The notes under the pieces: generated by a model
What the model was told of the DNA's origin: nothing
Databases searched by the model: none
Seen by the model: only the letters and a program-made list of their open reading frames with translations
Shown here: one piece after another, positions 1-64,000 of the stretch
How the letters are laid out: each line of letters starts with the position of its first letter
How positions within the stretch are numbered: the first letter of the stretch is position 1
Program-made: the position numbers and the translations under genes
Origin: Deinococcales bacterium
GTDB lineage: Bacteria > Deinococcota > Deinococci > Deinococcales > JAAFIG01
Reading direction: 5' to 3'
Length of the DNA: 64,000 bases
NCBI GenBank assembly: GCA_013298595.1
Contig: JAAFIG010000003.1
Span: 164,460 to 228,459, forward strand

Positions 1-189
1 GTGGTATCAGAACTCGAGTGGATAACACAACGCAACCGTCTGAAAGCAGCCCATCAGAACATTGTGCAACTGGCTCGAGAAACCCCTGTTTGGGATGAGG
101 ATAGTGCCAGTGGTTTAATGGCAACTCTAGCTCATGTGAGCTACCATCTTGGCGCTGTTAAACAGATTATCAAATTGGCTCGAGGATAA
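1..189 (+). CDS. C-terminal fragment of a possible DinB-like protein (5' end outside window)
   Basis: Only the last 62 codons are present; the frame is open from the first base and stops with TAA at 187-189. The ending ATLAHVSYHLGAVKQI resembles the C-terminal helix of DinB/YfiT-type four-helix proteins, where a histidine in an H-x-x-YH-x-G pattern binds metal. That assignment rests on this short motif only. The GTG at base 1 is probably internal rather than the true start. The fragment carries CTCGAG twice in frame, so it looks native to this chromosome. Confidence 0.4.
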   Translation: MVSELEWITQRNRLKAAHQNIVQLARETPVWDEDSASGLMATLAHVSYHLGAVKQIIKLARG

Positions 190-285
190 CATACCAAACA
201 ACCTAAAACCCTTGACTGGATGAGCTTAACCTAACCTGTGTCAGCATCTGGAACTTTTTGCTGCAACTTCTCGTACAATAGGAAC

Positions 286-885
286 GTGACGGATCTCTCC
301 GCTTCTGCAACCACCCCGCGTTCCGACTATCTCGAGTATGGTGTGCTCGAATCGTTGCGTTTAGGCGATCAAAGTGCGTGGGAGACTCTTATCTGCACGC
401 ATCAGGATCGTATGTTAAATTATTTGTATCATCTCGAAGGAAATTACGAAGAAGCCTTGGATTTATGCCAAGAAACTTTCTTTCGGGCTTGGAAAGGCAT
501 TGCCACCTTTCATTCAGGCGAACCTTTGCTACCTTGGTTGTACACCATTGCCCGCAATGTACAAATCGAAAAACACCGCCGTAAAACCCATTCGCAATTC
601 TCACTCGAGGAAGCGTTTGAAGATCATGGCTTTGAAGTCAGTAACAACACTGACTCGAGTGTCAAAAATGCTGAAGTTGCCCAAAATGCCGAACGCGTCC
701 GCATTGCACTACTCCAATTACCTGAAGAGTACCGTAGCGCTGTGCTGCTGCGCTTTATGCAAGACCAAAGTTACGAAGAGATTGCCCAAGTACAACAATG
801 CGCGGTTGGCACTGCTAAATCTAGGGTTTTTCGCGGTAAAGAATTACTCGAGAAAGCCTTAGCGGGGCGGGTGATGATCGAATGA
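286..885 (+). CDS. ECF-type RNA polymerase sigma factor
   Basis: This is a group IV (extracytoplasmic function) sigma factor of about 200 residues. Region 2 is recognisable from the stretch ending DLCQETFFRAWKGI, followed by LPWLYTIARNVQIEKHRR. Region 4 has LPEEYRSAVLLRFMQDQSYE and the helix-turn-helix end GTAKSRVFRGKELLEKAL. I place the start at the GTG at 286 because TACAAT at 274-279 lies 6 nt upstream, the leaderless pattern seen before many genes here. The frame is also open to a GTG at 238, which would add 16 residues. The stop overlaps the start of the next gene (ATGA), so the two are translationally coupled and the downstream membrane protein is probably its regulator. Which genes it controls cannot be told from the sequence. 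Confidence 0.85.
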   Translation: MTDLSASATTPRSDYLEYGVLESLRLGDQSAWETLICTHQDRMLNYLYHLEGNYEEALDLCQETFFRAWKGIATFHSGEPLLPWLYTIARNVQIEKHRRKTHSQFSLEEAFEDHGFEVSNNTDSSVKNAEVAQNAERVRIALLQLPEEYRSAVLLRFMQDQSYEEIAQVQQCAVGTAKSRVFRGKELLEKALAGRVMIE

Positions 886-2279
886 CACTCGAGGAAGTAC
901 TGCACAACTTACCTGCACCAAAGATGCCACCGAATTTCGCCCGAGAAACTTCGGAACAAATTGCTTTAGCCGCTAAACTTGGCGCTATCGAAGTGCTACA
1001 TCCACCACCTGATTTTGCTGCACGCTTAGCCAATAAAATTGCAATTGATACCACCGAAAATCCAATCAAGCACCTCGAGCCAGTCACAGTACCGCCTGTA
1101 TTTGCCGCTCATCTTGCTGCCCGTATAGCCCAAGATGCCAATCCATTCCAAGTTTTAACACCCATTATTGCTCCTGCGAATTTTGCCCATCGGGTCGCCA
1201 AGCGTATTGCTCAAGATGCCGCTATTAACGCCGAGCATAACCGTACACCCTTATATTTTCTTGCTACATTACTTGCAGGAGCCGCTTTCACCCTTGGTGC
1301 ATTTACTTGGCGTGACGCTCAAGCCGCAGGCGTGGCATTGTTTGAAGTGCTGCGTTCATTGCCAGAAAGCTTATTGTTACCCGTTGCCTTGGTTGCCACG
1401 TTTGCCGTGGTGGCTACCTTAGCCAAACAAGTTGCCCGTTTCCCAGCTGCCATAGCTGCTTTTGGTATCGCCGCTGCCTTTGTTGTACCGCAACTCTCGA
1501 GTTGGTTTGGTAATACCCGAGTGGAAGGCTCAACTCAAATCTCGAGTATCGTCCGATTCGCAGGCGATATTACCGTGGCTTCCGAAGTACGTGGCGATGT
1601 CATTGCCATTGGTGGCAGTGTCCGACTCGAACCAGGCGCTCGAGTTTCTGGTAGAGTTCTGACTTTCCTAGGCGATGTGAATCTACCCGAAGGCAGCAGT
1701 GCCCAAGCGGTCAGTGCTATTTTAGGTAACCTCAGCAGTAAAAGCCAAAATCAAAGCCAAAAAAGTTTTTCCTTACCTGGACTAAGCGCTGCCAATGCGC
1801 TCAAACCACTACAAAACCTAATCGGAGCAAATACATGGCAATGGTGGTACTTAGGCTTACTCGGTGCCCTCAGTGTGGCATTGCTCTTACAACCACGCCT
1901 GCGTAACAGCCTCGAGTTACCCTTCAAACAAGATGCAGGACGTTCCCTCGGACTTGGTTTACTACTGGTATTTCTGACAGTACCACTGGTCGCCCTTGGT
2001 GGCATCAGTGTGCTTGGAACACCATTTGCTTTGGTACTTGGTGTATTTACCTTATTAACATTCACCAGTGGTGCAGCCATCGCCATTGTCAGCAGCGGCA
2101 CAAGCCTCACTCGAGCCACACACTTAGGAGCCATTCTGCCAGGGCTTGGACTATTTGCCCTGAGTATGCTTTATCCCGCCATAGCCGTGGTTTTTTGGTT
2201 ACTACTCGGCGCTTGGGGCGCAGGAGCATTACTGATTGCTATTCGAGACGGTGCGTTGGTACGAGCAGTCGCCGAATAA
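882..2279 (+). CDS. Membrane protein with N-terminal repeats and bactofilin-like middle; probable anti-sigma partner
   Basis: 465 residues, start ATG overlapping the sigma stop by 4 nt. Residues about 1-110 hold four degenerate copies of a P-P-x-F-A-x-x-L/V-A-x-x-I-A motif (for example PPNFARETSEQIA, PPDFAARLANKIA, PPVFAAHLAARIA, PANFAHRVAKRIA). Three hydrophobic segments follow at about 124-205, then a soluble stretch resembling a polymer-forming (bactofilin-like) beta-helix with DVIAIGGSVRLEPGARVSG. The protein ends with four or more further membrane segments. No zinc-finger anti-sigma motif (HxxxCxxC) is present. Position and coupling suggest it holds the sigma factor at the membrane; that is inference. 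The repeats could each be a short sigma-binding helix. Similar bactofilin-plus-membrane proteins exist, but I do not know a named family with this N-terminus. Confidence 0.7.
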   Translation: MTLEEVLHNLPAPKMPPNFARETSEQIALAAKLGAIEVLHPPPDFAARLANKIAIDTTENPIKHLEPVTVPPVFAAHLAARIAQDANPFQVLTPIIAPANFAHRVAKRIAQDAAINAEHNRTPLYFLATLLAGAAFTLGAFTWRDAQAAGVALFEVLRSLPESLLLPVALVATFAVVATLAKQVARFPAAIAAFGIAAAFVVPQLSSWFGNTRVEGSTQISSIVRFAGDITVASEVRGDVIAIGGSVRLEPGARVSGRVLTFLGDVNLPEGSSAQAVSAILGNLSSKSQNQSQKSFSLPGLSAANALKPLQNLIGANTWQWWYLGLLGALSVALLLQPRLRNSLELPFKQDAGRSLGLGLLLVFLTVPLVALGGISVLGTPFALVLGVFTLLTFTSGAAIAIVSSGTSLTRATHLGAILPGLGLFALSMLYPAIAVVFWLLLGAWGAGALLIAIRDGALVRAVAE

Positions 2280-2304
2280 TCCAAAAACCCGTACACTATC
2301 AACC

Positions 2305-2982
2305 ATGAACATCCTTATCACAGGGGCATCTCGAGGACTTGGTGAAGCCTTCGCAAAACACTTAGGACACGCTGGTGACACACTCTGGTTAGTCTCGAGA
2401 AATCGTCCAGCCAGTATAGACCTCACAGATGGCATAGAGCGGCACTGGCTCGAGGCAGACTTAACAGCCATTGGCATTCATCAGCAAATCGCAGCGCAAA
2501 TCCAAAACCTTGACATTATTATCCATAACGCAGCCACATGGGAAAGCAGCGCTTTTTCGCACACCTACGATTTTCTGAGTATTTCAGAAGCCGAAACCCG
2601 AGCCATCATCGAACTGAATTTAACTGCACCAATTCTGCTAACCCAAGCTTTATTGCCTGTGCTCAAAAACTCAAGCAACCCAAAAATTATTTTTATTGGC
2701 AGCATCAATGGACTCGAGAATTCAGGAATGCCCGAAGTGGCATACAACGCCAGCAAATTTGGCTTGCGCGGCATAGCACATGCCCTGCGCGAAACCTTAC
2801 GCCAAGACCGCATAGGAGTCAGTATTATCAATCCAGGTAGTATTGGCTGGGAAAGCAACGCCCACGATTTCCTCATCCCACCAATGGACATTGTGAACAT
2901 CACCCGCACCGTTCTCGAGTCCAGCCGTTACACAGTGATAAAAGAAATTGATATGCCTGCCATGATGGACATGCAAGTCTAA
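2305..2982 (+). CDS. Short-chain dehydrogenase/reductase (SDR)
   Basis: An NAD(P)-dependent SDR of 225 residues, near the usual 230-260. The nucleotide-binding motif TGASRGLG is at residues 6-13, the structural NAA at about 75-77, and the catalytic Ser133, Tyr147 and Lys151 fall in the YNASK motif. The substrate cannot be predicted. The ATG at 2305 is chosen because TACACT (2292-2297) lies 7 nt upstream and because the Rossmann strand MNILITGASRG then starts at residue 1. The frame extends upstream but over the end of the preceding gene. Its stop codon overlaps the dead toxin gene on the other strand. Confidence 0.85.
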   Translation: MNILITGASRGLGEAFAKHLGHAGDTLWLVSRNRPASIDLTDGIERHWLEADLTAIGIHQQIAAQIQNLDIIIHNAATWESSAFSHTYDFLSISEAETRAIIELNLTAPILLTQALLPVLKNSSNPKIIFIGSINGLENSGMPEVAYNASKFGLRGIAHALRETLRQDRIGVSIINPGSIGWESNAHDFLIPPMDIVNITRTVLESSRYTVIKEIDMPAMMDMQV

Positions 2983-3412
2983 AAGTCGGAATCACCAGGG
3001 TTTAAAAGCAACGCAAGTCTCAAACCACCAATCTCGAGATTTCCAGTGGCAACAAGCACCATAACTGTTGTTGCCGCTTGCTCTGATGGACGTTTACGCT
3101 AGCCATTTAATTGCAATGAAAGCAGCATTGTTTCCAAGGCAGTTCGTTTATTGGCATCTGTGAAAACATGATTCTGTACAATTGAATACCCAACAGCCGC
3201 AATCTAGTAAAAAATGTTGGATACAAATCCTCACTACCAAAACCTTCAACAATTTTATGCAAAGCACTCTCGAGTAAGCCACGGTCACGAATACCAGACA
3301 AACCCTCAGATTCTTCAAGAATTCGGTCATGTAGGCGCACCACAGAAGCAACCGTCGGATATTGCTTCCGACGGTGACGAAAAACAGGTTGCTTGGCAAG
3401 ATAATCGTTTAT
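2979..3412 (-). pseudogene. Frameshifted and interrupted Doc-type (Fic fold) toxin
   Basis: Reading leftward, the segment VRLHDRILEESEGLSGIRDR and then GLLESALHKIVEGFGSEDLY match the N-terminal half of Doc toxins, which AMPylate or phosphorylate target proteins. One base is missing at about 3174; the shifted frame continues with NHVFTDANKRTALETM, which holds the Fic catalytic motif HxFx[D/A]xNKR. A TAG at 3101-3099 interrupts the C-terminus, after which the frame runs on through VLVATGNLEIGGLRL to a stop at 2979. The presumed start codon is also gone: an ATA at 3412-3410 sits where an ATG would overlap the antitoxin stop as ATGA. The gene therefore carries three separate lesions and should be inactive. 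Confidence 0.85.
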
Positions 3413-3543
3413 AGCTTAGCAAGTGTTTTTAGTAATTTACTATCATGTTTAACCTGTTGGTCAATCAAACGATCCATTGCTTCCCAAGTCATTTCTTTAA
3501 CTCGAGGCTCTTTGGTTTTTTGAGGATTAGCCTTGGTTTTTAT
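3409..3543 (-). pseudogene. Antitoxin remnant preceding the dead Doc toxin
   Basis: A short basic frame ends one codon inside the toxin start region (TAA at 3411-3409). It reads PQKTKEPRVKEMTWEAMDR and on to LIDQQVKHDSKLLKTLAKL, about 45 residues. A perfect TATAAT (3555-3550) is followed after 6 nt by ATA rather than ATG, exactly where the leaderless starts of this genome usually fall. The only ATG in frame is at 3492, giving 27 residues. I infer an antitoxin that lost its start by G-to-A change; the family (Phd-like or other) is not recognisable. Confidence 0.5.
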
Positions 3544-3575
3544 ACGTTAATTATAGCATTTGAAAATTCAAAAAT

Positions 3576-3611
3576 AGATAGAAATGGCTTAGGTCTAAGC
3601 CATTTCTATCT
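3576..3611. repeat. Perfect 17-bp inverted repeat
   Basis: AGATAGAAATGGCTTAG at 3576-3592 is repeated as its exact reverse complement at 3595-3611 with a two-base spacer. It lies upstream of the dead antitoxin promoter and before the next plus-strand gene. On the minus strand it is followed by TATTTTTG, so a transcription terminator is possible, but no obvious minus-strand gene ends here. An operator or a small mobile-element remnant are alternatives. Confidence 0.6.
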
Positions 3612-3701
3612 TCTCAAGTTTTTGGCTGTCAGTATAATCTTATGACCTTGACGTTGTGAATTTTAATCATGACGAACACAATTCTTCGGTATAGGTAGTT
3701 T

Positions 3702-4316
3702 ATGAATATCACATTGTTAAAAACTGTGCTTCGCGGTTTACGGTATGCGCTTTTACCAAAATTGATTGGTCAGCGCATTGTTATTGGTTCACTGCAAAGC
3801 ATCGAAACTGACATTAAAGCCGTTCTGGGTACAGATTTACCTTCAGATCAGCCTTTGGCAAATCCTGAAAGTTATGAAGGCGAATTAGCAAAACATAACT
3901 TCATAACACTTACTTTCTCAGTTCCGCGAACGTTATTAACAGATTGCCCAATTGTTGATAGCAAAACATTTCGGGAGCTAGGTTTTGTCTTTTCCACCGA
4001 AGACAAAGCAGCCATGCTGGAAGGGGAAAATTGGAGCATGCTTGATTCCATTGCCGAGGATGTTGGGCAAAACAATGCCATCATCAAACTATTTTTAGAA
4101 GTTGAGCCACCCCAAACACCAAGTCCTACTTGGCGACAAAGACTCGAGTTGACCATCAAAAAAATCTTCAAAGTACCAGAAGTACCACCTGCTACTCCAA
4201 AAAGAATCCTGAAACTAAGACTCGAGGAAAATTACTTTCCTAAAACCTTTATTGTGCGAGATGCTTGCTTAACCAATAGCGATGCTATTTGGCTTGGTAA
4301 ACGCTTTTATCTGTAA
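3702..4316 (+). CDS. Hypothetical protein
   Basis: A 204-residue protein I do not recognise. It has no clear signal peptide or membrane segment; the N-terminus is basic (LLKTVLRGLRYALLPKLIGQ) and may be amphipathic. The middle is acidic and the stretch PPQTPSPTWRQRLELTIKKI forms a proline-rich linker to a basic C-terminal part. CTCGAG is absent from the first 430 bp and present twice near the 3' end. The start ATG at 3702 has no good ribosome-binding site; TATAGG at about 3690 is a weak -10 candidate. It faces carB tail to tail with a 38-bp gap. Confidence 0.6.
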   Translation: MNITLLKTVLRGLRYALLPKLIGQRIVIGSLQSIETDIKAVLGTDLPSDQPLANPESYEGELAKHNFITLTFSVPRTLLTDCPIVDSKTFRELGFVFSTEDKAAMLEGENWSMLDSIAEDVGQNNAIIKLFLEVEPPQTPSPTWRQRLELTIKKIFKVPEVPPATPKRILKLRLEENYFPKTFIVRDACLTNSDAIWLGKRFYL

Positions 4317-4354
4317 AAACCATTTCAGATTTACACATCCCATTTCACAAAAAC

Positions 4355-7300
4355 CTAAGCCAACCATTCCTGAACACTCGAGACTGCTAAACTCGAGCCG
4401 CTTACTTTCTCGAGTGCACTGACCAGCCACTGTGCCGCTTCCAAAGTGGTGTAGATCGGTGTGCCATGCTCGAGCGCTCGGCGCGATAATCTCGAGGCGG
4501 TTAGGTCAATCAGTAAATCTGGAATTGGTGTGCTGTCGTTGCTCGAGGCGATGTGCTGGACACTGTAACCTAATTTCTCAAATCTTTGCTCGAGGGCTGT
4601 GTTTTGTATGCCAACCCATAGGACTTTCCCCTCGAGTGGCAGTTTGACATTTGCACCTAACTGAGCGCGGTAGTACGCGAGGAATGGGTCTGCGTCTATG
4701 CCCATGCTTTCGCCTGTGCTTTTCATTTCTGGTCCGAGGACTGGAATCACATCTTTGAATTTGAGGAATGGTAGGTGGACTTCTTTGACGCTGTAATGGG
4801 TTGGCACGATACTCTCGGTAAAACCGATTTGCTCGAGGGTTTGTCCAACGGCAATGCGGGCAGCATATTTGGCGAGTGGATGCCCAATGGCTTTAGACAC
4901 AAATGGCACAGTGCGGCTGGCTCGAGGGTTAGCTTCGAGAATGTAGAGTAAATTGTTATGCACAGCGTATTGCACGTTCATTAAGCCTCGCACTCCAATC
5001 TCGAGGGCAAGGCGTTTAGTGCTGGTGTGGACTTCCTCGAGCAATTCGGCACTTAGATGTACAGGTGGCAAAATACAGGCGCTATCGCCGCTGTGGATAC
5101 CAGCAGCTTCGATGTGTTCCATAACACCTGCTATCACGGCGCTTGTGCCATCGCAGAGGCAGTCCACATCAAGTTCTAGGGCATTCTCGAGGAATGTATC
5201 TAATAAAATGCTTGGGTTGCCTTCTACGGCTGCGTAGACTTCGCGTAGGTAGGTCTCGAGTTCGTTTTCGGAGTAGACGGTTCGCATGGCACGACCACCC
5301 AGCACGTAACTAGGGCGTGCCATTAGTGGGAATCCAAGTTCCCTTGCCAGTCTCAGGGCTTCGCCCGGATTGTTTGCCACTGCACCTTTGGGTTGGCGAA
5401 TCCCCAGTTTATCGCAGAGGGTATTAAACTCGAGCCTGTCCTCGGCTGTGTGGATAGCTGTGGGTGATGTGCCAATGATCGGTGCGCCTGCTGCCTCGAG
5501 GGCTTTGGCGAGTTTCAGTGGGGTTTGACCGCCAAGTTGGACGATGACTCCAATAGGTTTTTCGTGTTCGACGATGTTCATCACATCTTCAAAGGTTAAA
5601 GGCTCGAAGTACAAACGGTCGGCAGTGTCGTAATCGGTGGAAACTGTTTCGGGATTGCTATTGACCATAATGGTTTCGTAACCAAGGTCGCGCAATGCCC
5701 AAACCGCGTGTACCGTGGCGTAATCGAATTCCACGCCTTGTCCGATTCGGTTAGGTCCACTACCAAGAATCATCACTTTTTGCTTATCGGTGGGGCGAAC
5801 TTCGTCTTCCCATTCAAAACTCGAGTAATGGTATGGCGTGTGAGCTTGGAATTCGGCAGCGCAAGTATCCACGGTTTTATAGACGGGCAGGCACTTAGCA
5901 GCTTTGCGTAAAGCTCGAATCTCGAGTTCGGTTTTTTGGCATAATTCGCCGATACGGGCATCGGATAACCCTAAACGTTTGATTTCACGCCACGTTTCGT
6001 ATTTCCATGTATCCAGTGCGCCAAGGGTTACGAGTTCTTTTTCGACTTCGATGATCTCGAGCAGTTGATGCAAGAACCATGGGTCTATAGCAGTTTTTTT
6101 GTGTAATTCGGCAACGCTGACATCGCGGCGCAGTAACTCGAGCACCGCTAAAAAACGCTTGGGATTGGCTTCAAGCAATGCCTCAAGTTGCGTGAGGTTC
6201 ATGGTTTCAAAACCACCACGAATATCAGACTCGAGTGAACGCAGGGCTTTCATAAAGGATTCTTTGAAGGTGCGTCCGATTGCCATGACTTCGCCTACTG
6301 AACGCATTTGGGTATTGAGGCGCTCGGAGGTTCCTGGGAATTTTTCAAAAGCAAAACGCGGAATTTTTGTTACCACGTAATCAATACTGGGTTCAAAAGA
6401 AGCTGGTGTGACCTTAGTAATGTCGTTAGGCAATTCGTCTAAGTAATAACCAACAGCTAAAAGCGCAGCAATTTTCGCAATAGGGAAACCTGTGGCTTTG
6501 GAAGCCAAAGCGCTACTTCTCGAGACTCGAGGGTTCATTTCGATTACGACAACTCGACCATCGGCAGGGTTGATGGCATATTGGATGTTGCTGCCGCCTG
6601 TATCCACACCGATTTCGCGGATCACAGCGAGGCTGGCATCACGCAGGCGTTGGTATTCTTTATCGGATAAGGTTTGTTGTGGCGCAACCGTGATGCTATC
6701 GCCTGTGTGTACTCCCATTGGGTCGAAATTTTCGATACTGGTAATAATTAAAGCAGTGTCGTTGGTGTCGCGCATCACCTCGAGTTCAAATTCTTTCCAA
6801 CCCAGCACACTTTCTTCGATTAAGACCGTGCCAACTGGAGAAAGATGCAAACCACTGGCAACAATTTGCTTAAATTCAATTTCATCGTAGGCAATACCGC
6901 CACCTGTACCGCCCAAGGTAAAACTCGGGCGAATAATAGCTGGATAACCGACTTCTTTAACAAAACTCAGCGCTTCCTCGAGTGAACTTACCATTTGTCC
7001 TTTGGCAACATCCAAACCAATTTTTTTCATGGCTTGCGCGAATTTCTGTCGATCCTCGCCTTTTTCGATGGCTTCTTTATTCGCGCCGATCAGTTCCACA
7101 CCGTACTTTGCCAGAATGCCCGCATCTGCCAATGCCAAACTCAGATTTAACCCTGTTTGTCCACCCAATGTTGGCAGAATTGCACTTGGGCGTTCTTTTT
7201 CAATCACTTTCTCGAGAAATTCGATGGTTAATGGCTCGAGGTAGGTGGCATCGGCTAGTTCAGGGTCGGTCATGATGGTGGCAGGGTTAGAGTTGACCAG

Positions 7301-7435
7301 AATCACTCGGAAACCCGCGTTTTTCAGGGCTTTAACTGCTTGAGTACCGCTGTAATCAAACTCAGCAGCTTGACCAATTTGGATAGGACCTGAACCGATA
7401 ATCAGGATGGTGTGTAAATCAGTGCGTTTTGGCAT
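4355..7435 (-). CDS. carB: Carbamoyl-phosphate synthase large subunit
   Basis: CarB makes carbamoyl phosphate from ammonia (delivered by CarA), bicarbonate and two ATP, feeding pyrimidine and arginine synthesis. The 1026-residue protein has the duplicated ATP-grasp layout: the first half opens with [20 protein letters not shown], and the second half begins near residue 550 with [21 protein letters not shown] short MGS-like allosteric domain follows (about 930-1010). It is slightly shorter than the usual 1050-1075, mainly in the C-terminal regulatory part. No carA lies in the window. The start ATG at 7435 follows CTCGAGGTTTCT, so the genomic hexamer also supplies the GAGG ribosome-binding core. 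The upstream 360 bp carry repeat elements. Confidence 0.97.
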
Positions 7436-7479
7436 AGAAACCTCGAGGAATTTTAGAATGACGGCTTACTCAAGTGGCA

Positions 7480-7504
7480 GGGCGACCATGCGGGTCGCCC
7501 CTAC
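7480..7504. repeat. Solo GTAGGGGCG-family palindrome end upstream of carB
   Basis: GGGCGACC and GGTCGCCC form an 8-bp stem with a five-base loop, followed by CTAC. This is the right-hand terminal hairpin of the repeat family seen three times at 37.3-37.7 kb. It lies in the presumed carB leader and will be transcribed with it if the promoter is further upstream. Confidence 0.7.
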
Positions 7505-7553
7505 GAATTTTTGTTTTTGATTTGTAACAAGTAAATTTTTGTTTTTGGTTTGG

Positions 7554-7681
7554 GTAGAGGCAGGTCTTGTGCCTGCCTTGTGACGAATAACGTTTTGCCA
7601 AAATGGACTTTAAGAAAACACTTTAGTGCATAAACAATACATTTTTCTGCATAAAAATACGAGACCTGTTTGGGGTCTCGA
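7554..7681. repeat. Diverged copy of the ~120-bp double-hairpin element
   Basis: The left end GTAGAGGCAGGTCTTGTGCC continues TGCCTTGTGACG, matching the left hairpin of the 37.3-kb elements (GTAGGGGCGAAC..GTTCGCCCTGTGACC) with compensating stem changes. About 125 bp later a second hairpin, CGAGACC and GGTCTCG with a 7-base loop, closes the element. On the minus strand that hairpin is followed by TATTTTTA, so it could also end or attenuate transcription towards carB. The 7436-7801 gap holds nothing else apart from an 8-codon frame at 7715-7741. Confidence 0.45.
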
Positions 7682-7801
7682 GAACACGGGAGCAACCCGA
7701 GGAGGAAGTGTACCATGTTTAAGCAAGAAAAATCATCCTGATTATTGATACCGATCAACACTCGAGTTTATGCAGCTTGTATTCGGTATACAATGCAGAG
7801 C

Positions 7802-8626
7802 ATGAATGTTTTGCCAATGGATTTACAGCGAGCGTTGGTGCAATTTCGACATCCCCAAAAGTCTCTACTCCCAATTCCTGGGGGGCAACCCTTGCCCGAT
7901 TCGAGCATAGCAGGATTATTCGGCATGACAACAGAACAATTCAAGGCTGTACAAACAGATTTAGACAATCAAGTGCAACAAGCAGCTCGAGATTTACTGT
8001 CTGATGCTGCATTTGCGGCTCGAGTGGATGCTTTGCCTTTTGCAGCGGGGAGCACTGTGGTTGGCTTAGGCGATAGCATCACCGATGATGATCAAAGTTG
8101 GCTCGAGATTCTACGAGCACTACTTGCCCAGCATCGCCCTCATGACCAGATTACGATTGTTAACGCTGGCATTTCAGGGGAAACAACCGTGCATGTCCTC
8201 TCGAGATTTGCCGAAATCATTCGACTCGAACCAGATTGGATTATCACACTGATTGGCACAAACGATGCTCGTAGCCACGGGACACATTCAACTGCGCCAC
8301 TGGTAACAGATACAACTCGTAACCTCGAGATTCTACGCACTTGGATGCGAGCCAAAACCAAAGCCACTCGAGTTTGGTTAACACCACCAATGGTGATCGA
8401 AGCAAAAATCGCGGCATTCCCTTGGTTTAGTGTGGCAGAAACCATGTGGCACAACCAGCATCTCGAGGTTATCGCGGCGACTATTCGAGCCATCCCAGAT
8501 GTCATTGTGGATACTCGAGTGGCACTTGGTGCTAACCCAGCTTTTTTACTCGAGGATGGTTTGCACCCAAATTTAGCTGGACAAATTGAAATAGTCAAAG
8601 CGGTAGTGTTGCGTTTAACTCAGTAA
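7802..8626 (+). CDS. SGNH/GDSL-family esterase or lipase
   Basis: A 274-residue serine hydrolase. Block I is GLGDSITDDDQ with the nucleophile Ser92, block II GISGETT, block III the oxyanion GTNDA, and block V DGLHPN with the catalytic Asp and His. About 80 residues precede the SGNH domain, with LLPIPGGQPLPDSSIAGLFG but no signal peptide, so it is probably cytoplasmic. The substrate (carbohydrate ester, lipid or thioester) cannot be told. The start ATG at 7802 is chosen because TACAAT (7789-7794) is 7 nt upstream; the frame is open 19 codons further. No partner gene lies next to it. Confidence 0.85.
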   Translation: MNVLPMDLQRALVQFRHPQKSLLPIPGGQPLPDSSIAGLFGMTTEQFKAVQTDLDNQVQQAARDLLSDAAFAARVDALPFAAGSTVVGLGDSITDDDQSWLEILRALLAQHRPHDQITIVNAGISGETTVHVLSRFAEIIRLEPDWIITLIGTNDARSHGTHSTAPLVTDTTRNLEILRTWMRAKTKATRVWLTPPMVIEAKIAAFPWFSVAETMWHNQHLEVIAATIRAIPDVIVDTRVALGANPAFLLEDGLHPNLAGQIEIVKAVVLRLTQ

Positions 8627-8648
8627 CGTCATGTTGCATTTAACCCAA

Positions 8649-8675
8649 TAAAAAAGCGACAGCCTAAGCTGTCGC
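8649..8675 (-). terminator. Rho-independent terminator of the barrel-protein gene
   Basis: GCGACAGC-CTAA-GCTGTCGC forms an 8-bp stem at 8656-8675. On the minus strand it is followed by a run of six T, placing it 17 bp after the stop of the minus-strand gene that ends at 8693. Confidence 0.85.
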
Positions 8676-8692
8676 CTCGAGATCAAAAAACC

Positions 8693-9415
8693 TTATGGGA
8701 GGTAGCTACCAGCAATACCCAGTGTGCCTGGTTTTTGCGCGAATAACATACCAATACCAACAGTGAAACCACCACTGCCATAACCAACATTAATACCCGC
8801 TTTGAATTCTGGCACGAAGGTGTAGTACAAGCTGGTGTTCGCACTCCAACGGAAACCACTGGCAAGATTTGTACCACCAAAGCCTACGCCGCCTTGTAAA
8901 CGCCACTCGAGATTTTGAATTGGCTCGAAGAAAACACCTGCTACTGCTGTCACATCAAATGGCAAAAAGCTACCTGTGAAATTATAACCAACTGTACCTG
9001 CAAGCCCACCATATAATTTGAAACCAGCCCCAACAGCAACCACAGCGTCCACACCAGCTCGAACATCGGCACTGAAGTTAATTGGGCTAGGCAAAATACC
9101 CATGTTAACACCTGCTCCGACATAACCATCCACAAAGTAGGTAGTGTCCTTAGCCAGTGATGCAACATACAAGACACCAAGTCGAGCATCCACACCAAAA
9201 GTGCTGGTTGGATTTGGTGACCATGAGGCATTTAAACGCCCGCCAACAAATACTCGAGGTGAAAATTCATAGCTGTAATTTAAACCAAGTTTAATCGAGA
9301 AAGCGTCTGTTGGCACGATATCCGAACCTAATGTGGCACTGAAACCATCAGCGAGGGCGGCACTTGATAAACCTGCAGCAGTAAAAACCATTAAAGCAAT
9401 TTTCTTGATATTCAT
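8693..9415 (-). CDS. Predicted secreted outer-membrane beta-barrel protein
   Basis: 240 residues with a classic Sec signal peptide (MNIKKIALMVFTAAGLSSAA, cleavage after ALA near residue 22). The rest alternates short polar and hydrophobic strands rich in Gly, Tyr and Phe (for example FSIKLGLNYSYEF, FVDGYVGAGVNMG), as in small outer-membrane barrels. The N-terminal motif DIVPTDAFSIKLGLNYSYE may be the first strand pair. No specific family is recognised; a structural or porin-like role is likely. GGGAG lies 7 nt before the ATG. An AT-rich 240-bp region upstream probably holds the promoter, and a strong terminator follows the gene. Confidence 0.65.
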   Translation of the reverse strand: MNIKKIALMVFTAAGLSSAALADGFSATLGSDIVPTDAFSIKLGLNYSYEFSPRVFVGGRLNASWSPNPTSTFGVDARLGVLYVASLAKDTTYFVDGYVGAGVNMGILPSPINFSADVRAGVDAVVAVGAGFKLYGGLAGTVGYNFTGSFLPFDVTAVAGVFFEPIQNLEWRLQGGVGFGGTNLASGFRWSANTSLYYTFVPEFKAGINVGYGSGGFTVGIGMLFAQKPGTLGIAGSYLP

Positions 9416-9661
9416 AATGTACTCCCATCATGTTACTTGTAGTCCGAATGTTCTTTTGTCGTCCGAGCGAATTCTCGGTACAACAAGGAAAGCATAGGAT
9501 TAGATGTAAAACATGAATTTTTCATTGAAAAACATTTTTTAATTTATTATTTTTGCGTTTCGCACGACAAAATACAAAAACACGAAAACTCAAATAAATT
9601 GATTTTTTAGAACAGCAACATCATTTATTTGTTAAAAAACCCACATTTCCTTAACCCATTT

Positions 9662-10438
9662 TTACTTCAAACCCTTTTCAAAATCGAGTAACCAACTTGG
9701 GGTAAAAGCTTGTAATTGCCGTCCGATCTCGGCGTAATTACCCGTGATTAACAACACACCAGCCACAATTAACAACACACCACTGACTTTTTCCACCGCA
9801 CCCACCCAGCGTCCCATTTTACGGAACCTCGAGCCAAGCTTATCCCACGCTAAAGCAGCCAGCACAAATGGCACCGCTAAACCCATCGAATACACAAATA
9901 ACAACCCAATTCCAGTGGTTAAACTGCCGCTCGAGCCAGCAATACTAAGAATCACACCTAAAATTGGTCCAATACACGGAGTCCAACCTGCACCAAAAGC
10001 CGCACCCAGTGCCACCAAACCAAATCTCGAGGCAGTTCCAAGATCGGCGCGGTATTCCTGATTCAAAAAAGGCACGCGATCTTTGATAAGAAAAATGACA
10101 CCAAAAATGAGGATTAAACCACCCCCTATTTGTCCAAGAATATCTTTGTTTTGGCGCATTAAACTGCCTAAAGCACTGGCTCCTGCACCAAGAATAACAA
10201 AGACAATTGTAAAGCCAAGCACAAATAACAATGCCCCAAGAATAGGTCGTTTACCTGTTCCGCCACCCAGCACTGCTAAGTAACTCGGAACCAGTGGCAA
10301 CACACAAGGCGATAAAAACGAGATTAAGCCTGCCAGAAACGCTGCTAAAACACCTGGGGCAACAGCTTGTCCAGCCGCCGCTGTTTGAGCTACAGCGCTC
10401 GAGAAAAGTAAAAAAAGTATTAATGCAAAAAATTTCAT
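9662..10438 (-). CDS. ccdA: CcdA/DsbD-type thiol-disulfide transporter
   Basis: CcdA-family proteins pass electrons from cytoplasmic thioredoxin across the membrane for cytochrome c maturation and other periplasmic thiol reduction. The 258-residue protein begins with a cleavable-looking hydrophobic segment (MKFFALILFLLFSSAVAQ), then six membrane segments. The paired redox cysteines fall in ISFLSPCVLPLVPSYLA and in GAGWTPCIGPILGVILS. ATG 10438 is preferred because TACAAT lies 6 nt upstream (10450-10445); the frame could also start at 10459. A TlpA-like thioredoxin at 43.1-43.6 kb could be its periplasmic partner, though it is not linked. Confidence 0.88.
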   Translation of the reverse strand: MKFFALILFLLFSSAVAQTAAAGQAVAPGVLAAFLAGLISFLSPCVLPLVPSYLAVLGGGTGKRPILGALLFVLGFTIVFVILGAGASALGSLMRQNKDILGQIGGGLILIFGVIFLIKDRVPFLNQEYRADLGTASRFGLVALGAAFGAGWTPCIGPILGVILSIAGSSGSLTTGIGLLFVYSMGLAVPFVLAALAWDKLGSRFRKMGRWVGAVEKVSGVLLIVAGVLLITGNYAEIGRQLQAFTPSWLLDFEKGLK

Positions 10439-10499
10439 AGCTGTATTGTACGTCACCAATCATTAGGAGATTCGGAGCAAGGCTGCAATACCACCTTTC

Positions 10500-10883
10500 T
10501 CAGAACGCATCTTGTAACCACTCGAGGCTTGCGTCTTCCACACTCGAGCCTGCAATCAGAATCGCATCAAACCGACATGACACATCGTCACGCTCGAGAT
10601 AGATTAAAGCCGCTCGGCGAATTAAGCCCGCTTTACGCGCATTGATGTACTCGCCAGCACTGCCATGTGAACTCGAGGTGCGTTGTTTGACTTCAACAAA
10701 AACCGTGGTTTGCATGGCATCCAGTGCAATGATATCTATTTCACCACCACGGACTCGGTAGTTACGCTCAAGAATGGTTAAACCAGCTTTTTCCAGATAT
10801 TCGGTTGCCATTACTTCTGCCCATGTGCCACGCAAAACACCTCGAGTAGGCTCGAGGTGTTGGCTGGAGGGTTTGGCTTTCAT
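10500..10883 (-). CDS. YraN (UPF0102) family endonuclease-like protein
   Basis: 127 residues, the normal family length. The motifs GEIDIIALD and VFVEVKQR are the Asp/Glu/Lys metal-site core of the Holliday-junction-resolvase-like fold. Preceding RGTWAEVMATEYLEKAGLTI is the conserved helix of YraN. The biological role of YraN is not established. The start ATG at 10883 is 6 nt downstream of TAAAAT, which overlaps the stop of the small membrane gene just upstream. This suggests its own leaderless promoter as well as possible readthrough. Confidence 0.88.
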   Translation of the reverse strand: MKAKPSSQHLEPTRGVLRGTWAEVMATEYLEKAGLTILERNYRVRGGEIDIIALDAMQTTVFVEVKQRTSSSHGSAGEYINARKAGLIRRAALIYLERDDVSCRFDAILIAGSSVEDASLEWLQDAF

Positions 10884-10892
10884 TGCTGCATT

Positions 10893-10997
10893 TTAACGCG
10901 CATCGAAAGGTTTTTGTGGTGCAAAGTGCTTGGTGGCGCTGGCAGCAAGAGCAATTACGGCGATGTAGACAACAACGGTCAGAATAAAAGAAAACAT
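10893..10997 (-). CDS. Small single-pass membrane protein, 34 residues
   Basis: The frame starts with an ATG at 10997 and reads MFSFILTVVVYIAVIALAAS, then ATKHFAPQKPFDAR and TAA. The first 20 residues are one hydrophobic segment; the tail is basic. A good ribosome-binding site, AGGAG, lies 7 nt before the start (minus strand CAGGAGTTGATATATG). The stop overlaps the -10 box of the yraN-like gene. I know no family for it; the combination of a strong binding site, a coherent membrane helix and clean ends argues for a real gene. Confidence 0.6.
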   Translation of the reverse strand: MFSFILTVVVYIAVIALAASATKHFAPQKPFDAR

Positions 10998-11277
10998 ATA
11001 TCAACTCCTGAATGAATGCTTCATTCGTGATGTATTTTAGCAAAAATAATAAGCAAGACCTAAGAAAAATAGGCATTAAAAATACTTTTTGCGTAAAAAT
11101 AACATTTTGATTGCAAATCTCGAGTTTACTAATAAAAACGTCAATCACAATACAAAAATGATTTCTCGAGCTATTAATTTGCAATTCAACCCGATGCTTT
11201 TAGTTGTTTGTTTTTTCAAATGAACATTGTTAGCATTCCTGCCCAAAGTCCCCCGTATCAAGGACTAGACTTTGCTT

Positions 11278-12405
11278 ATGAAGCTGATTTTAGACCCTGC
11301 CCTCGAGCCTATTGCCAAAAAAGTCGAAGCTGGTGAACGCCTAACTTTCGCTGATGGCATGGTTTTGTTCAACACCCACGACCTCAATACACTCTCGAGA
11401 TTGGCAAATTTGGTTAGAAACCGCAAAAATGGGGATAAAACCTATTTTGTGCACAGTATGCGCCTCGAGTTCACCAATATTTGTTATGTCGGTTGTACGT
11501 TTTGTGCTTTTGCTGCCCATAAAACCGAGGCTCGAGCTTGGGATTACAGTGTCGAAGATGTTGTGGCGCATGTACGAGAAAAATACGAGACTGGCTTGCA
11601 AGAACTGCATATGAGCAGTGGGCATCATCCAACCCGCCCGTGGAGTTATTACCCCGAGATGGTGCGGGCATTAAATAAAGAATTTCCTGGTTTACAAGTC
11701 AAAGCCTTCACCGCTGCCGAAATCGAGCATCTCAGCCATATTGCTAAAAAATCCACGCTCGAGGTTTTAACCGAACTCAAAGAAGCGGGTTTAGCTGCCA
11801 TGCCCGGCGGTGGAGCCGAAATTTTTGCTGATCGGGTGCGTTTACAAATTGCTCATCGTAAAGTCAGTGCCGATCAATGGCTCGAGATTCACCGCCAAGC
11901 CCATAGCCTTGGCATTCGTACCAATGCAACCATGTTGTACGGACATATCGAAACACTCGAGGAACGCTTAGACCACATGGATCGGTTACGGACACTACAA
12001 GATGAAACACATGGTTTTTTTAGTTTTATTCCGCTCGCATTCCAACCCGATGCCAATGCACTAGCATTTAATCTTGGCAAAACCGAATTCACCACAGGTA
12101 TAGATGATTTACGCAACCTCGCGGTCTCGAGATTGTACTTAGATAATTTTCAGCACATCAAAGGCTACTGGGTAATGATTGGTTCTGATCTGGTACAAGT
12201 GGCGCTTGATTGGGGAGTCTCGGATGTGGATGGTACCATCATAGACGAACACATTGCCCATGCGGCTGGTGCGACCAGTCCACTTGGTTTATCTCGAGCC
12301 AAAATGGTGGATATGATTCGTAAAGCCAACCGAGTTCCTGTGGAACGCAACGCCTATTACGATGAACTAAAAATTTATACACCACTGGCATTAGCAGCCG
12401 ATTGA
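11278..12405 (+). CDS. mqnE: Aminofutalosine synthase (radical SAM)
   Basis: MqnE joins SAM to the enolpyruvyl intermediate made by MqnA to give aminofutalosine, an early step of the futalosine route to menaquinone. The radical SAM cluster motif CYVGCTFC is at residues 69-76. Diagnostic stretches are KAFTAAEIEHLSHIAKKS, MPGGGAEIFADRVR and MLYGHIETLEERLDHM. The 375-residue length fits. ATG 11278 is 6 nt downstream of TAGACT (11266-11271), the leaderless pattern; a TTG at 11272 is the alternative. No other mqn gene is in the window. Its 3' end overlaps the convergent TetR gene by 31 bp. Confidence 0.92.
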   Translation: MKLILDPALEPIAKKVEAGERLTFADGMVLFNTHDLNTLSRLANLVRNRKNGDKTYFVHSMRLEFTNICYVGCTFCAFAAHKTEARAWDYSVEDVVAHVREKYETGLQELHMSSGHHPTRPWSYYPEMVRALNKEFPGLQVKAFTAAEIEHLSHIAKKSTLEVLTELKEAGLAAMPGGGAEIFADRVRLQIAHRKVSADQWLEIHRQAHSLGIRTNATMLYGHIETLEERLDHMDRLRTLQDETHGFFSFIPLAFQPDANALAFNLGKTEFTTGIDDLRNLAVSRLYLDNFQHIKGYWVMIGSDLVQVALDWGVSDVDGTIIDEHIAHAAGATSPLGLSRAKMVDMIRKANRVPVERNAYYDELKIYTPLALAAD

Positions 12406-12941
12406 TGTAGTGGCTGCATAATTAAACTATTGATGATTTCGCCCATTTGTTCGGGGCTGGCTCGAGGGGTTTGCTCGAGCCACCATTCAATCAAGTTGAT
12501 GGTTGCACCAATCACATGTCTGGCTGCGAGTTCAGCGGGGATATTACTGGGGATTTGAGCGGCGTTCTGCGCGATAAAAAGGCTGGAGCCAAATAACATG
12601 GCACGACTGAGCAATTGATTGATGTGCCGAGTTTTTAAGAGCATTTGGTAACGCTCTGGGTGCTCGAGTAAAGCAGTAAACATCGCAGCAATCATTTGTT
12701 TTGGTTGTGTAACAAGTGGTGTTGCAATGCCAATCAGGGTGGCAATGCTCTCCTCGAGAATGGCGTTTAGTAAGCTTTCTTTATCGGGGTAATGGCGAAA
12801 AAAAGTGGCATAACCAATATCGGCTCGTTCGGTTAGGTCTCGCAGGGAAATATTTTCAAAACCACGTTCAAGTGTTAATTGAATTAAGGCATCCGTTAAA
12901 AGGCGACGAGTGCGACTGATTCGTCGGTCGGCTTTGGGCAT
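12375..12941 (-). CDS. TetR-family transcriptional regulator
   Basis: 188 residues. The N-terminal TetR helix-turn-helix is clear: ALIQLTLERGFENISLRDLT, then ERADIGYATFFRHYPDKESL. The C-terminal ligand domain is not assignable. ATG 12941 gives MPKADRRISRTRRLLTDALI and has CATAAT 6 nt upstream; the frame is open back to 13022. It is divergent from a cytochrome P450, and a perfect palindrome in the gap is its likely operator. It probably represses the P450 and is relieved by the P450 substrate or a product. Confidence 0.9.
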   Translation of the reverse strand: MPKADRRISRTRRLLTDALIQLTLERGFENISLRDLTERADIGYATFFRHYPDKESLLNAILEESIATLIGIATPLVTQPKQMIAAMFTALLEHPERYQMLLKTRHINQLLSRAMLFGSSLFIAQNAAQIPSNIPAELAARHVIGATINLIEWWLEQTPRASPEQMGEIINSLIMQPLHQSAANASGV

Positions 12942-13011
12942 ACTGCCATTATGGCTGGTTAGCTCGAGATTGACCAAGGGATTTCTCATGTACTGAGTCA
13001 TCATACACTTT

Positions 13012-13030
13012 ATGATACACATTGTATCAT
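13012..13030. promoter_or_regulatory. Perfect operator palindrome between tetR and P450 genes
   Basis: ATGATACA-CAT-TGTATCAT, 8-bp arms and a 3-bp spacer, sits 15 bp before the P450 start codon. A half-site-like ATCATACACT lies just to the left. The size and symmetry are typical for TetR dimers, so binding would block P450 transcription. Confidence 0.75.
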
Positions 13031-13044
13031 TTCAAGGAGATTCT

Positions 13045-14244
13045 ATGTTGCAAACCTGTCCCATCGAGCATCATCCACGCAAAACCCAAACAGCAACACT
13101 GCCAACTGCACCAAGTATCGAACAAGATAGTAACGGCGTTTGGCAAATTCGTTCGTTTATGCTTTGCCGACAAATTCTTCGTAGCGACAACACCCGCCAA
13201 GCAGGATTTAATGCCGAACGAGTTGGTGGTGCACTAACCAAAATGCGTCAACCAATTTTGTATCTCGAGGGAGAATTACACCATCAACTCCGCAGCCAAA
13301 CCGCGAAGTTTTTTACACCCAGCACCACCAACACCAAGCACCGTGGCATCATGGAATCGTTAAGCAACGAATTGATTGCCCGACTCGAGAAAAAAGGTTC
13401 TGCCGACCTCAGCCAATTATCACTCGAGTTAGCCGTTGGTGTGGCAGCCCATGTGATTGGATTAACCAAAAGTTCACGCCGAGGCTTAGCCGTTCGTATT
13501 GGCGCACTTGCCCTTAACCCAAATACAACTGCTCAATGGAAACGCCGTTTGATGCCTTTTCAAGGGGCATTCAATGTTCTCCATTTCTTCTACCGCGATG
13601 TCAAACCCGCCATGCTCGATCGGCAAAAAAAACCACAAGATGATCTGATCAGCCATATTCTTGGCTTAGGCTACAAACCCTTTGAAGTGCTTGGCGAATG
13701 CGTGACATACGGCGCAGCAGGCATGCTCACCACCCGAGAATTTATCAGTGTTTGCGCTTGGCATTTACTCGAGCGTCCAGCTTTACGTGCTCGTTATTTA
13801 ATTGCTGGCGAACCAGAAAGACACGCCATACTCTCGGAAATTTTGCGTTTAGAACCAGTCATTGGCACAATCAAACGCCGTACCACTGCCACGTTACAAC
13901 TCGAGGAAAATGGGCAAAGCACCAGTATTCCAGCAGGAGCCTTATTGCATTTACACACTTATGCTGCTAATGCCGATAGTGTCACAGTTGGCGAAAACGC
14001 CCATGAACTCTGCCCGCAGCGCCCATTACCAAAAAGTGTGCAAGAACCCGTACTCAGCTTTGGTGATGGGCATCATCGTTGCCCAGGTTCGTTTCTTGCC
14101 ATAGCCGAAACCGATGTGTTCTTACAACGTCTACTGGCACTACCAATCAAACTCGAGAACAAACCCAGCATCACCTTTAATCCAACACTCGATGGTTACG
14201 AAATTCGCAATGTCAACCTACGGCTCGAGGCAAGAAACGCTTAG
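13045..14244 (+). CDS. Cytochrome P450
   Basis: A 399-residue soluble-type P450. The heme-ligand loop FGDGHHRCPGSFLA has its cysteine near residue 346, and the K-helix ExxR is EILR in ILSEILRLEPVIGTIKR. The I-helix region GECVTYGAAGMLTTREF lacks the usual acid-alcohol pair: the GAAGMLTT stretch carries Thr but no Asp or Glu just before it. The substrate is unknown. The start is ATG 13045, 6 nt after AAGGAGA, so this gene uses a ribosome-binding site rather than a leaderless start. Control by the divergent TetR is likely. No ferredoxin gene is adjacent. Confidence 0.92.
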   Translation: MLQTCPIEHHPRKTQTATLPTAPSIEQDSNGVWQIRSFMLCRQILRSDNTRQAGFNAERVGGALTKMRQPILYLEGELHHQLRSQTAKFFTPSTTNTKHRGIMESLSNELIARLEKKGSADLSQLSLELAVGVAAHVIGLTKSSRRGLAVRIGALALNPNTTAQWKRRLMPFQGAFNVLHFFYRDVKPAMLDRQKKPQDDLISHILGLGYKPFEVLGECVTYGAAGMLTTREFISVCAWHLLERPALRARYLIAGEPERHAILSEILRLEPVIGTIKRRTTATLQLEENGQSTSIPAGALLHLHTYAANADSVTVGENAHELCPQRPLPKSVQEPVLSFGDGHHRCPGSFLAIAETDVFLQRLLALPIKLENKPSITFNPTLDGYEIRNVNLRLEARNA

Positions 14245-14488
14245 CCAGTTACAACCAAACCGATTGCTCTTGCAGTTTGGAATGCCGATAGGATGGCTCG
14301 AGAACAATAGACCTCAGACAAAAGTTGCCAAATTCAATTTCAGCACAAGAGGGGATTTCTTGACCATATATGTACACCTGACGGGCATAGTCGCAAGCCC
14401 CTCTCTTATGAAAAACATTATTTGGTAGGGGCTGGTCGCCCTGCCCCAAAACTGAATAAAATGACTTTGGCTCGAGGTTTAATTGCAA
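14245..14488. other. Gene-free gap with one solo repeat end
   Basis: I see no gene here. A GTAGGGG-family hairpin (GGTAGGGGCTGGTCGCCC, about 14424-14447) is the only recognisable structure. The frames that cross this stretch lack start signals and family resemblance. Confidence 0.5.
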
Positions 14489-14523
14489 TAAAAAATCGGA
14501 CGAAGTGCTTACCTCGTCCGATT
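14489..14523 (-). terminator. Terminator of the lipoprotein gene
   Basis: AATCGGACGA (14494-14503) pairs with TCGTCCGATT (14514-14523) over a 10-base loop. On the minus strand a run of T follows directly. It lies 48 bp past the stop of the lipoprotein gene. Confidence 0.85.
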
Positions 14524-14570
14524 TGAAGCTTGTGCAGAAATTATTGTCTAAATCACCTCATTTGCAACAA

Positions 14571-15884
14571 TTATGGAATTTGGCAATTCGGGCAAGGTCT
14601 TGGGTTAGGACGTGGAGTTGGGGTAGGAGCTGGGGCTGGTGGCGTTGTTGCATTTGGATTATTGCTGGCAACCAGCACTCGCAATACTTGTACATCCACT
14701 AAATTAACGCTTCCTAAGTTCTTACCAAAGATTTTAGCGCGTCCCCCCAAACCAATATTCAAACCTGCGTGCAAGGTGTAATCCACGTTACTTGTACCAA
14801 CCGTTGCGTTAAAATCTAAGTATGGTTTGGCGTAAATAAACAGTGTCACCAGACCACCATAAAATTTTAAGCCAGCTTCGGCATTGATGGAAAAATTGAA
14901 ATTAAGTGCTGCACTTGCCGAAATACTATCTTGCCCTGTGACATTAAACGTTGCTTCGTTCAAAATATTTGTGCCAACACCTTTTTTCCAATGAGCACCA
15001 ATCCGACCAGTGAAACTCTGGCTGACGTTATACCCCGCCGAGAGTGTGATCGTACCTTTGGCTTTGAGTTTGACGTTGTAATACGGTGTAATCACCACGG
15101 GTATTGGACCAACCCAAACAACTCGAGTTCTGAATTTCATTTGAGCAATGGTTTGGTCTTTGTCTATGAAACTAAATTGGCATGTACCGCCAATTCGCAA
15201 ATTCACATTTTGCGTTCCTTCGATACCAGTTTTAATTTCTTTGACCGAGAAAAACCCAAATTTGACTTTTAAGAAGGCTTTCAGATTGGCTTTAATCGCG
15301 CCGCTACCAACAATTTTGTTACCACTAACACCTTGGCACAAATCCACATTTGGCAATGGCACATCTATATCACCAATATTGGTGGTGACTTGTGGTCGCA
15401 ATTGACGAAGTTGTTGCCCAGTTAACTGCTGACCATTTGCATAGGTCACCGAAACAATATCTTCTTGATTCAGATTCATGGCTTGGTCGGTATCAGCTAC
15501 TTCGATGGCTTCGTCTAGCTCGGCTTCTTCTGTGCTGATATGCACTTCCGAACCATAATCTTGCACACTGATAACCTTGCGTAAAAAACCTTCTGGTGTT
15601 ACTTGGTTCGGCGGCGCAGAAACAATATCACCTGGTTGTAACCCTCGAGCATAAGCGCTGCTACCAACAAAGGAAATCGTCTCGAGTTCAGCTGTTGCCC
15701 ATAGTAATTCTGGAACGTACTGAGTGGCATCAGTAAATGCCTGAGTACTGAGTCCAGTTGGTGCTGCTCCTAATACTTTTGTGCGTTCGTTGAGTACAAC
15801 TCCACTTTGTGTTTGAGGAATGGGTTGTGTTCCACACGATGCCAATGTCACTAAAGCAATTAATCCGATCAATACTTTTTTCAT
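14571..15884 (-). CDS. Large secreted lipoprotein of unknown function
   Basis: 437 residues. The N-terminus MKKVLIGLIALVTLASCGTQ is a lipoprotein signal with lipobox LASC, so Cys17 should be lipidated. Residues about 60-150 resemble a linker of Ile/Val/Glu-rich text (QDYGSEVHISTEEAELDEA). From about 170 the protein becomes repetitive beta-strand sequence (TTLSAGYNVSQSFTGRIG and similar). The C-terminus is proline-rich, PAPAPTPTPRPNPRP, with a CPNC pair in the last residues. No catalytic motif is visible. AAAGGA precedes the ATG. It may be a surface or outer-membrane-associated structural protein. Confidence 0.65.
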   Translation of the reverse strand: MKKVLIGLIALVTLASCGTQPIPQTQSGVVLNERTKVLGAAPTGLSTQAFTDATQYVPELLWATAELETISFVGSSAYARGLQPGDIVSAPPNQVTPEGFLRKVISVQDYGSEVHISTEEAELDEAIEVADTDQAMNLNQEDIVSVTYANGQQLTGQQLRQLRPQVTTNIGDIDVPLPNVDLCQGVSGNKIVGSGAIKANLKAFLKVKFGFFSVKEIKTGIEGTQNVNLRIGGTCQFSFIDKDQTIAQMKFRTRVVWVGPIPVVITPYYNVKLKAKGTITLSAGYNVSQSFTGRIGAHWKKGVGTNILNEATFNVTGQDSISASAALNFNFSINAEAGLKFYGGLVTLFIYAKPYLDFNATVGTSNVDYTLHAGLNIGLGGRAKIFGKNLGSVNLVDVQVLRVLVASNNPNATTPPAPAPTPTPRPNPRPCPNCQIP

Positions 15885-16043
15885 GATTCGTCCTTTGAAT
15901 GAACGCTAGGCTCATTCTGCTTAGAATTGGAATTTTTGGCTCGAGCTTTGAGAAGTTTTTCAGCGCTTATTGGTAGATACGTAAAGGTTTTAGCTTTTGG
16001 ATGTTTATGCAGTAACTGCAAACTTCTAAAGTGACCGAAGTAC

Positions 16044-16081
16044 AAAATAGCTCGAGTATTAATTAACACTCGAGCTATTTT
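16044..16081 (-). terminator. Terminator after purH built from two CTCGAG copies
   Basis: AAAATAGCTCGAGT and its exact reverse complement ACTCGAGCTATTTT form a 14-bp stem around a 10-base AT loop. Both arms contain CTCGAG. It lies 17 bp past the purH stop, and the lipoprotein gene starts 160 bp further on. Confidence 0.75.
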
Positions 16082-16097
16082 TACTATCAGCAGCGCT

Positions 16098-17600
16098 TTA
16101 GTGCTTAAAGTGTCTCGAGCCAGTAAAAATCATGCTGATGCCAAGCTCATCGCAGGCAGCAATCACTTCAGCATCGCGTTTAGCACCACCTGGTTGCAAG
16201 ATTGCCATCACACCAACACTGGCAGCTAAGCGCACCACATCATCGAAAGGAAAAAATGCTTCAGATGCCAACACCGATCCTTTGGCTTTTTCTCCTGCAT
16301 TACCAATGGCACGTTCAGCAGCCCAAATTCTACTGACCGCTCCTGCCCCCAAACCAACAGTAACCGCATTTTTGACCAGCACCACATTATTACTACGAGC
16401 ATGTTTGGTGATCGCAAACGCAAACTCGAGGTCTTGCCATTCTTGTGGGGTTGGTTGGCGTTTGGTTACCACTTCTGGGCAAAGATCAGACCACACTCGA
16501 GTATCGCGGTTTTGTACCAGAAAACCACCACTGATGGCTTTGTACTCGAGATTCGAGTATGCACTGTTACCTGCTTTGAGAACGCGCAAATCTGGTTTCT
16601 TTGCTGCAAACCACTCAAGTGCATCTGCACTGATTTCAGGGGCGATGAGAACCTCGAGGAACGTGCCTTTGGTACTGGTAGCAACTTCAAGTGTTACTGG
16701 GCGGTTCAAAGCGACCACACCACCGAAAACCGATAGCATATCGGCATCTCGAGCACGTTCCCATGCCAGTTGAGCGGTATCTGCCAACGCGACACCACAC
16801 GGGTTAGCATGTTTGACTGCCACACAAGCAGGACTCGAGAATTCAGAAACCAATAACCACGCTGCGTCGACATCGGCGTAATTGTTAAAGCCCATCTCTT
16901 TACCCGATAACACTTGAGCATCGAGCACCGCGCCTTGTTCTGCTCCAAAACGGTACAGAGCCGCTTGCTGATGCGGATTCTCGCCATAACGCAAAGATTT
17001 AATACGGCTTAACTCGAGTGGTTGCTGAACATTAAACGATTCACTCGAGAGATACCCACTGATGGCTGCATCGTAACTGCTGGTATGAGCAAAAGCTTTA
17101 CGTGCTAAACCTTGCCTAAATTCAAGACTAGCGGTTTTGATATGCTCGAGCACACCAGCATAATCGGCTGGGTCAACCACAATCAGCACATTGGCAAAAT
17201 TCTTGGCACTGGCTCGAATCATCGCAGGACCACCAATGTCAATATTTTCGATGGCATCATCAAAAGTCACATTGGCTTTAGCAATGGTTTCCCGAAATGG
17301 ATATAAATTGACACACACCAAATCAAAGCGTTCAATTCCCATCGTCTCGAGTGTGGCGTTATGCTCTGGCGTATTCTTAGCCAAAATGCCTGCATGGATT
17401 TTAGGATGCAAGGTCTTTACTCGTCCCTCGAGAATTTCAGGGAAACCTGTCACATCCGAAATATAGGTCACAGCTAAACCTGCATCCTTTAGGGTTTGGA
17501 ACGTACCACCTGTCGAAACAAGACTAAAACCCTGCCCAATCAAACCAGACGCAAATTCAACCAAACCGCTTTTATCACTGACACTCAGTAAGGCTCTCAT
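16098..17600 (-). CDS. purH: Bifunctional AICAR transformylase / IMP cyclohydrolase
   Basis: PurH carries out the last two steps of IMP synthesis: formylation of AICAR with formyl-tetrahydrofolate, then ring closure. The 500-residue protein has the N-terminal MGS-like cyclohydrolase domain (MRALLSVSDKSGLVEFASGL, KTLHPKIHAGIL) and the transformylase domain with LRYGENPHQQAALYR and AVKHANPCGVAL. ATG 17600 is used; upstream TTG 17618 lacks support. GAGGAG lies about 10 nt before the ATG. A ZTP riboswitch sits in the leader, so expression should rise when ZTP signals low formyl-folate. The rest of the pur genes are 13-24 kb away. Confidence 0.97.
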   Translation of the reverse strand: MRALLSVSDKSGLVEFASGLIGQGFSLVSTGGTFQTLKDAGLAVTYISDVTGFPEILEGRVKTLHPKIHAGILAKNTPEHNATLETMGIERFDLVCVNLYPFRETIAKANVTFDDAIENIDIGGPAMIRASAKNFANVLIVVDPADYAGVLEHIKTASLEFRQGLARKAFAHTSSYDAAISGYLSSESFNVQQPLELSRIKSLRYGENPHQQAALYRFGAEQGAVLDAQVLSGKEMGFNNYADVDAAWLLVSEFSSPACVAVKHANPCGVALADTAQLAWERARDADMLSVFGGVVALNRPVTLEVATSTKGTFLEVLIAPEISADALEWFAAKKPDLRVLKAGNSAYSNLEYKAISGGFLVQNRDTRVWSDLCPEVVTKRQPTPQEWQDLEFAFAITKHARSNNVVLVKNAVTVGLGAGAVSRIWAAERAIGNAGEKAKGSVLASEAFFPFDDVVRLAASVGVMAILQPGGAKRDAEVIAACDELGISMIFTGSRHFKH

Positions 17601-17644
17601 TAGCAAATCACTCCTCAAGAACCAGCCGAACCAAACAGCTAATC

Positions 17645-17735
17645 CGATAGCGACCCAGGCGAGCGATCTATTGAGCGTTGCAGCTTCCCCACGGGCTTTC
17701 CGTGTGAATTCGCCAGTTACTACAACTTAGCTAGT
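17645..17735 (-). ncRNA. ZTP (pfl) riboswitch upstream of purH
   Basis: Read on the minus strand, the leader has TAACTGGCGAA, then a hairpin CACGG-AAAG-CCCGTG, then GGGGAAGC, and after a variable linker CGCCTGGGT. These are the conserved blocks of the pfl/ZTP aptamer: the ACTGGCG strand pairs with the 3' CGCC of the pseudoknot. ZTP/ZMP riboswitches classically precede purH and folate genes. No run of T follows before the start codon 45 nt downstream, so control of translation through the GAGGAG site is more likely than termination. The assignment rests on recalled consensus, without a covariance search. Confidence 0.8.
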
Positions 17736-17855
17736 CTACTCGAGACTCAGCAGTACGCTTGACCCACAACTCAAAAATTTCCTCACCTTTTCCCTGCGTC
17801 CTTTATCTTTTCTCCCACATCCAATCCACCCACTCGCCACGTACACCCCAGTGAA

Positions 17856-18467
17856 ATGAAAAACTTAAATCGTCGGAACTTCGTTAAAATCCTTGCCGCT
17901 GCCATTCCAGCCAGTGCCGCCCTCGAGTTAGGTCAGTACGCTGTTGCCCAAAGTGCAGGTGGTGACCTCGAGATTCTTAATTTGGCATTAACCGCCGAGT
18001 ACCTTGCCACCGATATTTACTACAAAGTCACACTTTGCGGTTTTGATGGCATTGTCAAAGAGTACATAGATGCTGCTCGAGACCAAGAAAACGAACATGT
18101 TGGCGCTTTACAAAGCACCATTCGCGCTTTGGGTGGCACAGTGCCAAAACGCCCAGATTTTGTCTACCCAGTCACTTTTGACACCAAAAATCAGTTACCT
18201 GTGTTACGTGTTATGAATGCACTCGAGGATGCTTTTGTTGGTGCCTACCTTGGCGCTTTGCCACTAATTCAAAATAAGGATATTTTGGCTGCCGCTGGTG
18301 CAATTATGGGCAACGAAGCCACACACCGCTGCCTGATTCGTCAATCACGAATCAACCTTGGCGATACCACCGTCACAGGTTTACAAGTCGGCAACGACCG
18401 TGCCTACGAAAAAGCCATCACCCCAGCCCAAGCCTTAACGGCTGTTGGCGGCTTTATTAAAAAGTAA
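17856..18467 (+). CDS. Tat-exported ferritin-like domain protein
   Basis: 203 residues. The N-terminus NRRNFVKILAAAIPASAA is a twin-arginine signal, so the protein is exported folded. The body matches ferritin-like proteins of the DUF4439/Ferritin_2 kind: EYLATDIYYKV, DQENEHVGALQSTI and GNEATHRCLIRQSR supply the Glu and His residues of the helical bundle. The metal and role are unknown; such proteins often bind iron or heme, or carry a di-iron site. It stands alone, with a good terminator 20 bp after the stop. Confidence 0.78.
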   Translation: MKNLNRRNFVKILAAAIPASAALELGQYAVAQSAGGDLEILNLALTAEYLATDIYYKVTLCGFDGIVKEYIDAARDQENEHVGALQSTIRALGGTVPKRPDFVYPVTFDTKNQLPVLRVMNALEDAFVGAYLGALPLIQNKDILAAAGAIMGNEATHRCLIRQSRINLGDTTVTGLQVGNDRAYEKAITPAQALTAVGGFIKK

Positions 18468-18487
18468 ATTTTAAGAAATTCTCAGTG

Positions 18488-18514
18488 AGGGCGATGAAAT
18501 ACATCGCCCTTTTT
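18488..18514 (+). terminator. Terminator of the ferritin-like gene
   Basis: AGGGCGATG and CATCGCCCT form a 9-bp stem with loop AAATA, followed by five T. It begins about 20 bp after the stop codon. Confidence 0.88.
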
Positions 18515-18549
18515 GCCCATGCACTCGAGGCAAACTAAACACTGATTTA

Positions 18550-19695
18550 TTATGCTGTACTTGCCAAGAGATAATTACCTTCGGTCACTTCAACCCGATT
18601 ACGACCCAATTGTTTAGCTTGGTATAACCCTGAATCTGCCCGATGCAAAATCTCATCTATACTCGAGTCTGATGCTTGAGTAATGGTTAAACCCATACTG
18701 ACTGTGACGCGTAATACTTGTGAACCAGCTTGAATATTCATATTCTGACAAGCTACTCGGATTCGTTCAGCCACTTCTTTTGCGGTTCCTAGTGATGCTT
18801 TAGGCAACAACAAAGCAAATTCCTCGCCACCTAAACGCCCAAAAATGTCCTCTGTACGAATTTGCGAAACCACCAAATTTGCAAATTCTTGCAGAACAAG
18901 GTCTCCTGTCGCATGACCATGTGTGTCATTGATTTGCTTAAAAAAATCAATATCTAAGTACAACAAAGCAAACGGTTCAACAGACTTTAATTGATCATTG
19001 GCTAACTCAAGAAAACGTCTGCGATTGATAATATTGGTTAATGGATCCACATTGGCAAGCCGTTCAATCTCAGCTCGAGCCAGTTGCGCTTCGTGTTGGG
19101 CTTTGAATTGGTTGCGTCGAAACGTATGTAACCGAATTGAAAGAATATATCCAAGCACATTCGCCAGCAGAATTGTAATGATTGTACTACGAACCTCACT
19201 TGGATTCTTTGCAATACGAAAAAAAAGCGCTAAGAAAATTTCACCAAAAGTAAAAAGTAAGGCTGGTGCAATCCGCCAAACAAGCGGATTAGGAAAAACC
19301 AGATACGAAACAATCACCAGCAATACCGATATCGAAGGATTATAAAAAACACCTGTTGAACGAGCAAAACTAACCGCTAATGACAAAAAGTAAACACCTG
19401 CTGCCCAAATTAGCAAATATGTATCTAAAATCCGAAAAGATTGCACCTGAAGTAAAAACCGATTCAACCAAAATGCCCAAGTAGTCACTATCACCCGTAA
19501 CGAAAACAATAACAAAAGTATCCACGACCAGCCGTACAATTGAACATCTACAAAAGCAAATAACCAAATAGCAACAACATACACAGGTAAAGCCGAACGC
19601 ATCTGATTTGCATCGTTACGCAAAAAAGACTGACGGTATGCTTCCTCGAGTTTTCCTAGATCAGGTTCAGCTTTAGCTAAGAAACCAAAAATCAT
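18550..19695 (-). CDS. Membrane-bound diguanylate cyclase (GGDEF)
   Basis: 381 residues. The first half has five to six membrane segments (for example IWLFAFVDVQLYGWSWILLL) with no known sensor motif. A short coiled stretch, EAQLARAEIERLANVD, leads into the GGDEF domain. The domain has LYLDIDFFKQINDTHGH, and the active-site RLGGEEF at about 286-292. An RxxD inhibitory site (RTED) lies five residues before GGEEF, so product feedback is expected. No EAL domain is present. The gene has only three CTCGAG sites, fewer than its neighbours. Confidence 0.92.
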   Translation of the reverse strand: MIFGFLAKAEPDLGKLEEAYRQSFLRNDANQMRSALPVYVVAIWLFAFVDVQLYGWSWILLLLFSLRVIVTTWAFWLNRFLLQVQSFRILDTYLLIWAAGVYFLSLAVSFARSTGVFYNPSISVLLVIVSYLVFPNPLVWRIAPALLFTFGEIFLALFFRIAKNPSEVRSTIITILLANVLGYILSIRLHTFRRNQFKAQHEAQLARAEIERLANVDPLTNIINRRRFLELANDQLKSVEPFALLYLDIDFFKQINDTHGHATGDLVLQEFANLVVSQIRTEDIFGRLGGEEFALLLPKASLGTAKEVAERIRVACQNMNIQAGSQVLRVTVSMGLTITQASDSSIDEILHRADSGLYQAKQLGRNRVEVTEGNYLLASTA

Positions 19696-19823
19696 ACTGA
19701 AACTCTGACACCCAAAGAAAAGAAAGTCAATAAAGCAAGGTTTTATAGCAATTTAACAGCTTGGTTTGTACAACAGATCGATTGTGTGGAGACCAAAACC
19801 AAATTCAAAGAACTATTTAGCTA

Positions 19824-19852
19824 TTGACTCTGCGCTAAGCTCGTGATACATT
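19824..19852 (+). promoter_or_regulatory. Promoter of the initiator tRNA
   Basis: TTGACT (19824-19829) and TACATT (19847-19852) are separated by exactly 17 bp and end 31 bp before the mature tRNA. This is the best sigma-70-type promoter in the window and fits a highly expressed stable RNA. Confidence 0.85.
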
Positions 19853-19883
19853 CTACAGCCGCGCCGCAAAGCGCGAAAACCAC

Positions 19884-19960
<77 letters not shown>

Positions 19961-19965
19961 ATAAT

Positions 19966-19992
19966 AATCCCGCCGCATGGCGGGATTTTTTG
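19966..19992 (+). terminator. Terminator after tRNA-fMet
   Basis: AATCCCGCC and GGCGGGATT form a 9-bp stem with loop GCAT, followed by six T. It ends one base before the stop of the convergent Rieske oxygenase gene. Confidence 0.9.
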
Positions 19993-21075
19993 TTATTTAA
20001 GGGCACCCGATAACAACCGATGAAAATGATGCACACAAGCTTCACGTGCCACACTGAACCGTCCTTTATCGTAAAACCTCGAGCGAACCCCACGTTGCAC
20101 AGCTTCAACTACCACTTCGTCTTCACGTTCGACTCGGTCTAAACCAGCTCCAGCGCCTGACTCGAGCAAATCGGCTTGCCAAACATAAGGAATAAAACTG
20201 ACTTTGCAACGATCATACCCGAGTGGTCGAACAACATTGATGCTCAAACCCCAAGGGTAAAAATTCAGCATCATATTGGGGAACACCCAGTAGTAATAGG
20301 CTGCGATATTCTGCCCATAATCTGGGCTATTATGTGGTAAATCAAAAACTGTTTCGCCACTGCTAGCAACCCCCAATTGCAAATTGCACCAATCGTATTG
20401 CTCGGTGGTGTAACTCCCGTAATCTATGGCAGCATTTAAGCTGGCATGAATATACGGGATATGAAAACCCTCGAGGTAATTATCGCAATACAGTGCCCAA
20501 TTTGCCCGAACAATATAATCTCGTGCTCGAGTGGCATCAAAATAAAATTCGCGCAACGGCAACCAACCAAGCCGAGCTTTGATTGGCGCAAGCATTGCCT
20601 GAAGAGGCACACTTGGATGCAAGTTAACAAAAGCCAGTTTATCCCATGTTTCAAAAGCAATTTTTGGCAAGTTATCCTGTGCTGTCGGGAAATTCTGCAC
20701 CGCTTCAAATTCGGGCATACTCTGAAAACAACCATCTAAACCAAAACGCCGCCCATGATAGCGACAACGCAAAAATCGTTCGACACCGCCAGCCTCGGCA
20801 ACCAACATACCTCGGTGCGTACAAACATTTGATAACGCATGTAGTGAATCCTGAAAATCCCTTGTCAGCAAAATCGGTTCATCCAAGCAACCCTCGAGCA
20901 CTGTAATAGGCTTGACACTACCTGGGGCTTTCAGGTCGTCAGTATCGCCAACAAACTGCCAAGACCGCGCAAAAATTTTTTCTTTTGCCAACTCGAACAT
21001 ACTCACGTCTTTATAAAACGAACTGGGCAAGGTTGCAGCTTGGGCAATATCTTCGTGAACCTCGAGTGATGTCAT
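19993..21075 (-). CDS. Rieske-type ring-hydroxylating oxygenase, alpha subunit
   Basis: 360 residues. The Rieske [2Fe-2S] ligands are C85-x-H87 (NVCTHRGM) and C104-x-x-H107 (FLRCRYHG). The mononuclear iron site is in DNYLEGFHIPYIH, giving two His, with a distal Asp expected further on. The overall form is close to the single-subunit group that includes choline monooxygenase and carnitine oxygenase (CntA). No reductase gene is adjacent. The substrate is not predictable; a quaternary amine or a small aromatic are both possible. TACAAT precedes the ATG by 5 nt, a leaderless start. Confidence 0.88.
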   Translation of the reverse strand: MTSLEVHEDIAQAATLPSSFYKDVSMFELAKEKIFARSWQFVGDTDDLKAPGSVKPITVLEGCLDEPILLTRDFQDSLHALSNVCTHRGMLVAEAGGVERFLRCRYHGRRFGLDGCFQSMPEFEAVQNFPTAQDNLPKIAFETWDKLAFVNLHPSVPLQAMLAPIKARLGWLPLREFYFDATRARDYIVRANWALYCDNYLEGFHIPYIHASLNAAIDYGSYTTEQYDWCNLQLGVASSGETVFDLPHNSPDYGQNIAAYYYWVFPNMMLNFYPWGLSINVVRPLGYDRCKVSFIPYVWQADLLESGAGAGLDRVEREDEVVVEAVQRGVRSRFYDKGRFSVAREACVHHFHRLLSGALK

Positions 21076-21147
21076 ACTTTATTGTACCGTTTCATTTTGG
21101 GGTAAACCAAACAAAAAGGACAATCCCTACAAATTTCATTGCATTCG

Positions 21148-22299
21148 TTATGGTTTTAATTTGTGGCGAATGACTGGACCACCTGTGATTGAACCAACAT
21201 ACAAGTACCCGTCATGCATCACTGCACTCGAGATGGTGTTCAGTTTGGCAGGTGGATTGCCATACAACCCAAGATATTGTCCTTGGAGGTTCATTTTGAC
21301 CACAAACCCACGGCTGCGCTGCCTTTCGTCTCGAGATGGGGCTGTATTGAACAGCGTTGCTGGCAGTTTAGCAATTTGTGTCCTAAGCCAAGGTAGATTT
21401 GACAAACCATCCACCAATAGATTGCGCGGTTGAGTGATAGCAGCCCACAGCACACCATCCTGATCTAAAAAAATGTTGTGCACAAAGCCGGGTAGGTTAT
21501 CGGCAAAAACATCTTCAGTACCAGCTTTCGCGCCCGTCAGCCAATAGCGTTTAATGGTGTAACGAAATTGGTCAGAGACCAAGACATAGGATTCGTCAGG
21601 AGCAAGCACAACACCATTACCAAAAGATAAATCTGGAATTAAGACTCGAGTGGTTTTGGTTTTGGGGTTGTACTCAAGCAAACGCCCAAAACCCCTGCCT
21701 GACAGCACATCGAGTACCACCCGTGAACTCGAGAAATCACCTTTTGTGCCTTGGGTAAAAAATATCCTGCCATCACTGTGGATGGTTTGTCCGTCGGCAT
21801 ACTCAAAGGGGCTGCCATCAATTATTGTGCCATCTGCAACCAAGGTGGTGATGGTTTTGTCAGGTGCAATTTTCAGCAAACCTTGCTCCCAACTCGAGAC
21901 AAACAGGTTACCAGCACGGTCAAAACGCAAATCGAGAGGACCACCACCGGGTAGCTTGACCCATTCCTCGATGCGATATGTACCATCTGGTAGAAACGTC
22001 ACCCGTTTAATCTGTGGGTTGATGTCGTCTTTACCGACAGCACTACCATTTGCTACGTCTCGAGATCCAACGTACATCCTGCCGATAGCATCAAATGCCA
22101 CATCTTCTGGATTGTTGATGCTTCCTTCACCAATCAATTCGACATCGCGCAAGGCATCGTTAGGAGTTAATACACCATCGAGTGGCACGGATTGCCCAAT
22201 GCGCCGCTCGATTGGGTCAATTGGGGAGGGCAAAAGCAAAAACACCACAACCGCAACCAAGACCAAAACGGCAACCCCAAGCGAAATCTTTTTCAACAT
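21148..22299 (-). CDS. Membrane-anchored SMP-30/strictosidine-synthase-like beta-propeller
   Basis: 383 residues from ATG 22299. An N-terminal hydrophobic anchor (SLGVAVLVLVAVVVFLLLPS) places the domain in the periplasm. The rest is a six-bladed propeller of the SMP-30/gluconolactonase/strictosidine synthase kind: NPEDVAFDAIGRMYVGSRD, GPLDLRFDRAGNLFVSSWEQ, FGNGVVLAPDESYVLVSDQ and GFVHNIFLDQDGVLWAA. Members are lactonases or esterases using one calcium. The frame is open further upstream, but CAGACT 6 nt before 22299 and the fitting anchor favour this start. It is divergent from a LysR gene that may control it. Confidence 0.78.
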   Translation of the reverse strand: MLKKISLGVAVLVLVAVVVFLLLPSPIDPIERRIGQSVPLDGVLTPNDALRDVELIGEGSINNPEDVAFDAIGRMYVGSRDVANGSAVGKDDINPQIKRVTFLPDGTYRIEEWVKLPGGGPLDLRFDRAGNLFVSSWEQGLLKIAPDKTITTLVADGTIIDGSPFEYADGQTIHSDGRIFFTQGTKGDFSSSRVVLDVLSGRGFGRLLEYNPKTKTTRVLIPDLSFGNGVVLAPDESYVLVSDQFRYTIKRYWLTGAKAGTEDVFADNLPGFVHNIFLDQDGVLWAAITQPRNLLVDGLSNLPWLRTQIAKLPATLFNTAPSRDERQRSRGFVVKMNLQGQYLGLYGNPPAKLNTISSAVMHDGYLYVGSITGGPVIRHKLKP

Positions 22300-22392
22300 A
22301 GCTCGAGTCTGTCGCAAATCGTGTGCTAAGTCCAACAGGATTTGCACTGCAATTAACAGTTTTTGCCTGTAAATAGGATTAAGCTGCTGGCT

Positions 22393-23301
22393 ATGGAATT
22401 GCGTCAGTTGCGTTACTTTGTGGCAGTTGCCGATGAACAGAATTTTACTCGAGCTGCCCAACGTGTCTTTTTAGCACAACAAAGTCTGTCCGAGCAAATT
22501 CAAAAACTTGAGTCAAGGCTCGGTGTGACCTTGTTTGAGCGCAGCACCCGCCATGTCACCCTCACCGAAGCTGGTGCAGTGCTATTCGAGGAAGCCAAAA
22601 GCATTTTGGCAATGTCAGACAGAGCCATTCACAAAGTTCAACGCTTGGGGCAGCTAGGAAAACTCGAGCTTGTGTTCACTGCACCTGCCATGTACACAGT
22701 GCTGCCCAATCTGCTTAGAACATTTGCTGCAGCCTATCCCAAGGTACAAATCAGCCAAACCGAAATCTGCACTGCCCACCAAATCGAAGCCTTGCTTTCG
22801 CACCGTGCCGATGTTGGTTTTCTGCACGCTCTGATGCCACACCCCCAACTGGCGCTGCTCGAGTTGACACGTGAACCATTGGTGCTGGCACTGCCCGAAG
22901 CTCACCCACTAGTAACAAAACCCATGCTCGAGCCACAAGATTTGGATGGTTTGCCACTAATTCTGGCACCACGCAGCCAAGCCCCGCGTTTGTTCGCCCT
23001 AACCGAACACTATTTTGCAACTTCAAAACTCGAGTTTGTGCTGGCTGCCGAAGCTCAACCCCAAAGTGCCCAACTCGCTATGGTCGAACGTGGTGTTGGC
23101 GCAGCCTTAGTAACACAAAGCGTTTTGTTAAACACACACCATAAGGTTATAGGACGACAGATACAAGGTTTAGATTTTTCATTACCACTTCAAATAGCTA
23201 CTCGAGTTGGCGATACCAACGCTTTAACACAGGCAATGCTATTACTGGCAAAAAGGCATCTCGAGCAGCAAAGCATACTACCTTTTTCAAACCAACGCTA
23301 A
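22393..23301 (+). CDS. LysR-family transcriptional regulator
   Basis: 302 residues. The N-terminal helix-turn-helix is canonical: MELRQLRYFVAVADEQNFTR, then AAQRVFLAQQSLSEQIQKLE. The ligand-binding domain spans about 90-300. ATG 22393 is chosen to begin at MELRQLRYF; TAAGCT lies 7 nt upstream. The 93-bp gap to the divergent SMP-30-like gene is the usual LysR control arrangement. The effector is unknown; similar proteins (BenM/CatM-like) sense aromatic acids. Confidence 0.92.
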   Translation: MELRQLRYFVAVADEQNFTRAAQRVFLAQQSLSEQIQKLESRLGVTLFERSTRHVTLTEAGAVLFEEAKSILAMSDRAIHKVQRLGQLGKLELVFTAPAMYTVLPNLLRTFAAAYPKVQISQTEICTAHQIEALLSHRADVGFLHALMPHPQLALLELTREPLVLALPEAHPLVTKPMLEPQDLDGLPLILAPRSQAPRLFALTEHYFATSKLEFVLAAEAQPQSAQLAMVERGVGAALVTQSVLLNTHHKVIGRQIQGLDFSLPLQIATRVGDTNALTQAMLLLAKRHLEQQSILPFSNQR

Positions 23302-23491
23302 ACTAAAACGCTACAAAAAGATGATAAGACAACCAATTTTTAGTTCGGTATCAAAACACGCCACTGCTTAATTTTTTGTACACCAAAGAGTTTTCTCGAA
23401 AAGGGTTTTACGAGTCAAAAAGCTGATTTTGCGACTTTAGGTATTTTCTATGGTCGTGGTATCAGTATTGCTACTCCGATTCATACAATGG

Positions 23492-25426
23492 CTACAAATT
23501 CTCATTGGGTGCGTTAAAACGCTTGGCATATTCAAGAAAAAACTCGAGCGAATCGGGATTGGCTAGTGCATCGGCATTCACAACTTTTTTGGCATCTGCA
23601 CCCAATAAAATTTTACGAATTGGTAACTCAAGTTTTTTGCCGCTTAAAGTGCGCGGAATAGCGGCAACTTGTACAATCTGATCTGGAATCAGGCGAGGTG
23701 ATAACTCGGTGCGGATAGCGTGTTTAATCTGTTTCTCGAGGTCAGAAGTCAGGTTTTCGGTTTGCAGCACCACAAAAAGCGGCATAAACGAGGCTTTACC
23801 TAGTTGCTCAAGGTCAATAACCAAACTGTCCAGCACTTCGGGGATGCGTTCGACCACGCTATAGACTTCGGCTGTTCCCATGCGAACCCCACCACGGTTC
23901 AGGGTTGCATCAGAGCGCCCATAAATGACTGCGCTGCCTCGAGCTGTGATTTTCACCCAATCGCCGTGTCGCCAAATGTTGGGGTAATCGGCGAAGTAAC
24001 TTTCAAAGTAGCGTTTATTGTCTGGGTCGTTCCAGAATTTCACAGGCATACTTGGCATTGGGCTACATAAAACCAGTTCACCCACCGCCTCGAGAACCGA
24101 GTTGCCTTGCCCATCGAAGCTCTGCACATCCGCCCCAAGGCTGCGGCAGGATAATTCGCCAGCCCAGACTGGACTCCACGGGCTGCCACCCAGAAAAGCA
24201 CTGCATACATCTGTGCCGCCCGAGGTACTAAAAAGTTGCAAATGCTGCCCGACTTTTTCATAGACAAAAGCAAAACCATCCAAAGATAAAGGCGAACCTG
24301 TGCTGCCAATAGCTCGTAATTTTGATAGGTCAAAGGTTTGAGCTGGCTCGAGGTTGAGTTTGATATTGCTGTGTAAATACGCTGCACCACAACCAAATAC
24401 TGTGATTTTGGCTCGCTCGCATAAGCGCCACAGTGCATCTGGACTTGGATGGGTTGGTGAACCATCCCACAACACAAGACTCGAGCCGACCAGCAAACCC
24501 GAGACAAGGTAATTCCACATCATCCAACCTGTGGTAGTGAACCAAAAAAAGCGGTCACTCGAGCCGAGGTTGCTCTGTAAACCCAATTGCTTGTAATGCT
24601 CGAGCAGGATTCCGCCGTGTCCATGCACGATTGGTTTAGGTAAGCCAGTTGTGCCACTCGAGAATAAAATATAAAGCGGATGGTCAAATGGTACGCGCAG
24701 AAACTCGAGTGGCGCAGGCTTCTCGAGCAGGGCATCGAATTCTGCTCCCAATCGAATGGTTTTTTCTAAGCTGGGTAAGGCTTTTTCGAGGTCAAACACA
24801 AGGCTGGTGCAGTCAAAGGTTTTGCCGTTGTAAGTGTAGCTGGTGGCAGCAAAAAGTATTTTCGGTTCAATCTGCGAAAACCGATCCACCACGCTTCCTA
24901 AGCCCATTTCCATGCTGGTGCTACTCCAAATTGCACCAAGGCTGGCGGTAGCCAAAAACCCCACAATCGCTTCTGGAGTATTCCCAAGATAGGCTGCGAC
25001 CCGATCACCTTTGGTCACGCCTAAAGAACGCAAATGCGCCGCTAAACTCGAGACTTGTTTTTTCAAGGTTGCCCACGAGATTTCGCTAAAACCACCAGAT
25101 TCATTAGCGGCAATCATCGCCGCTTGGTTCGATTCGTGCCGTAAGCAATGGGCGGCATAATTGAGGCTCGAGCCAGTGAACCATTTTGCGCCTGGCATGA
25201 CCCGCGCTTCGAGAACCTGCTCGTAAACACCACCATCTATTTGAAAAAAATCCCAGACAGCTGCCCAGAAATCCTCCAAATGTTCGATACTCCACCGATG
25301 AAGCGATTCGTAATCCGAGAACGTTAAGCCTTTGGTGGATGCCACAAAATCAGCAAATTGACCGAGCTGGCTTGAGGAATGGCTTTCTAAGCTGGGCTGC
25401 CAAAGCAACTGACCTTCTTGTAGCAT
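23492..25426 (-). CDS. aacS: Acetoacetyl-CoA synthetase
   Basis: AacS activates acetoacetate to acetoacetyl-CoA with ATP, allowing ketone-body or polyhydroxybutyrate-derived carbon use. The 644-residue length is typical. The adenylate-forming motif LFSSGTTGLPKPIVHGHGG, the motif FSTSGGTDVCSAF, and YGRSDATLNRGGVRMGTAE are diagnostic; the C-terminal lysine region is RTLSGKKLELPIRKIL. The N-terminal 110 residues (DFWAAVWDFF, MPGAKWF) follow the acetoacetyl- rather than acetyl-CoA type. TAGACT lies 6 nt before the ATG, so the transcript is probably leaderless. That box overlaps the end of the small gene upstream. Confidence 0.93.
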   Translation of the reverse strand: MLQEGQLLWQPSLESHSSSQLGQFADFVASTKGLTFSDYESLHRWSIEHLEDFWAAVWDFFQIDGGVYEQVLEARVMPGAKWFTGSSLNYAAHCLRHESNQAAMIAANESGGFSEISWATLKKQVSSLAAHLRSLGVTKGDRVAAYLGNTPEAIVGFLATASLGAIWSSTSMEMGLGSVVDRFSQIEPKILFAATSYTYNGKTFDCTSLVFDLEKALPSLEKTIRLGAEFDALLEKPAPLEFLRVPFDHPLYILFSSGTTGLPKPIVHGHGGILLEHYKQLGLQSNLGSSDRFFWFTTTGWMMWNYLVSGLLVGSSLVLWDGSPTHPSPDALWRLCERAKITVFGCGAAYLHSNIKLNLEPAQTFDLSKLRAIGSTGSPLSLDGFAFVYEKVGQHLQLFSTSGGTDVCSAFLGGSPWSPVWAGELSCRSLGADVQSFDGQGNSVLEAVGELVLCSPMPSMPVKFWNDPDNKRYFESYFADYPNIWRHGDWVKITARGSAVIYGRSDATLNRGGVRMGTAEVYSVVERIPEVLDSLVIDLEQLGKASFMPLFVVLQTENLTSDLEKQIKHAIRTELSPRLIPDQIVQVAAIPRTLSGKKLELPIRKILLGADAKKVVNADALANPDSLEFFLEYAKRFNAPNENL

Positions 25427-25435
25427 CTACACAGT

Positions 25436-25639
25436 CTACTCGAGAAGCGCTAAGGCAATGGCTTGGGCATCCTCAAGCGAATCGGCAAACCCAAGGTATG
25501 AACGCCCTGCCAAACCATTTTGGCTTAACCCACAACGATACGCAAAAACCCGTTCGTTCCACTCGAGCCAAATGAACGCATCGGCAAGTTCAAGTTCGCA
25601 CCAAATTGTAAATTCGCGTTCCTCAATCTTCCAAAGCAT
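25436..25639 (-). CDS. Small hypothetical protein upstream of aacS
   Basis: 67 residues from ATG 25639 (MLWKIEEREFTIWCELELAD). It is acidic and rich in Trp and aromatic residues, with no signal peptide. TATTCT 6 nt upstream supports this start over TTG 25645. The gene ends 9 bp before the aacS start and shares its direction. I do not recognise a family; the ending SLEDAQAIALALLE looks like a complete fold of a beta sheet and a helix. Confidence 0.6.
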   Translation of the reverse strand: MLWKIEEREFTIWCELELADAFIWLEWNERVFAYRCGLSQNGLAGRSYLGFADSLEDAQAIALALLE

Positions 25640-25651
25640 ACACAAAGAATA

Positions 25652-25673
25652 ACTCGAGCCGATTGGCTCGAGT
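25652..25673 (-). terminator. Hairpin with paired CTCGAG after the cold-shock gene
   Basis: ACTCGAGCC-GATT-GGCTCGAGT is a perfect 9-bp stem with a 4-base loop. On the minus strand TTATTCTTTG follows, a weak T-rich tail. It is 17 bp past the csp stop and overlaps the promoter of the next small gene. Confidence 0.5.
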
Positions 25674-25690
25674 CGCTTAGCTGCTAACGT

Positions 25691-25906
25691 TTATTGAGCT
25701 GCGGTCACATTAATTGCTTGTGGACCTTTACCTGACTTACCAGCTTCAACTTCAAAATTCACTTTCTGACCTTCGAGCAGTTTACGAAACCCACTCGAGC
25801 TAATCGCGCTGTAATGCACGAAGACATCTTCGCCGCTTTCACGGGCAATGAAACCAAAGCCCTTCTCTGCATTGAACCATTTTACCGTACCTGTTTCTTG
25901 TGCCAT
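25691..25906 (-). CDS. Cold-shock protein (CspA family)
   Basis: A single-domain nucleic-acid-binding protein of 71 residues. RNP1 is KGFGFI in [11 protein letters not shown] and RNP2 is VFVHY. These small OB-fold proteins act as RNA chaperones. ATG 25906 gives the standard [21 protein letters not shown] lies 6 nt upstream. The frame is open back to 25945. The long leader could carry temperature control but I see no clear structure. CTCGAG occurs once in the gene and once in the leader. Confidence 0.95.
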
Positions 25907-26051
25907 ACCGTTCTCCACTCGAGTTAAAACTCGCTCCCAAATCATGACGCTCTGAACTTTTTAAGGCATCATGCGGGGAGGTGACTACTGTAGCACAAAT
26001 GTAAGCCGATACACAAAAAGACAATTTTCGCACTTCGTTGTATCCTAGTTT

Positions 26052-27581
26052 ATGTTCAAATTTCAGTCAGCTTTGATTGGCTTAGCACTGCTTGGTAGTG
26101 CTTTTACAGCCCAGCAATGGCATGCTCAGAACAGCTTAATTAGTGAAACCAGAACCTTTCATAACAGCCATCAAAAACAATTAAGCCAACTGGTACAACG
26201 CCAACCACCCTTACTTGCTTATATCCCAACCTATTACAAAGATGTGCAACCCATCCTTGATAAAAATTGTGTCAGTTGTCATATCGAAGGTGGAATTGCA
26301 CCATTTAGTTTATTCCACCCCAAAGAAGCAGTCGAATACGCTCGAGAAGCCCAATTTGCTGTGCAAAAAAAGAAAATGCCACCGTGGATGCCTGGTGGTG
26401 AAAGCCCCAAGTTTAAAGATGAAACCAAATTAACCGACGACGAAATTGCCGTTATTGCCAATTGGGCATGGGCTGGTGCACCACTCGGTAAAACCACAGA
26501 TGCCAAACCTCGAGTCTTACCAACACAACAAAACAGCAAACCAGATGTGGTCATGGATATTGGTAAAGCCTTCGTTCCAAACCCCGAATTAACCGATGAG
26601 TACCGTTGTTTTGTCGTAGACCCTAAACTCGAGTCTGAGCGTTTTATTACAGGTTATAATATTATACCCAGCAACAAAAAAATTGTGCATCACGTGGTGA
26701 TATTTACAGTTGAACCACAAATGGTACCCGAACTGAAAAAGCTCGAGGCAACCGCCGATGGACGCGGTGGTTACGAGTGCTTTGGCGGACCTGGACTACC
26801 AATTCGCTTATCGGCAGGTGCAAGTAACATGGGATTTTCGATTATGGGCAACTGGGTACCTGGTTCAAAAGGTGGTATTCAGTACCCAAAAAATACAGGC
26901 ATCAGCCTCAAACCAGGCACTGTTTTAGTATTACAAGTCCATTACAATTTACTAGCAGGTAAAGGTTCAGATCGTACTGTTGCTCACCTTAACCTAGCTG
27001 ATACAACCGAAAAAACCACTGGTTTACGCGGCAGTATTTTTATGTCACCCGTCGAAATTGCCTGTCCAAGCGGAATATCTTCTGACCCTAACAACACCTG
27101 TTCTCGAGAAGCCGCTTACAAAGCAGTCGAACCCTACCAAGGTGCAGAGCTAACCAACACGCTCCGCAATGGCTTATTACTGACATACTGCCAAAGCAAA
27201 CCCCAACACAACAACGGCATTAGCACCACACAATGCAACTTCCCCGTCAATGCCGACCGCAACATTTTACTCGTCCAAGGACACATGCACTTACTCGGAC
27301 AAAGCATCAAACTCGAACTCAACCCAGACAACCCAAAAACCCGCAAAGTCATCCTCGAGATACCCAACTGGGATTTCCACTGGCAAAGCGGTTACTGGCT
27401 CGAGAACCCCATCCCTATCAGCAAAGGCGACACTGTACGCATCACTTGCACTTGGAACAACACCCCAGAAAACCAGCCCATTCAAAACGGCAAACAACTC
27501 GAGCCAAGATACACTGTTTGGGGCGAAACCACTCGAGATGAAATGTGTTTAGCTGGTTACACTGCCTTGCCAAGAAATTAA
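26052..27581 (+). CDS. Secreted cytochrome c / copper type II monooxygenase-like protein
   Basis: 509 residues. A signal peptide (ALIGLALLGSAFTAQ) is followed by a c-type heme site, CVSCH at 73-77. The C-terminal two thirds resemble the two-domain copper monooxygenases (peptidylglycine monooxygenase and dopamine beta-hydroxylase): His213-His214 in IVHHVVIF, His297 in QVHYN, His411-x-His413 in GHMHLLG, and Met498 in RDEMCLAGY. Those six positions match the CuH and CuM ligands of the family. The heme domain may deliver electrons to copper instead of ascorbate; that is inference. TATCCT precedes the ATG by 5 nt. The substrate is unknown. Confidence 0.8.
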   Translation: MFKFQSALIGLALLGSAFTAQQWHAQNSLISETRTFHNSHQKQLSQLVQRQPPLLAYIPTYYKDVQPILDKNCVSCHIEGGIAPFSLFHPKEAVEYAREAQFAVQKKKMPPWMPGGESPKFKDETKLTDDEIAVIANWAWAGAPLGKTTDAKPRVLPTQQNSKPDVVMDIGKAFVPNPELTDEYRCFVVDPKLESERFITGYNIIPSNKKIVHHVVIFTVEPQMVPELKKLEATADGRGGYECFGGPGLPIRLSAGASNMGFSIMGNWVPGSKGGIQYPKNTGISLKPGTVLVLQVHYNLLAGKGSDRTVAHLNLADTTEKTTGLRGSIFMSPVEIACPSGISSDPNNTCSREAAYKAVEPYQGAELTNTLRNGLLLTYCQSKPQHNNGISTTQCNFPVNADRNILLVQGHMHLLGQSIKLELNPDNPKTRKVILEIPNWDFHWQSGYWLENPIPISKGDTVRITCTWNNTPENQPIQNGKQLEPRYTVWGETTRDEMCLAGYTALPRN

Positions 27582-27601
27582 ATCGTTAGGTATGCCTCTA
27601 A

Positions 27602-27628
27602 GTAGGGCGAGGCGTGCCTCGCCGCTAC
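27602..27628. repeat. GTAGGGCGAGGC palindrome between convergent genes
   Basis: GTAGGGCGAGGC-GT-GCCTCGCC-GCTAC is a near-perfect hairpin of the GTAGGGGCG family. It lies between the converging monooxygenase and gamma-glutamyltransferase genes and may also act as a bidirectional transcript end. Confidence 0.7.
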
Positions 27629-27635
27629 GTTTTGA

Positions 27636-29243
27636 TTAATACACCAAGGCTTGTCCATCGCATCTCGAGTCCGAACCAGCCACAAGTGCGTCCCCTAATC
27701 GCCAAATAATTTGCCCACGACCAAAGCTACCTGATTCTAATTGCAAACTAATACCATGCCCTTTGCTGCGTAAACCCTCGGCTAAATGCACTGGCGTGTG
27801 CGTCTCGAGTTCGACATTGCGTTCCTCGAGCCACTGCCAACGTGGGGCATCGAGGGCAGCTTGTGGGTGCATCTGGTAATCAATGGTGTTGACCATCATT
27901 TGCAAATGACCTTGTGGCTGCATAAAACCACCCATCACTCCAAAAGGTCCAACAGCAGCATTATCTTTGCTTAAAAAACCAGGAATAATCGTGTGGTACG
28001 GACGTTTCTTAGGCTCGAGGGTGTTAGCATGATTTGGCTCGAGGGTAAAATTTGCTCCTCTGTTTTGCAAAGCAATACCCGTATTTGGCACAACAATACC
28101 GCTACCAAAACCAGCGTAATTACTTTGAATATAACTGACCATCATGCCATCAGCATCGGCAGTACAAAGATACACAGTGCCATTGCGCGGTGGTTGCCCA
28201 GCTTTTGGTAACAAGGCTGTATCCGTAATTTCGGCACGGCGCTGTGCTGCATATTCTTTACTCAGTAAACCAGCTATTGGCACATCAGAAAAATCCATAT
28301 CTGCCACAAAATTCTTTGTGTCCGCAAAACCAAGTTTCATTGCCTCGAGTTGCCAATGATAACTATCTAAACTTTCTCGAGCAACGCCTGAAAAATCAAA
28401 ACCCTCGAGAATATTTAACGCTGTTAAAGTGGCAATACCCTGACCATTAGGCGGAATTTCCCAGACATCATACCCACGATAATTTGTCGAAATTGGATTA
28501 ACCCAAGTATTGGTATGTGCTTTCAAATCCTCGAGGGTAATCACACCACCTGTTTGCGCGGCAAAATCCTCAATAGCCCGCCCAAGATACCCCGAATAAA
28601 AATCCTCGGCTCGAGAAGCCGCAATTGCTTTTAATGTTTTGGCATGATCGGCAAACACAAAACGCTGTCCAGCTTTAGGTGCAACACCATCTTTGGTAAA
28701 CGTTTGAAACCAAGGTTTGAATTCAGCACCTGTGAGTGCCGCATAATTCCGCGCCGCATACCCCCAAAATTTCGCCACAGTACTTGACACAATAAAACCT
28801 TGCTCGGCATAAAAAATAGCTGACTCGAGCAAACGTTCAAACGGTAAACGCCCAAATTTGCTATGCAAATCCCGCCAAGCCGATGGCACACCAGGCACTG
28901 TCACAGCTAACCAACCACGTTGCGGCATAGTGGTATGCCCCTGCGCCTCGAGTGAACTTCGGCTAAGCCCCGCAGGCGCACGACCCGACGCGTTCAAACC
29001 ATGCAACTTACCATCCGCCCAAACCAATGCAAAAGCATCCCCGCCAATACCATTAGAAGTCGGTTCGACCACTGTTAAACAAGCCGCTGTAGCAATGGCA
29101 GCATCCACAGCATTACCACCAGCTTTAAGAATATCCAAACCCGCTTGCGCTGCCAAAGGTTGACTGGTTGCCACGGCACCCCTCGAGCCAAAATTGGAAA
29201 CACCACGACTGACATACGGATTCGACTCGAGGTTTAAGTTCAT
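27636..29243 (-). CDS. Gamma-glutamyltransferase-family protein
   Basis: 535 residues of the Ntn-hydrolase GGT superfamily, which self-cleaves at a Thr that becomes the nucleophile. The N-terminal GSRGAVATSQPLAAQAGLDI and GGNAVDAAIATAACLTVVEP are typical, as is GIGGDAF. The autocleavage Thr is in PPRNGTVYLCTADADG, the form seen in the YwrD-like branch. No signal peptide is visible, unlike classic periplasmic GGT, so a cytoplasmic or other amidohydrolase role is possible. TACAAT lies 5 nt before the ATG. Confidence 0.85.
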   Translation of the reverse strand: MNLNLESNPYVSRGVSNFGSRGAVATSQPLAAQAGLDILKAGGNAVDAAIATAACLTVVEPTSNGIGGDAFALVWADGKLHGLNASGRAPAGLSRSSLEAQGHTTMPQRGWLAVTVPGVPSAWRDLHSKFGRLPFERLLESAIFYAEQGFIVSSTVAKFWGYAARNYAALTGAEFKPWFQTFTKDGVAPKAGQRFVFADHAKTLKAIAASRAEDFYSGYLGRAIEDFAAQTGGVITLEDLKAHTNTWVNPISTNYRGYDVWEIPPNGQGIATLTALNILEGFDFSGVARESLDSYHWQLEAMKLGFADTKNFVADMDFSDVPIAGLLSKEYAAQRRAEITDTALLPKAGQPPRNGTVYLCTADADGMMVSYIQSNYAGFGSGIVVPNTGIALQNRGANFTLEPNHANTLEPKKRPYHTIIPGFLSKDNAAVGPFGVMGGFMQPQGHLQMMVNTIDYQMHPQAALDAPRWQWLEERNVELETHTPVHLAEGLRSKGHGISLQLESGSFGRGQIIWRLGDALVAGSDSRCDGQALVY

Positions 29244-29279
29244 ACTTCATTGTACGAGAAATCAGAACTCAATGAATCA

Positions 29280-30248
29280 TCAAGCACTGGCTTTTTGTAC
29301 AGATTCAATAATTTTCGCCTGTGCCAACGGATGAGTCGCATCTGCTGGTTGGGCAAATTGCAACTCTGCTTCGCCATTGACCACTAAAGCAAAATGCTCG
29401 AGCATCGCCTGATAACGATTGACTTGCACAGTTTTTTCGGTCACACCATTCAACACAACCGTACCAATTTCTTGACCAGGATGGACAAATTCAGGCAACT
29501 CGAGAATCCCAGCACTGCCAACCACCTCAAGATGCTGACGTGACGGCAAAGCAATCGAACACTCAAACACTGCATGAGCCTTAGAAAACTCGAGAATCGC
29601 CGAAGTCGTTAAATCCGAAAATTCCTCGGGAGCAGTTATCCCACCAAAACGCGCTCGAGCTGTCAAAGCCGAAGGTATTTCATTCAGCAGCAAAGAAGTC
29701 GCATTGATACAATAACAACCCAAATCGTACAACGCACCACCACCAAAAGATTTCACCCAACGAATATTCTCGGGCGCTTGTAGCATAAACGAAAAACTAG
29801 AGCGAATTAAACGCACCTCACCAATCTGACCAGATTGAATAATTTCCCGAGCACGAGCAAATTGCGGATGATGCCGATACATAAAACCTTCCATCGCCAA
29901 CAAACCCTTCGCCTTAGCCAACTCGAGAATCTGCGAAACTTCAGCTGGATTCAAACCCATTGGTTTTTCCACCAACACATGCTTACCAGCCTCGAGTGCC
30001 TTTAACGCCCAAGGCAAATGCAAATGATTCGGCAATGGAATGTAAATCGCATCCACATCCGACTCGAGCAACGCATCATAACCATTCACCACTCGAGGCA
30101 CAGCAAATTTTTGCGCTTGAGTCTCGCCTTTGGCTACATCTCGAGAAGCAATGGCAGCCACTTCGACATGAGTCGCTGCGTGCATCGCAGGAATAAGTGC
30201 TTTATTGATATTAGCAGCGCCAAGAACACCAAAACGAATTCTTTTCAT
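29280..30248 (-). CDS. Gfo/Idh/MocA-family oxidoreductase
   Basis: 322 residues. The N-terminal Rossmann motif is FGVLGAANINKALIPAM, followed by VLVEKPMGLNPAEV, the EKP signature that contains the catalytic Lys. The C-terminal alpha/beta domain has GGGALYDLGCYCINAT, where the Asp and nearby His/Cys shape the sugar site. It probably oxidises or reduces a sugar or inositol derivative with NAD(P). TAAACT lies 6 nt before the ATG. It is 37 bp upstream of the GGT gene but has its own start pattern. Confidence 0.88.
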   Translation of the reverse strand: MKRIRFGVLGAANINKALIPAMHAATHVEVAAIASRDVAKGETQAQKFAVPRVVNGYDALLESDVDAIYIPLPNHLHLPWALKALEAGKHVLVEKPMGLNPAEVSQILELAKAKGLLAMEGFMYRHHPQFARAREIIQSGQIGEVRLIRSSFSFMLQAPENIRWVKSFGGGALYDLGCYCINATSLLLNEIPSALTARARFGGITAPEEFSDLTTSAILEFSKAHAVFECSIALPSRQHLEVVGSAGILELPEFVHPGQEIGTVVLNGVTEKTVQVNRYQAMLEHFALVVNGEAELQFAQPADATHPLAQAKIIESVQKASA

Positions 30249-30322
30249 GCAATTAGTTTAACAGGATTAAACCCGAAGAAAATAATCAACTAAATTCATG
30301 TATTCAGATTTCTCGAAAATCC

Positions 30323-30361
30323 AAAAATTTGAGCCTCGAGTAAAATATCTCGAGGCTCAAA
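30323..30361 (-). terminator. Terminator of the pur cluster, built from two CTCGAG copies
   Basis: TTTGAGCCTCGAG (30328-30340) and CTCGAGGCTCAAA (30349-30361) pair over 13 bp with an 8-base AT loop. On the minus strand a run of five T follows. It lies 5 bp past the purL stop. Confidence 0.85.
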
Positions 30362-30365
30362 ATCC

Positions 30366-33300
30366 TTACAATTGCTTCAACGCATTTTCAAACAGGGTTA
30401 AGCCGCTTCGTCCACGCTCACCACGATGATAACGCGGATGCTGCCAAGCAAAAACATGATTCTCTGGATGCGGCATTAAACCAAGCACATTACCAGCCAA
30501 ATTCGTAACACCAGCAATGCTCGAGAGACTACCGTTGGGATTGGCAGGGTATTCATCGCTCGAGTAACGCAAAGCAATTAAGTTATTGGCTTCAAGATGC
30601 GCTAAGGTTGCAGGATCACACAAGAAACGACCCTCACCATGAGCAATTGGCGTGTCAATTCCAGCCTCGAGACCAGACAGCCAAAAACTCCTCGAGGATT
30701 GATTCGCCTCGAGCGTCACCCAACGGCACTCAAAATGACCTTGTTCGTTATAGGTCAGCGTACTCGAACGCGGTTCAAAACCACCAGGCAGGACACCAGC
30801 CTTGACCAATGTTTGAAACCCATTACAAATACCCAACACAGGCTTACCACTAGCAACAAAATCCTCGAGTTGCTCACCCAAGCCTTCACGCAACGCAAGC
30901 GCCCACATCACACCAGCACCGAGATCATCACCATAAGAAAAACCACCAGGCACAATCAAAAAACCATAATCCTCGAGTTTCCGTTCACCCGCAAATAACT
31001 GATTGAGATGCACAATCTCAGGATGACCACCCGCGAGTTCAACTGCTAAAGCTGCATCATGGTCACGATTCGTACCATTGGCATGAATAATAATAGTTTT
31101 GGTTTTCGTAGGGGCGACCCTTCTTGACCCTAGAGCAGCACCTAACGGGCTTGGGTCGCTTGTGGTCGCCCTGTCCGTAGGGACAGATCCCCGTGTCTGT
31201 CCTGTATTTGCCTCGAGCCTTTGCGTATCAGGCGAGGCATTGAACGATTTTGTTTCGGGCACGGGCGAGGCAAGCCCCGCCCCTACGGCTGAAACGGGAT
31301 TTGGGGCGATTTCATCACGCCAAGCCATCTCGAGAACACTGATTGGGCAGCGAATCACTTCGTCCATGCCCCAAAGGAAAACCAATTCGTTTTCCGATAG
31401 CACAGCATCAACTTCTATGTTGCTCGAGACTGCCTCGAGACGATCAGCGCTGATATCCGTTTTGGTTGTGACTGTGCCAATTTGCGTCAGTGGTACTCCA
31501 GCGAACATGGCTTCAAAAGCAGCTTTGTTCTCAGGGTTGACCTCGAGAATAATTCTGCCTGTGGATTCACTAAAAAGTATTTGCTGGGCATCCAAAGCAG
31601 GGTTTTCTGAACTCTTATTAAGCAATTGCACACTCGCACCAAACCGACCTGCGATACACATTTCAGCAAGAGCAACAGCAAGCCCACCTTCGGAGCAATC
31701 ATGGGCACTTTGTACCAAACCAGCATTTATAGCCTGATGCAACGCACGATAACGTTCGAGTGGACTCTCAAGCGGTTGTGGCACAATCCCACCCTCGAGA
31801 TCATGAATCATGGCGTAATGACTCGCACCCATTTCATCTCGAGTTTCACCCAGCAAGTACACCAAATTATTTTCAGCTTTGAAATCCATTGTGACTGTTT
31901 TACTAGCATCAGGCACAATACCAACAGCACTGATTAACAATGTTCCTGGGATGGCGTGTTTCTGACCGTCCTCATCGGTGTACTCGTTATACAAAGAATC
32001 CTTACCTGAAACAAATGGCGTACCATACGCCATCGCTGCGTCATAACACGCCCTTGAAGTCTCGAGGAGACCACCCAAGCGGTCAGGCAAAGTTGGATTG
32101 CCCCAACAAAAATTATCGAGAATCGCAATTTGGTCAGGGTTTGCTCCGACACACACAGCATTTCGCACAGCTTCATCAATTGCCGCCCACGTCATCGCAT
32201 ACGGATCGGACAGCCCAAATTGTGGACAAATACCATTAGAAATCGCCAAGGCTTTTTTGGACTTACCCGGATTTGGCACAATCACCGCAGCATCAGAAGG
32301 ACCATGATTCGCAGCACCAACCAGCGGTCTTACAGCTGTACCACCCTTGATTTCGTGATCGTACAAACGAATAATTTTCTCTCGAGATTTGATATTCGGA
32401 TGGGCAAGCAAATTCAATAAATCAATTTCAGGATCAATTTCTCGAGGGTCACGGGCGGTCAGAGGTGAGGCAAGCTGTCTTGACCCTAAAGATGCACCTG
32501 ACGGGCTGGGTCGCCCCGCCCCTACGGTTGCTTTCAATTGACGTTGCGGAATGCCTTCATGGAGGAACTCGAGGTCTAACTCACCAACGGTTTTTTCATT
32601 ATGGGTTAAAACCAATCTTCTCGAGTTGGTAAATTCGCCAAGATGCACCAATTCAACATCTTGCGAATCACACAAAGCTTGTAAACGCGATAAATTCTCG
32701 AGTTTCACCGCTAAAACCATGCGTTCTTGGGCTTCGGAAAGCCAAATTTCCCACGGACGGAGACCAGGGTACTTCAACAACGCATTCTCGAGTCGAATGT
32801 ACGCCCCTAAATCCTTACCCATTTCACCCACAGCACTACTAAAACCACCCGCTCCACAATCAGTCATGGCGGTGTACAAACCCTCGGCTTTGGCACGCAG
32901 AATCACTTCTTGTACTTTTTTCTCAGTGATCGGCTGACCAATTTGCACACTGGTACTGGCAATCTCAGCAGTGTTCGTATCCATTTCTAAACTCGAGAAC
33001 GTCGCACCACGCAAACCATCACGACCAGTCCGCCCACCAATGGCAATAATCGCATCCCCAGCGTTTGCCTCGAGCGGCTTAGCATTGGTTTTAGAAGCAG
33101 GCAGAATACCAACACAACCACAATACACAAGCGGGTTAGCGGTGTAACCCTTATGGTAAAGCACAGCGCCATTCACAGTGGGAATACCCATTTTATTGCC
33201 GTAATCTTCGATGCCTCGCACCACACCTTCCTGAATTCGACGCGGATGCAACACACCATCGGGAACGGAATCCTGCTCGAGATCACCAAAGCACAAAACA

Positions 33301-34244
33301 TCCATATTGGCAATCGGTTTCGCACCCAATGCCAGCACATCACGAATTACACCACCAACACCTGTATTTGCCCCACCAAAAGGCTCGAGGGCACTTGGAT
33401 GATTATGCGTTTCGACTTTCACCGCCACATCAAAATCATCATCGAATTCAATAATCCCAGCATTATCCACAAAAGCAGAACGCACCCATGACTTATTCAA
33501 ATCCTTGGTGGCTTTGGCAATAAAAGATTTCAGCAACCCATTCACCACTTCGCCCGTATTCGTTTCGATACGCGCCCGAAAGGTTTTATGCACACAATGC
33601 TCCGACCATGTTTGAGCAATCATCTCGAGTTCAACATCCGCCGCACTGCGATTTTCTTTTTCGTAATACGCTTTCACAGTTTGCATCTCGAGCAAATCAA
33701 GTGCCAAACGACGTTCCTTAGAAACCTCGAGCAAACGATCATCAGAAACACCTCGCAAATCAGTATACTCAACAGCCGCACTCGAAAGATTCGCGTGTTC
33801 AACAAACGGCGGAGAGATTTCTTGGTTTAAGGTGAAGCGTTCAATCACTTCATTGGCACGTTCATGAGCCAAAACTTTTAATTCCTCGAGCGTAATTTGT
33901 TCGGCGTACTCGAAACGCTCACCAGTAGCCGCTGCCTCGAGCCGAATGTTTAGCATTCGAGCAGCCTCGAGCAGACTATCAGCAGCGGAATCAGTCACGC
34001 CAGCTTGCAGGGTGAGTTCAAAAAAAGAAATGTTCGGTTGTAGGGGCGAGGCACGCCTCGCCCCTACGGGGAATACGGTGAAGGATTCGGTGACAGGATC
34101 GCATAAGACTTCACGGCAAAGGCGTTCAACTGCCTCCTGTTCGAGTGATTCGGCTTTAACAAGATACAATCTCGAGCGGTTGGGCGAGGCAAGCCCCGCC
34201 CCTACGGTGGGTTGGTTGCGGATTTCGATTCGGTAAGTGGACAT
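30366..34244 (-). CDS. purL: Single-chain FGAM synthase (PurL with PurS-like and PurQ parts), carrying translated repeats
   Basis: Converts FGAR and glutamine to FGAM with ATP. 1292 residues: a short PurS-like N-terminus, two AIRS-like halves (for example SEHCVHKTFRARI, VETHNHPSALEPFGGANTG) and a C-terminal glutaminase with Cys near residue 1140 (GICNGFQTL) and PHPENH. Four stretches are translated GTAGGGG-family repeat: residues about 14-21 (VGAGLASP), 60-69 (VGARRASPLQ), 574-598 and 987-1046. Together they add about 100 residues, in loops between domains by position. The shared tract TTGACCCTA..GCACCT occurs in the last two. No frameshift or stop results. ATG 34244 is 36 bp after purN. Confidence 0.93.
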   Translation of the reverse strand: MSTYRIEIRNQPTVGAGLASPNRSRLYLVKAESLEQEAVERLCREVLCDPVTESFTVFPVGARRASPLQPNISFFELTLQAGVTDSAADSLLEAARMLNIRLEAAATGERFEYAEQITLEELKVLAHERANEVIERFTLNQEISPPFVEHANLSSAAVEYTDLRGVSDDRLLEVSKERRLALDLLEMQTVKAYYEKENRSAADVELEMIAQTWSEHCVHKTFRARIETNTGEVVNGLLKSFIAKATKDLNKSWVRSAFVDNAGIIEFDDDFDVAVKVETHNHPSALEPFGGANTGVGGVIRDVLALGAKPIANMDVLCFGDLEQDSVPDGVLHPRRIQEGVVRGIEDYGNKMGIPTVNGAVLYHKGYTANPLVYCGCVGILPASKTNAKPLEANAGDAIIAIGGRTGRDGLRGATFSSLEMDTNTAEIASTSVQIGQPITEKKVQEVILRAKAEGLYTAMTDCGAGGFSSAVGEMGKDLGAYIRLENALLKYPGLRPWEIWLSEAQERMVLAVKLENLSRLQALCDSQDVELVHLGEFTNSRRLVLTHNEKTVGELDLEFLHEGIPQRQLKATVGAGRPSPSGASLGSRQLASPLTARDPREIDPEIDLLNLLAHPNIKSREKIIRLYDHEIKGGTAVRPLVGAANHGPSDAAVIVPNPGKSKKALAISNGICPQFGLSDPYAMTWAAIDEAVRNAVCVGANPDQIAILDNFCWGNPTLPDRLGGLLETSRACYDAAMAYGTPFVSGKDSLYNEYTDEDGQKHAIPGTLLISAVGIVPDASKTVTMDFKAENNLVYLLGETRDEMGASHYAMIHDLEGGIVPQPLESPLERYRALHQAINAGLVQSAHDCSEGGLAVALAEMCIAGRFGASVQLLNKSSENPALDAQQILFSESTGRIILEVNPENKAAFEAMFAGVPLTQIGTVTTKTDISADRLEAVSSNIEVDAVLSENELVFLWGMDEVIRCPISVLEMAWRDEIAPNPVSAVGAGLASPVPETKSFNASPDTQRLEANTGQTRGSVPTDRATTSDPSPLGAALGSRRVAPTKTKTIIIHANGTNRDHDAALAVELAGGHPEIVHLNQLFAGERKLEDYGFLIVPGGFSYGDDLGAGVMWALALREGLGEQLEDFVASGKPVLGICNGFQTLVKAGVLPGGFEPRSSTLTYNEQGHFECRWVTLEANQSSRSFWLSGLEAGIDTPIAHGEGRFLCDPATLAHLEANNLIALRYSSDEYPANPNGSLSSIAGVTNLAGNVLGLMPHPENHVFAWQHPRYHRGERGRSGLTLFENALKQL
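31108..31286. repeat. 179-bp composite repeat inserted in frame in purL
   Basis: The plus strand opens GTAGGGGCGACCC and closes GGGCGAGGCAAGCCCCGCCC then CTAC, the family termini. It contains a second hairpin, GGGACAGATCCCCGTGTCTG then TCC. It encodes residues 987-1046 of PurL, a low-complexity Ser/Pro/Thr/Arg linker before the glutaminase domain. Confidence 0.8.
32451..32525. repeat. 75-bp repeat inserted in frame in purL
   Basis: The tract TTGACCCTAAAGATGCACCT then GACGGGCTGGGTCGC closely matches 31125-31160. It ends CGCCCCGCCCCTAC. It encodes PurL residues 574-598 (VGAGRPSPSGASLGSRQLAS), between the two synthetase halves. Confidence 0.75.
34040..34067. repeat. Perfect 28-bp palindrome in purL coding sequence
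   Basis: GTAGGGGCGAGGC, two bases AC, then GCCTCGCCCCTAC: 13-bp perfect arms. It encodes VGARRASPLQ at PurL residues 60-69. It is identical in design to the intergenic hairpin at 27602-27628. Confidence 0.9.
34182..34205. repeat. GTAGGGG-family hairpin near the purL 5' end
   Basis: GGGCGAGGC-AA-GCCCCGCCC then CTAC, one mismatch in the stem. It encodes VGAGLASP at residues 14-21, inside what should be the PurS-like segment. Confidence 0.75.
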
Positions 34245-34280
34245 TTTTCCTCCAATAGACGGCTCGCTGACCGACTTTCA

Positions 34281-35144
34281 TTAGGTCATTTGGTATTCTT
34301 TATTGATTTCTTGAATAGCATCTTCGATTTCTTGATCTAATTTTTCTTTTGCTGGGCGAATATCCGCCCAAGTATTACTGAGATACAGAGTTTGTTTTCC
34401 GTCTTCAATTGACATTCCTATTGCATCTCTAAGCATTCGGATCGTATCAATTTGCCAAAATCCTTGTGCGCGAATGAATCGCAAAATTTCCTCAAGTGAT
34501 ACTTGTTTTGAGTGCATTTGTTGAACTTGTGTAACAACACTTTTATATATTAATTCTTTCAGTATTTTTCTAGTTGCTTCTACAATAATCTTGTGTTCGG
34601 CAGTATGAACTCGAGCCGCAAAAGTCTCGAGGGTATCACCTTCAATAAATGGTACTTCCCTTGTCACGATTGCCTCGCCAGCGTCTAATTCTGGAATGAC
34701 ATGATGCACCATACAACCTGATCTCGAGATTTCACTTTTTTGCCACGCGGCAAAAGCATCTTCGATGGCATGAGCGCCAGCAAATTCATTGGGCAGCGCA
34801 GGGTGCAAATTGATGATTCGTCCAAGAAAAGTCTGGCATAACGCACCAGAATCAATGTGCATCCAACCAGCCAGAACAAGTAAATCAGGGTTGTGTTGCT
34901 CGAGGGTTTTTGCTAAATCAGCATCATAGTCTTCTCGAGACTTTCCAGCATCTTTATACGGTTTAAGTGGGAAGTACAATGTGGGAATACCAGCGCTTTT
35001 GGCTCGCTCGAGACCAAAAGCGGCTTTGCGATTAGACACAACCAATGCAATTTCTGCCTCGAGATCACCGTTTTGCACAGCATCCATCAGGGCTTGGAGG
35101 TTTGTTCCAGAGCCAGAAATCAGCACAATCACTTGAGGTTTCAA
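34281..35144 (-). CDS. purN: GAR formyltransferase with extra C-terminal domain
   Basis: PurN transfers a formyl group from formyl-tetrahydrofolate to GAR. The catalytic core covers the first 200 residues: VLISGSGTNLQAL, the active-site INLHPALP with Asn and His, and ELDAGEAIV with the Asp. About 90 more residues follow, reading DTIRMLRDAIGMSIEDGKQT then LYLSNTWADIR. This resembles the ribosomal L7/L12 C-terminal-like motif (IxxLRxxxGxxxxEAK) found in some small proteins, a fusion I do not know in PurN. CTCGAG is absent from the extension. TTG 35144 overlaps the toxin stop (TTGA); TTG 35156 is the alternative. Confidence 0.88.
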   Translation of the reverse strand: MKPQVIVLISGSGTNLQALMDAVQNGDLEAEIALVVSNRKAAFGLERAKSAGIPTLYFPLKPYKDAGKSREDYDADLAKTLEQHNPDLLVLAGWMHIDSGALCQTFLGRIINLHPALPNEFAGAHAIEDAFAAWQKSEISRSGCMVHHVIPELDAGEAIVTREVPFIEGDTLETFAARVHTAEHKIIVEATRKILKELIYKSVVTQVQQMHSKQVSLEEILRFIRAQGFWQIDTIRMLRDAIGMSIEDGKQTLYLSNTWADIRPAKEKLDQEIEDAIQEINKEYQMT

Positions 35145-35563
35145 GGTTGCCGCCAATCCTCGAGTTTTAAGTTCGGGAAATACTGAAAATCTGAAGTATT
35201 GTGTGTGACTATAATCAAACCATAGGTTAAAGCGACGGCGGCAATATATAAATCTTCGTTTCCTGCTGGCGTGGCTGAACCAGTCAAGAGATGATTTTGT
35301 TTCAATTGAATTTTTAACTGAGCGGCTGTGATGGCGACTTCTTGGTCGAAATTGAGGATATGAATATCCTTCAGTAAAGCATTGGTTAAGTATTCATACC
35401 GCTCCCGACTTTTGGGCTGAAGTAAAAAACCTTGCTCGAGTTCCATACAGGTGATACTCGAGGTTGCCAAATCAGCTTTCGGATACTTTAAGAATTGTGC
35501 CTCAACGTGTGGATCACCTCGCACGTAATCACTGATGACATTGGTATCTAACAAGTAACGCAT
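35141..35563 (-). CDS. PIN-domain (VapC-like) toxin
   Basis: 140 residues of the PIN ribonuclease fold. The acidic cluster is present: Asp6 in YLLDTNVISDYV, Glu41/Glu43 in ITCMELEQG, Asp104 in GNEDLYIAAVA and Asp125 in HNTSDFQYFP. VapC toxins cut tRNA or rRNA. It overlaps the antitoxin by one base (TGATG) and purN by four (TTGA), so it is translated within the purine cluster. No lesion is visible; the pair looks functional. Confidence 0.9.
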   Translation of the reverse strand: MRYLLDTNVISDYVRGDPHVEAQFLKYPKADLATSSITCMELEQGFLLQPKSRERYEYLTNALLKDIHILNFDQEVAITAAQLKIQLKQNHLLTGSATPAGNEDLYIAAVALTYGLIIVTHNTSDFQYFPNLKLEDWRQP

Positions 35564-35868
35564 CAGCTATTCTCGTCTTCAAAGGGATTAGAAATCACCA
35601 CAGGACTGCGTTCTCGAGGGAAAGGGTCAGGTTCGTCTTTCAAATGAGGTCTGTTTTCAGTAAAAATTCGTGCCATTTCAATAGACCAACCACGCTCTAC
35701 AATTTCGCGTTGCTGCTGCGTGAGGCTGGCTAATTCTTCTGGAGTGGGAACAGGGCGTTCGTTGACAATATTCACATCCAAATGCACCCGTTTTTGCTGA
35801 CCATTTCGCAATGCCACCAGGATTTGCTGCACCTCGAGTTCAAATTCATCCACAGTCATGGTTTTCAT
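35563..35868 (-). CDS. Antitoxin partner of the PIN toxin
   Basis: 101 residues, acidic at the C-terminus (PHLKDEPDPFPRERSPVVIS), with MKTMTVDEFELEVQQILVAL at the start. The family is not recognised with confidence; the position before and overlapping a PIN toxin identifies its role. AGAGGTG lies 5 nt before the ATG. ATG 35859 is an alternative start. Confidence 0.7.
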   Translation of the reverse strand: MKTMTVDEFELEVQQILVALRNGQQKRVHLDVNIVNERPVPTPEELASLTQQQREIVERGWSIEMARIFTENRPHLKDEPDPFPRERSPVVISNPFEDENS

Positions 35869-35889
35869 GGTTCACCTCTTAGCCTGAGT

Positions 35890-37245
35890 CTAGCGAATTT
35901 CCGAGACCAATTCAGCCGCTAATCCAACATACATTTCAGGGCGCATCTCGAGAAGGCGTTTCTTATCAGCTTCTGGAATCTCGAGGCTTTGGATAAAAGC
36001 TCGCATGGTTGCTGCATCCACGTTTTCACCTCGAGTTAAATCCTTCATGCGTTCATAGCCGTTTGGTACGTTGTATTTTCGCATCACGGTTTGAATCGGT
36101 TCGGCGAGAAGCATCCATTCATGTTCGAGATCAGCGGCGATTCTGGTGTGGTTCACTTCGAGTTTAGCAATGCCTGCTTTTAAGCTCGAGAAAGCAATGA
36201 CTGTGTGCGCTAAGCCCACACCAATGTTTCGCAGTGCGCTCGAGTCGGATAAATCGCGTTGCAACCTCGAGACTTCAAGTTTAGAGGCAAGATGAGCAAA
36301 GGTCGCATTGGCAAGTCCTAAGTTCGCTTCGGCATTCTCAAAATCTATGGGATTAACTTTGTGTGGCATGGTACTCGAGCCGATTTCACCCGCCACGACG
36401 CGTTGTTTGAAATATCCAAGGCTGATGTACTGCCAAATATCCTGAGCGAATCCAAGGGCGATTTGATTGAAACGCATTAAATTATGAAAAACCTCGGCAA
36501 TAAAATCATGTGATTCAATTTGCGTGGTTAAAGGGTTGTACGTTAAACCCAAACCAGTTACAAAAGCTCGAGCTAATTCACGCCAATTTGCATTGGGGTA
36601 CGCACTGGTGTGTGCATTAAAATTCCCCACTGCCCCAGCGAATTTCCCAAGATATTCTTGAACCTCGAGTTGCTTAAACTGGCGTTGCCAACGGTACACA
36701 AACACTGCCAGTTCCTTACCCAAAGTGGTTGGACTGGCAGGCTGTCCGTGCGTGCGTGCCATCATCGGCACGGACTGATGCAACACAGCCAAACTCGAAA
36801 CAGAACTCATCACCTCGAGCAACAACGGTTGCACCTGTGTTTTCAAAGCATCACGTAACATCAATGCATACGCTAAATTGTTAATATCCTCGGACGTACA
36901 CGCAAAATGCACAAACTCACCAACATCTTCTAAACTCGAGCCTTTGAATTTCTCACGAATAAAATACTCAACTGCTTTCACATCATGCCGCGTGGTGCGT
37001 TCGATCTCCTTAATTCGTTCAGCATCAGAAACCGAAAAATTGGATTTGAAATTCTCGAGCAACACAATCTCAGATTGAGTCAAAACACGAATACTCTCGA
37101 GCTGAGCTTTTGTTAAAAACTCCAACCACTCGAGTTCAACAACCACACGATACTTCATCAAAGCAAACTCAGAAACAAAATCCTCGAGCGGCTGAGTCAC
37201 CCGAGCATACCGCCCATCAATCGGAGAAATACTTTTGATACTCAT
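35890..37245 (-). CDS. purB: Adenylosuccinate lyase
   Basis: PurB removes fumarate from SAICAR and from adenylosuccinate, acting twice in purine synthesis. 451 residues, close to the E. coli-type enzyme. The signature loop is GEIGSSTMPHKVNPIDFENA with the catalytic Ser; the catalytic His is in ARTHGQPASPTTLGKE; the N-terminus has SPIDGRYARVTQPLEDF. The ribosome-binding core GAGG is the end of a CTCGAGG 6-8 nt before the ATG. It is preceded by a 460-bp gap with three repeat elements and followed by a toxin-antitoxin pair 22 bp away. Confidence 0.96.
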   Translation of the reverse strand: MSIKSISPIDGRYARVTQPLEDFVSEFALMKYRVVVELEWLEFLTKAQLESIRVLTQSEIVLLENFKSNFSVSDAERIKEIERTTRHDVKAVEYFIREKFKGSSLEDVGEFVHFACTSEDINNLAYALMLRDALKTQVQPLLLEVMSSVSSLAVLHQSVPMMARTHGQPASPTTLGKELAVFVYRWQRQFKQLEVQEYLGKFAGAVGNFNAHTSAYPNANWRELARAFVTGLGLTYNPLTTQIESHDFIAEVFHNLMRFNQIALGFAQDIWQYISLGYFKQRVVAGEIGSSTMPHKVNPIDFENAEANLGLANATFAHLASKLEVSRLQRDLSDSSALRNIGVGLAHTVIAFSSLKAGIAKLEVNHTRIAADLEHEWMLLAEPIQTVMRKYNVPNGYERMKDLTRGENVDAATMRAFIQSLEIPEADKKRLLEMRPEMYVGLAAELVSEIR

Positions 37246-37269
37246 ACGAACCTCGAGAACAATGTTTTT

Positions 37270-37384
37270 GTAGGGGCGAACCCCTGTGTTCGCCCTGTGA
37301 CCAGCGATTGAACTACAATCTTGATATTCTCAATTTTTGACCATTGAATTGGATTCTCAGGGAGGGTACAAGACCCTCCGCTAC
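37270..37384. repeat. GTAGGGG element copy A (115 bp)
   Basis: Left hairpin GTAGGGGCGAACCCCTGTGT then TCGCCC; about 60 bp of AT-rich middle with GATTGAACTACAATCTTGAT; right hairpin AGGGAGGGTACAAGACCCTC then CGCTAC. The termini form a short inverted repeat (GTAGgGG/CcgCTAC). First of three head-to-tail copies between purB and purM. Confidence 0.85.
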
Positions 37385-37402
37385 GAAAAACATCCATAAC
37401 CC

Positions 37403-37531
37403 GTAGGGGCGAACCTCGTGTTCGCCCTGTGGTTAGCGATTGAATTACAATCTCAATATTCTTGATTTGTTTTTGGGTGCTGAACAATTGAATGTTGTTT
37501 CCAGCAGGGCGATGACAAGCATCGCCCCTAC
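37403..37531. repeat. GTAGGGG element copy B (129 bp)
   Basis: Left hairpin GTAGGGGCGAACCTCGTGTT then CGCCC; right hairpin AGGGCGATGACAAGCATCGC then CCCTAC. The middle shares GCGATTGAATTACAATCT with copy A. Copies A and B are separated by 18 bp containing CATCCATAACCC. Confidence 0.88.
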
Positions 37532-37561
37532 GAAAGGCTGAATTGACATTGCCCTTAACCC

Positions 37562-37691
37562 GTAGGGGCGAACCTCGTGTTCGCCCAGTGACCAACGATT
37601 GTATGATTTTTTCAAATCTCGAGACTTGTTTTTCCAGACCTGACCATTGAATTTTGTTCTTGGCAGGGCGGATATGGGAGTCCACCCCTAC
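37562..37691. repeat. GTAGGGG element copy C (130 bp)
   Basis: Left hairpin as in copy B (GTAGGGGCGAACCTCGTGTT then CGCCC); right end AGGGCGGATATGGGAGTCCA then CCCCTAC. The middle shares ACCATTGAATT with copy A. It ends 18 bp before the purM stop. Confidence 0.85.
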
Positions 37692-37708
37692 AGAATGGAT
37701 GTTGAATT

Positions 37709-40012
37709 TCATTGCAGCACCACACCTTCGTTGACTCGAGGGATGATTTCGCCAATGAGGTATACGTCGTCGCCGAGTATCTCGAGGGCTTGTATTAATT
37801 GTTGTTCTGGAATGATGACGGTCATACCGATGCCCATGTTGAAGGCGTGGTATGCGTCTCGTTCGGTTAATTTGGCTCGCTCGAGAATCAGTTTGAAAAT
37901 GCTGGGGATGCGCCATGTGCCGCGTTTGATCCAAGCAGTTTTATTTTTGGGTAGGGTGCGTGGAATGTTGTCCCAGAGTCCGCCGCCTGTGATGTGTGCC
38001 ATGGCACGAATATCGATACCTGATTCCTCGAGGGCATTGATGTGGTCTAAGTACGAACGGTGTGGCATGAGGAGCGCTTCGCCGATGGTCATGCCTTCAA
38101 GATCAGCTCGAGGTTTGTTCCAATTCAGTCCTGCGAGGGTTTTTCGGGCGAGGCTGTATCCGTTGGTGTGCAGTCCACTCGAGGGGAGGGCAAGGATGCA
38201 ATCGCCAATTTCGACTCGAGTACCATCTATGAGCTTGCCATGCTCGAGACTGCCGACCATTGTGCCTGCTACGTCTGATTCACCGCTTTTGTAGACTCCG
38301 GGCATTTCGGCTGTTTCACCGCCAAGAATCACGCAATTGGCGGCTCGGCAGGCTTCTGCCATGCTCGAGACGATGGTGGCGACCCATTCGGCTTTGAGGG
38401 TGTTGGCTGCGATGTAATCCAGAAAGAACAATGGTTTTGCACTTTGAACAAGTATGTCGTTGATACCATGATTGACGATGTCTGCGCCGATTCCTGTCCA
38501 ATTGCCTACTTTGGCTGCTACCATTGTTTTTGTGCCGACACCATCGGTACTGGCAACCAATAATGGGCGTTGCATACTTTGTAAACTCGAGATGTCGAAC
38601 ACACCACCGAATGCTCCAACACCTGCGATCACTCGAGCATCGTGGGTGGATCGTACTGCGTCTTGCATCAGGGTGACTGCTCGAGTTCCTTCGGCGATGT
38701 TGACTCCTGCTTGGGCGTAGGCGTCGGCTGGGTTAGGCGAAGCCATGTTGGTTTGACCAATGTCGGTTCGGTAGTGTGCGCCTTCAAAGCCGATCTTCGA
38801 GATTCCTGCATAGGCTTTTTTCAGGGCTTGCTCGAGGTTTTTGCCTGTGGCACTGATACTGAGTACTCGTCCGCCACTTGAGAGGATTTTGTTGTTCTCG
38901 AGTTTTGTGCCTGCATGAAATGCCATCAGGTCGTCTGGGAGATGCTCGAGTCCGTGTACTTCAAAACCCGTTGTGTATTCTTCTGGGTAGCCACCACTTG
39001 CCATGACCACGGTGGCACAAGATTCGTTTTTCCAGATTGGCTCGAGGTTAGCTAAATTTCCATCTATGCAAGCATCAATAATCTCGAGTAAATCTGTTTC
39101 GAGCAGCGGCAATTGCACTTGGGTTTCTGGGTCACCAAACCGAGCGTTAAACTCGAGGACACGGATGCCATCTTCGGTGAGCATAACGCCTGGGTACAGC
39201 ACACCTTTGAATGGTTCACCTCGAGCTGCCATACCCTCGAGTATCGGTTGCACAACGCTGATTCGGATTTCCTCGAGGAGTTCAGCACTGATGTCTGAGG
39301 CTGGGGCGTATGCTCCCATGCCGCCTGTATTCAAGCCATGATCTCCGTCCAAAGCGCGTTTATGATCCCTTGCGGGTGGCATCATCTTGGCGGTTGTTCC
39401 ATCACAAAAACACAAGGCGCTGACTTCGCGTCCAGAAAGGCGTTCTTCAATCACCACAGTTTGTCCAGCTTCGCCAAAAGCTCCAGAAAACATTTGTGTG
39501 ATGGCATACTCGGCTTGTTCTACCGTATCGCAAATCAGTACACCTTTTCCTAATGCCAGCCCATCGGCTTTAATCACAAAACCTTCGGTATTAAAAGGAA
39601 AGTCACGCACGACTTCTAAGCCATCCTCGAGATTCTGACAAACCGCAAAATCGGCTGTTGGCACATTGCAAGAACGCATCATGGTTTTGGCAAAGGCTTT
39701 GCTCCACTCGAGTTTAGCGGCGGCTTGACTCGCCCCGAAAACCCGTAATCCTTTTTGTTCAAAGACATCCACAATCCCAGCTGCCAGTGGGTCGTCTGGT
39801 CCAATGATGGTGAGATCAATTTTTTGTGACACTGCAAACTCGAGCAATGCTGGTATATCCGTGGCTTTGATTGGTACATTCTCGAGTTTTGAATGTGAAG
39901 CTGTGCCACCGTTACCTGGGGCAACAAAAACTTTTTTGGCTCGAGGGCTTTGTAATACTTTCCATGCAATCGCGTGTTCGCGTCCGCCACCACCAACAAT
40001 CAAAATTCGCAT
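37709..40012 (-). CDS. purD-purM: Fused GAR synthetase / AIR synthetase (PurD-PurM)
   Basis: One 767-residue chain. Residues 1-422 are PurD (GAR synthetase, ATP-grasp): MRILIVGGGGREHAIAWKVL, IKADGLALGKGV and VLEFNARFGDPETQ. Residues 423-767 are PurM (AIR synthetase), opening at an internal Met: YAQAGVNIAEGTRAV, then ASTDGVGTKTMVA, GGETAEMPGVY and HITGGGLWDNI. There is almost no linker. Domain order matches yeast Ade5,7 and the front of animal GART; such fusions are rare in bacteria. PurN is in the same cluster but separate. ATG 40012 is used; the upstream frame is translated repeat. The gap to purF is 76 bp. Confidence 0.95.
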   Translation of the reverse strand: MRILIVGGGGREHAIAWKVLQSPRAKKVFVAPGNGGTASHSKLENVPIKATDIPALLEFAVSQKIDLTIIGPDDPLAAGIVDVFEQKGLRVFGASQAAAKLEWSKAFAKTMMRSCNVPTADFAVCQNLEDGLEVVRDFPFNTEGFVIKADGLALGKGVLICDTVEQAEYAITQMFSGAFGEAGQTVVIEERLSGREVSALCFCDGTTAKMMPPARDHKRALDGDHGLNTGGMGAYAPASDISAELLEEIRISVVQPILEGMAARGEPFKGVLYPGVMLTEDGIRVLEFNARFGDPETQVQLPLLETDLLEIIDACIDGNLANLEPIWKNESCATVVMASGGYPEEYTTGFEVHGLEHLPDDLMAFHAGTKLENNKILSSGGRVLSISATGKNLEQALKKAYAGISKIGFEGAHYRTDIGQTNMASPNPADAYAQAGVNIAEGTRAVTLMQDAVRSTHDARVIAGVGAFGGVFDISSLQSMQRPLLVASTDGVGTKTMVAAKVGNWTGIGADIVNHGINDILVQSAKPLFFLDYIAANTLKAEWVATIVSSMAEACRAANCVILGGETAEMPGVYKSGESDVAGTMVGSLEHGKLIDGTRVEIGDCILALPSSGLHTNGYSLARKTLAGLNWNKPRADLEGMTIGEALLMPHRSYLDHINALEESGIDIRAMAHITGGGLWDNIPRTLPKNKTAWIKRGTWRIPSIFKLILERAKLTERDAYHAFNMGIGMTVIIPEQQLIQALEILGDDVYLIGEIIPRVNEGVVLQ

Positions 40013-40027
40013 TTTCTGCCCCTCACC

Positions 40028-40051
40028 GTAGGGGCGGGGCTTGCCTCGCCC
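40028..40051. repeat. GTAGGGG-family hairpin in the purD leader
   Basis: GTAGGGGCGGGGCTTGCCTC then GCCC, a stem with one G:T-type change. It lies 16-39 bp upstream of the purD start codon and the purD frame is open through it back to a GTG at 40057. It could mask or expose the ribosome-binding site. Confidence 0.75.
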
Positions 40052-40088
40052 TTGCACCCACGTAATTTATTTTGTGCTTTAACTTCTT

Positions 40089-41594
40089 TCACACGCCCTC
40101 GAAAACATTTTTATCTCGAGTTTCAGCAAAGAGCCATTCTGGAATTTTTAAGGGGTAGTTACCCGTCATGCAGGCGTAGCAATGCCCTGTGTCGGCAGCT
40201 GGTACATCGGTATTGCTGATCGCGGCTCGTAAGCCTTCTTCTGTTATGTACGCGAGGCTGTCTGCGCCAATATGCACTCGGATTTCCTCGAGACTGCGGT
40301 TATGAGCAATTAACTGCCCGCGTGTTGCCATGTCCACGCCCATAAAGCATGGGTGGCGAATGGGTGGGCAAGCAACGCGCAGGTGAACCTCGAGTGCGCC
40401 TGCATCACGCAGAAGTTTCACCAGTGGTCCTGAGGTTGTGCCTCGGACAATGCTGTCGTCTATCAGCACAACGCGTTTGCCTGCTAAGTTAGCGCGTAAT
40501 GGATTGTATTTGAGTTGCATGCCAATTTCACGCAAACTCTGGTCTGGGGTAATAAAAGTGCGTCCGATGTATCTGTTTTTAATCAGACCTTCGGTGTACG
40601 GGATGCCACTCTCGAGACTATACCCAATGCCGTGTGGTGTGGCGCTATCTGGTACAGCAACCACAACATCTGCTTCGACAGGGGCTTCTTTGGCAAGTCT
40701 GCGTCCAATGCGTTGCCGCACATCGTGAACAACATTACCCTCGAGGTTGGTGTCTGGACGAGCAAAGTACACGTATTCAAAGCTGCACATGGCAAGTTGT
40801 TTGTGATGCTCGAGTTTTAAGCTGGTGACACCGCGCTGATCTATGCGAATAATTTCGCCTGGTTCGATGTCTCGGATAAATTCTGCGCCAATGGTGTTAA
40901 GGGCGCAGCTTTCTGAGGCAAAAACCCAGCCATTATCGCCAAGTTTACCCAAGCAAAGTGGGCGCAATCCTTGTAGGTCCCGCACGCCATAAACGGCATC
41001 CTTGGTGAGAACACCTAGTGTGTACGCACCTTCAGCCTCGAGCATAAAACTAATCAGTTGTGATTGCCAAAAATCCACGTCTTTGATGTTTACACTTGAG
41101 CCATTTTCGGTTTTCACTCGAGCGGTTTCAAAACCTGATAATTGCGTTGGTACAGCCAGCATATAGGTCAGAACTTCGCTGTCGGAAGTGCTGCTTAAAC
41201 CACCACCACGCTCGAGCAGGCGTTTACGGAGCGTATGGGCATTGGTCAGGTTGCCGTTATGCGCTACCGAAAGTGGTCCATGAAGCGTTTCGATCAAGTA
41301 CGGTTGTGCATTTTTCACATGACTCGAGCCAGTGGTGCTGTACCTAGTGTGTCCAATGGCGTGTGTGCCTTGTAGCATTTCGAGGTTATCTTCTTTAAAA
41401 ACCTGAGAAACCAAACCCATATCCTTATGGATTTTGGCAGTGTTTCCATCAGAACTGACAATGCCTGCGCTTTCTTGCCCTCGGTGTTGCAAGGCGTACA
41501 AGGCAAAGAAAGTGACTCTTGGCACATCCCGATTTGGGGCGTAGACCGCGAAAACACCGCATTCTTCGTGCGGTTTATCATCAAAAACGTTCAT
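40089..41594 (-). CDS. purF: Amidophosphoribosyltransferase
   Basis: PurF makes phosphoribosylamine from PRPP and glutamine, the committed purine step. 501 residues. The propeptide MNVFDDKPHEE precedes Cys12 of CGVFAVY, which becomes the N-terminal nucleophile. The PRPP loop is VVLIDDSIVRGTTS. Cysteines in HPCFMGVDMA and GHCYACMTG indicate the oxygen-sensitive [4Fe-4S] type as in Bacillus. The start has GAGG from CTCGAGGTTGCACGG. It heads the cluster and is divergent from dcd. Confidence 0.96.
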   Translation of the reverse strand: MNVFDDKPHEECGVFAVYAPNRDVPRVTFFALYALQHRGQESAGIVSSDGNTAKIHKDMGLVSQVFKEDNLEMLQGTHAIGHTRYSTTGSSHVKNAQPYLIETLHGPLSVAHNGNLTNAHTLRKRLLERGGGLSSTSDSEVLTYMLAVPTQLSGFETARVKTENGSSVNIKDVDFWQSQLISFMLEAEGAYTLGVLTKDAVYGVRDLQGLRPLCLGKLGDNGWVFASESCALNTIGAEFIRDIEPGEIIRIDQRGVTSLKLEHHKQLAMCSFEYVYFARPDTNLEGNVVHDVRQRIGRRLAKEAPVEADVVVAVPDSATPHGIGYSLESGIPYTEGLIKNRYIGRTFITPDQSLREIGMQLKYNPLRANLAGKRVVLIDDSIVRGTTSGPLVKLLRDAGALEVHLRVACPPIRHPCFMGVDMATRGQLIAHNRSLEEIRVHIGADSLAYITEEGLRAAISNTDVPAADTGHCYACMTGNYPLKIPEWLFAETRDKNVFEGV

Positions 41595-41709
41595 CCGTGC
41601 AACCTCGAGCGGGTAGGTTCAATCACGTTTACCCAGTGTTTCAAAAAAAGTCGGGATGGTCAAGACAGCCCTGTCCTTGCACTGGGTACAAACTGTTATG
41701 CTAGTGCTT

Positions 41710-42273
41710 ATGATTCAACCCGATTGGTGGATTCGGCAAAAAGCGCTCGAGGAAGGCATGATTGAACCTTTTGCAGATCGGCAAGTACGTAAAAATGCTG
41801 ATGGCAGTGGTGTGATTAGCTTTGGAGTCTCGAGTTTTGGTTATGATTTACGAGCTGCCAGAGAATGGAAAATCTTTGTCAATGCTTTTAATACCGTAGT
41901 AGATCCAAAGAATTTTGATCCTCGAGCTTTTATTGACTTTGAAGGCGATGAAGTGATTATTCCACCGAATAGTTTTGTACTGGCTCGCAGTGTTGAGTAT
42001 ATGCGAATCCCTGATAATGTGATGGTGGTGGCGCTGGGGAAATCCACATATGCCCGCGTCGGAATTGTTGCCAATGTAACGCCTTTAGAACCGGGTTGGG
42101 AAGGTCATGTCACCCTCGAGTTTAGTAACACCACACCGTTGCCTGCCAAAATGTATGCCAATGAAGGCTGTGTGCAACTGCTATTCTTTGAAGGACCAAA
42201 ACCCGAAGTGACTTACCGAGACCGCGCTGGTAAGTACCAAGGGCAAACGGGTGTCACACTGCCGCGTTTATAG
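41710..42273 (+). CDS. dcd: dCTP deaminase
   Basis: Converts dCTP to dUTP for thymidylate synthesis. 187 residues. Diagnostic motifs: [48 protein letters not shown] and [23 protein letters not shown] 41710 is preferred over earlier starts in the open frame because of an extended -10 box, TGTTATGCT (41694-41702), 7 nt upstream, and because it gives the usual N-terminus. It abuts rnhA tail to tail with no gap. Confidence 0.94.
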
Positions 42274-42741
42274 CTATAAAAACTTCTTTGCAGCGGCTCG
42301 AGCCAGTTGATCGCAACGTTCGTTGAGATCGTTACCTGCGTGTCCTTTGACCCAAGCCCATGAAATCTGGTGTTGGGTCTCGAGGGCAACCAGTTTTTCC
42401 CAGAGTTCTTTGTTCTTAACGGGTTGTTTGTCTTTGGTTTTCCAGCCATTGCGAATCCAGTTTTTCAGCCAACCATCTTCAAAGGCTTTGCGTAAATACT
42501 GCGAATCGGTGTACAAAGTCACAATACATGGGCTGTTTAATGCCTCGAGTGCACCAATCGCGGCTTGCAGTTCCATGCGGTTGTTGGTGCTGTTAGCTTC
42601 GCCACCACTTAACTCGAGCGTGCTGGTTTTACCGTTTTGATGGGTGTATTCGAGAACCGCCGCCCAACCGCCCGCGCCTGGGTTGCCAAGGCAGCTTCCA
42701 TCGGTGTGAATCGTGATTTGTTTACGTGGTGTGTCAGTCAT
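42274..42741 (-). CDS. rnhA: Ribonuclease HI
   Basis: Cuts RNA in RNA-DNA hybrids. 155 residues, standard length. The carboxylate triad is Asp14 in [12 protein letters not shown], Glu57 in NNRMELQAA and Asp79 in LYTDSQYL, with the fourth Asp in NERCDQLA. It is convergent with dcd and divergent from the RAM-domain gene across 35 bp. Confidence 0.95.
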
Positions 42742-42776
42742 GCAGCTGTCAGATTAACATGGGCTATACTCGAGTC

Positions 42777-43061
42777 ATGATTACAGCCATTACTTTGGTA
42801 CGAGCCACTCGAGATGGTGTTTCCGAAACCGCGCAGCGTTTAGCTGCCATGCAGTACGTCTCGGAGTGTTATAGCGTGACTGGCGATTGGGATATTGTCT
42901 GTGTGTTGCGTTTGCCTCAATTTGAGGATTTAGATGCTGTAGTAACCAAGGAGTTACGTTTGATTCCTGGTATCGAGCGCACCCAAACCATGATGGCATT
43001 TAAGGCATATTCTAAAGATTTACTCGATCAAGGTTTTGGTATTGGTATGGATGAAAATTGA
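42777..43061 (+). CDS. Stand-alone RAM (Lrp/AsnC ligand-binding) domain protein
   Basis: 94 residues matching the C-terminal effector domain of Lrp/AsnC regulators (CYSVTGDWDIVCVLRL, TKELRLIPGIERTQTMMAFK) with no DNA-binding part. Such stand-alone RAM proteins bind amino acids and may modulate other regulators. TATACT at 42765-42770 is 6 nt before the ATG. The box overlaps a CTCGAG. Confidence 0.85.
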   Translation: MITAITLVRATRDGVSETAQRLAAMQYVSECYSVTGDWDIVCVLRLPQFEDLDAVVTKELRLIPGIERTQTMMAFKAYSKDLLDQGFGIGMDEN

Positions 43062-43086
43062 AACACTTTGAACAGCAAATCTGTGC

Positions 43087-43620
43087 TTATTTCAAATCAA
43101 TCAGTGCTTGGGTGGCAAGTTCGAGGTCTTTAGAAGCAGGGTCAAAACCTTCAAGCACTTGATAAACTGTGCCATCTGATTTGACCATCAGTGTGAATGG
43201 AATAAAGTACCCATTGCCTGGTGTGCCTTGCAGCTCGGAAATGAGGTTGGTGGTACTGCTGTGTTTGGGTGTCGCGCTGCGGCTTTCGTACCAAATATCG
43301 TATTTAACTGGGTTTTGGGTTAAAACATTTTCAAAAGTGCCACGTAACTCGCCAACATTGACTCCAATAATTTTAACTTTATCGCCAAATAATCCTTGTA
43401 AACGATCTAATTCTGGCATTTCACGACGGCATGGTCCGCACCACGAAGCCCAGAAGTTCAGCACCACAGGTTGACCACGCAAACTCGAGAGGCTGACAGG
43501 TTGCTTGGCTAAATTCCATAAATTCATGTCAGGTACAAGGTCGCCAGTTGCAATCATTCTTGTTTCTGCAAGTGCTACTACCGAAACCAATGCCAAACCA
43601 ATCAGCAAGAATTTTTTCAT
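43087..43620 (-). CDS. TlpA/ResA-like periplasmic thioredoxin
   Basis: 177 residues. A signal peptide (LLIGLALVSVVALAE) exports it; the thioredoxin fold has WASWCGPCRREMPEL with Cys61 and Cys64. The inserted helix region GDKVKIIGVNVGELRGTFEN is TlpA/ResA-like. Such proteins reduce apocytochrome c or other periplasmic disulfides, possibly receiving electrons from CcdA. TAAACT lies 5 nt before the ATG. Confidence 0.88.
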   Translation of the reverse strand: MKKFLLIGLALVSVVALAETRMIATGDLVPDMNLWNLAKQPVSLSSLRGQPVVLNFWASWCGPCRREMPELDRLQGLFGDKVKIIGVNVGELRGTFENVLTQNPVKYDIWYESRSATPKHSSTTNLISELQGTPGNGYFIPFTLMVKSDGTVYQVLEGFDPASKDLELATQALIDLK

Positions 43621-43724
43621 ACATCAGTTTACTACATCGTTACTGAACTGGGTACAAACACATTTTGCTTTGTCTGGGTTACGATACGCTCAAACCTCGA
43701 GACCGAGGTAATCAGGAGGTAATC

Positions 43725-44648
43725 ATGCCCTTAGTATCTGGTGGAGCAATTCTAACCGCAGCCCGAGCAGGAAAATACGGTGTTGGTGCGTTCAATTCTA
43801 ATAATCTCGAGTTTACCCAAGCTATTCTGGAAACTGCCGAGAAACTCAAAAGCCCTGTGATCCTACAAATTTCCGAGGGCGCTCGTAAGTACGGCGGAAC
43901 CGAAAATTTAGCCCATATGATGGCTGATATGGCATCTCGAGTTTCTGTGCCTGTGGCAATTCATCAAGATCATGGCTCGAGTTTAGATATTTGTAAAAGT
44001 GCTATTGCCGCTGGTTTTACCAGTGTAATGATTGATGCTTCGCATGATGCTTTTGAAGAAAATGTGCGAATCACCAAAGAAGTGGTCGAGTACGCTCACG
44101 CTCATGGTGTGACTGTCGAAGCTGAACTTGGTCGTTTAGGTGGTATCGAAGAGCATGTCAATGTTTCTGCTGAAGATGCGTTTTTAACCGACCCTGAAGA
44201 AGCTGCGCGGTTTATCGAATTAACTGGTGTGGATTACCTTGCCATTGCTATCGGCACAAGCCACGGTGCCTACAAAGGCAAAGGTCGCCCATTTATTGAT
44301 CATGCCCGCATTGAAAAAATTGCTACACTTACCCCAATTCCACTTGTGATGCACGGTGCAAGTGGTGTACCACAATGGTTGACAGATCGTTTTAAAGCAG
44401 CGGGTGGTGAAATAGGGGAAGCCGCTGGTATCCACGATGATGACTTGCGGCGCAGTACCCAATTTGGCATTGCTAAAGTCAATATTGATACCGATTTACG
44501 TTTAGCATTCACCACCGCTGTACGTGAAGTGCTCTTAAAGAACCCCGCTGAATTCGATCCGCGTAAAATTCTTGGACCCGCTAAAGATGTGATGAAAGAA
44601 ATCGCAGCTCATCGTATGCAGGTGCTAGGAAGTGCAGGAAAAGCCTAA
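43725..44648 (+). CDS. fba: Class II fructose-bisphosphate aldolase
   Basis: A zinc-dependent aldolase of glycolysis and gluconeogenesis, 307 residues. MPLVSGGAILTAARAGKYGV and AFNSNNLEFTQAI open the barrel; HQDHGSSLDICKSAI holds zinc and catalytic residues; MHGASGVPQWL is the phosphate-binding loop. The strong AGGAGGT (43714-43720) fixes the start. The frame is open upstream but unsupported. A strong terminator follows. Confidence 0.95.
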   Translation: MPLVSGGAILTAARAGKYGVGAFNSNNLEFTQAILETAEKLKSPVILQISEGARKYGGTENLAHMMADMASRVSVPVAIHQDHGSSLDICKSAIAAGFTSVMIDASHDAFEENVRITKEVVEYAHAHGVTVEAELGRLGGIEEHVNVSAEDAFLTDPEEAARFIELTGVDYLAIAIGTSHGAYKGKGRPFIDHARIEKIATLTPIPLVMHGASGVPQWLTDRFKAAGGEIGEAAGIHDDDLRRSTQFGIAKVNIDTDLRLAFTTAVREVLLKNPAEFDPRKILGPAKDVMKEIAAHRMQVLGSAGKA

Positions 44649-44663
44649 CTCGAGATTTTTTGC

Positions 44664-44701
44664 ATAAGACGAGTGCTTTGCAAAGCACTCGTCTTATTTT
44701 T
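44664..44701 (+). terminator. Terminator of fba
   Basis: ATAAGACGAGTGCTTTGC is followed at once by its reverse complement AAAGCACTCGTCTTAT, giving a long near-perfect stem, then TTTTTG. Confidence 0.9.
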
Positions 44702-45040
44702 GTGAATTACCTCAAGTAATCATTTTAACTTTAGTCAAAAATTTTACGCACTCCATTTTTTGACCAATCATTGCAAAGCAATATCTTGATAACTCGAGTT
44801 ACTAAAACATTGTGTACCACATTACTTTAGTCATAAATCATGTAAATACTTGTTGTGCAAAGCAGTTAGACGAATTGTAAAACAAATTAACCTGTCACTG
44901 ACCAGAATTACCGCTTGACTCTAACACGAGGTCAGACAGCATGATTCTAAACGGACATCGAGACCTCCCGCTTGATGTCCACTTTTATTGATATGCCACG
45001 TTGAACACCACTAAACAACCACTCAACACAAAAAGCACTT
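44702..45040. other. Gene-free AT-rich gap before the ROK kinase
   Basis: I see no gene. A hairpin GGACATC (44953-44959) / GATGTCC (44974-44980) followed by ACTTTTATT is a weak terminator candidate. A 16-codon frame from ATG 44941 covers it and has a poor ribosome-binding site; I do not call it. Confidence 0.5.
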
Positions 45041-45068
45041 TTGCAGAACAAACCACAAATGGTACGCT
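45041..45068 (+). promoter_or_regulatory. Promoter of the ROK kinase gene
   Basis: TTGCAG (45041-45046), 16 bp, TACGCT (45063-45068), then 7 nt to ATG 45076. This is the clearest complete example here of the leaderless pattern with a -35 box. Confidence 0.65.
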
Positions 45069-45075
45069 GCACAAT

Positions 45076-45957
45076 ATGCAAACGCTCCTCGGAATAGACC
45101 TCGGTGGAACAAAAATAGCCGCCGCCGCCGTACAAAATGGCAAAATCATCGCCAAAGTCATCATTCCCACACCCAAAGATGGTGCACAGAGCGTCTTTGC
45201 AGCCATGATCGAAGCTGCCAAAGAGGTCTTAAAAACAGCCCCAGCTTCCCGAGTTGGTGTTGGCGTACCAGGTCCACTTGATTTCAAAAAAGGCGAAATT
45301 AAATTTGCTCCCAACATCAACGGTATTATCAACGCCCCAGTGGTCGCTGCAATCTCTGCTGGGCTAGGCTTACCAGTCGAACTCGAGAACGATGCCAACG
45401 CCGCAGGTCTTGCCGAACACACGTATGGTGCAGGGCGAGGCGCAAGCTCGAGTTACTTCATCACCATTTCCACAGGTATTGGCGGTGGCATCATCATCAA
45501 CGACCGCGTTTGGCGAGGCGCAAATGGTATCGCAGGCGAAATTGGACATATCACCGCTTTACCAGGTGGTGTGATTGCAGGTAGTGGCGTATCAGGCGCA
45601 CTCGAGGCAGTTGCCAGTGGAACAGCCATGGCTCGAGATGCCACTTATGCTTATGCCCGCCCCGTTGACACCAAAGAATTATTTGCTATGGCAGAAGCAG
45701 GCGATTGGAAAGCGCTGAAAATTGTCAATCAAGCTGCGTTTTACATTGGCACAGCCATAGGCGACTTACAAAAAAACCTCGACCCTGAGGTGTTCGTACT
45801 TGGTGGTGGTGTCTCCGAAGTCGGCGATTTCTTCTTAGATAAAATCCGAGCCGTTGCCGAAGATGGTGCAAAAGGCTTTGCCATACCCGTGATTCGCAAA
45901 GCAGTACTTGGCAGTGATGCAGGTGTGATTGGGGCAGCGCTGGCAGCTCGAGAGTAA
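45076..45957 (+). CDS. ROK-family sugar kinase without zinc cysteines
   Basis: 293 residues. ATP motif LLGIDLGGTKIAAAAVQ and sugar-binding ELENDANAAGLAEH and GEIGHITALPGG identify a ROK glucokinase/allose kinase type. The normal zinc motif (CxCGxxGCxE) is replaced by IAGSGVSGALEAV, with all three cysteines lost but the final Glu kept. The His of GEIGH remains. ATG 45076 is used since TTG 45001 would add 25 residues before the glycine loop. The sugar is probably glucose or a close relative. Confidence 0.9.
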   Translation: MQTLLGIDLGGTKIAAAAVQNGKIIAKVIIPTPKDGAQSVFAAMIEAAKEVLKTAPASRVGVGVPGPLDFKKGEIKFAPNINGIINAPVVAAISAGLGLPVELENDANAAGLAEHTYGAGRGASSSYFITISTGIGGGIIINDRVWRGANGIAGEIGHITALPGGVIAGSGVSGALEAVASGTAMARDATYAYARPVDTKELFAMAEAGDWKALKIVNQAAFYIGTAIGDLQKNLDPEVFVLGGGVSEVGDFFLDKIRAVAEDGAKGFAIPVIRKAVLGSDAGVIGAALAARE

Positions 45958-46216
45958 CATAAAAATTGTGCATATTGGGCAGGGATTTCAGTCGGGTTAA
46001 CAATTTGGTGCCAATGGGTGGCATCAAAACTTCGCTCGGGGTGAAGGTGGGCAAATCCGAGAGTGTGCTTGGGTTTGTATCTCCATTCATGTGCGAAGAC
46101 CCAAGGTAAGCCGTAGCATAAAGATACCTTTAATCTTTAACTTTTGACCTTTTCTCTTGTTTTCGCTGTGGCATAAGCTGTGAGCAGGAAGCAAAACTCG
46201 AGGGCATGGGGTGGGT

Positions 46217-46250
46217 GATTACGGTTTGATTACGGTTTGAGGATTAAATT
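46217..46250 (+). promoter_or_regulatory. Direct-repeat activator site and promoter 1
   Basis: GATTACG at 46217-46223 and again at 46228-46234 (11-bp period), then exactly 10 bp to TAAATT (46245-46250). Same layout as the sites at 47097 and 50453. It precedes the papain-like protease gene; the last CTCGAG of the flank is at about 46200. Confidence 0.75.
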
Positions 46251-46322
46251 AAAACGAGTAAAGTAGAGGATGCGTAGACGACATGGACTTTGGCACAAAA
46301 AATTTTGATGTTGGGGGAATAA

Positions 46323-47090
46323 GTGGAAGAGAGAATTTACAATTGCTTGCCTTCAGTTAGATTGGTAACAGATTGGGATTATTCCATAGCCTATGCTTCA
46401 ATTAGAATGTCTGCAACGCCAGATTACCAATTACCTGCTTCCCACAACCTACATAAACGTTGGTGGAAAATACAAAACCAAGGCAATACAGGTGCTTGTG
46501 TAGGATTTGCACTTGCAGACTCAGTCTTACGCTGGCATTTTGTGCAGTGCAAAAAAATTATAAAATCTGAATCCTTATCTACACGCTTCATCTGGATTGC
46601 TGCAAAAGAAACAGATCAATACAGAGATTTTCCAACTTCATTTATAGAGCAAGAAGGCACCAGTCTGAAATCCGCCCTCCAAATTGCACAGCGCCTTGGA
46701 GTTGTACGAGATCGTGATTTTCCTGACACCATTTATATGGGAAGAAGTTCCACATTTTATGCCAATGCGGCAAGACTTAGGATCAGTAGCTTTTTTTTCT
46801 TACATAAAGATTTCAGTATTTGGAGAAAATGGATATTTGATCATGGTCCGATTTTAGTTAGGCTCGAAGTTGATAGTCATTTTGCTAGTGCGAACAAAAA
46901 TACAGTTTTAAAAAATTTTGATTCTAATTCTGTACTTGGATCTCATGCTGTTGCAGTGGTCGGTTTTGAAGGTGAGAACTTTATTATTCGGAATAGTTAC
47001 GGCATCAATTGGGGTAATAGAGGATTCGTCATTGCTAGTCAAGACTACCTAACTCAAGCCGTGTCAGAGGCTTTTGGTGTAACGATTTAG
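46323..47090 (+). CDS. Papain-like (C1) cysteine protease domain protein
   Basis: 255 residues, no signal peptide. The catalytic Cys is in QNQGNTGACVGFALADSV, the His in GSHAVAVVGFEGENF, and the Asn in RNSYGINWGNRGFV, the C1A order. The first 45 residues (LPSVRLVTDWDYSIAYAS) may be a short pro-part. Start GTG 46323 has GGGGGA 5 nt upstream. A 25-codon frame from ATG 46283 overlaps the start. The gene is AT-rich without CTCGAG. Transcription is expected from the direct-repeat promoter about 70 bp upstream. Confidence 0.8.
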   Translation: MEERIYNCLPSVRLVTDWDYSIAYASIRMSATPDYQLPASHNLHKRWWKIQNQGNTGACVGFALADSVLRWHFVQCKKIIKSESLSTRFIWIAAKETDQYRDFPTSFIEQEGTSLKSALQIAQRLGVVRDRDFPDTIYMGRSSTFYANAARLRISSFFFLHKDFSIWRKWIFDHGPILVRLEVDSHFASANKNTVLKNFDSNSVLGSHAVAVVGFEGENFIIRNSYGINWGNRGFVIASQDYLTQAVSEAFGVTI

Positions 47091-47096
47091 GAATCG

Positions 47097-47130
47097 GATT
47101 ACGTTTTGATTACGGTACAATTTTTATAGT
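47097..47130 (+). promoter_or_regulatory. Direct-repeat activator site and promoter 2
   Basis: GATTACG at 47097-47103 and 47108-47114, spacer TTTT, then 10 bp (GTACAATTTT) to TATAGT (47125-47130). TACAAT inside the spacer is an alternative -10. The site precedes the 155-residue gene by 30 bp. Confidence 0.75.
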
Positions 47131-47159
47131 CATACTCGAAGTTTTCAAAGGAGAATAAT

Positions 47160-47627
47160 ATGGCATTTAGTATTCAAACCGACTCAAGTGGCAATCTTAT
47201 TTACGATGACGGGAGTAAACGGGTCTATATATACGGCTGCAATTTACATGTGACAGAAAATAAGCTTCCGCCAGGACAAGGGTTAATTCCAAGTCGTGCA
47301 AGTATTTCTAGTGATTCAACGGTAGTAGATGCTGTGTGTCCGTGGCAACCACTGCTATTGCAAGATTGGGATAACAAAACCAATGGGCTTAGGGGAACCT
47401 TTGATAATGACTATCGAAGTAGCATAAAAAAATCAACTGCCACAGAGGCAAAGCAGCAACACTTGCGGTATCAATTCTGGCAGCTTTATATTTTCGTAGG
47501 CGACACAACAACAGCGACAGACCGTTCGATTACGAGTTTGTGGCGACAAATCACTGGTACAATAGCACCTATTTATACGCCGAGTTCAAGTACAGGGACT
47601 AACCCTCCCCCAGCAGTTGGTCCGTAA
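47160..47627 (+). CDS. Hypothetical protein with Ser/Thr/Pro-rich tail
   Basis: 155 residues I do not recognise. It opens MAFSIQTDSSGNLIYDDGSK, lacks a signal peptide, and ends with a low-complexity tail (YTPSSSTGTNPPPAVGP). The middle has several Trp (WQPLLLQDWD, RYQFWQLYIF). AAGGAG lies 7 nt before the ATG. It is the second gene with the direct-repeat promoter. It ends one base before the stop of the convergent regulator gene. Confidence 0.6.
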   Translation: MAFSIQTDSSGNLIYDDGSKRVYIYGCNLHVTENKLPPGQGLIPSRASISSDSTVVDAVCPWQPLLLQDWDNKTNGLRGTFDNDYRSSIKKSTATEAKQQHLRYQFWQLYIFVGDTTTATDRSITSLWRQITGTIAPIYTPSSSTGTNPPPAVGP

Positions 47628-50432
47628 CTACTCAAACAAAGCCATAGCTTTGGTGTTATCCGAAATTTTATCAAACATCAAGTTATTTTTTTTAATTAAA
47701 TCACTGGCTTTCTCTTCAACCCAGTGATTTAATATTTTTTGTCCATATAGGAATTGTAAAACAGTTATCACCTTTTCAATCTCATTTTTCAAAATAAAAA
47801 GATTCGCCAGAATGTATAGAGAGAACTGCAAAGGTAAAGGTAAATTTTTTTCAATAGATTTTTTTATAGAAAATAATATCTCTTTTTCGGCAGAAACATA
47901 ATCCATTTCATAGATTTTTAATTCAGATAATGCAATTTTATAGAAAACTTGTGTGTTTTCTGAAACAAACGCAAAATTTTCAACAAAATATGCAGCTTGT
48001 CTTTTTGCTTCTTTAATATTTTTGTTTTTTGTATAAAAAAATATTTGATAAATTTTATTCATTTGAAGAACATGATTTTCTTTATATTTTAATGCCGCAA
48101 GCTCATTTCTCAATAACATTTTTTCAAGAGAAATTCGATTTTTTTCAAAAAAAATATAAAATTGAATTACTGCTAATTCTAAATAAATTAAATTCATGTT
48201 ATTTTTTGTGGATTTATATATTTTTAAAGCATCATTATAAAATCTTATCGCCTTTTTATAATTACCTTGAAATACATAAATTTCCGCAATATTATGCTTT
48301 GCCATTGCTCTTCTTGTTATATTTTGATTTGAATTAGCAATATCTTCCATTTCAGTAAAATATTTTATTGCTAAGTCAAGTTTTAATAAAGTCCGAGATA
48401 TAACACCTAGAACATTTAAAATCTTTAATCGAAAGTTGTCATTTAATCTTTCTGAGAAATCATAAACCATTTCTGCATATAAAGTAGCTTTTTCATAAGA
48501 ATTATATCGGTGTAACAACCATGCTGCATTGATTCCCAATACCCCCAAAGCCTGTATTAATTCACTATCCTCTGCTCCTGTCTTCTCTGTCAACACCATC
48601 CTCGGCTCGAGAACCTGTATGGCAGCTTCAAACAACTGCACACCTTCCTCAAATCTCGCTCTTGCATCAAATAAACTGACCACATCTTGCAATCGGTCGA
48701 ACCGCGCTAAATCTGGGTGTTCGCATAACCAACCCCAAGCCACCTTAATATTCTCGAGGTCGGTTTCAAATGCTCCTAATACCATTCCCGCTTGGACTGT
48801 TCGCACCAGTGGCGCATTCTGCTCGAGCCAGCTGAGGAACACTTCGGCATGGGCGGCTTTGGCACTTTTGGCTTCTTTGGGGATACTCTCGAGGACTTCT
48901 AAACTGTACTGGGCAATCAGCGGATGAAGTCTGTACCGTCCGTTTTGTTGATTCTGCACCAAGGATTTTGCTACTAATGCCGCAATCACTGTGAAATTGC
49001 TATTCATGACTTGAAGTGCCGCTACCCTCGAGAAGCCATCACGAAATGTAGCTAGGCGCATCAACCCTAGGCGTTGCGGGTTGCTCAGCAGCGACCATGA
49101 CCAGTTAAACACGGCTCGCATACTGCGGTGACGCTCGCGCCCACCCTGAGCCTCGAGTGCATCAAGGTGTTGTTGTAAGGCTTCTAAGATTGCCTCGAGT
49201 GGTAAAACTGTAATTAAAGCTGCTGCCAATTCGATTGCCAGTGGAAATCGCTCGAGTAAATTACAAATTTTAATTGCGGTTTTAGTATGCCAAACAAAAT
49301 TTGTACCTGTGCGCCGACACGCTAAGTCCAGTAACTCGAGGGCGGATTCATCGTCGGCAAAACCCTCAAGTGGGAAAACTGTTTCTCCTAGTACTCCAAG
49401 GCGCTCGCGGCTGGTTAGAAGAATTTTGAGGTTAGGGCAGGATTCAAGTAGATGTTCTAAAGTTTCGCCAATGCTGACCAGATGCTCGGCGTTATCAAGC
49501 AGCAAGACAATGTTTTTTAAGCCAATTTGGGTTTTGAGTTGCTCGAGTGGTTCAGAAGTGCTTTCACGGTAACTCATGGCGCGTAAACACGCACTGAGAA
49601 CATCAGTTGGCTCGAGAATTGACTCGAGTGGTATAAAAAAAGTGCTGTGGGTTTCGGGTAAACCACGCAGCACCTCAAGCGCAAGACGGGATTTACCTGC
49701 GCCACCATAACCAACAATCGTGATGAGTCGCTGATTTTGCACTAAAGTTTCGAGAGCGGCTTGTTCGCTACGAAACACAAACCCAGAAATAGCACTAGGC
49801 AAGTTCCGCACTATGACTTTACTTCGATCTGGGATTTGAATATTCAAATCCAGCAGTTCTTGACGTACCACTACCACTAAATCATGCCTGCAATCCTCGA
49901 GAATACCAAATAAAACCAGTAAATCCTCTGACTCGAGTGGCACAGTTTGAGAAAGCCCATGTGCGGCAATAGCATGTTGTGAAGCGGCTGGTAGGTCAGC
50001 TTGTTCTAAAGCAATTAAGGCTAAGTGCAAATAAGCCTTAGTCACTCGAACTGTAATTAATTCTCGAGTTACCAACACCCATTCTTCAAATTCACTTGAG
50101 TCGAATTGCAAACCATCCAAGAAAACCCCTGAATACAATGCCACTGCACCAGCTTCATCACCAGCATCCAATTTCTCGAGGAGCAAACTGGCATCGCACG
50201 AAATAGCACATGCCAAGGTTTTTTGTTCCTCGAGCAGTACACCAGCCGTTCGGAGTTGTTGCAAAGCAATTCGCAAACTCGCAGCGGCATCTGAGGCTTG
50301 CCCCCACAATAATTCTCTGGCATGACTTCTGGGTTTTCGACCCTCGAGTGCCAAATACGCTAATAGTGACAGGGTTTTAGGGCGTGTTAAAGCATTATTC
50401 TCGAGTGCTAATTTCCCCAGTGTGATCAGCAT
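47628..50432 (-). CDS. BTAD/NB-ARC/TPR transcriptional activator (SARP/AfsR-like)
   Basis: 934 residues. About 1-70 form a winged helix (LLAYLALEGRKPRSHARELL); 80-200 a BTAD; the NB-ARC ATPase has P-loop GYGGAGKS at 241-248, Walker B LLLDNAEHL and LLTSRERLGVLGE. From about 560 to the end are TPR repeats (QNITRRAMAKHNIAEIYVFQ). SARP-type proteins bind direct repeats near -35 and recruit polymerase. Codons for residues 1-609 carry frequent CTCGAG; 610-934 carry none and are AT-rich, suggesting a replaced 3' part. TAGAAT with TG extension lies 6 nt before the ATG. Its own promoter overlaps site 3. Confidence 0.88.
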   Translation of the reverse strand: MLITLGKLALENNALTRPKTLSLLAYLALEGRKPRSHARELLWGQASDAAASLRIALQQLRTAGVLLEEQKTLACAISCDASLLLEKLDAGDEAGAVALYSGVFLDGLQFDSSEFEEWVLVTRELITVRVTKAYLHLALIALEQADLPAASQHAIAAHGLSQTVPLESEDLLVLFGILEDCRHDLVVVVRQELLDLNIQIPDRSKVIVRNLPSAISGFVFRSEQAALETLVQNQRLITIVGYGGAGKSRLALEVLRGLPETHSTFFIPLESILEPTDVLSACLRAMSYRESTSEPLEQLKTQIGLKNIVLLLDNAEHLVSIGETLEHLLESCPNLKILLTSRERLGVLGETVFPLEGFADDESALELLDLACRRTGTNFVWHTKTAIKICNLLERFPLAIELAAALITVLPLEAILEALQQHLDALEAQGGRERHRSMRAVFNWSWSLLSNPQRLGLMRLATFRDGFSRVAALQVMNSNFTVIAALVAKSLVQNQQNGRYRLHPLIAQYSLEVLESIPKEAKSAKAAHAEVFLSWLEQNAPLVRTVQAGMVLGAFETDLENIKVAWGWLCEHPDLARFDRLQDVVSLFDARARFEEGVQLFEAAIQVLEPRMVLTEKTGAEDSELIQALGVLGINAAWLLHRYNSYEKATLYAEMVYDFSERLNDNFRLKILNVLGVISRTLLKLDLAIKYFTEMEDIANSNQNITRRAMAKHNIAEIYVFQGNYKKAIRFYNDALKIYKSTKNNMNLIYLELAVIQFYIFFEKNRISLEKMLLRNELAALKYKENHVLQMNKIYQIFFYTKNKNIKEAKRQAAYFVENFAFVSENTQVFYKIALSELKIYEMDYVSAEKEILFSIKKSIEKNLPLPLQFSLYILANLFILKNEIEKVITVLQFLYGQKILNHWVEEKASDLIKKNNLMFDKISDNTKAMALFE

Positions 50433-50452
50433 GTGAGAATTCTAACAGTTTT

Positions 50453-50486
50453 GATTACGCCTCGGTTACGGTACACAAATTATATT
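50453..50486. promoter_or_regulatory. Direct-repeat activator site and promoter 3 (divergent)
   Basis: GATTACG (50453-50459), CCTC, GGTTACG (50464-50470), then 10 bp to TATATT (50481-50486), reading rightward. On the other strand the site covers the -35 region of the regulator's own promoter (-10 TAGAAT at 50444-50439), so both activation of the right-hand gene and self-control are plausible. Confidence 0.75.
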
Positions 50487-50577
50487 GCGCTCAAGTCAAA
50501 TTAAAGTACAAAAAATAAAAAGACAACAATTAATAAAGCTGAACCCAAACAATCGAGATTTCTCTGGAGGTACGAAT

Positions 50578-52551
50578 ATGAACTCTAAACTGAAAAACCT
50601 TATTTACTGTCTTATAGTATGCCTGACTGCTACTAGCCAGTCAGTGGCACAAACTGACATCACAGATATTTCGTTTTCCTTTGGACCAGACACACCATTA
50701 GTACTTGAGTGGACAGAGTTTCAACAAGGTTATCGCCTTCGAGTTGAAAATACATCAAAAAATAAGAGGGTTCTTGAGTGGGTAGCTGCACGGATTAAAC
50801 CTAGTGATGGGTTTTCAGAATCAATTTTAAAAATGATCAAAATATCAAAAGAAGAGTCATGCAAAACTATATCCTCAGCAAGCGGGTCTAACTCTCAAAA
50901 AATATGTGGGTATGTTGTAGCCAATTTATCTAACTTACAGCCTCGCAGCTCAAATTATATTACGTTACAAGTTAGCTCTAAACAATTTAAACTTCCAACG
51001 CGTCCTATAAAGTTCGTTTTAACATTGAACGAAACAAATTATGTTTCAGCATCACGAATCATTATCATTAAACCACCAGCTATACAAACTGACACCGATA
51101 AGCGAACTATTAGAATCTATACCTTTAACTTCTTAAATTGGAATCTCACTACATTAACTGGATTGAACTTACTTCAATCTGACTTATTTACAATTAATTC
51201 AATAAAAAGGCTTTGTGGGCGCAGTAATTTTTTGCAAACCGTGTGTATTGCTGATAGCACATTTAGTACTTTTAATGGGGATTTCGACCCAACTGACTAT
51301 GAACCACTAATTTTTCAAGGTACAAGTTCAAACCTATATGCAAAAATCAACTGGAATACGAACAATACTGGGCTGATATTAGACTTTGAGAAAGCTAAAA
51401 ATGAAACTTTCCCCGAAGGAGATTATGAAGCAACTTCAACCCGATTTGTAGGAACTGATCCGAGTAAATCGGTTAGTTTAAAGCTTGAAGTGAGGTCACA
51501 CTGGTTTATTGTTCTTTTACTGATTTTCATTGGACTATTTCTTGCCCTTGTTTTACGAATCCTACAGGGTAGCCCCGTCGAAAATCTTTTGCATCGAGTA
51601 GATAAAGCCAAGCTCAATTTTATTGATACTACAGGGGTATTACCATTTGAAAGCAACTATAACATCAAAAAAGCGATCTATTTACACGCATGGGATTTAA
51701 TTGAAAAAATCCAAAAACTTCGATTCCAAAACTCAGGAATAGTAACAGCCAACACTGTTGGATTTAGTGATTTGGAAGAGCAAGTTAAAAAATATGAAGA
51801 CCTGCCTAATCAATGGCATAAATTTATGCTCAATCTAAAAAACATTAAGAGAATAAACGGAAATCAGATTCAAATCCCGCAGAACCTACAACTACCAACA
51901 TCTTTTCAAAAGCAGTTAAGTGCCTCTCAAAGTCAAGATCTCAAAGTAGAAATATTAAACGGAGCAAGCATAAGCAACGCAAGCAAACAAGTTACACCTA
52001 CATATCTTGCAAGTTTCTTTGAAGAAATTGAAAATAGATTTGACCTAGCTAAAACAATAGTCACGGCAAATCCATCAGCTAATCAAAATACTGGAATACG
52101 TGTCTTAATTAAAAAATCATGGATTATCACAACTTGCTTGATTATTTCGGCTATTTTTATTTACCTCATTACTCATGAAGCAAATTCCAATACTCGGGAA
52201 TGGCAAGCCAAAGTCCTTATTTTCTGCATAACTCTCACCTTGGTCAGTTGGTTATGGACTCGAGTTATCTGGATCATCCAATGGTATTCGATGATCTTCA
52301 TAGAATTTCTTTCACCAAAAAAGCATCCTAATCAACCCTCTTTAATCAATATCAACTGGTGGGATACTTTACCTATCTTTATTGCAATCTTAGTTGCACT
52401 GATCAATGGGTTAAATGAGTTCTATCTTAAACTTTCGCCAACACCGCTGCTTCAACAACTCTTTTTCATAGCATGGGGTTTTGGTTCGACCACAGCAGTA
52501 CAAGCCCTCTTTATAATTTTAGAGAAATCACCCCTAGGACGTTATTTCTAG
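50578..52551 (+). CDS. Large membrane protein of unknown function
   Basis: 657 residues. A signal peptide (LIYCLIVCLTATSQSVAQ) leads to a periplasmic domain of about 300 residues, then a membrane segment (WFIVLLLIFIGLFLALVLRI), a cytoplasmic stretch of about 190 residues, and four further membrane segments near the C-terminus (IITTCLIISAIFIYLIT, VLIFCITLTLVSWLW and others). No family recognised. GGAGGT before ATG 50578 fixes the start. CTCGAG occurs only once, near the 3' end. Expression is expected from direct-repeat promoter 3. Confidence 0.7.
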   Translation: MNSKLKNLIYCLIVCLTATSQSVAQTDITDISFSFGPDTPLVLEWTEFQQGYRLRVENTSKNKRVLEWVAARIKPSDGFSESILKMIKISKEESCKTISSASGSNSQKICGYVVANLSNLQPRSSNYITLQVSSKQFKLPTRPIKFVLTLNETNYVSASRIIIIKPPAIQTDTDKRTIRIYTFNFLNWNLTTLTGLNLLQSDLFTINSIKRLCGRSNFLQTVCIADSTFSTFNGDFDPTDYEPLIFQGTSSNLYAKINWNTNNTGLILDFEKAKNETFPEGDYEATSTRFVGTDPSKSVSLKLEVRSHWFIVLLLIFIGLFLALVLRILQGSPVENLLHRVDKAKLNFIDTTGVLPFESNYNIKKAIYLHAWDLIEKIQKLRFQNSGIVTANTVGFSDLEEQVKKYEDLPNQWHKFMLNLKNIKRINGNQIQIPQNLQLPTSFQKQLSASQSQDLKVEILNGASISNASKQVTPTYLASFFEEIENRFDLAKTIVTANPSANQNTGIRVLIKKSWIITTCLIISAIFIYLITHEANSNTREWQAKVLIFCITLTLVSWLWTRVIWIIQWYSMIFIEFLSPKKHPNQPSLININWWDTLPIFIAILVALINGLNEFYLKLSPTPLLQQLFFIAWGFGSTTAVQALFIILEKSPLGRYF

Positions 52552-52699
52552 AATTTTATATATTAAAAACTCGAGAATACTACCAACGCAGCATCGAAAT
52601 ACTCATTACTATGCAACCTAACAAAAAGTGTGTTTCATTGGAGCTATAGGGTTACATTTGAATTGATGAGATTCGAGAGTGGAATACTTGGAGAATATC

Positions 52700-53419
52700 A
52701 TGCCACAAAAATCTGCCTATACTCACCAAGATGATCATAATCAACATATGGTTGCTTCGTATTTAAATGTACGGCTTGCCATCGGCATTCTTGCAGGAGC
52801 TTTACCGATTTTCATGCTGCTGATTCGCTGGTTATACAAAACAGACATGCAAGAATCAGTCAGTGCGTTTTATCACGTCTTACCTGCACGAAACTGGTTT
52901 GTGGCAACACTTTGTTGCGTAAGTATTTTTTTAGTTTGTTATCGAGGCTATTCAGCAAGACCAAACGTTTTATTTTTACGAAGTATTAGCGAAACAACTT
53001 TGCACAGAGTTATGGGAGCAGCGGCTTTTGGTGTTGCAATGTTACCAACTAAACATCCAAGTTGTACGATAAAGTGTCCATCTTACTGGTCTCAGTTTGA
53101 TGAAATTATTGCAATTTTTCATCTTTTTTGTGCATTTACTTTGTTTGCTGCGATGGCACTTGTTGCTTTGTTTTACTTCCCAGTTTTTCAAGGTAAAACA
53201 AAAAAATTGAGCCAAAAAATGCAAGCGCAAAATGCACATATCTATAGGTATTGTGGGATTACAATTGTAGCTATTGGTGGTGTTTGGGTCGTTTTACAAA
53301 TTTTTAATCTACACTTTATCCCACTTTTCTGGGTAGAGCTTGTTTGCATTATAGCTTTTAGTGTCGCATGGATAGCAAAGAGTCATTTTCTTCGCCGCTT
53401 GACAAAGCAGTTGAAATAA
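52700..53419 (+). CDS. Multi-pass membrane protein
   Basis: 239 residues with about six membrane segments. The loop ESVSAFYHVLPARNWFVATL resembles a widespread uncharacterised membrane family that has an S-x-S-A-Y-Y-H motif followed by a membrane helix. GGAGA lies 6-7 nt before ATG 52700. No CTCGAG. No direct-repeat site was found upstream. Its place between island genes suggests a shared origin rather than a proven shared role. Confidence 0.7.
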   Translation: MPQKSAYTHQDDHNQHMVASYLNVRLAIGILAGALPIFMLLIRWLYKTDMQESVSAFYHVLPARNWFVATLCCVSIFLVCYRGYSARPNVLFLRSISETTLHRVMGAAAFGVAMLPTKHPSCTIKCPSYWSQFDEIIAIFHLFCAFTLFAAMALVALFYFPVFQGKTKKLSQKMQAQNAHIYRYCGITIVAIGGVWVVLQIFNLHFIPLFWVELVCIIAFSVAWIAKSHFLRRLTKQLK

Positions 53420-53502
53420 TGAGGAGGCAACTATAGCAGTGACCTTTTTTCAATTTGTTCAATCACTATAACTCAAGCAATTCTTTTGTCAAAGGAGTAA
53501 TA

Positions 53503-54057
53503 ATGGCTTTCAAACTTGCAATTGATGCTGGGCATGGTTTTGGCAATGTTGCTTCAGATCGTTTTGATTCTGGTGCCTCTGGTGGAAATCTCCAAGAAGC
53601 CGATGTTGTGTTGCTCTGGGCTTTAACGGGTCGTTGGGTGTTTAAGGCTCGTAATCTGGATACATGGTTAACTCGAGATGATGATACCGATGTTGCACCA
53701 CTTGGAACTCGAGATGAGCGGGCTAAAGCGGCTGGTTGTACGCATTATCTGAGTCTGCATTGTAATTCAGCTTCTGCCAGTGTTTCGGGTGTTGAAGCGT
53801 TTTATCGTGATGCTGTGGATAAAGCTTTTGCACAAACTGCGTTATCTTGTGCTGTGCAAGCGCTTGCCTTACCAAATCGTGGGGTGAAAAGTGAAAGTAG
53901 TACCAAGGTTAAGCGTTTATCAGTGATGGATTTTAAGGGTACAGCAACGTTACTCGAGCTTGGTTTTATTACTAATAAATTGGATCGGGTGCGGATGATG
54001 AATCGGGATGTGCGAATTCGGTTTTGGGAGTTATTAGCCAATAGCTTCCTCGAGTAA
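53503..54057 (+). CDS. N-acetylmuramoyl-L-alanine amidase (Amidase_3)
   Basis: 184 residues covering only the catalytic domain. Zinc and catalytic residues appear in LAIDAGHGFG (His), NLQEADVVLLW (Glu), YLSLHCNSAS (His) and TLLELGFITN (Glu). No signal peptide or cell-wall-binding domain is present, so it needs holin-like or other export, or acts on cytoplasmic turnover products. Small amidases of this shape occur in phages. AAGGAG 7 nt before the ATG sets the start. CTCGAG reappears in its second half, marking the island edge. Confidence 0.88.
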   Translation: MAFKLAIDAGHGFGNVASDRFDSGASGGNLQEADVVLLWALTGRWVFKARNLDTWLTRDDDTDVAPLGTRDERAKAAGCTHYLSLHCNSASASVSGVEAFYRDAVDKAFAQTALSCAVQALALPNRGVKSESSTKVKRLSVMDFKGTATLLELGFITNKLDRVRMMNRDVRIRFWELLANSFLE

Positions 54058-54067
54058 GCTATGAGGT

Positions 54068-55270
54068 ATGCGAACTGATTTAACCATTGCCGAAGCTGTG
54101 GCTGCTTTGACGGCTGTCCTTCCCGAACCGCGTCTCGAGCATGTGCCGTTGCTGGCAGCGCATAATCGTATTTTGGCTGAGGATATGCAGAGTTTGGTGG
54201 ATCATCCCAATACCAACGACAGTGCTTTGGATGGTTTTGCTGTGCAACTCGAGGTTACAAAAACAGCTTCTCCAGAAACGCCTGTGCGTTTAAAGGTGGT
54301 TGGTGAAGTCGCAGCGGGTGCACTGGCGTTCTCAAGACCACTCGAGGCGCATGAAGCCGTCAAGGTTTTTACAGGTGGGGCTGTGCCACTTGGGGCAACT
54401 GGTATTGCAATGGTGGAGCACACTGCTCGAGATGGTGATGATGTTTTGTTGTTGCAACCTGCTGTGCCTGAAATTCGGCTTAAAGGTCAAGACCTTGAAA
54501 TAGGTCAAACCTATTTAGCTAAAGGAACACGGTTGAATGGCTCGAGTATTGCGTTAGCAGCAGCGATGGGTCATGCGGTTTTACCTGTTTTTGAGAAACC
54601 CCGAATTGCTCTTTTGTCTACAGGTGATGAAATTGTCGAACCTGGCTCTCCTCTACCAGAAGGTGGAGTTTATAATGCCAATAGTTATGGTTTAGCAGCT
54701 AAGTTACTCGAGCTTGGTGCAGAACCCATGCTGCTGCCCAAAGTTGCTGATAGTTTAGATGGCATTAGAGCTGCCATTTTAGCAGCTCGAGGGGCGCATC
54801 TGGTTTTAACCATTGGTGGTGTTTCAATGGGTGAACGAGATTTTGTCCGCAAATTACTCGAGTCCGAAGGCACAATAGATTTTTGGCGTATCAAAGTGAA
54901 ACCTGGCGGACCACCCATTCTTGGCAGCTTAGATGGCATTCCTGTGTTTGGGTTACCTGGCAATCCTGTCTCGAGTTTAGTGGTTTTTCATGTGGTGGTA
55001 CAAATTGCCTTAGCTCAGCGTTGGGGTGATGTCACACCAAGCTTTGAAACAGTACGCGCCAAAGCAATCACACCATTTAAAAGTGCAGGAGCCAAACAAG
55101 GTTTATGGCGAGCCAATCTCGAGTGGTCAACCGATCATTACACCGTGGCTGCTTTTAGTAATCAAAGTTCTCAGGTGTTGCGGAGTTTAACGCAAAGTAA
55201 TGCCTTGGCCGTTGTGCCAGAAAATGAAACACGAGGGGTTGGAGATTGGCTCGAGGTGATTAAGTTATAG
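54068..55270 (+). CDS. moeA: Molybdopterin molybdenumtransferase
   Basis: MoeA inserts molybdate into adenylated molybdopterin. 400 residues. Motifs: NTNDSALDGFAV (family N-S-A-M-D-G-Y-A with Leu and Phe), FTGGAVPLGATGIAMVEHT, PRIALLSTGDEIVEPG, LTIGGVSMGERDFVRK and VFGLPGNPVSSLVVF. TAAGCT lies 7 nt before the ATG and only 10 bp after the amidase stop. No other moa/mob gene is nearby. Confidence 0.95.
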   Translation: MRTDLTIAEAVAALTAVLPEPRLEHVPLLAAHNRILAEDMQSLVDHPNTNDSALDGFAVQLEVTKTASPETPVRLKVVGEVAAGALAFSRPLEAHEAVKVFTGGAVPLGATGIAMVEHTARDGDDVLLLQPAVPEIRLKGQDLEIGQTYLAKGTRLNGSSIALAAAMGHAVLPVFEKPRIALLSTGDEIVEPGSPLPEGGVYNANSYGLAAKLLELGAEPMLLPKVADSLDGIRAAILAARGAHLVLTIGGVSMGERDFVRKLLESEGTIDFWRIKVKPGGPPILGSLDGIPVFGLPGNPVSSLVVFHVVVQIALAQRWGDVTPSFETVRAKAITPFKSAGAKQGLWRANLEWSTDHYTVAAFSNQSSQVLRSLTQSNALAVVPENETRGVGDWLEVIKL

Positions 55271-55400
55271 ACAATAGTTCGGAAAGTTTTTAATTTTTCG
55301 TATCTGCGACACATTTGGATTTCGTAGGGGCGAACCTCTGTTTTCGCCCTTTAGCACGACATAATCTGGATCTGCGCTAAGAAATGTTCCGAACTATTGT
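55271..55400. mobile_element. 130-bp MITE-like element with 14-bp inverted ends
   Basis: ACAATAGTTCGGAA (55271-55284) and its exact reverse complement TTCCGAACTATTGT (55387-55400) bound the segment. Inside is a GTAGGGGCGAACCTC then GTTTTCGCCC hairpin (55324-55350). It lies 1 bp after the moeA stop. No coding capacity. It may be a mobile cassette or a large terminator for the convergent genes. Confidence 0.6.
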
Positions 55401-55418
55401 TATAGATAAAGCATCGCT

Positions 55419-56774
55419 TTATTGTAGCGGTGTACTTGGCGTGGTTTTATCAATGTAAATCAGAGCATCAAAATCCTCGGTGGGTATTGCTTTGTAACTG
55501 TACCAATCGGGTTCTGGTGTACGAAATGGCGGTAAGTTCTGTCCGATAATTTGTAAACGCCGAGGAGTTTTTAACCATGCACCAGCGGGTGTTTTGGCTA
55601 AGTGCAAATCGAGCATAAAGAGTGGTAGTTGGGCAGCTCGGAAAATATATTCAAAACTATCTGAAGTTGGGTTTGGTACACTTTGGATACTGGGGTTGGC
55701 GGCTAAACCAACCAGTGCGGCTGCAACCGTTCGGATAGGATCGTTGCCATCTAGCATTTGGGCATAGAAACTGCCTTCAAAAAACGAAAATCCCCAGACT
55801 TTATACTGATCTTTGTACATATCACGCAGGTGTGCGCCTAATGGTTTCCAACCAAAGTGCATTTTGGCATTAAAAGTCACATGTCCGTTATGCGCCCAAA
55901 TCACAAGTTTTTGCTTGGTTGTTTTCTCGAGCCAAGACGTGTTTTCTGCCATGAAAGCATCTCGGATGGTTACGGCTTGCAGAATGTCTTGGGTGATAAA
56001 GCGTTCCTTATAGTAAATATTGCCTTGCTCGAGTACCCGCACCATTTGTAAAGCGGTGATGTATTCGGTTGTTTCTAGGCTCGAGCGACGATTTTGTAAG
56101 ATTCGCCGTACTGTATTGATGCGTTCGGCACATGCCATAAAGCCTTTGATTCCAGCTGCTGCGTAACGGGTGACATTGAGGATATTCCCCAACGAGAAAC
56201 GAATACACCCAAGTAGTTCATCGGCTCGAGTGGCTTGGTCGGGCAGGGTTTTTTCAAGGTAAGCAATCAGCCAATCTACGGCTGGGACGGGTTCCTGCAT
56301 ATCAAAACCACTAAAAATAACTTTATTGGCTGCTGTTTGGTTGTATTTACGTAACCACTGGATCAGGTCAAGCACTTCTTGGGTTCGCCAGGGCCACATA
56401 ATCTTTGCGTATTTTTGTAACAGTTCTTTACCGTCACCTATGCCAGTTTGCATGTATTCGTTGAGTGCTAAACTGCTTGCCCAATTGGCTTCCATGGCAA
56501 AAACCCGAAAGCCTTGGGTGGTAACCAAATACTCGAGCATACGATGTTTGGCTTGAAAAAATTCTTTGGTGCCATGCGTAGCTTCGCCAAGTCCAATAAT
56601 TCTGGCATTACCAACCAAGGCTGCCACTGGCTCGAGGTCGGTAAAACCATTTTCGGCTTGAATTGTTTTTAAGACAATAGCTTTTTCTTGTAACCAAGTG
56701 CTTTCAGAGCTAGTGGTTTGAGCCAATGCCAAACCGAATAATGCAACACTCAATAAAATCAGTAATCGTTTCAT
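55419..56774 (-). CDS. Secreted erythromycin-esterase-family protein
   Basis: 451 residues. A signal peptide (LLILLSVALFGLALAQ) exports it. Motifs of the EreA/succinoglycan-type hydrolase family are GLGEATHGTKEFFQAKHRML and WAHNGHVTFNAKMH, with the active-site His and Glu. True macrolide esterases act in the cytoplasm, so this secreted homologue may have another ester or peptide substrate; drug resistance should not be assumed. TAACCT lies 5 nt before the ATG. Confidence 0.85.
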   Translation of the reverse strand: MKRLLILLSVALFGLALAQTTSSESTWLQEKAIVLKTIQAENGFTDLEPVAALVGNARIIGLGEATHGTKEFFQAKHRMLEYLVTTQGFRVFAMEANWASSLALNEYMQTGIGDGKELLQKYAKIMWPWRTQEVLDLIQWLRKYNQTAANKVIFSGFDMQEPVPAVDWLIAYLEKTLPDQATRADELLGCIRFSLGNILNVTRYAAAGIKGFMACAERINTVRRILQNRRSSLETTEYITALQMVRVLEQGNIYYKERFITQDILQAVTIRDAFMAENTSWLEKTTKQKLVIWAHNGHVTFNAKMHFGWKPLGAHLRDMYKDQYKVWGFSFFEGSFYAQMLDGNDPIRTVAAALVGLAANPSIQSVPNPTSDSFEYIFRAAQLPLFMLDLHLAKTPAGAWLKTPRRLQIIGQNLPPFRTPEPDWYSYKAIPTEDFDALIYIDKTTPSTPLQ

Positions 56775-56871
56775 ACATCAGGTTACGACTTTTTTTGCGC
56801 CTAAGTTCCCTAACCACTGATGGTCATTTAAGCTATGTTCTTGCAAGTTGACAAGATGATACATTTTCGTC

Positions 56872-59802
56872 ATGAATCAACCATATTCTGTTGGACAAAC
56901 CATTGGCGGTTACAGCGTCACTCGAGTCGAAGCGTATAAACAAGTTCAAGGCTGGTATCTTGAATTAAAACACAATGCCACAGGGGCAAAACACATGCAC
57001 ATTGCATGTGCGGATGATAACAATGCGTTTACCGTAACTTTCCCAACCATTCCTCAGGATGACACAGGTATCGCCCATATTCTCGAGCATATTGTTTTGT
57101 GTGGTTCCGAGAAATTCCCTGTGCGTGACCCGTTTTTTAGTATGATTCCACGCAGTTTAAACACTTTTATGAACGCTATGACCTCGAGTGCTTGGACAAC
57201 GTACCCTTTTAGTACTCGTAATCAAAAAGATTTTCATAATTTGCTCGAGGTTTACCTTGATGCAACGTTTTTTCCAAAAATTTCTCAGGAAGCGTATAAA
57301 CAAGAAGCTTGGCGTTTTGAATTTGCCGATGGTGCTGATGCCAGTACACCACTGGAGTACAAAGGTATTGTCTTTAACGAAATGAAAGGTGGTATGGCAA
57401 GTGCCAGCAGCCGTTTATATCGCGCTATTGGCAAAAGTGTTTTCCCAGATATTACGTATGGCAATAATTCTGGTGGCGAACCCATTGCGATTCCTAACTT
57501 AACTTGGCAGCAACTGCGTGATTTCCACGCTACACACTATCATCCAAGCAACAGCTATTTTTATACTTATGGCAATTTGCCACTCGAGCAAACCCTTAGT
57601 ACCATCGAAAGTCAGGTGCTCAAGCGTTTTACAAAACTCGAGAAAGATTGGTCTATTCCAAATCAACCGCGTTTTGCTGCACCACGCCGTGATGAAGTGA
57701 CGTATGCCATTGCTCCATCCGAAGCTGGTCAGAAAAAAGCCCAAGTGGTGATGTCTTGGCTTACAACACCAATTTCCAATAGTTTTGAATTGCTTTCCTT
57801 GCGTGTGTTGCAACGGGTTTTACTGGCGAACGCTGCCAGCCCACTGCGTCAAGCCTTAGTCGAATCGCAACTGGGTAGTGCTTTATCCGAAGTCACAGGT
57901 TTAAATGACGACCCTCGAGAAGCTGTATTTAGTGCAGGCTTAAAAGATGTTGACCTTGCCGATACAGAACGTATTGAAAATCTGATCCTCGAGACATTGC
58001 AAAATGTGGTCAAAAATGGTGTGGATCAAGCGGCAGTGGACGCTGCCATTCACCGTTTTGAAATTGAAGCTCGAGAAGTTTCCAATGCTGGTTTCCCTTT
58101 TGCTTTTAAACCAGCATTTGATGCTCTGGGTGCGTACTTGTACGGTGGCGACCCATTTAGTGCTTTGCAATTTGATGCCGACCTCGAGCAATTAAAAACC
58201 GAACGTGCCAAAGGGCATTTCTTTGAGAATCTGATCAAAACCCATTTACTCGAGAATACCCATCGGGTTACTACTATCTTAAAGCCAGACCCTGAACTGA
58301 CAGCCAGAGAAGAAGCCGAAGAAAAAGCTAAACTCGAGGCAATCAAAGCCAAACTCTCAGACAAAGAAGTGCAGCAAATCATTGCAGATGCTGCCATTCT
58401 TGAAGCACAACAAAATGCCGAGCAGAACCTTGATATTTTACCAACGCTCGAGTTATCCGATGTACCAATGACTTTTGAAGATGTACCGCACCATATCGAG
58501 CAAATTCATGGTGCCACAGTTGGCTTGTTTGCCCAACCAACCCAAGGTTTAACCTATGTGGACATCAACCTTGATTTTAGTGGTCTTAGCGCAGCTCACA
58601 AAGCCATTTTACCAATCTTTGCTTTTGCTATTACCAAAATGGGAGCCGGTAACAGTTCATACCTCGAGATGGCAAATCGTATCGAAGCCAGTACAGGCGG
58701 TATCAGTGCTGGGCTTGGATTTCGCAAAGCACCAAGCGATTTAAATAGTGTACGCCAAAGTTTTTCTTTTAGTATCAAAACCTTGCATCGTAATTTAACC
58801 AGCACTTTTGCTATTTTGCACGATTACCTGACAGCCACAACATTTGACCGCACACATCTTAAAAACCTCTTAGGCATGTACAAAGCCAGCCTTGATAACC
58901 GTGTGACCAGTGCAGGTCATATTTATGCAGGCAAAATGGCAGAAGCTCAACTCTCAAAACTTGGAGCATTGCGCGAAACCATGGAAGGCATCACCCACGT
59001 GCGCTTAGCCCGAGAACTCGCCACTCGAGACGAAGCTGGTTTAGATGCCCTGATTGCCCAATTCCAGCAAATCATGCAAGCTATTTTCCGCTCTGGTCAG
59101 GCTCGAGTTTGTATCACCACCGACACCGATCAACTCGAGATTGTCAAAAACCATGTCCGTGATTTACTGGCTGTGTTGCCAAGCCAAGCACCGATTAGCT
59201 CGAGTGATTTACCCGATGTTCATCCGCGTCAAGCCCAAGCCCGTAGCGCAGCCACACCTGTTGCCTACGATGCAGCTGTCTTTACCACTGTGCCATTTAC
59301 GCACCCAGATGCACCTGCATTTATGGCATTATCCGAATACTTACGCGCCCGTTACTTACACAAAGAAATCCGCGAAAAAGGCGGAGCGTATGGTGGGTTC
59401 GCTGGAGCCAGCCGCGAAGATGGTGCCTTTGCCATGATGACTTACCGCGACCCACACATCAAACGCAGCTTTGATATCTTCGATCATGTCCATGCTTTCC
59501 TCGAGCAACCCTTTGAAAAAGATAGTTTAAAAGAAGCCATTCTCAGTGCTTGTGCCGACCTTGACCCACTGTCTAGCCCTGACACCAAAGGGCGCAGCCG
59601 TTTCTTCAACGACCTTGGCGGTTACACCCTCGAGATTCGAGCTGCCTTCAAAAAGCGTTTACTCGAAGTTACAGAAGCCGATTTGCGTCGCATTGCCAGA
59701 ACATATTTAGTGAACCCAGCCATCGCGGTTGTCTCGAGTGCCGAGAAAATCGAAGAAGCCAATGCCTTAATGGGTGGGATTTTCCACGTTGAAGCAGTCT
59801 AA
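56872..59802 (+). CDS. M16C (PreP-like) insulinase-family metalloprotease
   Basis: 976 residues, the length of presequence-protease-type M16C enzymes with two clamshell halves. The inverted zinc motif is HILEH with His69, Glu72 and His73; the distal Glu is in YKGIVFNEMKGGMAS. The C-terminal half keeps REKGGAYGGFAGAS, the Arg-Tyr substrate site. No signal peptide, so a cytoplasmic oligopeptidase role is likely. TACATT lies 6 nt before the ATG. Confidence 0.92.
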   Translation: MNQPYSVGQTIGGYSVTRVEAYKQVQGWYLELKHNATGAKHMHIACADDNNAFTVTFPTIPQDDTGIAHILEHIVLCGSEKFPVRDPFFSMIPRSLNTFMNAMTSSAWTTYPFSTRNQKDFHNLLEVYLDATFFPKISQEAYKQEAWRFEFADGADASTPLEYKGIVFNEMKGGMASASSRLYRAIGKSVFPDITYGNNSGGEPIAIPNLTWQQLRDFHATHYHPSNSYFYTYGNLPLEQTLSTIESQVLKRFTKLEKDWSIPNQPRFAAPRRDEVTYAIAPSEAGQKKAQVVMSWLTTPISNSFELLSLRVLQRVLLANAASPLRQALVESQLGSALSEVTGLNDDPREAVFSAGLKDVDLADTERIENLILETLQNVVKNGVDQAAVDAAIHRFEIEAREVSNAGFPFAFKPAFDALGAYLYGGDPFSALQFDADLEQLKTERAKGHFFENLIKTHLLENTHRVTTILKPDPELTAREEAEEKAKLEAIKAKLSDKEVQQIIADAAILEAQQNAEQNLDILPTLELSDVPMTFEDVPHHIEQIHGATVGLFAQPTQGLTYVDINLDFSGLSAAHKAILPIFAFAITKMGAGNSSYLEMANRIEASTGGISAGLGFRKAPSDLNSVRQSFSFSIKTLHRNLTSTFAILHDYLTATTFDRTHLKNLLGMYKASLDNRVTSAGHIYAGKMAEAQLSKLGALRETMEGITHVRLARELATRDEAGLDALIAQFQQIMQAIFRSGQARVCITTDTDQLEIVKNHVRDLLAVLPSQAPISSSDLPDVHPRQAQARSAATPVAYDAAVFTTVPFTHPDAPAFMALSEYLRARYLHKEIREKGGAYGGFAGASREDGAFAMMTYRDPHIKRSFDIFDHVHAFLEQPFEKDSLKEAILSACADLDPLSSPDTKGRSRFFNDLGGYTLEIRAAFKKRLLEVTEADLRRIARTYLVNPAIAVVSSAEKIEEANALMGGIFHVEAV

Positions 59803-59808
59803 TGTTAG

Positions 59809-59843
59809 GTTGCTCGTAACGAATGCCTATCGTTACGAGCAAC
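59809..59843. repeat. 14-bp inverted repeat before ABC permease genes
   Basis: GTTGCTCGTAACGA-7 nt-TCGTTACGAGCAAC, perfect arms, starting 7 bp after the M16 stop and ending 20 bp before the permease start. No run of T follows, so it is a weak terminator and a possible operator or leader structure. Confidence 0.6.
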
Positions 59844-59862
59844 GTGTTAAACTCGCTTAACT

Positions 59863-60810
59863 ATGATTGAAACCCCATTTGATCGCAAACGTGGTGAGCG
59901 CGGCAGAGTAACGCGTGACACGATCATTGCGTATATTTTTATGCTGCCGATGCTGGTAGTAAAAGTACTCTTTACGTTTTGGCCCATTGTTTTTGGTACA
60001 GCTTTAGCATTTGCCACAGTCAATATCGGCAAGGGCTTTTCGCTCGAGTGGGTGGGTTTAAAGAATTTTGAGGAGCTTTTTGGTTTTGGTGAGTTTGCAG
60101 GTCGTGGACCTGATCGAGATTTTTGGTATGGTTTAACCAACAGCTTAAAGTACATTTTGGTGGTGCCGTTTATTCAATTGCTCAGCATTGGGCTTGCCAT
60201 GCTGGTCAATCGCACCATTCCACTGATTGGTTTGTTCCGCACAGCTTTTTATGTGCCAGTGGTAACAAGTTTTTCGGTGGTTGGTTTGATGTGGCAATGG
60301 ATGTACAACCAGTACGGTCCAATCAACTTTATCCTCACTAGCTTGGGTTTAATGGATGCTAAAAATCCGACCAATATCCTCAATAACCCTGTCTTAGCTT
60401 TGTGGGCAATTATGTTTGTCACCCTCTGGAAAGGCTTAGGCTACTACATGGTGCTCTACCTCGCTGGTCTACAAAGTATTGATCGCAGTCTCGAGGAAGC
60501 GGCTGTCATAGATGGCGCGAATCGTTGGCAAGTCTTTTGGCATATCACCATTCCCGGTTTGCGCCCAACCATTTTGGTTTGTAGTTTACTCAGCACCATC
60601 AGTGCCATTAAAGTCTTTGAAGAAATTTTTACCATGACTTCAGGCGGACCGGCTGGTAGCACGTATACTGCTATGTATTTTATTTACAATAAATCCTTTG
60701 GTGATTACCGCTTTGGTTATGCCGCAGCGGCTGGGCTGGTGGTGGCTGTGGTCAGTATTTTCTTTGCTTTTATCAATTTTCGTTTAACTCGAGGGGACCA
60801 AAATGCTTAG
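59863..60810 (+). CDS. ABC sugar transporter permease (MalF/UgpA type)
   Basis: 315 residues with six membrane segments. The EAA loop that contacts the ATPase is EAAVIDGANRWQVFWHITIP, then GLRPTILV. It belongs to the CUT1 carbohydrate group. It forms a pair with the next gene, whose start overlaps its stop by 8 nt. No binding protein or ATPase is in the window; a shared ATPase encoded elsewhere is usual for CUT1 systems. Confidence 0.92.
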   Translation: MIETPFDRKRGERGRVTRDTIIAYIFMLPMLVVKVLFTFWPIVFGTALAFATVNIGKGFSLEWVGLKNFEELFGFGEFAGRGPDRDFWYGLTNSLKYILVVPFIQLLSIGLAMLVNRTIPLIGLFRTAFYVPVVTSFSVVGLMWQWMYNQYGPINFILTSLGLMDAKNPTNILNNPVLALWAIMFVTLWKGLGYYMVLYLAGLQSIDRSLEEAAVIDGANRWQVFWHITIPGLRPTILVCSLLSTISAIKVFEEIFTMTSGGPAGSTYTAMYFIYNKSFGDYRFGYAAAAGLVVAVVSIFFAFINFRLTRGDQNA

Positions 60811-61681
60811 TTCAGTAGATCAAGCCAAAGAACTCAAACGCAAACGCCAGTTCAATAAACGACTCGAGAATCTGGGTGTATATACCATTTTGATTCTGGT
60901 AGCCATTCTGAGTATCTACCCGTTTTTATGGACTTTACGTACAAGTTTATCCACATCGGGTGGTATTTTTGAATTTCCACCATCGTTAATTCCTAACGAA
61001 GCCAGCTTAAAAAATTTTATTACTGTCACCGAAATTGTACCAATTTTGCGCCAAGCCTTAAACAGCTTAATTATTTGTTTTTTTGGTGTGGTGGGTGCCA
61101 TTATTGTGGCTGCTCTTGGCGCTTACCCTTTAGCCAAAATGAAATTTTTTGGCAGAGATATGATTTTCTACGCTCTGATTGCCACACTGGTACTACCCAA
61201 CGAAGCGGGCTTAATTGTTAATTTTATTACTGTCTCGAGGTTAAACTTATTAGCCAGCGAAGTCGGACAATTCGCAGCCGTTATTTTACCTGCTTTTGGT
61301 AGTGTGGCAAATGTTTTTTTAATGCGGCAAGCTTACTTGGGTATTCCTGCTGAATTACTCGAGGCAAGCCGCATTGATGGTGCTTCGGAATTACGTATTT
61401 GGTGGAGTATTATGTTGCCTTTAACCATGCCAACCATTGCAGCGGTCAGTATTTTGCAATTCGTGGCATTTTGGAATAGTTTCTTATGGGCGTTTATTGT
61501 CATGCGCGACCGCAATTTATACCCACTCAGCGCAGGTATGCTCGATTTATCGGGTGCGTTTGCCACCAATACTCGAGCCATCAGCGCAGGCGCTGTAATC
61601 ATGATGATTCCAATTCTGATTGTTTTCTTATTCTTCCAGCGTTACTTTATGCGCGGACTCGAGGGTGCAGTCAAAGGGTAA
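60803..61681 (+). CDS. ABC sugar transporter permease (MalG/UgpE type)
   Basis: 292 residues, six membrane segments. EAA loop: EASRIDGASELRIWWSIMLP, then LTMPTIAAV. ATG 60803 overlaps the first permease stop and GAGGGG lies 6 nt upstream. Together the two form the membrane channel of a CUT1 carbohydrate importer. Confidence 0.92.
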   Translation: MLSSVDQAKELKRKRQFNKRLENLGVYTILILVAILSIYPFLWTLRTSLSTSGGIFEFPPSLIPNEASLKNFITVTEIVPILRQALNSLIICFFGVVGAIIVAALGAYPLAKMKFFGRDMIFYALIATLVLPNEAGLIVNFITVSRLNLLASEVGQFAAVILPAFGSVANVFLMRQAYLGIPAELLEASRIDGASELRIWWSIMLPLTMPTIAAVSILQFVAFWNSFLWAFIVMRDRNLYPLSAGMLDLSGAFATNTRAISAGAVIMMIPILIVFLFFQRYFMRGLEGAVKG

Positions 61682-61795
61682 AATGCGTGGCAACGATGGT
61701 ACCTTGAGCTTAGCTGGTCGTACAAAAAAATGATAATACTAATCGCTGGCAATTTTTAAAGCCAAAGTCTAAAGCTATCAGGTATTGTGGCACCT

Positions 61796-63319
61796 ATGGA
61801 TGTTGTTTGGGTTGGTACAGCCTACATTGTTGGTTTGCTGGGTTCACGCATTGGTTTTCCGCCATTGGTTGGGTACTTGCTGGCAGGTTTTATCTTGTAT
61901 GTATTTGGTATTCGTTCGAGCGAAAATTTACTTGGACTTGCCGATATTGGTGTTTGGTTACTGTTGTTTACTGTTGGTTTAAAATTACGCATTCAAACCC
62001 TGATTCGCTCCGAAGTTTTAGGTGCAGGTGGCTTACACTTACTGATCTCGAGCGGAGTGATGTTACTGGTCATGAGCGCATCGTTGGGGTTGAGTAATGC
62101 TTTGTACTTAGCGGTTGGCTTAGCTTTCTCGAGTACTGTGTTAGCGATTAAATTGCTCGAGGATAAACGCGAATTAAATTCCTATCACGGACGTATTGTG
62201 GTGGGTATTCTGATTTTGCAAGATTTGGTTGCCATTGTTTTACTGGCATTTGCTGGGGCTAAACAACCAACTTTTTGGGCGCTCGGATTTTTGGTATTAC
62301 CTTTACTTCGCCCGCTGACCCTGCGTTTTTTGGCACGTAGTGGTCACGACGAATTACTCCTCTTATTTGGCTTAACCCTTGCGTTAGCAGGTGGTACCCT
62401 AGCAAAATTGGTTGGTATCAGCCCAGAACTTGGGGCATTGGTATTTGGTGCCATTCTGGCAGGGCATGAACGTACTACCGAACTGAGCCGCGTACTGTGG
62501 GGATTAAAAGAAGCTTTTTTGGTCTCGTTTTTTCTGACCATCGGCTTAGGTGGCTTACCTCCACTCGAGTTACTGCGTTGGCTACCTGTTTTTATTATTT
62601 TGTTACCATTACAAGCCATCTTATTTTTCTGGTTATTTTTGCGCTTTGGGTTACGCGCTCGTACTGCTTTTGTGACCAGTGCAGCCTTAACCAGTTATGG
62701 TGAATTTGCTCTGATTGTGGTTAAACCACTGATTGACAATGGGCAACTCGAGAATGGTTGGGTGAGCTTACTTGGTGTCACCATTGCCTTATCCTTAGCA
62801 ATTTCAGCCCCATTAAACCGAGTTATTCACAATTTGTATCAGCGGCTCGAGCCGTGGCTATTACGCTTTGAAACCCAAATTCAACATATTGACCGTGAGC
62901 CAACTCAACTGGGTAAGACCAATTGGTTAGTGATCGGTATGGGACGCACAGGCGCAGCGGCGTATAAACAACTTGAAACTACAGGTCAACGTGTGATTGG
63001 CTTAGATAACGACCCAGCAAAACTCGAGCGCCATCGGGCTAAAGGCAGACGGGTTTTGTATGGTGATGCCGAAGACCCCGAACTCTGGGAGAACCTTGAA
63101 TTGAGTGGGTTAAGTGGCATTCTGGTCACAACCCCAGATTTTGAAGCTCGAATGCTGGCTTTAGAGGGCTTAAAACGCCGTCAATTCAAAGGCAAAATTG
63201 GTGTTTTATCACATCATCTCGAGGAAGAAAGCAATTTAGAAAAAGCTGGCGCTACTCTGATCTTTCGTCCATTTGCCGAAGCTGGTGAACGCTTGGCACA
63301 AAAAGCCTTAGAGCTATAA
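61796..63319 (+). CDS. CPA2 cation:proton antiporter with TrkA-N domain (KefB-like)
   Basis: 507 residues. The first 370 form about 12 membrane segments of the sodium/proton-exchanger fold (LVGYLLAGFILYVFGI, LADIGVWLLLFTVGLKL). A cytoplasmic Rossmann RCK domain follows: NWLVIGMGRTGAAAYKQL and DNDPAKLERHRAKGRR. It probably exports potassium or sodium against protons under NAD(H)/ligand control. ATG 61796 has TATTGT 7 nt upstream; GTG 61787 is the alternative. The C-terminal TrkA-C domain is absent. Confidence 0.88.
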   Translation: MDVVWVGTAYIVGLLGSRIGFPPLVGYLLAGFILYVFGIRSSENLLGLADIGVWLLLFTVGLKLRIQTLIRSEVLGAGGLHLLISSGVMLLVMSASLGLSNALYLAVGLAFSSTVLAIKLLEDKRELNSYHGRIVVGILILQDLVAIVLLAFAGAKQPTFWALGFLVLPLLRPLTLRFLARSGHDELLLLFGLTLALAGGTLAKLVGISPELGALVFGAILAGHERTTELSRVLWGLKEAFLVSFFLTIGLGGLPPLELLRWLPVFIILLPLQAILFFWLFLRFGLRARTAFVTSAALTSYGEFALIVVKPLIDNGQLENGWVSLLGVTIALSLAISAPLNRVIHNLYQRLEPWLLRFETQIQHIDREPTQLGKTNWLVIGMGRTGAAAYKQLETTGQRVIGLDNDPAKLERHRAKGRRVLYGDAEDPELWENLELSGLSGILVTTPDFEARMLALEGLKRRQFKGKIGVLSHHLEEESNLEKAGATLIFRPFAEAGERLAQKALEL

Positions 63320-63341
63320 ACAAGGCTATATACTCCAGATT

Positions 63342-63890
63342 ATGGATTTAACGTTTCGTTTATATCAACCAGAGGATAACGCTGTTTTTTGGCAACTCCG
63401 CAATCAAGTTTTACCTGCCGATGAAAGCAAAGCCTACTGGTTGGAACGCATTGAAAATGCAGATACCACAATCCAAGAAATCGCCATTGTCGCTCAGCTC
63501 GAGCAGCAAGCCATTGGTTTTGTGCATTTGCAACGTCGGCAAAGCTGGGGCGTTGGACGTTGGCAAATCCATCTAGCTGTGCTTGCCAGTAACCGTCGTC
63601 AAGGGGTTGGTACCGCTCTCTGGCAGCGACTACAAACCACCACGCAATGGCTCGAGGTGCGTGAACTGAACTGCCCATTACGTAACCCTGAACCTGCTGC
63701 CTATGCCTTTCTCGAGCAACACTTCTTTACAATTCACGAGCGTTCAATTCGTAGCCATTTAACCTTGCCACAAGAACTAGATTTGGGATTGATACAAAGA
63801 CTCGAGCAGCAAAACTATGTTTTTACGACTTTACTCGAGTTGGGCGATACCCCAACTAACCGTGAAAAACTATATTACGTCGGGTGCTAG
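63342..63890 (+). CDS. GNAT-family N-acetyltransferase
   Basis: 182 residues. The acetyl-CoA loop is VLASNRRQGVGTALWQRL, matching R/Q-x-x-G-x-G/A. The N-terminus FRLYQPEDNAVFWQLRNQV is typical. About 60 C-terminal residues resemble a second, incomplete GNAT repeat. Substrate unknown. TATACT lies 7 nt before the ATG and 22 bp separate it from the antiporter. Confidence 0.85.
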   Translation: MDLTFRLYQPEDNAVFWQLRNQVLPADESKAYWLERIENADTTIQEIAIVAQLEQQAIGFVHLQRRQSWGVGRWQIHLAVLASNRRQGVGTALWQRLQTTTQWLEVRELNCPLRNPEPAAYAFLEQHFFTIHERSIRSHLTLPQELDLGLIQRLEQQNYVFTTLLELGDTPTNREKLYYVGC

Positions 63891-63935
63891 TGGATGACTT
63901 GCCAAAATTGTCTCAAAAGCGGAGGATGCAAATCT

Positions 63936-64000
63936 ATGAGAACCCGCACCCTCCTCGGCAAGTATATCATCTCTGACATCTTCATCGCTGTTTTCACAGT
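63936..64000 (+). CDS. Start of a permease-like gene (3' end outside window)
   Basis: Only 21 codons, MRTRTLLGKYIISDIFIAVF then T. GGAGGA lies 9 nt upstream. The start of a basic residue group followed by a hydrophobic helix, with KYIISDIFIAVF, resembles the first segment of LptF/LptG (YjgP/YjgQ) lipopolysaccharide-export permeases. Too little is present to be sure. Confidence 0.4.
   Translation, partial: MRTRTLLGKYIISDIFIAVFT

What the first reader, a model, noticed from the sequence alone, without database searches (positions are those of the whole stretch)
1..64000. CTCGAG is a genome-wide hyper-iterated palindrome
17 copies in the first 2.46 kb against about 0.5 expected, and similar density over most of the window, in all frames and both intergenic and coding DNA. 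Leu-Glu is written CTCGAG almost every time even though glutamate is otherwise often GAA. This is like HIP1 of cyanobacteria but with another core. Over-representation argues against simple restriction avoidance and for a role in methylation, repair, chromosome organisation or DNA uptake.
Basis: seen in the sequence. Interest (0 to 1): 0.85.

Follow-up and report, generated by a model that had tools for sequence, protein, structure and literature searches.

The report
Bacterial genome written with CTCGAG everywhere
An uncultured lineage of Deinococcales bacteria carries the six-letter palindrome CTCGAG about once every 170 bases across its whole genome, some 50 to 90 times more often than its base composition predicts and strongly enough to change its proteins, which looks like a previously undescribed non-cyanobacterial counterpart of the cyanobacterial HIP1 watermark whose cause is unknown.

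Summary
The window holds 406 CTCGAG and the genome 27,159 in 4.58 Mb (5.9/kb). In an 864 kb sample, observed/expected is 57 on a first-order Markov model, 93 with the sites masked and 71 on a masked second-order model. Density is flat across coding DNA, intergenic DNA and gene starts. All three frames carry it and there is no flanking consensus. It drives protein content: Leu-Glu is 2.3 times over-represented and 66% of it is CTCGAG, while Glu-Leu is 1.0. Sites are far better conserved than synonymous Leu-Glu codon pairs (66% against 4% between two species). Recent AT-rich islands lack it.

The lineage is uncultured Deinococcales: three genera of one family and one or two of a second carry it; a third genus of the second has none.

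It behaves like cyanobacterial HIP1, with another core, in another phylum, and denser. The site has no GC step, which the GmeC mismatch-repair model requires, and no methyltransferase of five Pfam families is shared by all carriers. XhoI-type restriction enzymes are absent. The best reading is a genome-wide site kept by a fixation bias of about 37-fold, probably through a sequence-specific DNA protein. The actual agent was not found.

The parts
1..64000 (.). 406 copies of the palindrome CTCGAG (mean about 1 per 158 bp), coding and intergenic, all frames
36001..40000 (.). densest 4 kb of the window (41 copies), over conserved purine-synthesis genes
46197..48605 (.). gap of 2,409 bp without CTCGAG at 35% GC: presumed recently acquired DNA
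50400..52258 (.). gap of 1,859 bp without CTCGAG at 35% GC: presumed recently acquired DNA
52570..53671 (.). gap of 1,102 bp without CTCGAG at 39% GC

Best explanation
CTCGAG is a HIP-type element: a bare six-base palindrome kept at about 6 per kb through the whole chromosome by a DNA-level fixation bias. SHOWN: the excess, its independence of coding status, frame, gene start and genome GC (45-60%), its conservation, its effect on proteins, and its restriction to part of the Deinococcales. DERIVED under a simple model of equal mutation rates: steps from any one-off sequence to CTCGAG are fixed about 37 times as often as steps away, equally in coding and intergenic DNA (scaled bias ln 37, about 3.6). 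INFERRED: the bias comes from a protein that recognises CTCGAG on double-stranded DNA. The most likely arrangement is a modification- or binding-marked site used in replication-coupled repair or recombination, so that mutations creating a site are retained and mutations destroying one are corrected or selected against. I put HIP-type at about 0.9. Given that, I put a methylation-coupled mechanism at about 0.4, a repair or conversion bias without methylation at about 0.25, chromosome organisation at about 0.2 and self/uptake recognition at about 0.15.
For: Excess of 57x (plain order 1), 93x (masked order 1) and 71x (masked order 2) in 864 kb. Every one-off neighbour lies within about 0.5-3x of expectation. 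Gain/loss ratio is 38 in coding and 35 in intergenic DNA. Density is 5.3-6.7/kb in every 50-bp bin from -300 to +600 of gene starts. Density is 5.8, 6.3, 6.1 and 6.8/kb in four genomes of one family at 45, 50, 54 and 60% GC. Leu-Glu dipeptides are 2.2-2.5x over-represented and the top dipeptide in all four. Exact conservation between two species is 66% of frame-0 sites against 22% of other hexamers and 4% of non-CTCGAG Leu-Glu codon pairs; for the third genome 45% against 10% and 4%. Changed sites are in the one-mismatch state less often than controls (0.26 against 0.43; 0.14 against 0.27), so one-step intermediates are short-lived. Spacing is more even than that of any of 150 control hexamers.
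Against: No responsible protein was identified. The DNA came from MAGs of 91-94% completeness, so a gene could be missing. Selection cannot be told from repair or conversion bias without polymorphism data. The G000-G001 comparison rests on 40 ortholog pairs and the G000-G003 comparison on 51. Part of the even spacing reflects short-range exclusion and the higher density of CTCGAG than of the controls.
Confidence: 0.85

Rival explanations
1. Cognate methyltransferase version of the HIP model: a solitary methyltransferase for CTCGAG (candidate: the C5 enzyme at G000:C15:67907-69034) marks the site, and methyl-directed repair or a methyl-dependent essential function drives its spread.
For: Elhai 2015 (PMC4390886) reports that every cyanobacterial genome with a highly over-represented palindrome has a methyltransferase able to act on it. 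The own genome's only C5 methyltransferase has no evident restriction partner beside it, and has close relatives in G001 (74%) and G012 (59%), all strong carriers. The non-carrier G004 has no C5 methyltransferase at all.
Against: G002 and G003, with the same CTCGAG density, lack an ortholog of it. No methyltransferase of PF00145, PF01555, PF02384, PF02086 or PF07669 found in the own genome has an ortholog in all carriers. CTCGAG has no GC step, so the published GmeC mismatch-repair variant cannot apply as written. If the C were methylated and deamination corrected by a Vsr-like patch, TTCGAG and CTTGAG should be depleted; they are 3.0x and 1.7x above expectation.
Confidence: 0.35
2. Architectural site: an abundant DNA-binding protein uses CTCGAG for chromosome folding, segregation or replication, and selection keeps about one site per 170 bp.
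For: Constant density over GC content and coding status. Pairs closer than 20 bp occur at 0.4 of expectation while 150 control hexamers average 1.0; inverted pairs of 4-GC control hexamers are only at 0.83. This fits a footprint.
Against: No 10-11 bp or nucleosome-like period in pair distances. No protein identified. Known site-specific organisers use far rarer and longer sites (own knowledge).
Confidence: 0.2
3. DNA uptake or self-recognition sequence spread by biased transformation, as in Neisseria and Haemophilus, in a phylum with competent members.
For: Abundant in coding and intergenic DNA and absent from recent islands. The Deinococcota include naturally competent Thermus and Deinococcus (own knowledge).
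Against: No flanking consensus: at most 0.023 bits per flanking position in the own genome. Six-base palindrome rather than a 9-12 base oriented motif. About six times denser than known uptake sequences (own knowledge).
Confidence: 0.12
4. By-product of restriction: either protection by an XhoI system or the residue left after avoidance of other palindromes.
For: Many other palindromes are nearly absent (GGCC at 0.01, GAGCTC at 0.02, TTCGAA at 0.01 of expectation), so restriction pressure is strong here.
Against: XhoI-type endonuclease genes are absent from both carrier families. Restriction lowers rather than raises its site: the genomes with an XhoI gene (G018, G042, G048) have fewer CTCGAG than most of their genus. 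Avoiding other words cannot lift one word 90-fold above expectation.
Confidence: 0.03

Closest known systems
HIP1 (GCGATCGC) of cyanobacteria
   Same: Short palindrome, extreme excess over the chromosome, coding and intergenic, clade-wide with exceptional non-carrying relatives.
   Different: Other core and length (bare 6-mer, no extension), other phylum, 5,900 per Mb against 855-1,418 HIP1 per Mb for Synechocystis and Thermosynechococcus. HIP1 itself occurs once in 864 kb here.
Alternate HIPs of cyanobacteria (GGCGCC, GGGATCCC, TCGATCGA, rCCGGy, GCsGC; Elhai 2015)
   Same: Different palindrome taking the place of HIP1, with comparable over-representation.
   Different: Those arose sporadically in single strains or small groups and those examined have a matching methyltransferase. 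CTCGAG is shared by several genera of two families and has no assigned methyltransferase. The three alternates unrelated to HIP1 (GGCGCC, rCCGGy, GCsGC) fit the GmeC model; CTCGAG lacks the GC step.
DNA uptake sequences (Neisseria DUS, Haemophilus USS)
   Same: Genome-wide repeated short words that also shape proteins (own knowledge).
   Different: Palindromic, shorter, without flanks and several times denser.
XhoI / PaeR7I restriction-modification (CTCGAG)
   Same: Same recognition sequence.
   Different: No XhoI-family endonuclease in the carrier families; sites enriched, not avoided.

Membership tests
HIP-type element (broad sense) | Palindrome strongly over-represented across the whole genome | tested here: met
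   93x masked order-1 and 71x masked order-2 expectation in 864 kb; 27,159 copies in the genome
HIP-type element (broad sense) | Present in coding and intergenic DNA, all frames | tested here: met
HIP-type element (broad sense) | Cognate methyltransferase in the genome | tested here: inconclusive
   Six methyltransferases found in the own genome, specificities unknown; none shared by all carriers
HIP-type element (broad sense) | G-methyl-C step inside the site (GmeC repair model) | tested here: not met
   CTCGAG contains no GC dinucleotide; model in PMC4390886
HIP1 proper | Sequence GCGATCGC in a cyanobacterium | tested here: not met
   1 copy in 864 kb; nearest named relatives are Deinococcales MAGs
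DNA uptake sequence | Oriented 9-12 base motif with flanking consensus | tested here: not met
   Flank information at most 0.023 bits per position in the own genome
DNA uptake sequence | Preferential uptake of DNA that bears it | not testable with these tools
   needs cells
XhoI restriction-modification | XhoI-family endonuclease (PF04555) | tested here: not met
   Absent from G000-G004, G008, G012, G016
Chi-type recombination site | Non-palindromic, strand-biased site | tested here: not met
   The word is its own reverse complement, so it cannot be strand-biased

The most novel reading that the evidence does not exclude
A genome-wide palindromic mark that does not depend on a DNA methyltransferase: an unknown protein of this Deinococcales lineage reads bare CTCGAG about every 170 bp, and its action on DNA is strong enough to insert thousands of extra Leu-Glu pairs into the proteome.
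Probability: 0.35. Interest if true: 0.87.

Novelty: new variant of a known kind. Interest (0 to 1): 0.74.

Why it matters
The function of HIP1 has been open since 1995, and every described case known to me is in cyanobacteria. An independent and stronger case in another phylum, with carrier and non-carrier relatives in one family, turns the question into a comparative test: find the gene that goes with the site. It also weighs against the GC-step repair model as a general account, and shows a DNA-level force visibly changing protein composition.

Tried and rejected
XhoI/PaeR7I system: no endonuclease in carriers. XhoI-linked methyltransferases as the driver: the gamma type from G009 has close relatives in only three of six genomes of one genus (g13) although all six have CTCGAG above the control word, and no clear one in the own genome. 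The gamma methyltransferase at G000:C11 is private to this genome. Vsr-like conversion of deaminated sites: one-off TTCGAG and CTTGAG are not depleted. Translation or codon choice: intergenic density equals coding density. Promoter element: flat around starts. Helical or nucleosomal periodicity: only the 3-base coding period appears. Local compensation when a site is lost: 67 of 231 have another site within 30 nt, about what random density gives. A search of viral contigs for CTCGAG-dense phages of this lineage gave mostly GC-rich phages and tandem repeats; nothing assignable. A scan of genome contigs with CarB named only two close relatives, both Deinococcales MAGs.

Full report
CHECK OF THE OBSERVATION. 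The window holds 406 CTCGAG, 17 of them in the first 2,460 bases; expectations are 7, 28 and 129 on Markov models of order 1, 2 and 3. High-order models underestimate the excess because the word dominates its own sub-words. With the sites masked, an 864 kb sample of the same genome has 5,039 copies against 54 (order 1) or 71 (order 2) expected, that is 93x and 71x; without masking 57x. Among 180 hexamers of equal composition in the window the best non-overlapping one has 40 copies and the median is 8. In the whole assembly (4.58 Mb, 68 contigs) there are 27,159 copies and only 15 of the reversed word GAGCTC.

WHERE IT OCCURS. Density is 5.76/kb in coding and 6.32/kb in intergenic DNA; all three frames are used. 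It is flat (5.3-6.7/kb) in every 50-bp bin from -300 to +600 around gene starts. The flanks carry at most 0.023 bits per position, so the element is the bare hexamer. AT-rich stretches with the look of recent acquisitions lack it: 2-kb windows at 25-35% GC have 0.75/kb (two windows only) and at 35-40% GC 2.5/kb, against 6-7/kb at 46-60% GC. In this window the gaps at 46.2-48.6, 50.4-52.3 and 52.6-53.7 kb are of that kind; elsewhere surface-polysaccharide-like genes are.

WHO HAS IT. The nearest named relatives of the window's CarB are two Deinococcales MAGs, which have 8-10 CTCGAG per kb in the DNA held. Over 61 genomes, all four of the own family f1 (three genera) have about 6/kb, genus g11 of family f2 has 6.2 and 7.7/kb, g8 of f2 has 3.6/kb, and g4 of f2 has 0.3/kb with no excess. 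Within f1 the density stays at 5.8-6.8/kb although GC runs from 45 to 60%.

EFFECT ON PROTEINS. Leu-Glu is 2.31 times over-represented (3,773 against 1,630), the highest of all dipeptides, while Glu-Leu is 1.01; the other three f1 genomes give 2.2-2.5. CTCGAG writes 66% of Leu-Glu against 6% expected from overall codon use. In xCT-CGA-Gxx contexts CGA is 90% of Arg codons against 14-21% elsewhere.

CONSERVATION. Between the two species of the own genus (40 ortholog pairs, 81% protein identity) 66% of frame-0 sites are identical, against 22% of other hexamers and 4% of Leu-Glu pairs written otherwise. With G003 (51 pairs, 65% identity) the figures are 45%, 10% and 4%. Changed sites are found one step away less often than controls (0.26 against 0.43; 0.14 against 0.27), so half-lost sites do not linger. 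One-off words as a group are at 1.5x expectation, not depleted, so the excess is not made by draining one neighbour. Under equal mutation rates the ratio of site to one-offs implies about 37-fold biased fixation, 38 in coding and 35 in intergenic DNA. This number is a model-based inference.

SPACING. Sites are more even than random at 100-200 bp (Fano 0.80; none of 150 control hexamers is below 0.95, though these are rarer words). Pairs 7-20 bp apart occur at 0.40 of expectation, controls 1.02 on average with one of 150 lower. Avoidance of hairpins explains part: inverted pairs of 4-GC control hexamers at 9-20 bp are at 0.83, CTCGAG at 0.43. There is no 10-11 bp or longer period.

SEARCH FOR THE AGENT. 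The own genome has six methyltransferase genes in five Pfam families: a C5 enzyme with no evident restriction partner, a beta-type enzyme beside a NotI-like endonuclease, a second beta-type, a TaqI-like gamma type, a IIG type and a D12 type. None has an ortholog in all of G001, G002 and G003. The C5 enzyme is the best candidate: 74% in G001, 59% in G012, and no C5 enzyme in the non-carrier G004; but it is missing in G002 and G003, which carry the site at full density. XhoI-family endonucleases occur in four genomes of the order, none in the carrier families. Their partner methyltransferases are of two unrelated types, neither with a clear counterpart in the own genome. These are MAGs of 91-94% completeness, other enzyme families were not searched, and different enzymes could share one specificity, so absence is not proven.

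COMPARISON. Elhai 2015 (PMC4390886) describes HIP1 and alternate HIPs in cyanobacteria, a methyltransferase able to act on each over-represented site, and a model in which repair is directed by G-methyl-C. CTCGAG works like a HIP in extent, palindromy, spread and clade pattern. It differs in core, phylum, density (5,900 per Mb against 855 and 1,418 HIP1 per Mb in two cyanobacteria), lack of a GC step and lack of an assigned methyltransferase. My literature searches found no report of a CTCGAG excess or of a HIP outside cyanobacteria, within a library that omits most subscription journals.

VERDICT. A real, extreme and old genome-wide feature; a HIP-type element of a new lineage with a new core. 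The force acts on DNA, not on translation or regulation. Its agent and benefit are not known. Chance, codon bias and XhoI restriction are excluded as sufficient causes; DNA uptake and promoter function are disfavoured. A methylation-coupled mechanism is possible but lacks the conserved enzyme that the cyanobacterial rule would predict.

Noticed in passing
window 31110-31180, 32465-32530, 34035-34070; also near 40023-40059 and 27605-27628: Short GC-rich palindromic dispersed repeats (for example GTAGGGGCGAGGCACGCCTCGCCCCTACG), present in many places in G000-G003 and G012 at 85-100% identity, some apparently read in frame near the N-termini of PurL and PurD.
   Followed up: partly
whole genome sample G000: Many other palindromes are almost absent: GGCC and TTCGAA at 0.01, GAGCTC at 0.02, CCGG at 0.09, GGCGCC and GACGTC at 0.01 of first-order expectation, pointing to heavy restriction pressure beside the one enriched word.
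   Followed up: no
L120 / L028:2418-3242 (G000:C34): NotI-like restriction endonuclease (PF12183, E = 3e-6) directly downstream of a beta-class methyltransferase, in a genome nearly free of GGCC.
   Followed up: no
L110:4339-6084 (G015): Apparently solitary XhoI-type gamma methyltransferase (51% identical to the one beside a broken XhoI gene in G009) in a genome with CTCGAG at 2.3/kb against 0.44/kb for GAGCTC; present in three of six genomes of that genus.
   Followed up: partly
G008 sample (L126, L127, L251, L252): Weaker form of the signal at 66% GC: CTCGAG 4.9x and TCGAGG/CCTCGA 5.6x, perhaps an early, late or extended version.
   Followed up: no
L143 (G009:C1:1095688-1096226): XhoI-family endonuclease gene that looks interrupted (one TGA and one TAG inside one match, two frames) next to an intact methyltransferase.
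   Followed up: no

Follow-up and report, generated by a model that had tools for sequence, protein, structure and literature searches.

The cassette and its three promoters

The window analysed here is a 64-kb stretch of a 4.58-Mb genome from an organism that groups by PurF with uncultured Deinococcales MAGs, at 94% identity to the nearest. It contains a gene cassette whose first promoter (46217..46250, + strand) carries the heptamers GATTACG-GTTT-GATTACG at 46217-46234 and the -10 box TAAATT at 46245-46250, before a gene for a C1 peptidase of 255 aa (46323..47090, +). The second promoter (47097..47130, +) has GATTACG-TTTT-GATTACG at 47097-47114 and TATAGT at 47125-47130, and precedes the gene for a 155-aa protein (47160..47627, +). 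Located next to it on the opposite strand is the gene for a 934-aa regulator (47628..50432, -), assigned to the large, AfsR-like SARPs, with a winged helix and BTA region followed by NOD and TPR regions. The third promoter (50453..50486, +), composed of GATTACG-CCTC-GGTTACG at 50453-50470 and TATATT at 50481-50486, is directed towards the gene for a 657-aa protein (50578..52551, +), which is predicted to have a signal peptide and to be exported or a multi-pass membrane protein.

The heptamer pairs are exact matches in the window sequence, and the original prediction of three sites with a common GATTACG-N4-GRTTACG-N10-TANNNT layout was confirmed at 46217, 47097 and 50453: in each of them a heptamer, 4 bp, a second heptamer and 10 bp lead to TANNNT, so that every -10 box begins 10 nt past the second heptamer. 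All three promoters are oriented rightward, with an ORF 29-91 nt downstream of each -10 box, and inspection of their sequences revealed no TTGACA-like element at -35. The heptamer pair is the same at sites 1 and 2, and the flanks and spacers of the sites differ. Promoter 3 lies 21 bp from the start of the regulator gene, and its -10 box is overlapped by an opposite-strand TATAAT (50479-50484), in agreement with the proposal that the third site overlaps the putative promoter of the regulator itself. A search of the whole genome for GATTACG-N4-GRTTACG returned the three window copies only, and the single match with one mismatch (C21:4338) was within a coding gene. Since the pair was found nowhere else, the regulon appears to be small and local, as had been anticipated.

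The ORFs named earlier as targets, for a papain-like protease and for proteins of 155 and 657 residues, are all present, and no biosynthetic cluster was seen at the window's sites. The C1 peptidase matches Pfam PF00112 (E 7.7e-11), contains the Q/C, H and N motifs (NQGNTGACVGFA, GSHAVAVVGF and RNSYGINWG) and has 5jt8 as its best PDB match (6.3e-8, phmmer). A search of 60 further genomes from the order revealed no relatives of it, and no support was found for a viral origin. A signal peptide was absent from both the C1 peptidase and the 155-aa protein. The latter is a diverged member (18-21% identity, with invariant positions in common) of a family of small proteins encoded beside SARP genes in four other loci, two of which, from two families of the order, have a common TGCGAC[AG] pair with CAAACT at N10. 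The profile of this family showed linkage to SARP genes and gave no functional clue; the profile of one member (L062) matched Lipoprotein_15 (E 1.7e-6). The 657-aa protein is an orphan, with no relatives among the 61 genomes searched.

Other features of the window were recorded. An erythromycin esterase-like protein (55419-56774, -; Pfam PF05139, E 6e-69) is encoded a few kb from the cassette, and no tie between this gene and the heptamers was seen. The palindrome CTCGAG has 406 copies in the window, 32x expectation; it is over-represented 20-31x in the whole genome and in three genomes of the same family, and 3-8x in other families of the order, resembling a highly iterated palindrome such as HIP1.

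The regulator and its fold

A BTAD activator had been proposed to adjoin the sites. The Pfam BTAD profile (PF03704), which is the usual annotation mark of SARPs and not a structural criterion for them, gave no match to the 934-aa regulator at E 0.1, and was above cut-off at 23 other places in the genome. The AF2 model of residues 1-223 (pLDDT 90.7) was most similar to EmbR of Mycobacterium tuberculosis (Z 12.9, 199 residues, 3.2 A), which has the same N-terminal fold but an FHA domain where the regulator has NOD-TPR, and to the SARP domain of AfsR (Z 12.2, 200 residues, 3.3 A), the next-best structural match having a Z of 9.2. Only this model-based comparison of the whole domain found SARPs: none was returned when phmmer searched the PDB with just the N-terminal part, or by a profile of the winged helix alone, and they were absent from the top 50 of Foldseek's own ranking of the model.

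The remaining architecture is also that of AfsR, which matches the regulator family profile over BTA-NOD-TPR (profile positions 152-902, E 3.3e-52). The NOD matched AAA_22 of Pfam (E 2.3e-7) and the NCBIfam AfsR NOD model (E 3.4e-11, short of that model's curated cut-off), and contains the P-loop GGAGKS (IVGYGGAGKSRL), and the C-terminal TPR region matched TPR_12 (E 5.7e-8). Given that the fold agrees, the missing PF03704 match is read as divergence beyond the profile. By its modelled fold and its architecture the regulator is a large SARP whose sequence has diverged; the proposed activator stands by fold, by PF03704-matching paralogues and by the AfsR match, PF03704 itself giving no match. 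Judged from sequence features, the reading of the cassette as a SARP/BTAD activator with a small local regulon is well supported.

In the recognition helix, Leu53-Arg54 is invariant in all the regulators aligned. A search of the genome contigs with the full-length regulator gave no match, and a sister species has an orthologue with 71% identity over the N-terminal 223 residues, which is interrupted by a contig end and thus allows only partial footprinting of the cassette. Anti-phage defence by a STAND effector with a protease was considered and dropped, as PADLOC gave just one generic TPR match.

The promoter plan in the genome and across the order

The layout is not confined to the window locus. 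It is a promoter plan found throughout the order, in which ACG is fixed and the preceding 4-mer is specific to the cassette. A pairwise test of sites without the ACG register was overwhelmed by coding periodicity at multiples of 3, so a test with a fixed ACG register was adopted. The pattern ACG-N8-ACG-N10-TANNNT had 31 matches in the genome, and the same 4-mer stood ahead of both ACGs in 20 of them, where 0.25 of 31 would be expected by chance at a generous 30% match per base. Shuffling of the second 4-mers among the 31 sites gave a mean of 1.9 identical pairs, and never 20 in 2000 trials. Eight 4-mer classes are present (TTTG, AGTC, GATT, TGCG, TGAG, TGGA, GGTA and GTTT), GATT being that of the window cassette. 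A SARP gene is near one member of each of the TTTG, TGCG, TGAG, TGGA and GGTA classes, and for AGTC the nearest is ~5-10 kb off. Approximately half of the sites in this genome have no SARP gene within a few kb, and their regulators can therefore be assigned by class only, or not at all.

Most targets of the sites are predicted to be exported proteins. With automatic start choice, 17 of 24 sites in this genome lead to a protein with a signal peptide or lipobox, a count that rises to 19 of 24 after correction of two start codons by eye, against a background of 34% in the same loci. Among the targets elsewhere in the genome are subtilases and RCC1 propeller lipoproteins, together with a clostripain-like protease and a thiol-cytolysin/tectonin protein. 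Contig C56 carries a sister cassette (L061:10557-16141) whose three GTTTACG pairs have as targets a thiol-cytolysin-like protein bearing tectonin repeats, an RCC1-propeller lipoprotein and a hydrophobic peptide of 22 aa.

Across 1.12 Mb, made up of 81 stretches surrounding regulators of many genera in the order, 14 sites with identical 4-mers were found at a period of 11 and a distance to the -10 box of 10; each of the other periods (8-25) and distances (3-19) gave 0-1. In eight further genomes the 4-mers were identical in 18 of 78 matches (0.6 expected) and differed by at most one mismatch in 43 of 78 (6.5 expected). Three Chloroflexota genomes, included as an outside control, had no identical 4-mers among 47 matches, and five with at most one mismatch (3.9 expected), indicating that the rule does not extend to them.

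Some variants and recurrent neighbours of the sites were also seen. In the TGCGAC[AG] class, from two different families (L062:7548 and L143:9570), CAAACT replaces TANNNT at N10, which means that sites are missed when the -10 filter is strict. Seven sites of a single loose class, most of them NRTAACG pairs, are scattered through a genome from another family (L258-L264); one of them stands before a lipoprotein gene, 59 bp beyond the gene for a large SARP. In two families of the order, the first gene past a site repeatedly encodes a protein of 60-70 aa and similar pattern (L149:10327-10521, L152:7170-7355, and L260 near 11846).

In a number of other genera, sites detected purely by pattern are 1-600 bp away from SARP genes, with distances measured to stop-to-stop ORF ends. 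Related regulators of three genera have GGCTACG sites at 1 bp, 81 bp, 595 bp and 2.8 kb; in two genera, AGCAACG sites occur 8-9 bp past regulators that are related, with one further case at 2.75 kb; and an AGTGACG site is 131 bp from a SARP gene. The more alike the DNA-binding domains of the neighbouring regulators, the more alike their heptamers (Mantel r 0.45, reached in 0 of 2000 permutations). The test is uncorrected for shared descent, but the joint inheritance of heptamer and regulator itself constitutes the link. By DNA-binding region, the nearest neighbours of CATC, GGCT and AGCA regulators are each of their own class, while GATT and GTTT regulators are each other's nearest relatives. 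Regulators of these two kinds lack the Arg at helix position 59 that is seen in most others, and have a shorter pre-helix loop. The gap between a third member of their subfamily (L071) and the gene diverging from it contains GTTAACG-N4-GTTAACC-N10-AAAACT, and the sister-species orthologue of the window regulator lies 4.8 kb from AATAACG-N4-GATAACG-N10-TACACT. The sister-species site stands before an operon (L069:3517-5967) that encodes an iron enzyme of haem-oxygenase-like type, a GNAT-like protein and a C39-like peptidase, and that resembles a small biosynthetic cassette.

Proposed mechanism and its significance

SARP target promoters have direct repeats with a period of 11 or 22 bp over the -35 region, and the window promoters have repeats of 11-bp period there. 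The textbook distance from the 3' repeat to the -10 box is 8 bp, a figure that depends on the heptamer boundaries; here it is 10 bp in the NNNNACG register. The usual role of SARPs in actinomycetes, the control of antibiotic and secondary-metabolite clusters, is not a structural criterion.

The closest known system is AfsR of Streptomyces coelicolor, which also has a SARP domain with NOD and TPR. Its afs box is composed of two 11-bp repeats, at -40..-30 and -29..-19, with the first 8 bp of each contacted (PMC10936776). If the -10 hexamer is assumed to be at -12..-7, the heptamers described here fall at the same positions, at -40..-34 and -29..-23, and the distance to the -10 box agrees when measured against the 11-bp repeats (~10 nt when the repeat is taken as its first 7 bp). 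The earlier view that direct heptamers near -35 are in the style of SARP/BTAD sites fits the afs box, which AfsR occupies (PMC10936776). The differences are that AfsR belongs to Actinomycetota and this system to Deinococcota, that the heptamer is NNNNACG and the afs box CGTT(T/C)ATCGNN, that there are many paralogues here, each with its own heptamer, and that the targets are mainly exported proteins and lipoproteins, not antibiotic genes. PimR, of the SARP-LAL type, is similar in having heptamers with 4-bp spacers, a divergent target gene and one monomer per heptamer (PMC5930380), but its heptamer is CGGCAAG, a triplet is required, the operator is clear of -35 and the targets are polyene clusters.

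We propose, with a probability of roughly 85%, that the 934-aa AfsR-type SARP binds the heptamer pairs and activates the three local promoters, as one of several parallel sets. AfsR places two SARP domains side by side, with sigma adaptation at promoters without a -35 element, and its NOD-TPR is inhibitory until ATP binding releases it (PMC10936776). By analogy, two copies of the regulator's N-terminal domain would occupy the two heptamers side by side (roughly -40 to -34 and -29 to -23 in each promoter), and the bound SARP domains would substitute for the absent -35 element and hold RNA polymerase at the -10 box. The genes for the peptidase, the 155-aa protein and the membrane protein would then be turned on together, and the NOD-TPR probably keeps the SARP domain off until a signal and ATP binding free it. 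The overlap of site 3 with the likely promoter of the regulator suggests feedback, in which binding would probably occlude that divergent promoter. With each paralogous SARP having its own heptamer pair, the cassette would be one of at least eight parallel activator-promoter sets in the genome.

The same positions could in principle serve repression, since the sites overlap the core promoter, occupancy from -40 to -23 would block RNA polymerase until a signal relieved it, and repressive action has been mentioned for the SARP Atr32 in Streptomyces (PMC10972967). We regard this as improbable: promoters without a -35 element would be weak unaided, and the fixed N10 suits a contact between activator and polymerase as in the AfsR complex (PMC10936776), whereas repressor operators need no such spacing. 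Somewhat less probable still is that an alternative sigma factor, or a local regulator of another kind, uses the repeats as promoter elements, with the SARP gene as a bystander. The sites that lie beyond a few kb of any SARP gene, about half of those genome-wide, would fit that explanation, but the exact direct repeats change together from cassette to cassette, SARP genes are within 1-600 bp of many pattern-found sites, and helix and heptamer co-vary. Chance, or a duplicated spacer that left three recent functionless copies of one sequence, would account for the identical heptamers of sites 1 and 2, but not for their unlike flanks and spacers, nor for the way in which period 11 and distance 10 stand out across many genera; as 4-mer identity also far exceeds permutation, it is excluded at the statistical level and is given a negligible probability. 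Activation by the SARP is the reading that we retain.

To our knowledge, SARPs have been studied almost solely in actinomycetes, with one or two members and their sites known per cluster. Our literature search, which covered few subscription papers and in which absence is weak evidence, found SARP sites described for actinomycetes only. The one BTAD activator found for the phylum is DnrS of Thermus thermophilus, which differs from the regulator in having GAF with a C-terminal BTAD and in controlling denitrification, and for which no DNA site is reported in PMC5748679.

We consider it likely, with less confidence than for the cassette itself, that Deinococcales hold banks of paralogous SARPs, each tuned to its own 4-mer in X4ACG-N4-X4ACG-N10-TANNNT. 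If so, these would be natural sets of parallel activators and promoters, in which the sequence could reveal the regulons and a code of SARP recognition could be derived. The presence in one genome of no fewer than eight heptamer classes, all on a single fixed scaffold and with regulators to match, makes the choice of base by residue directly testable, and would enable regulon prediction in Deinococcota and provide candidate parallel activator-promoter pairs for engineering.
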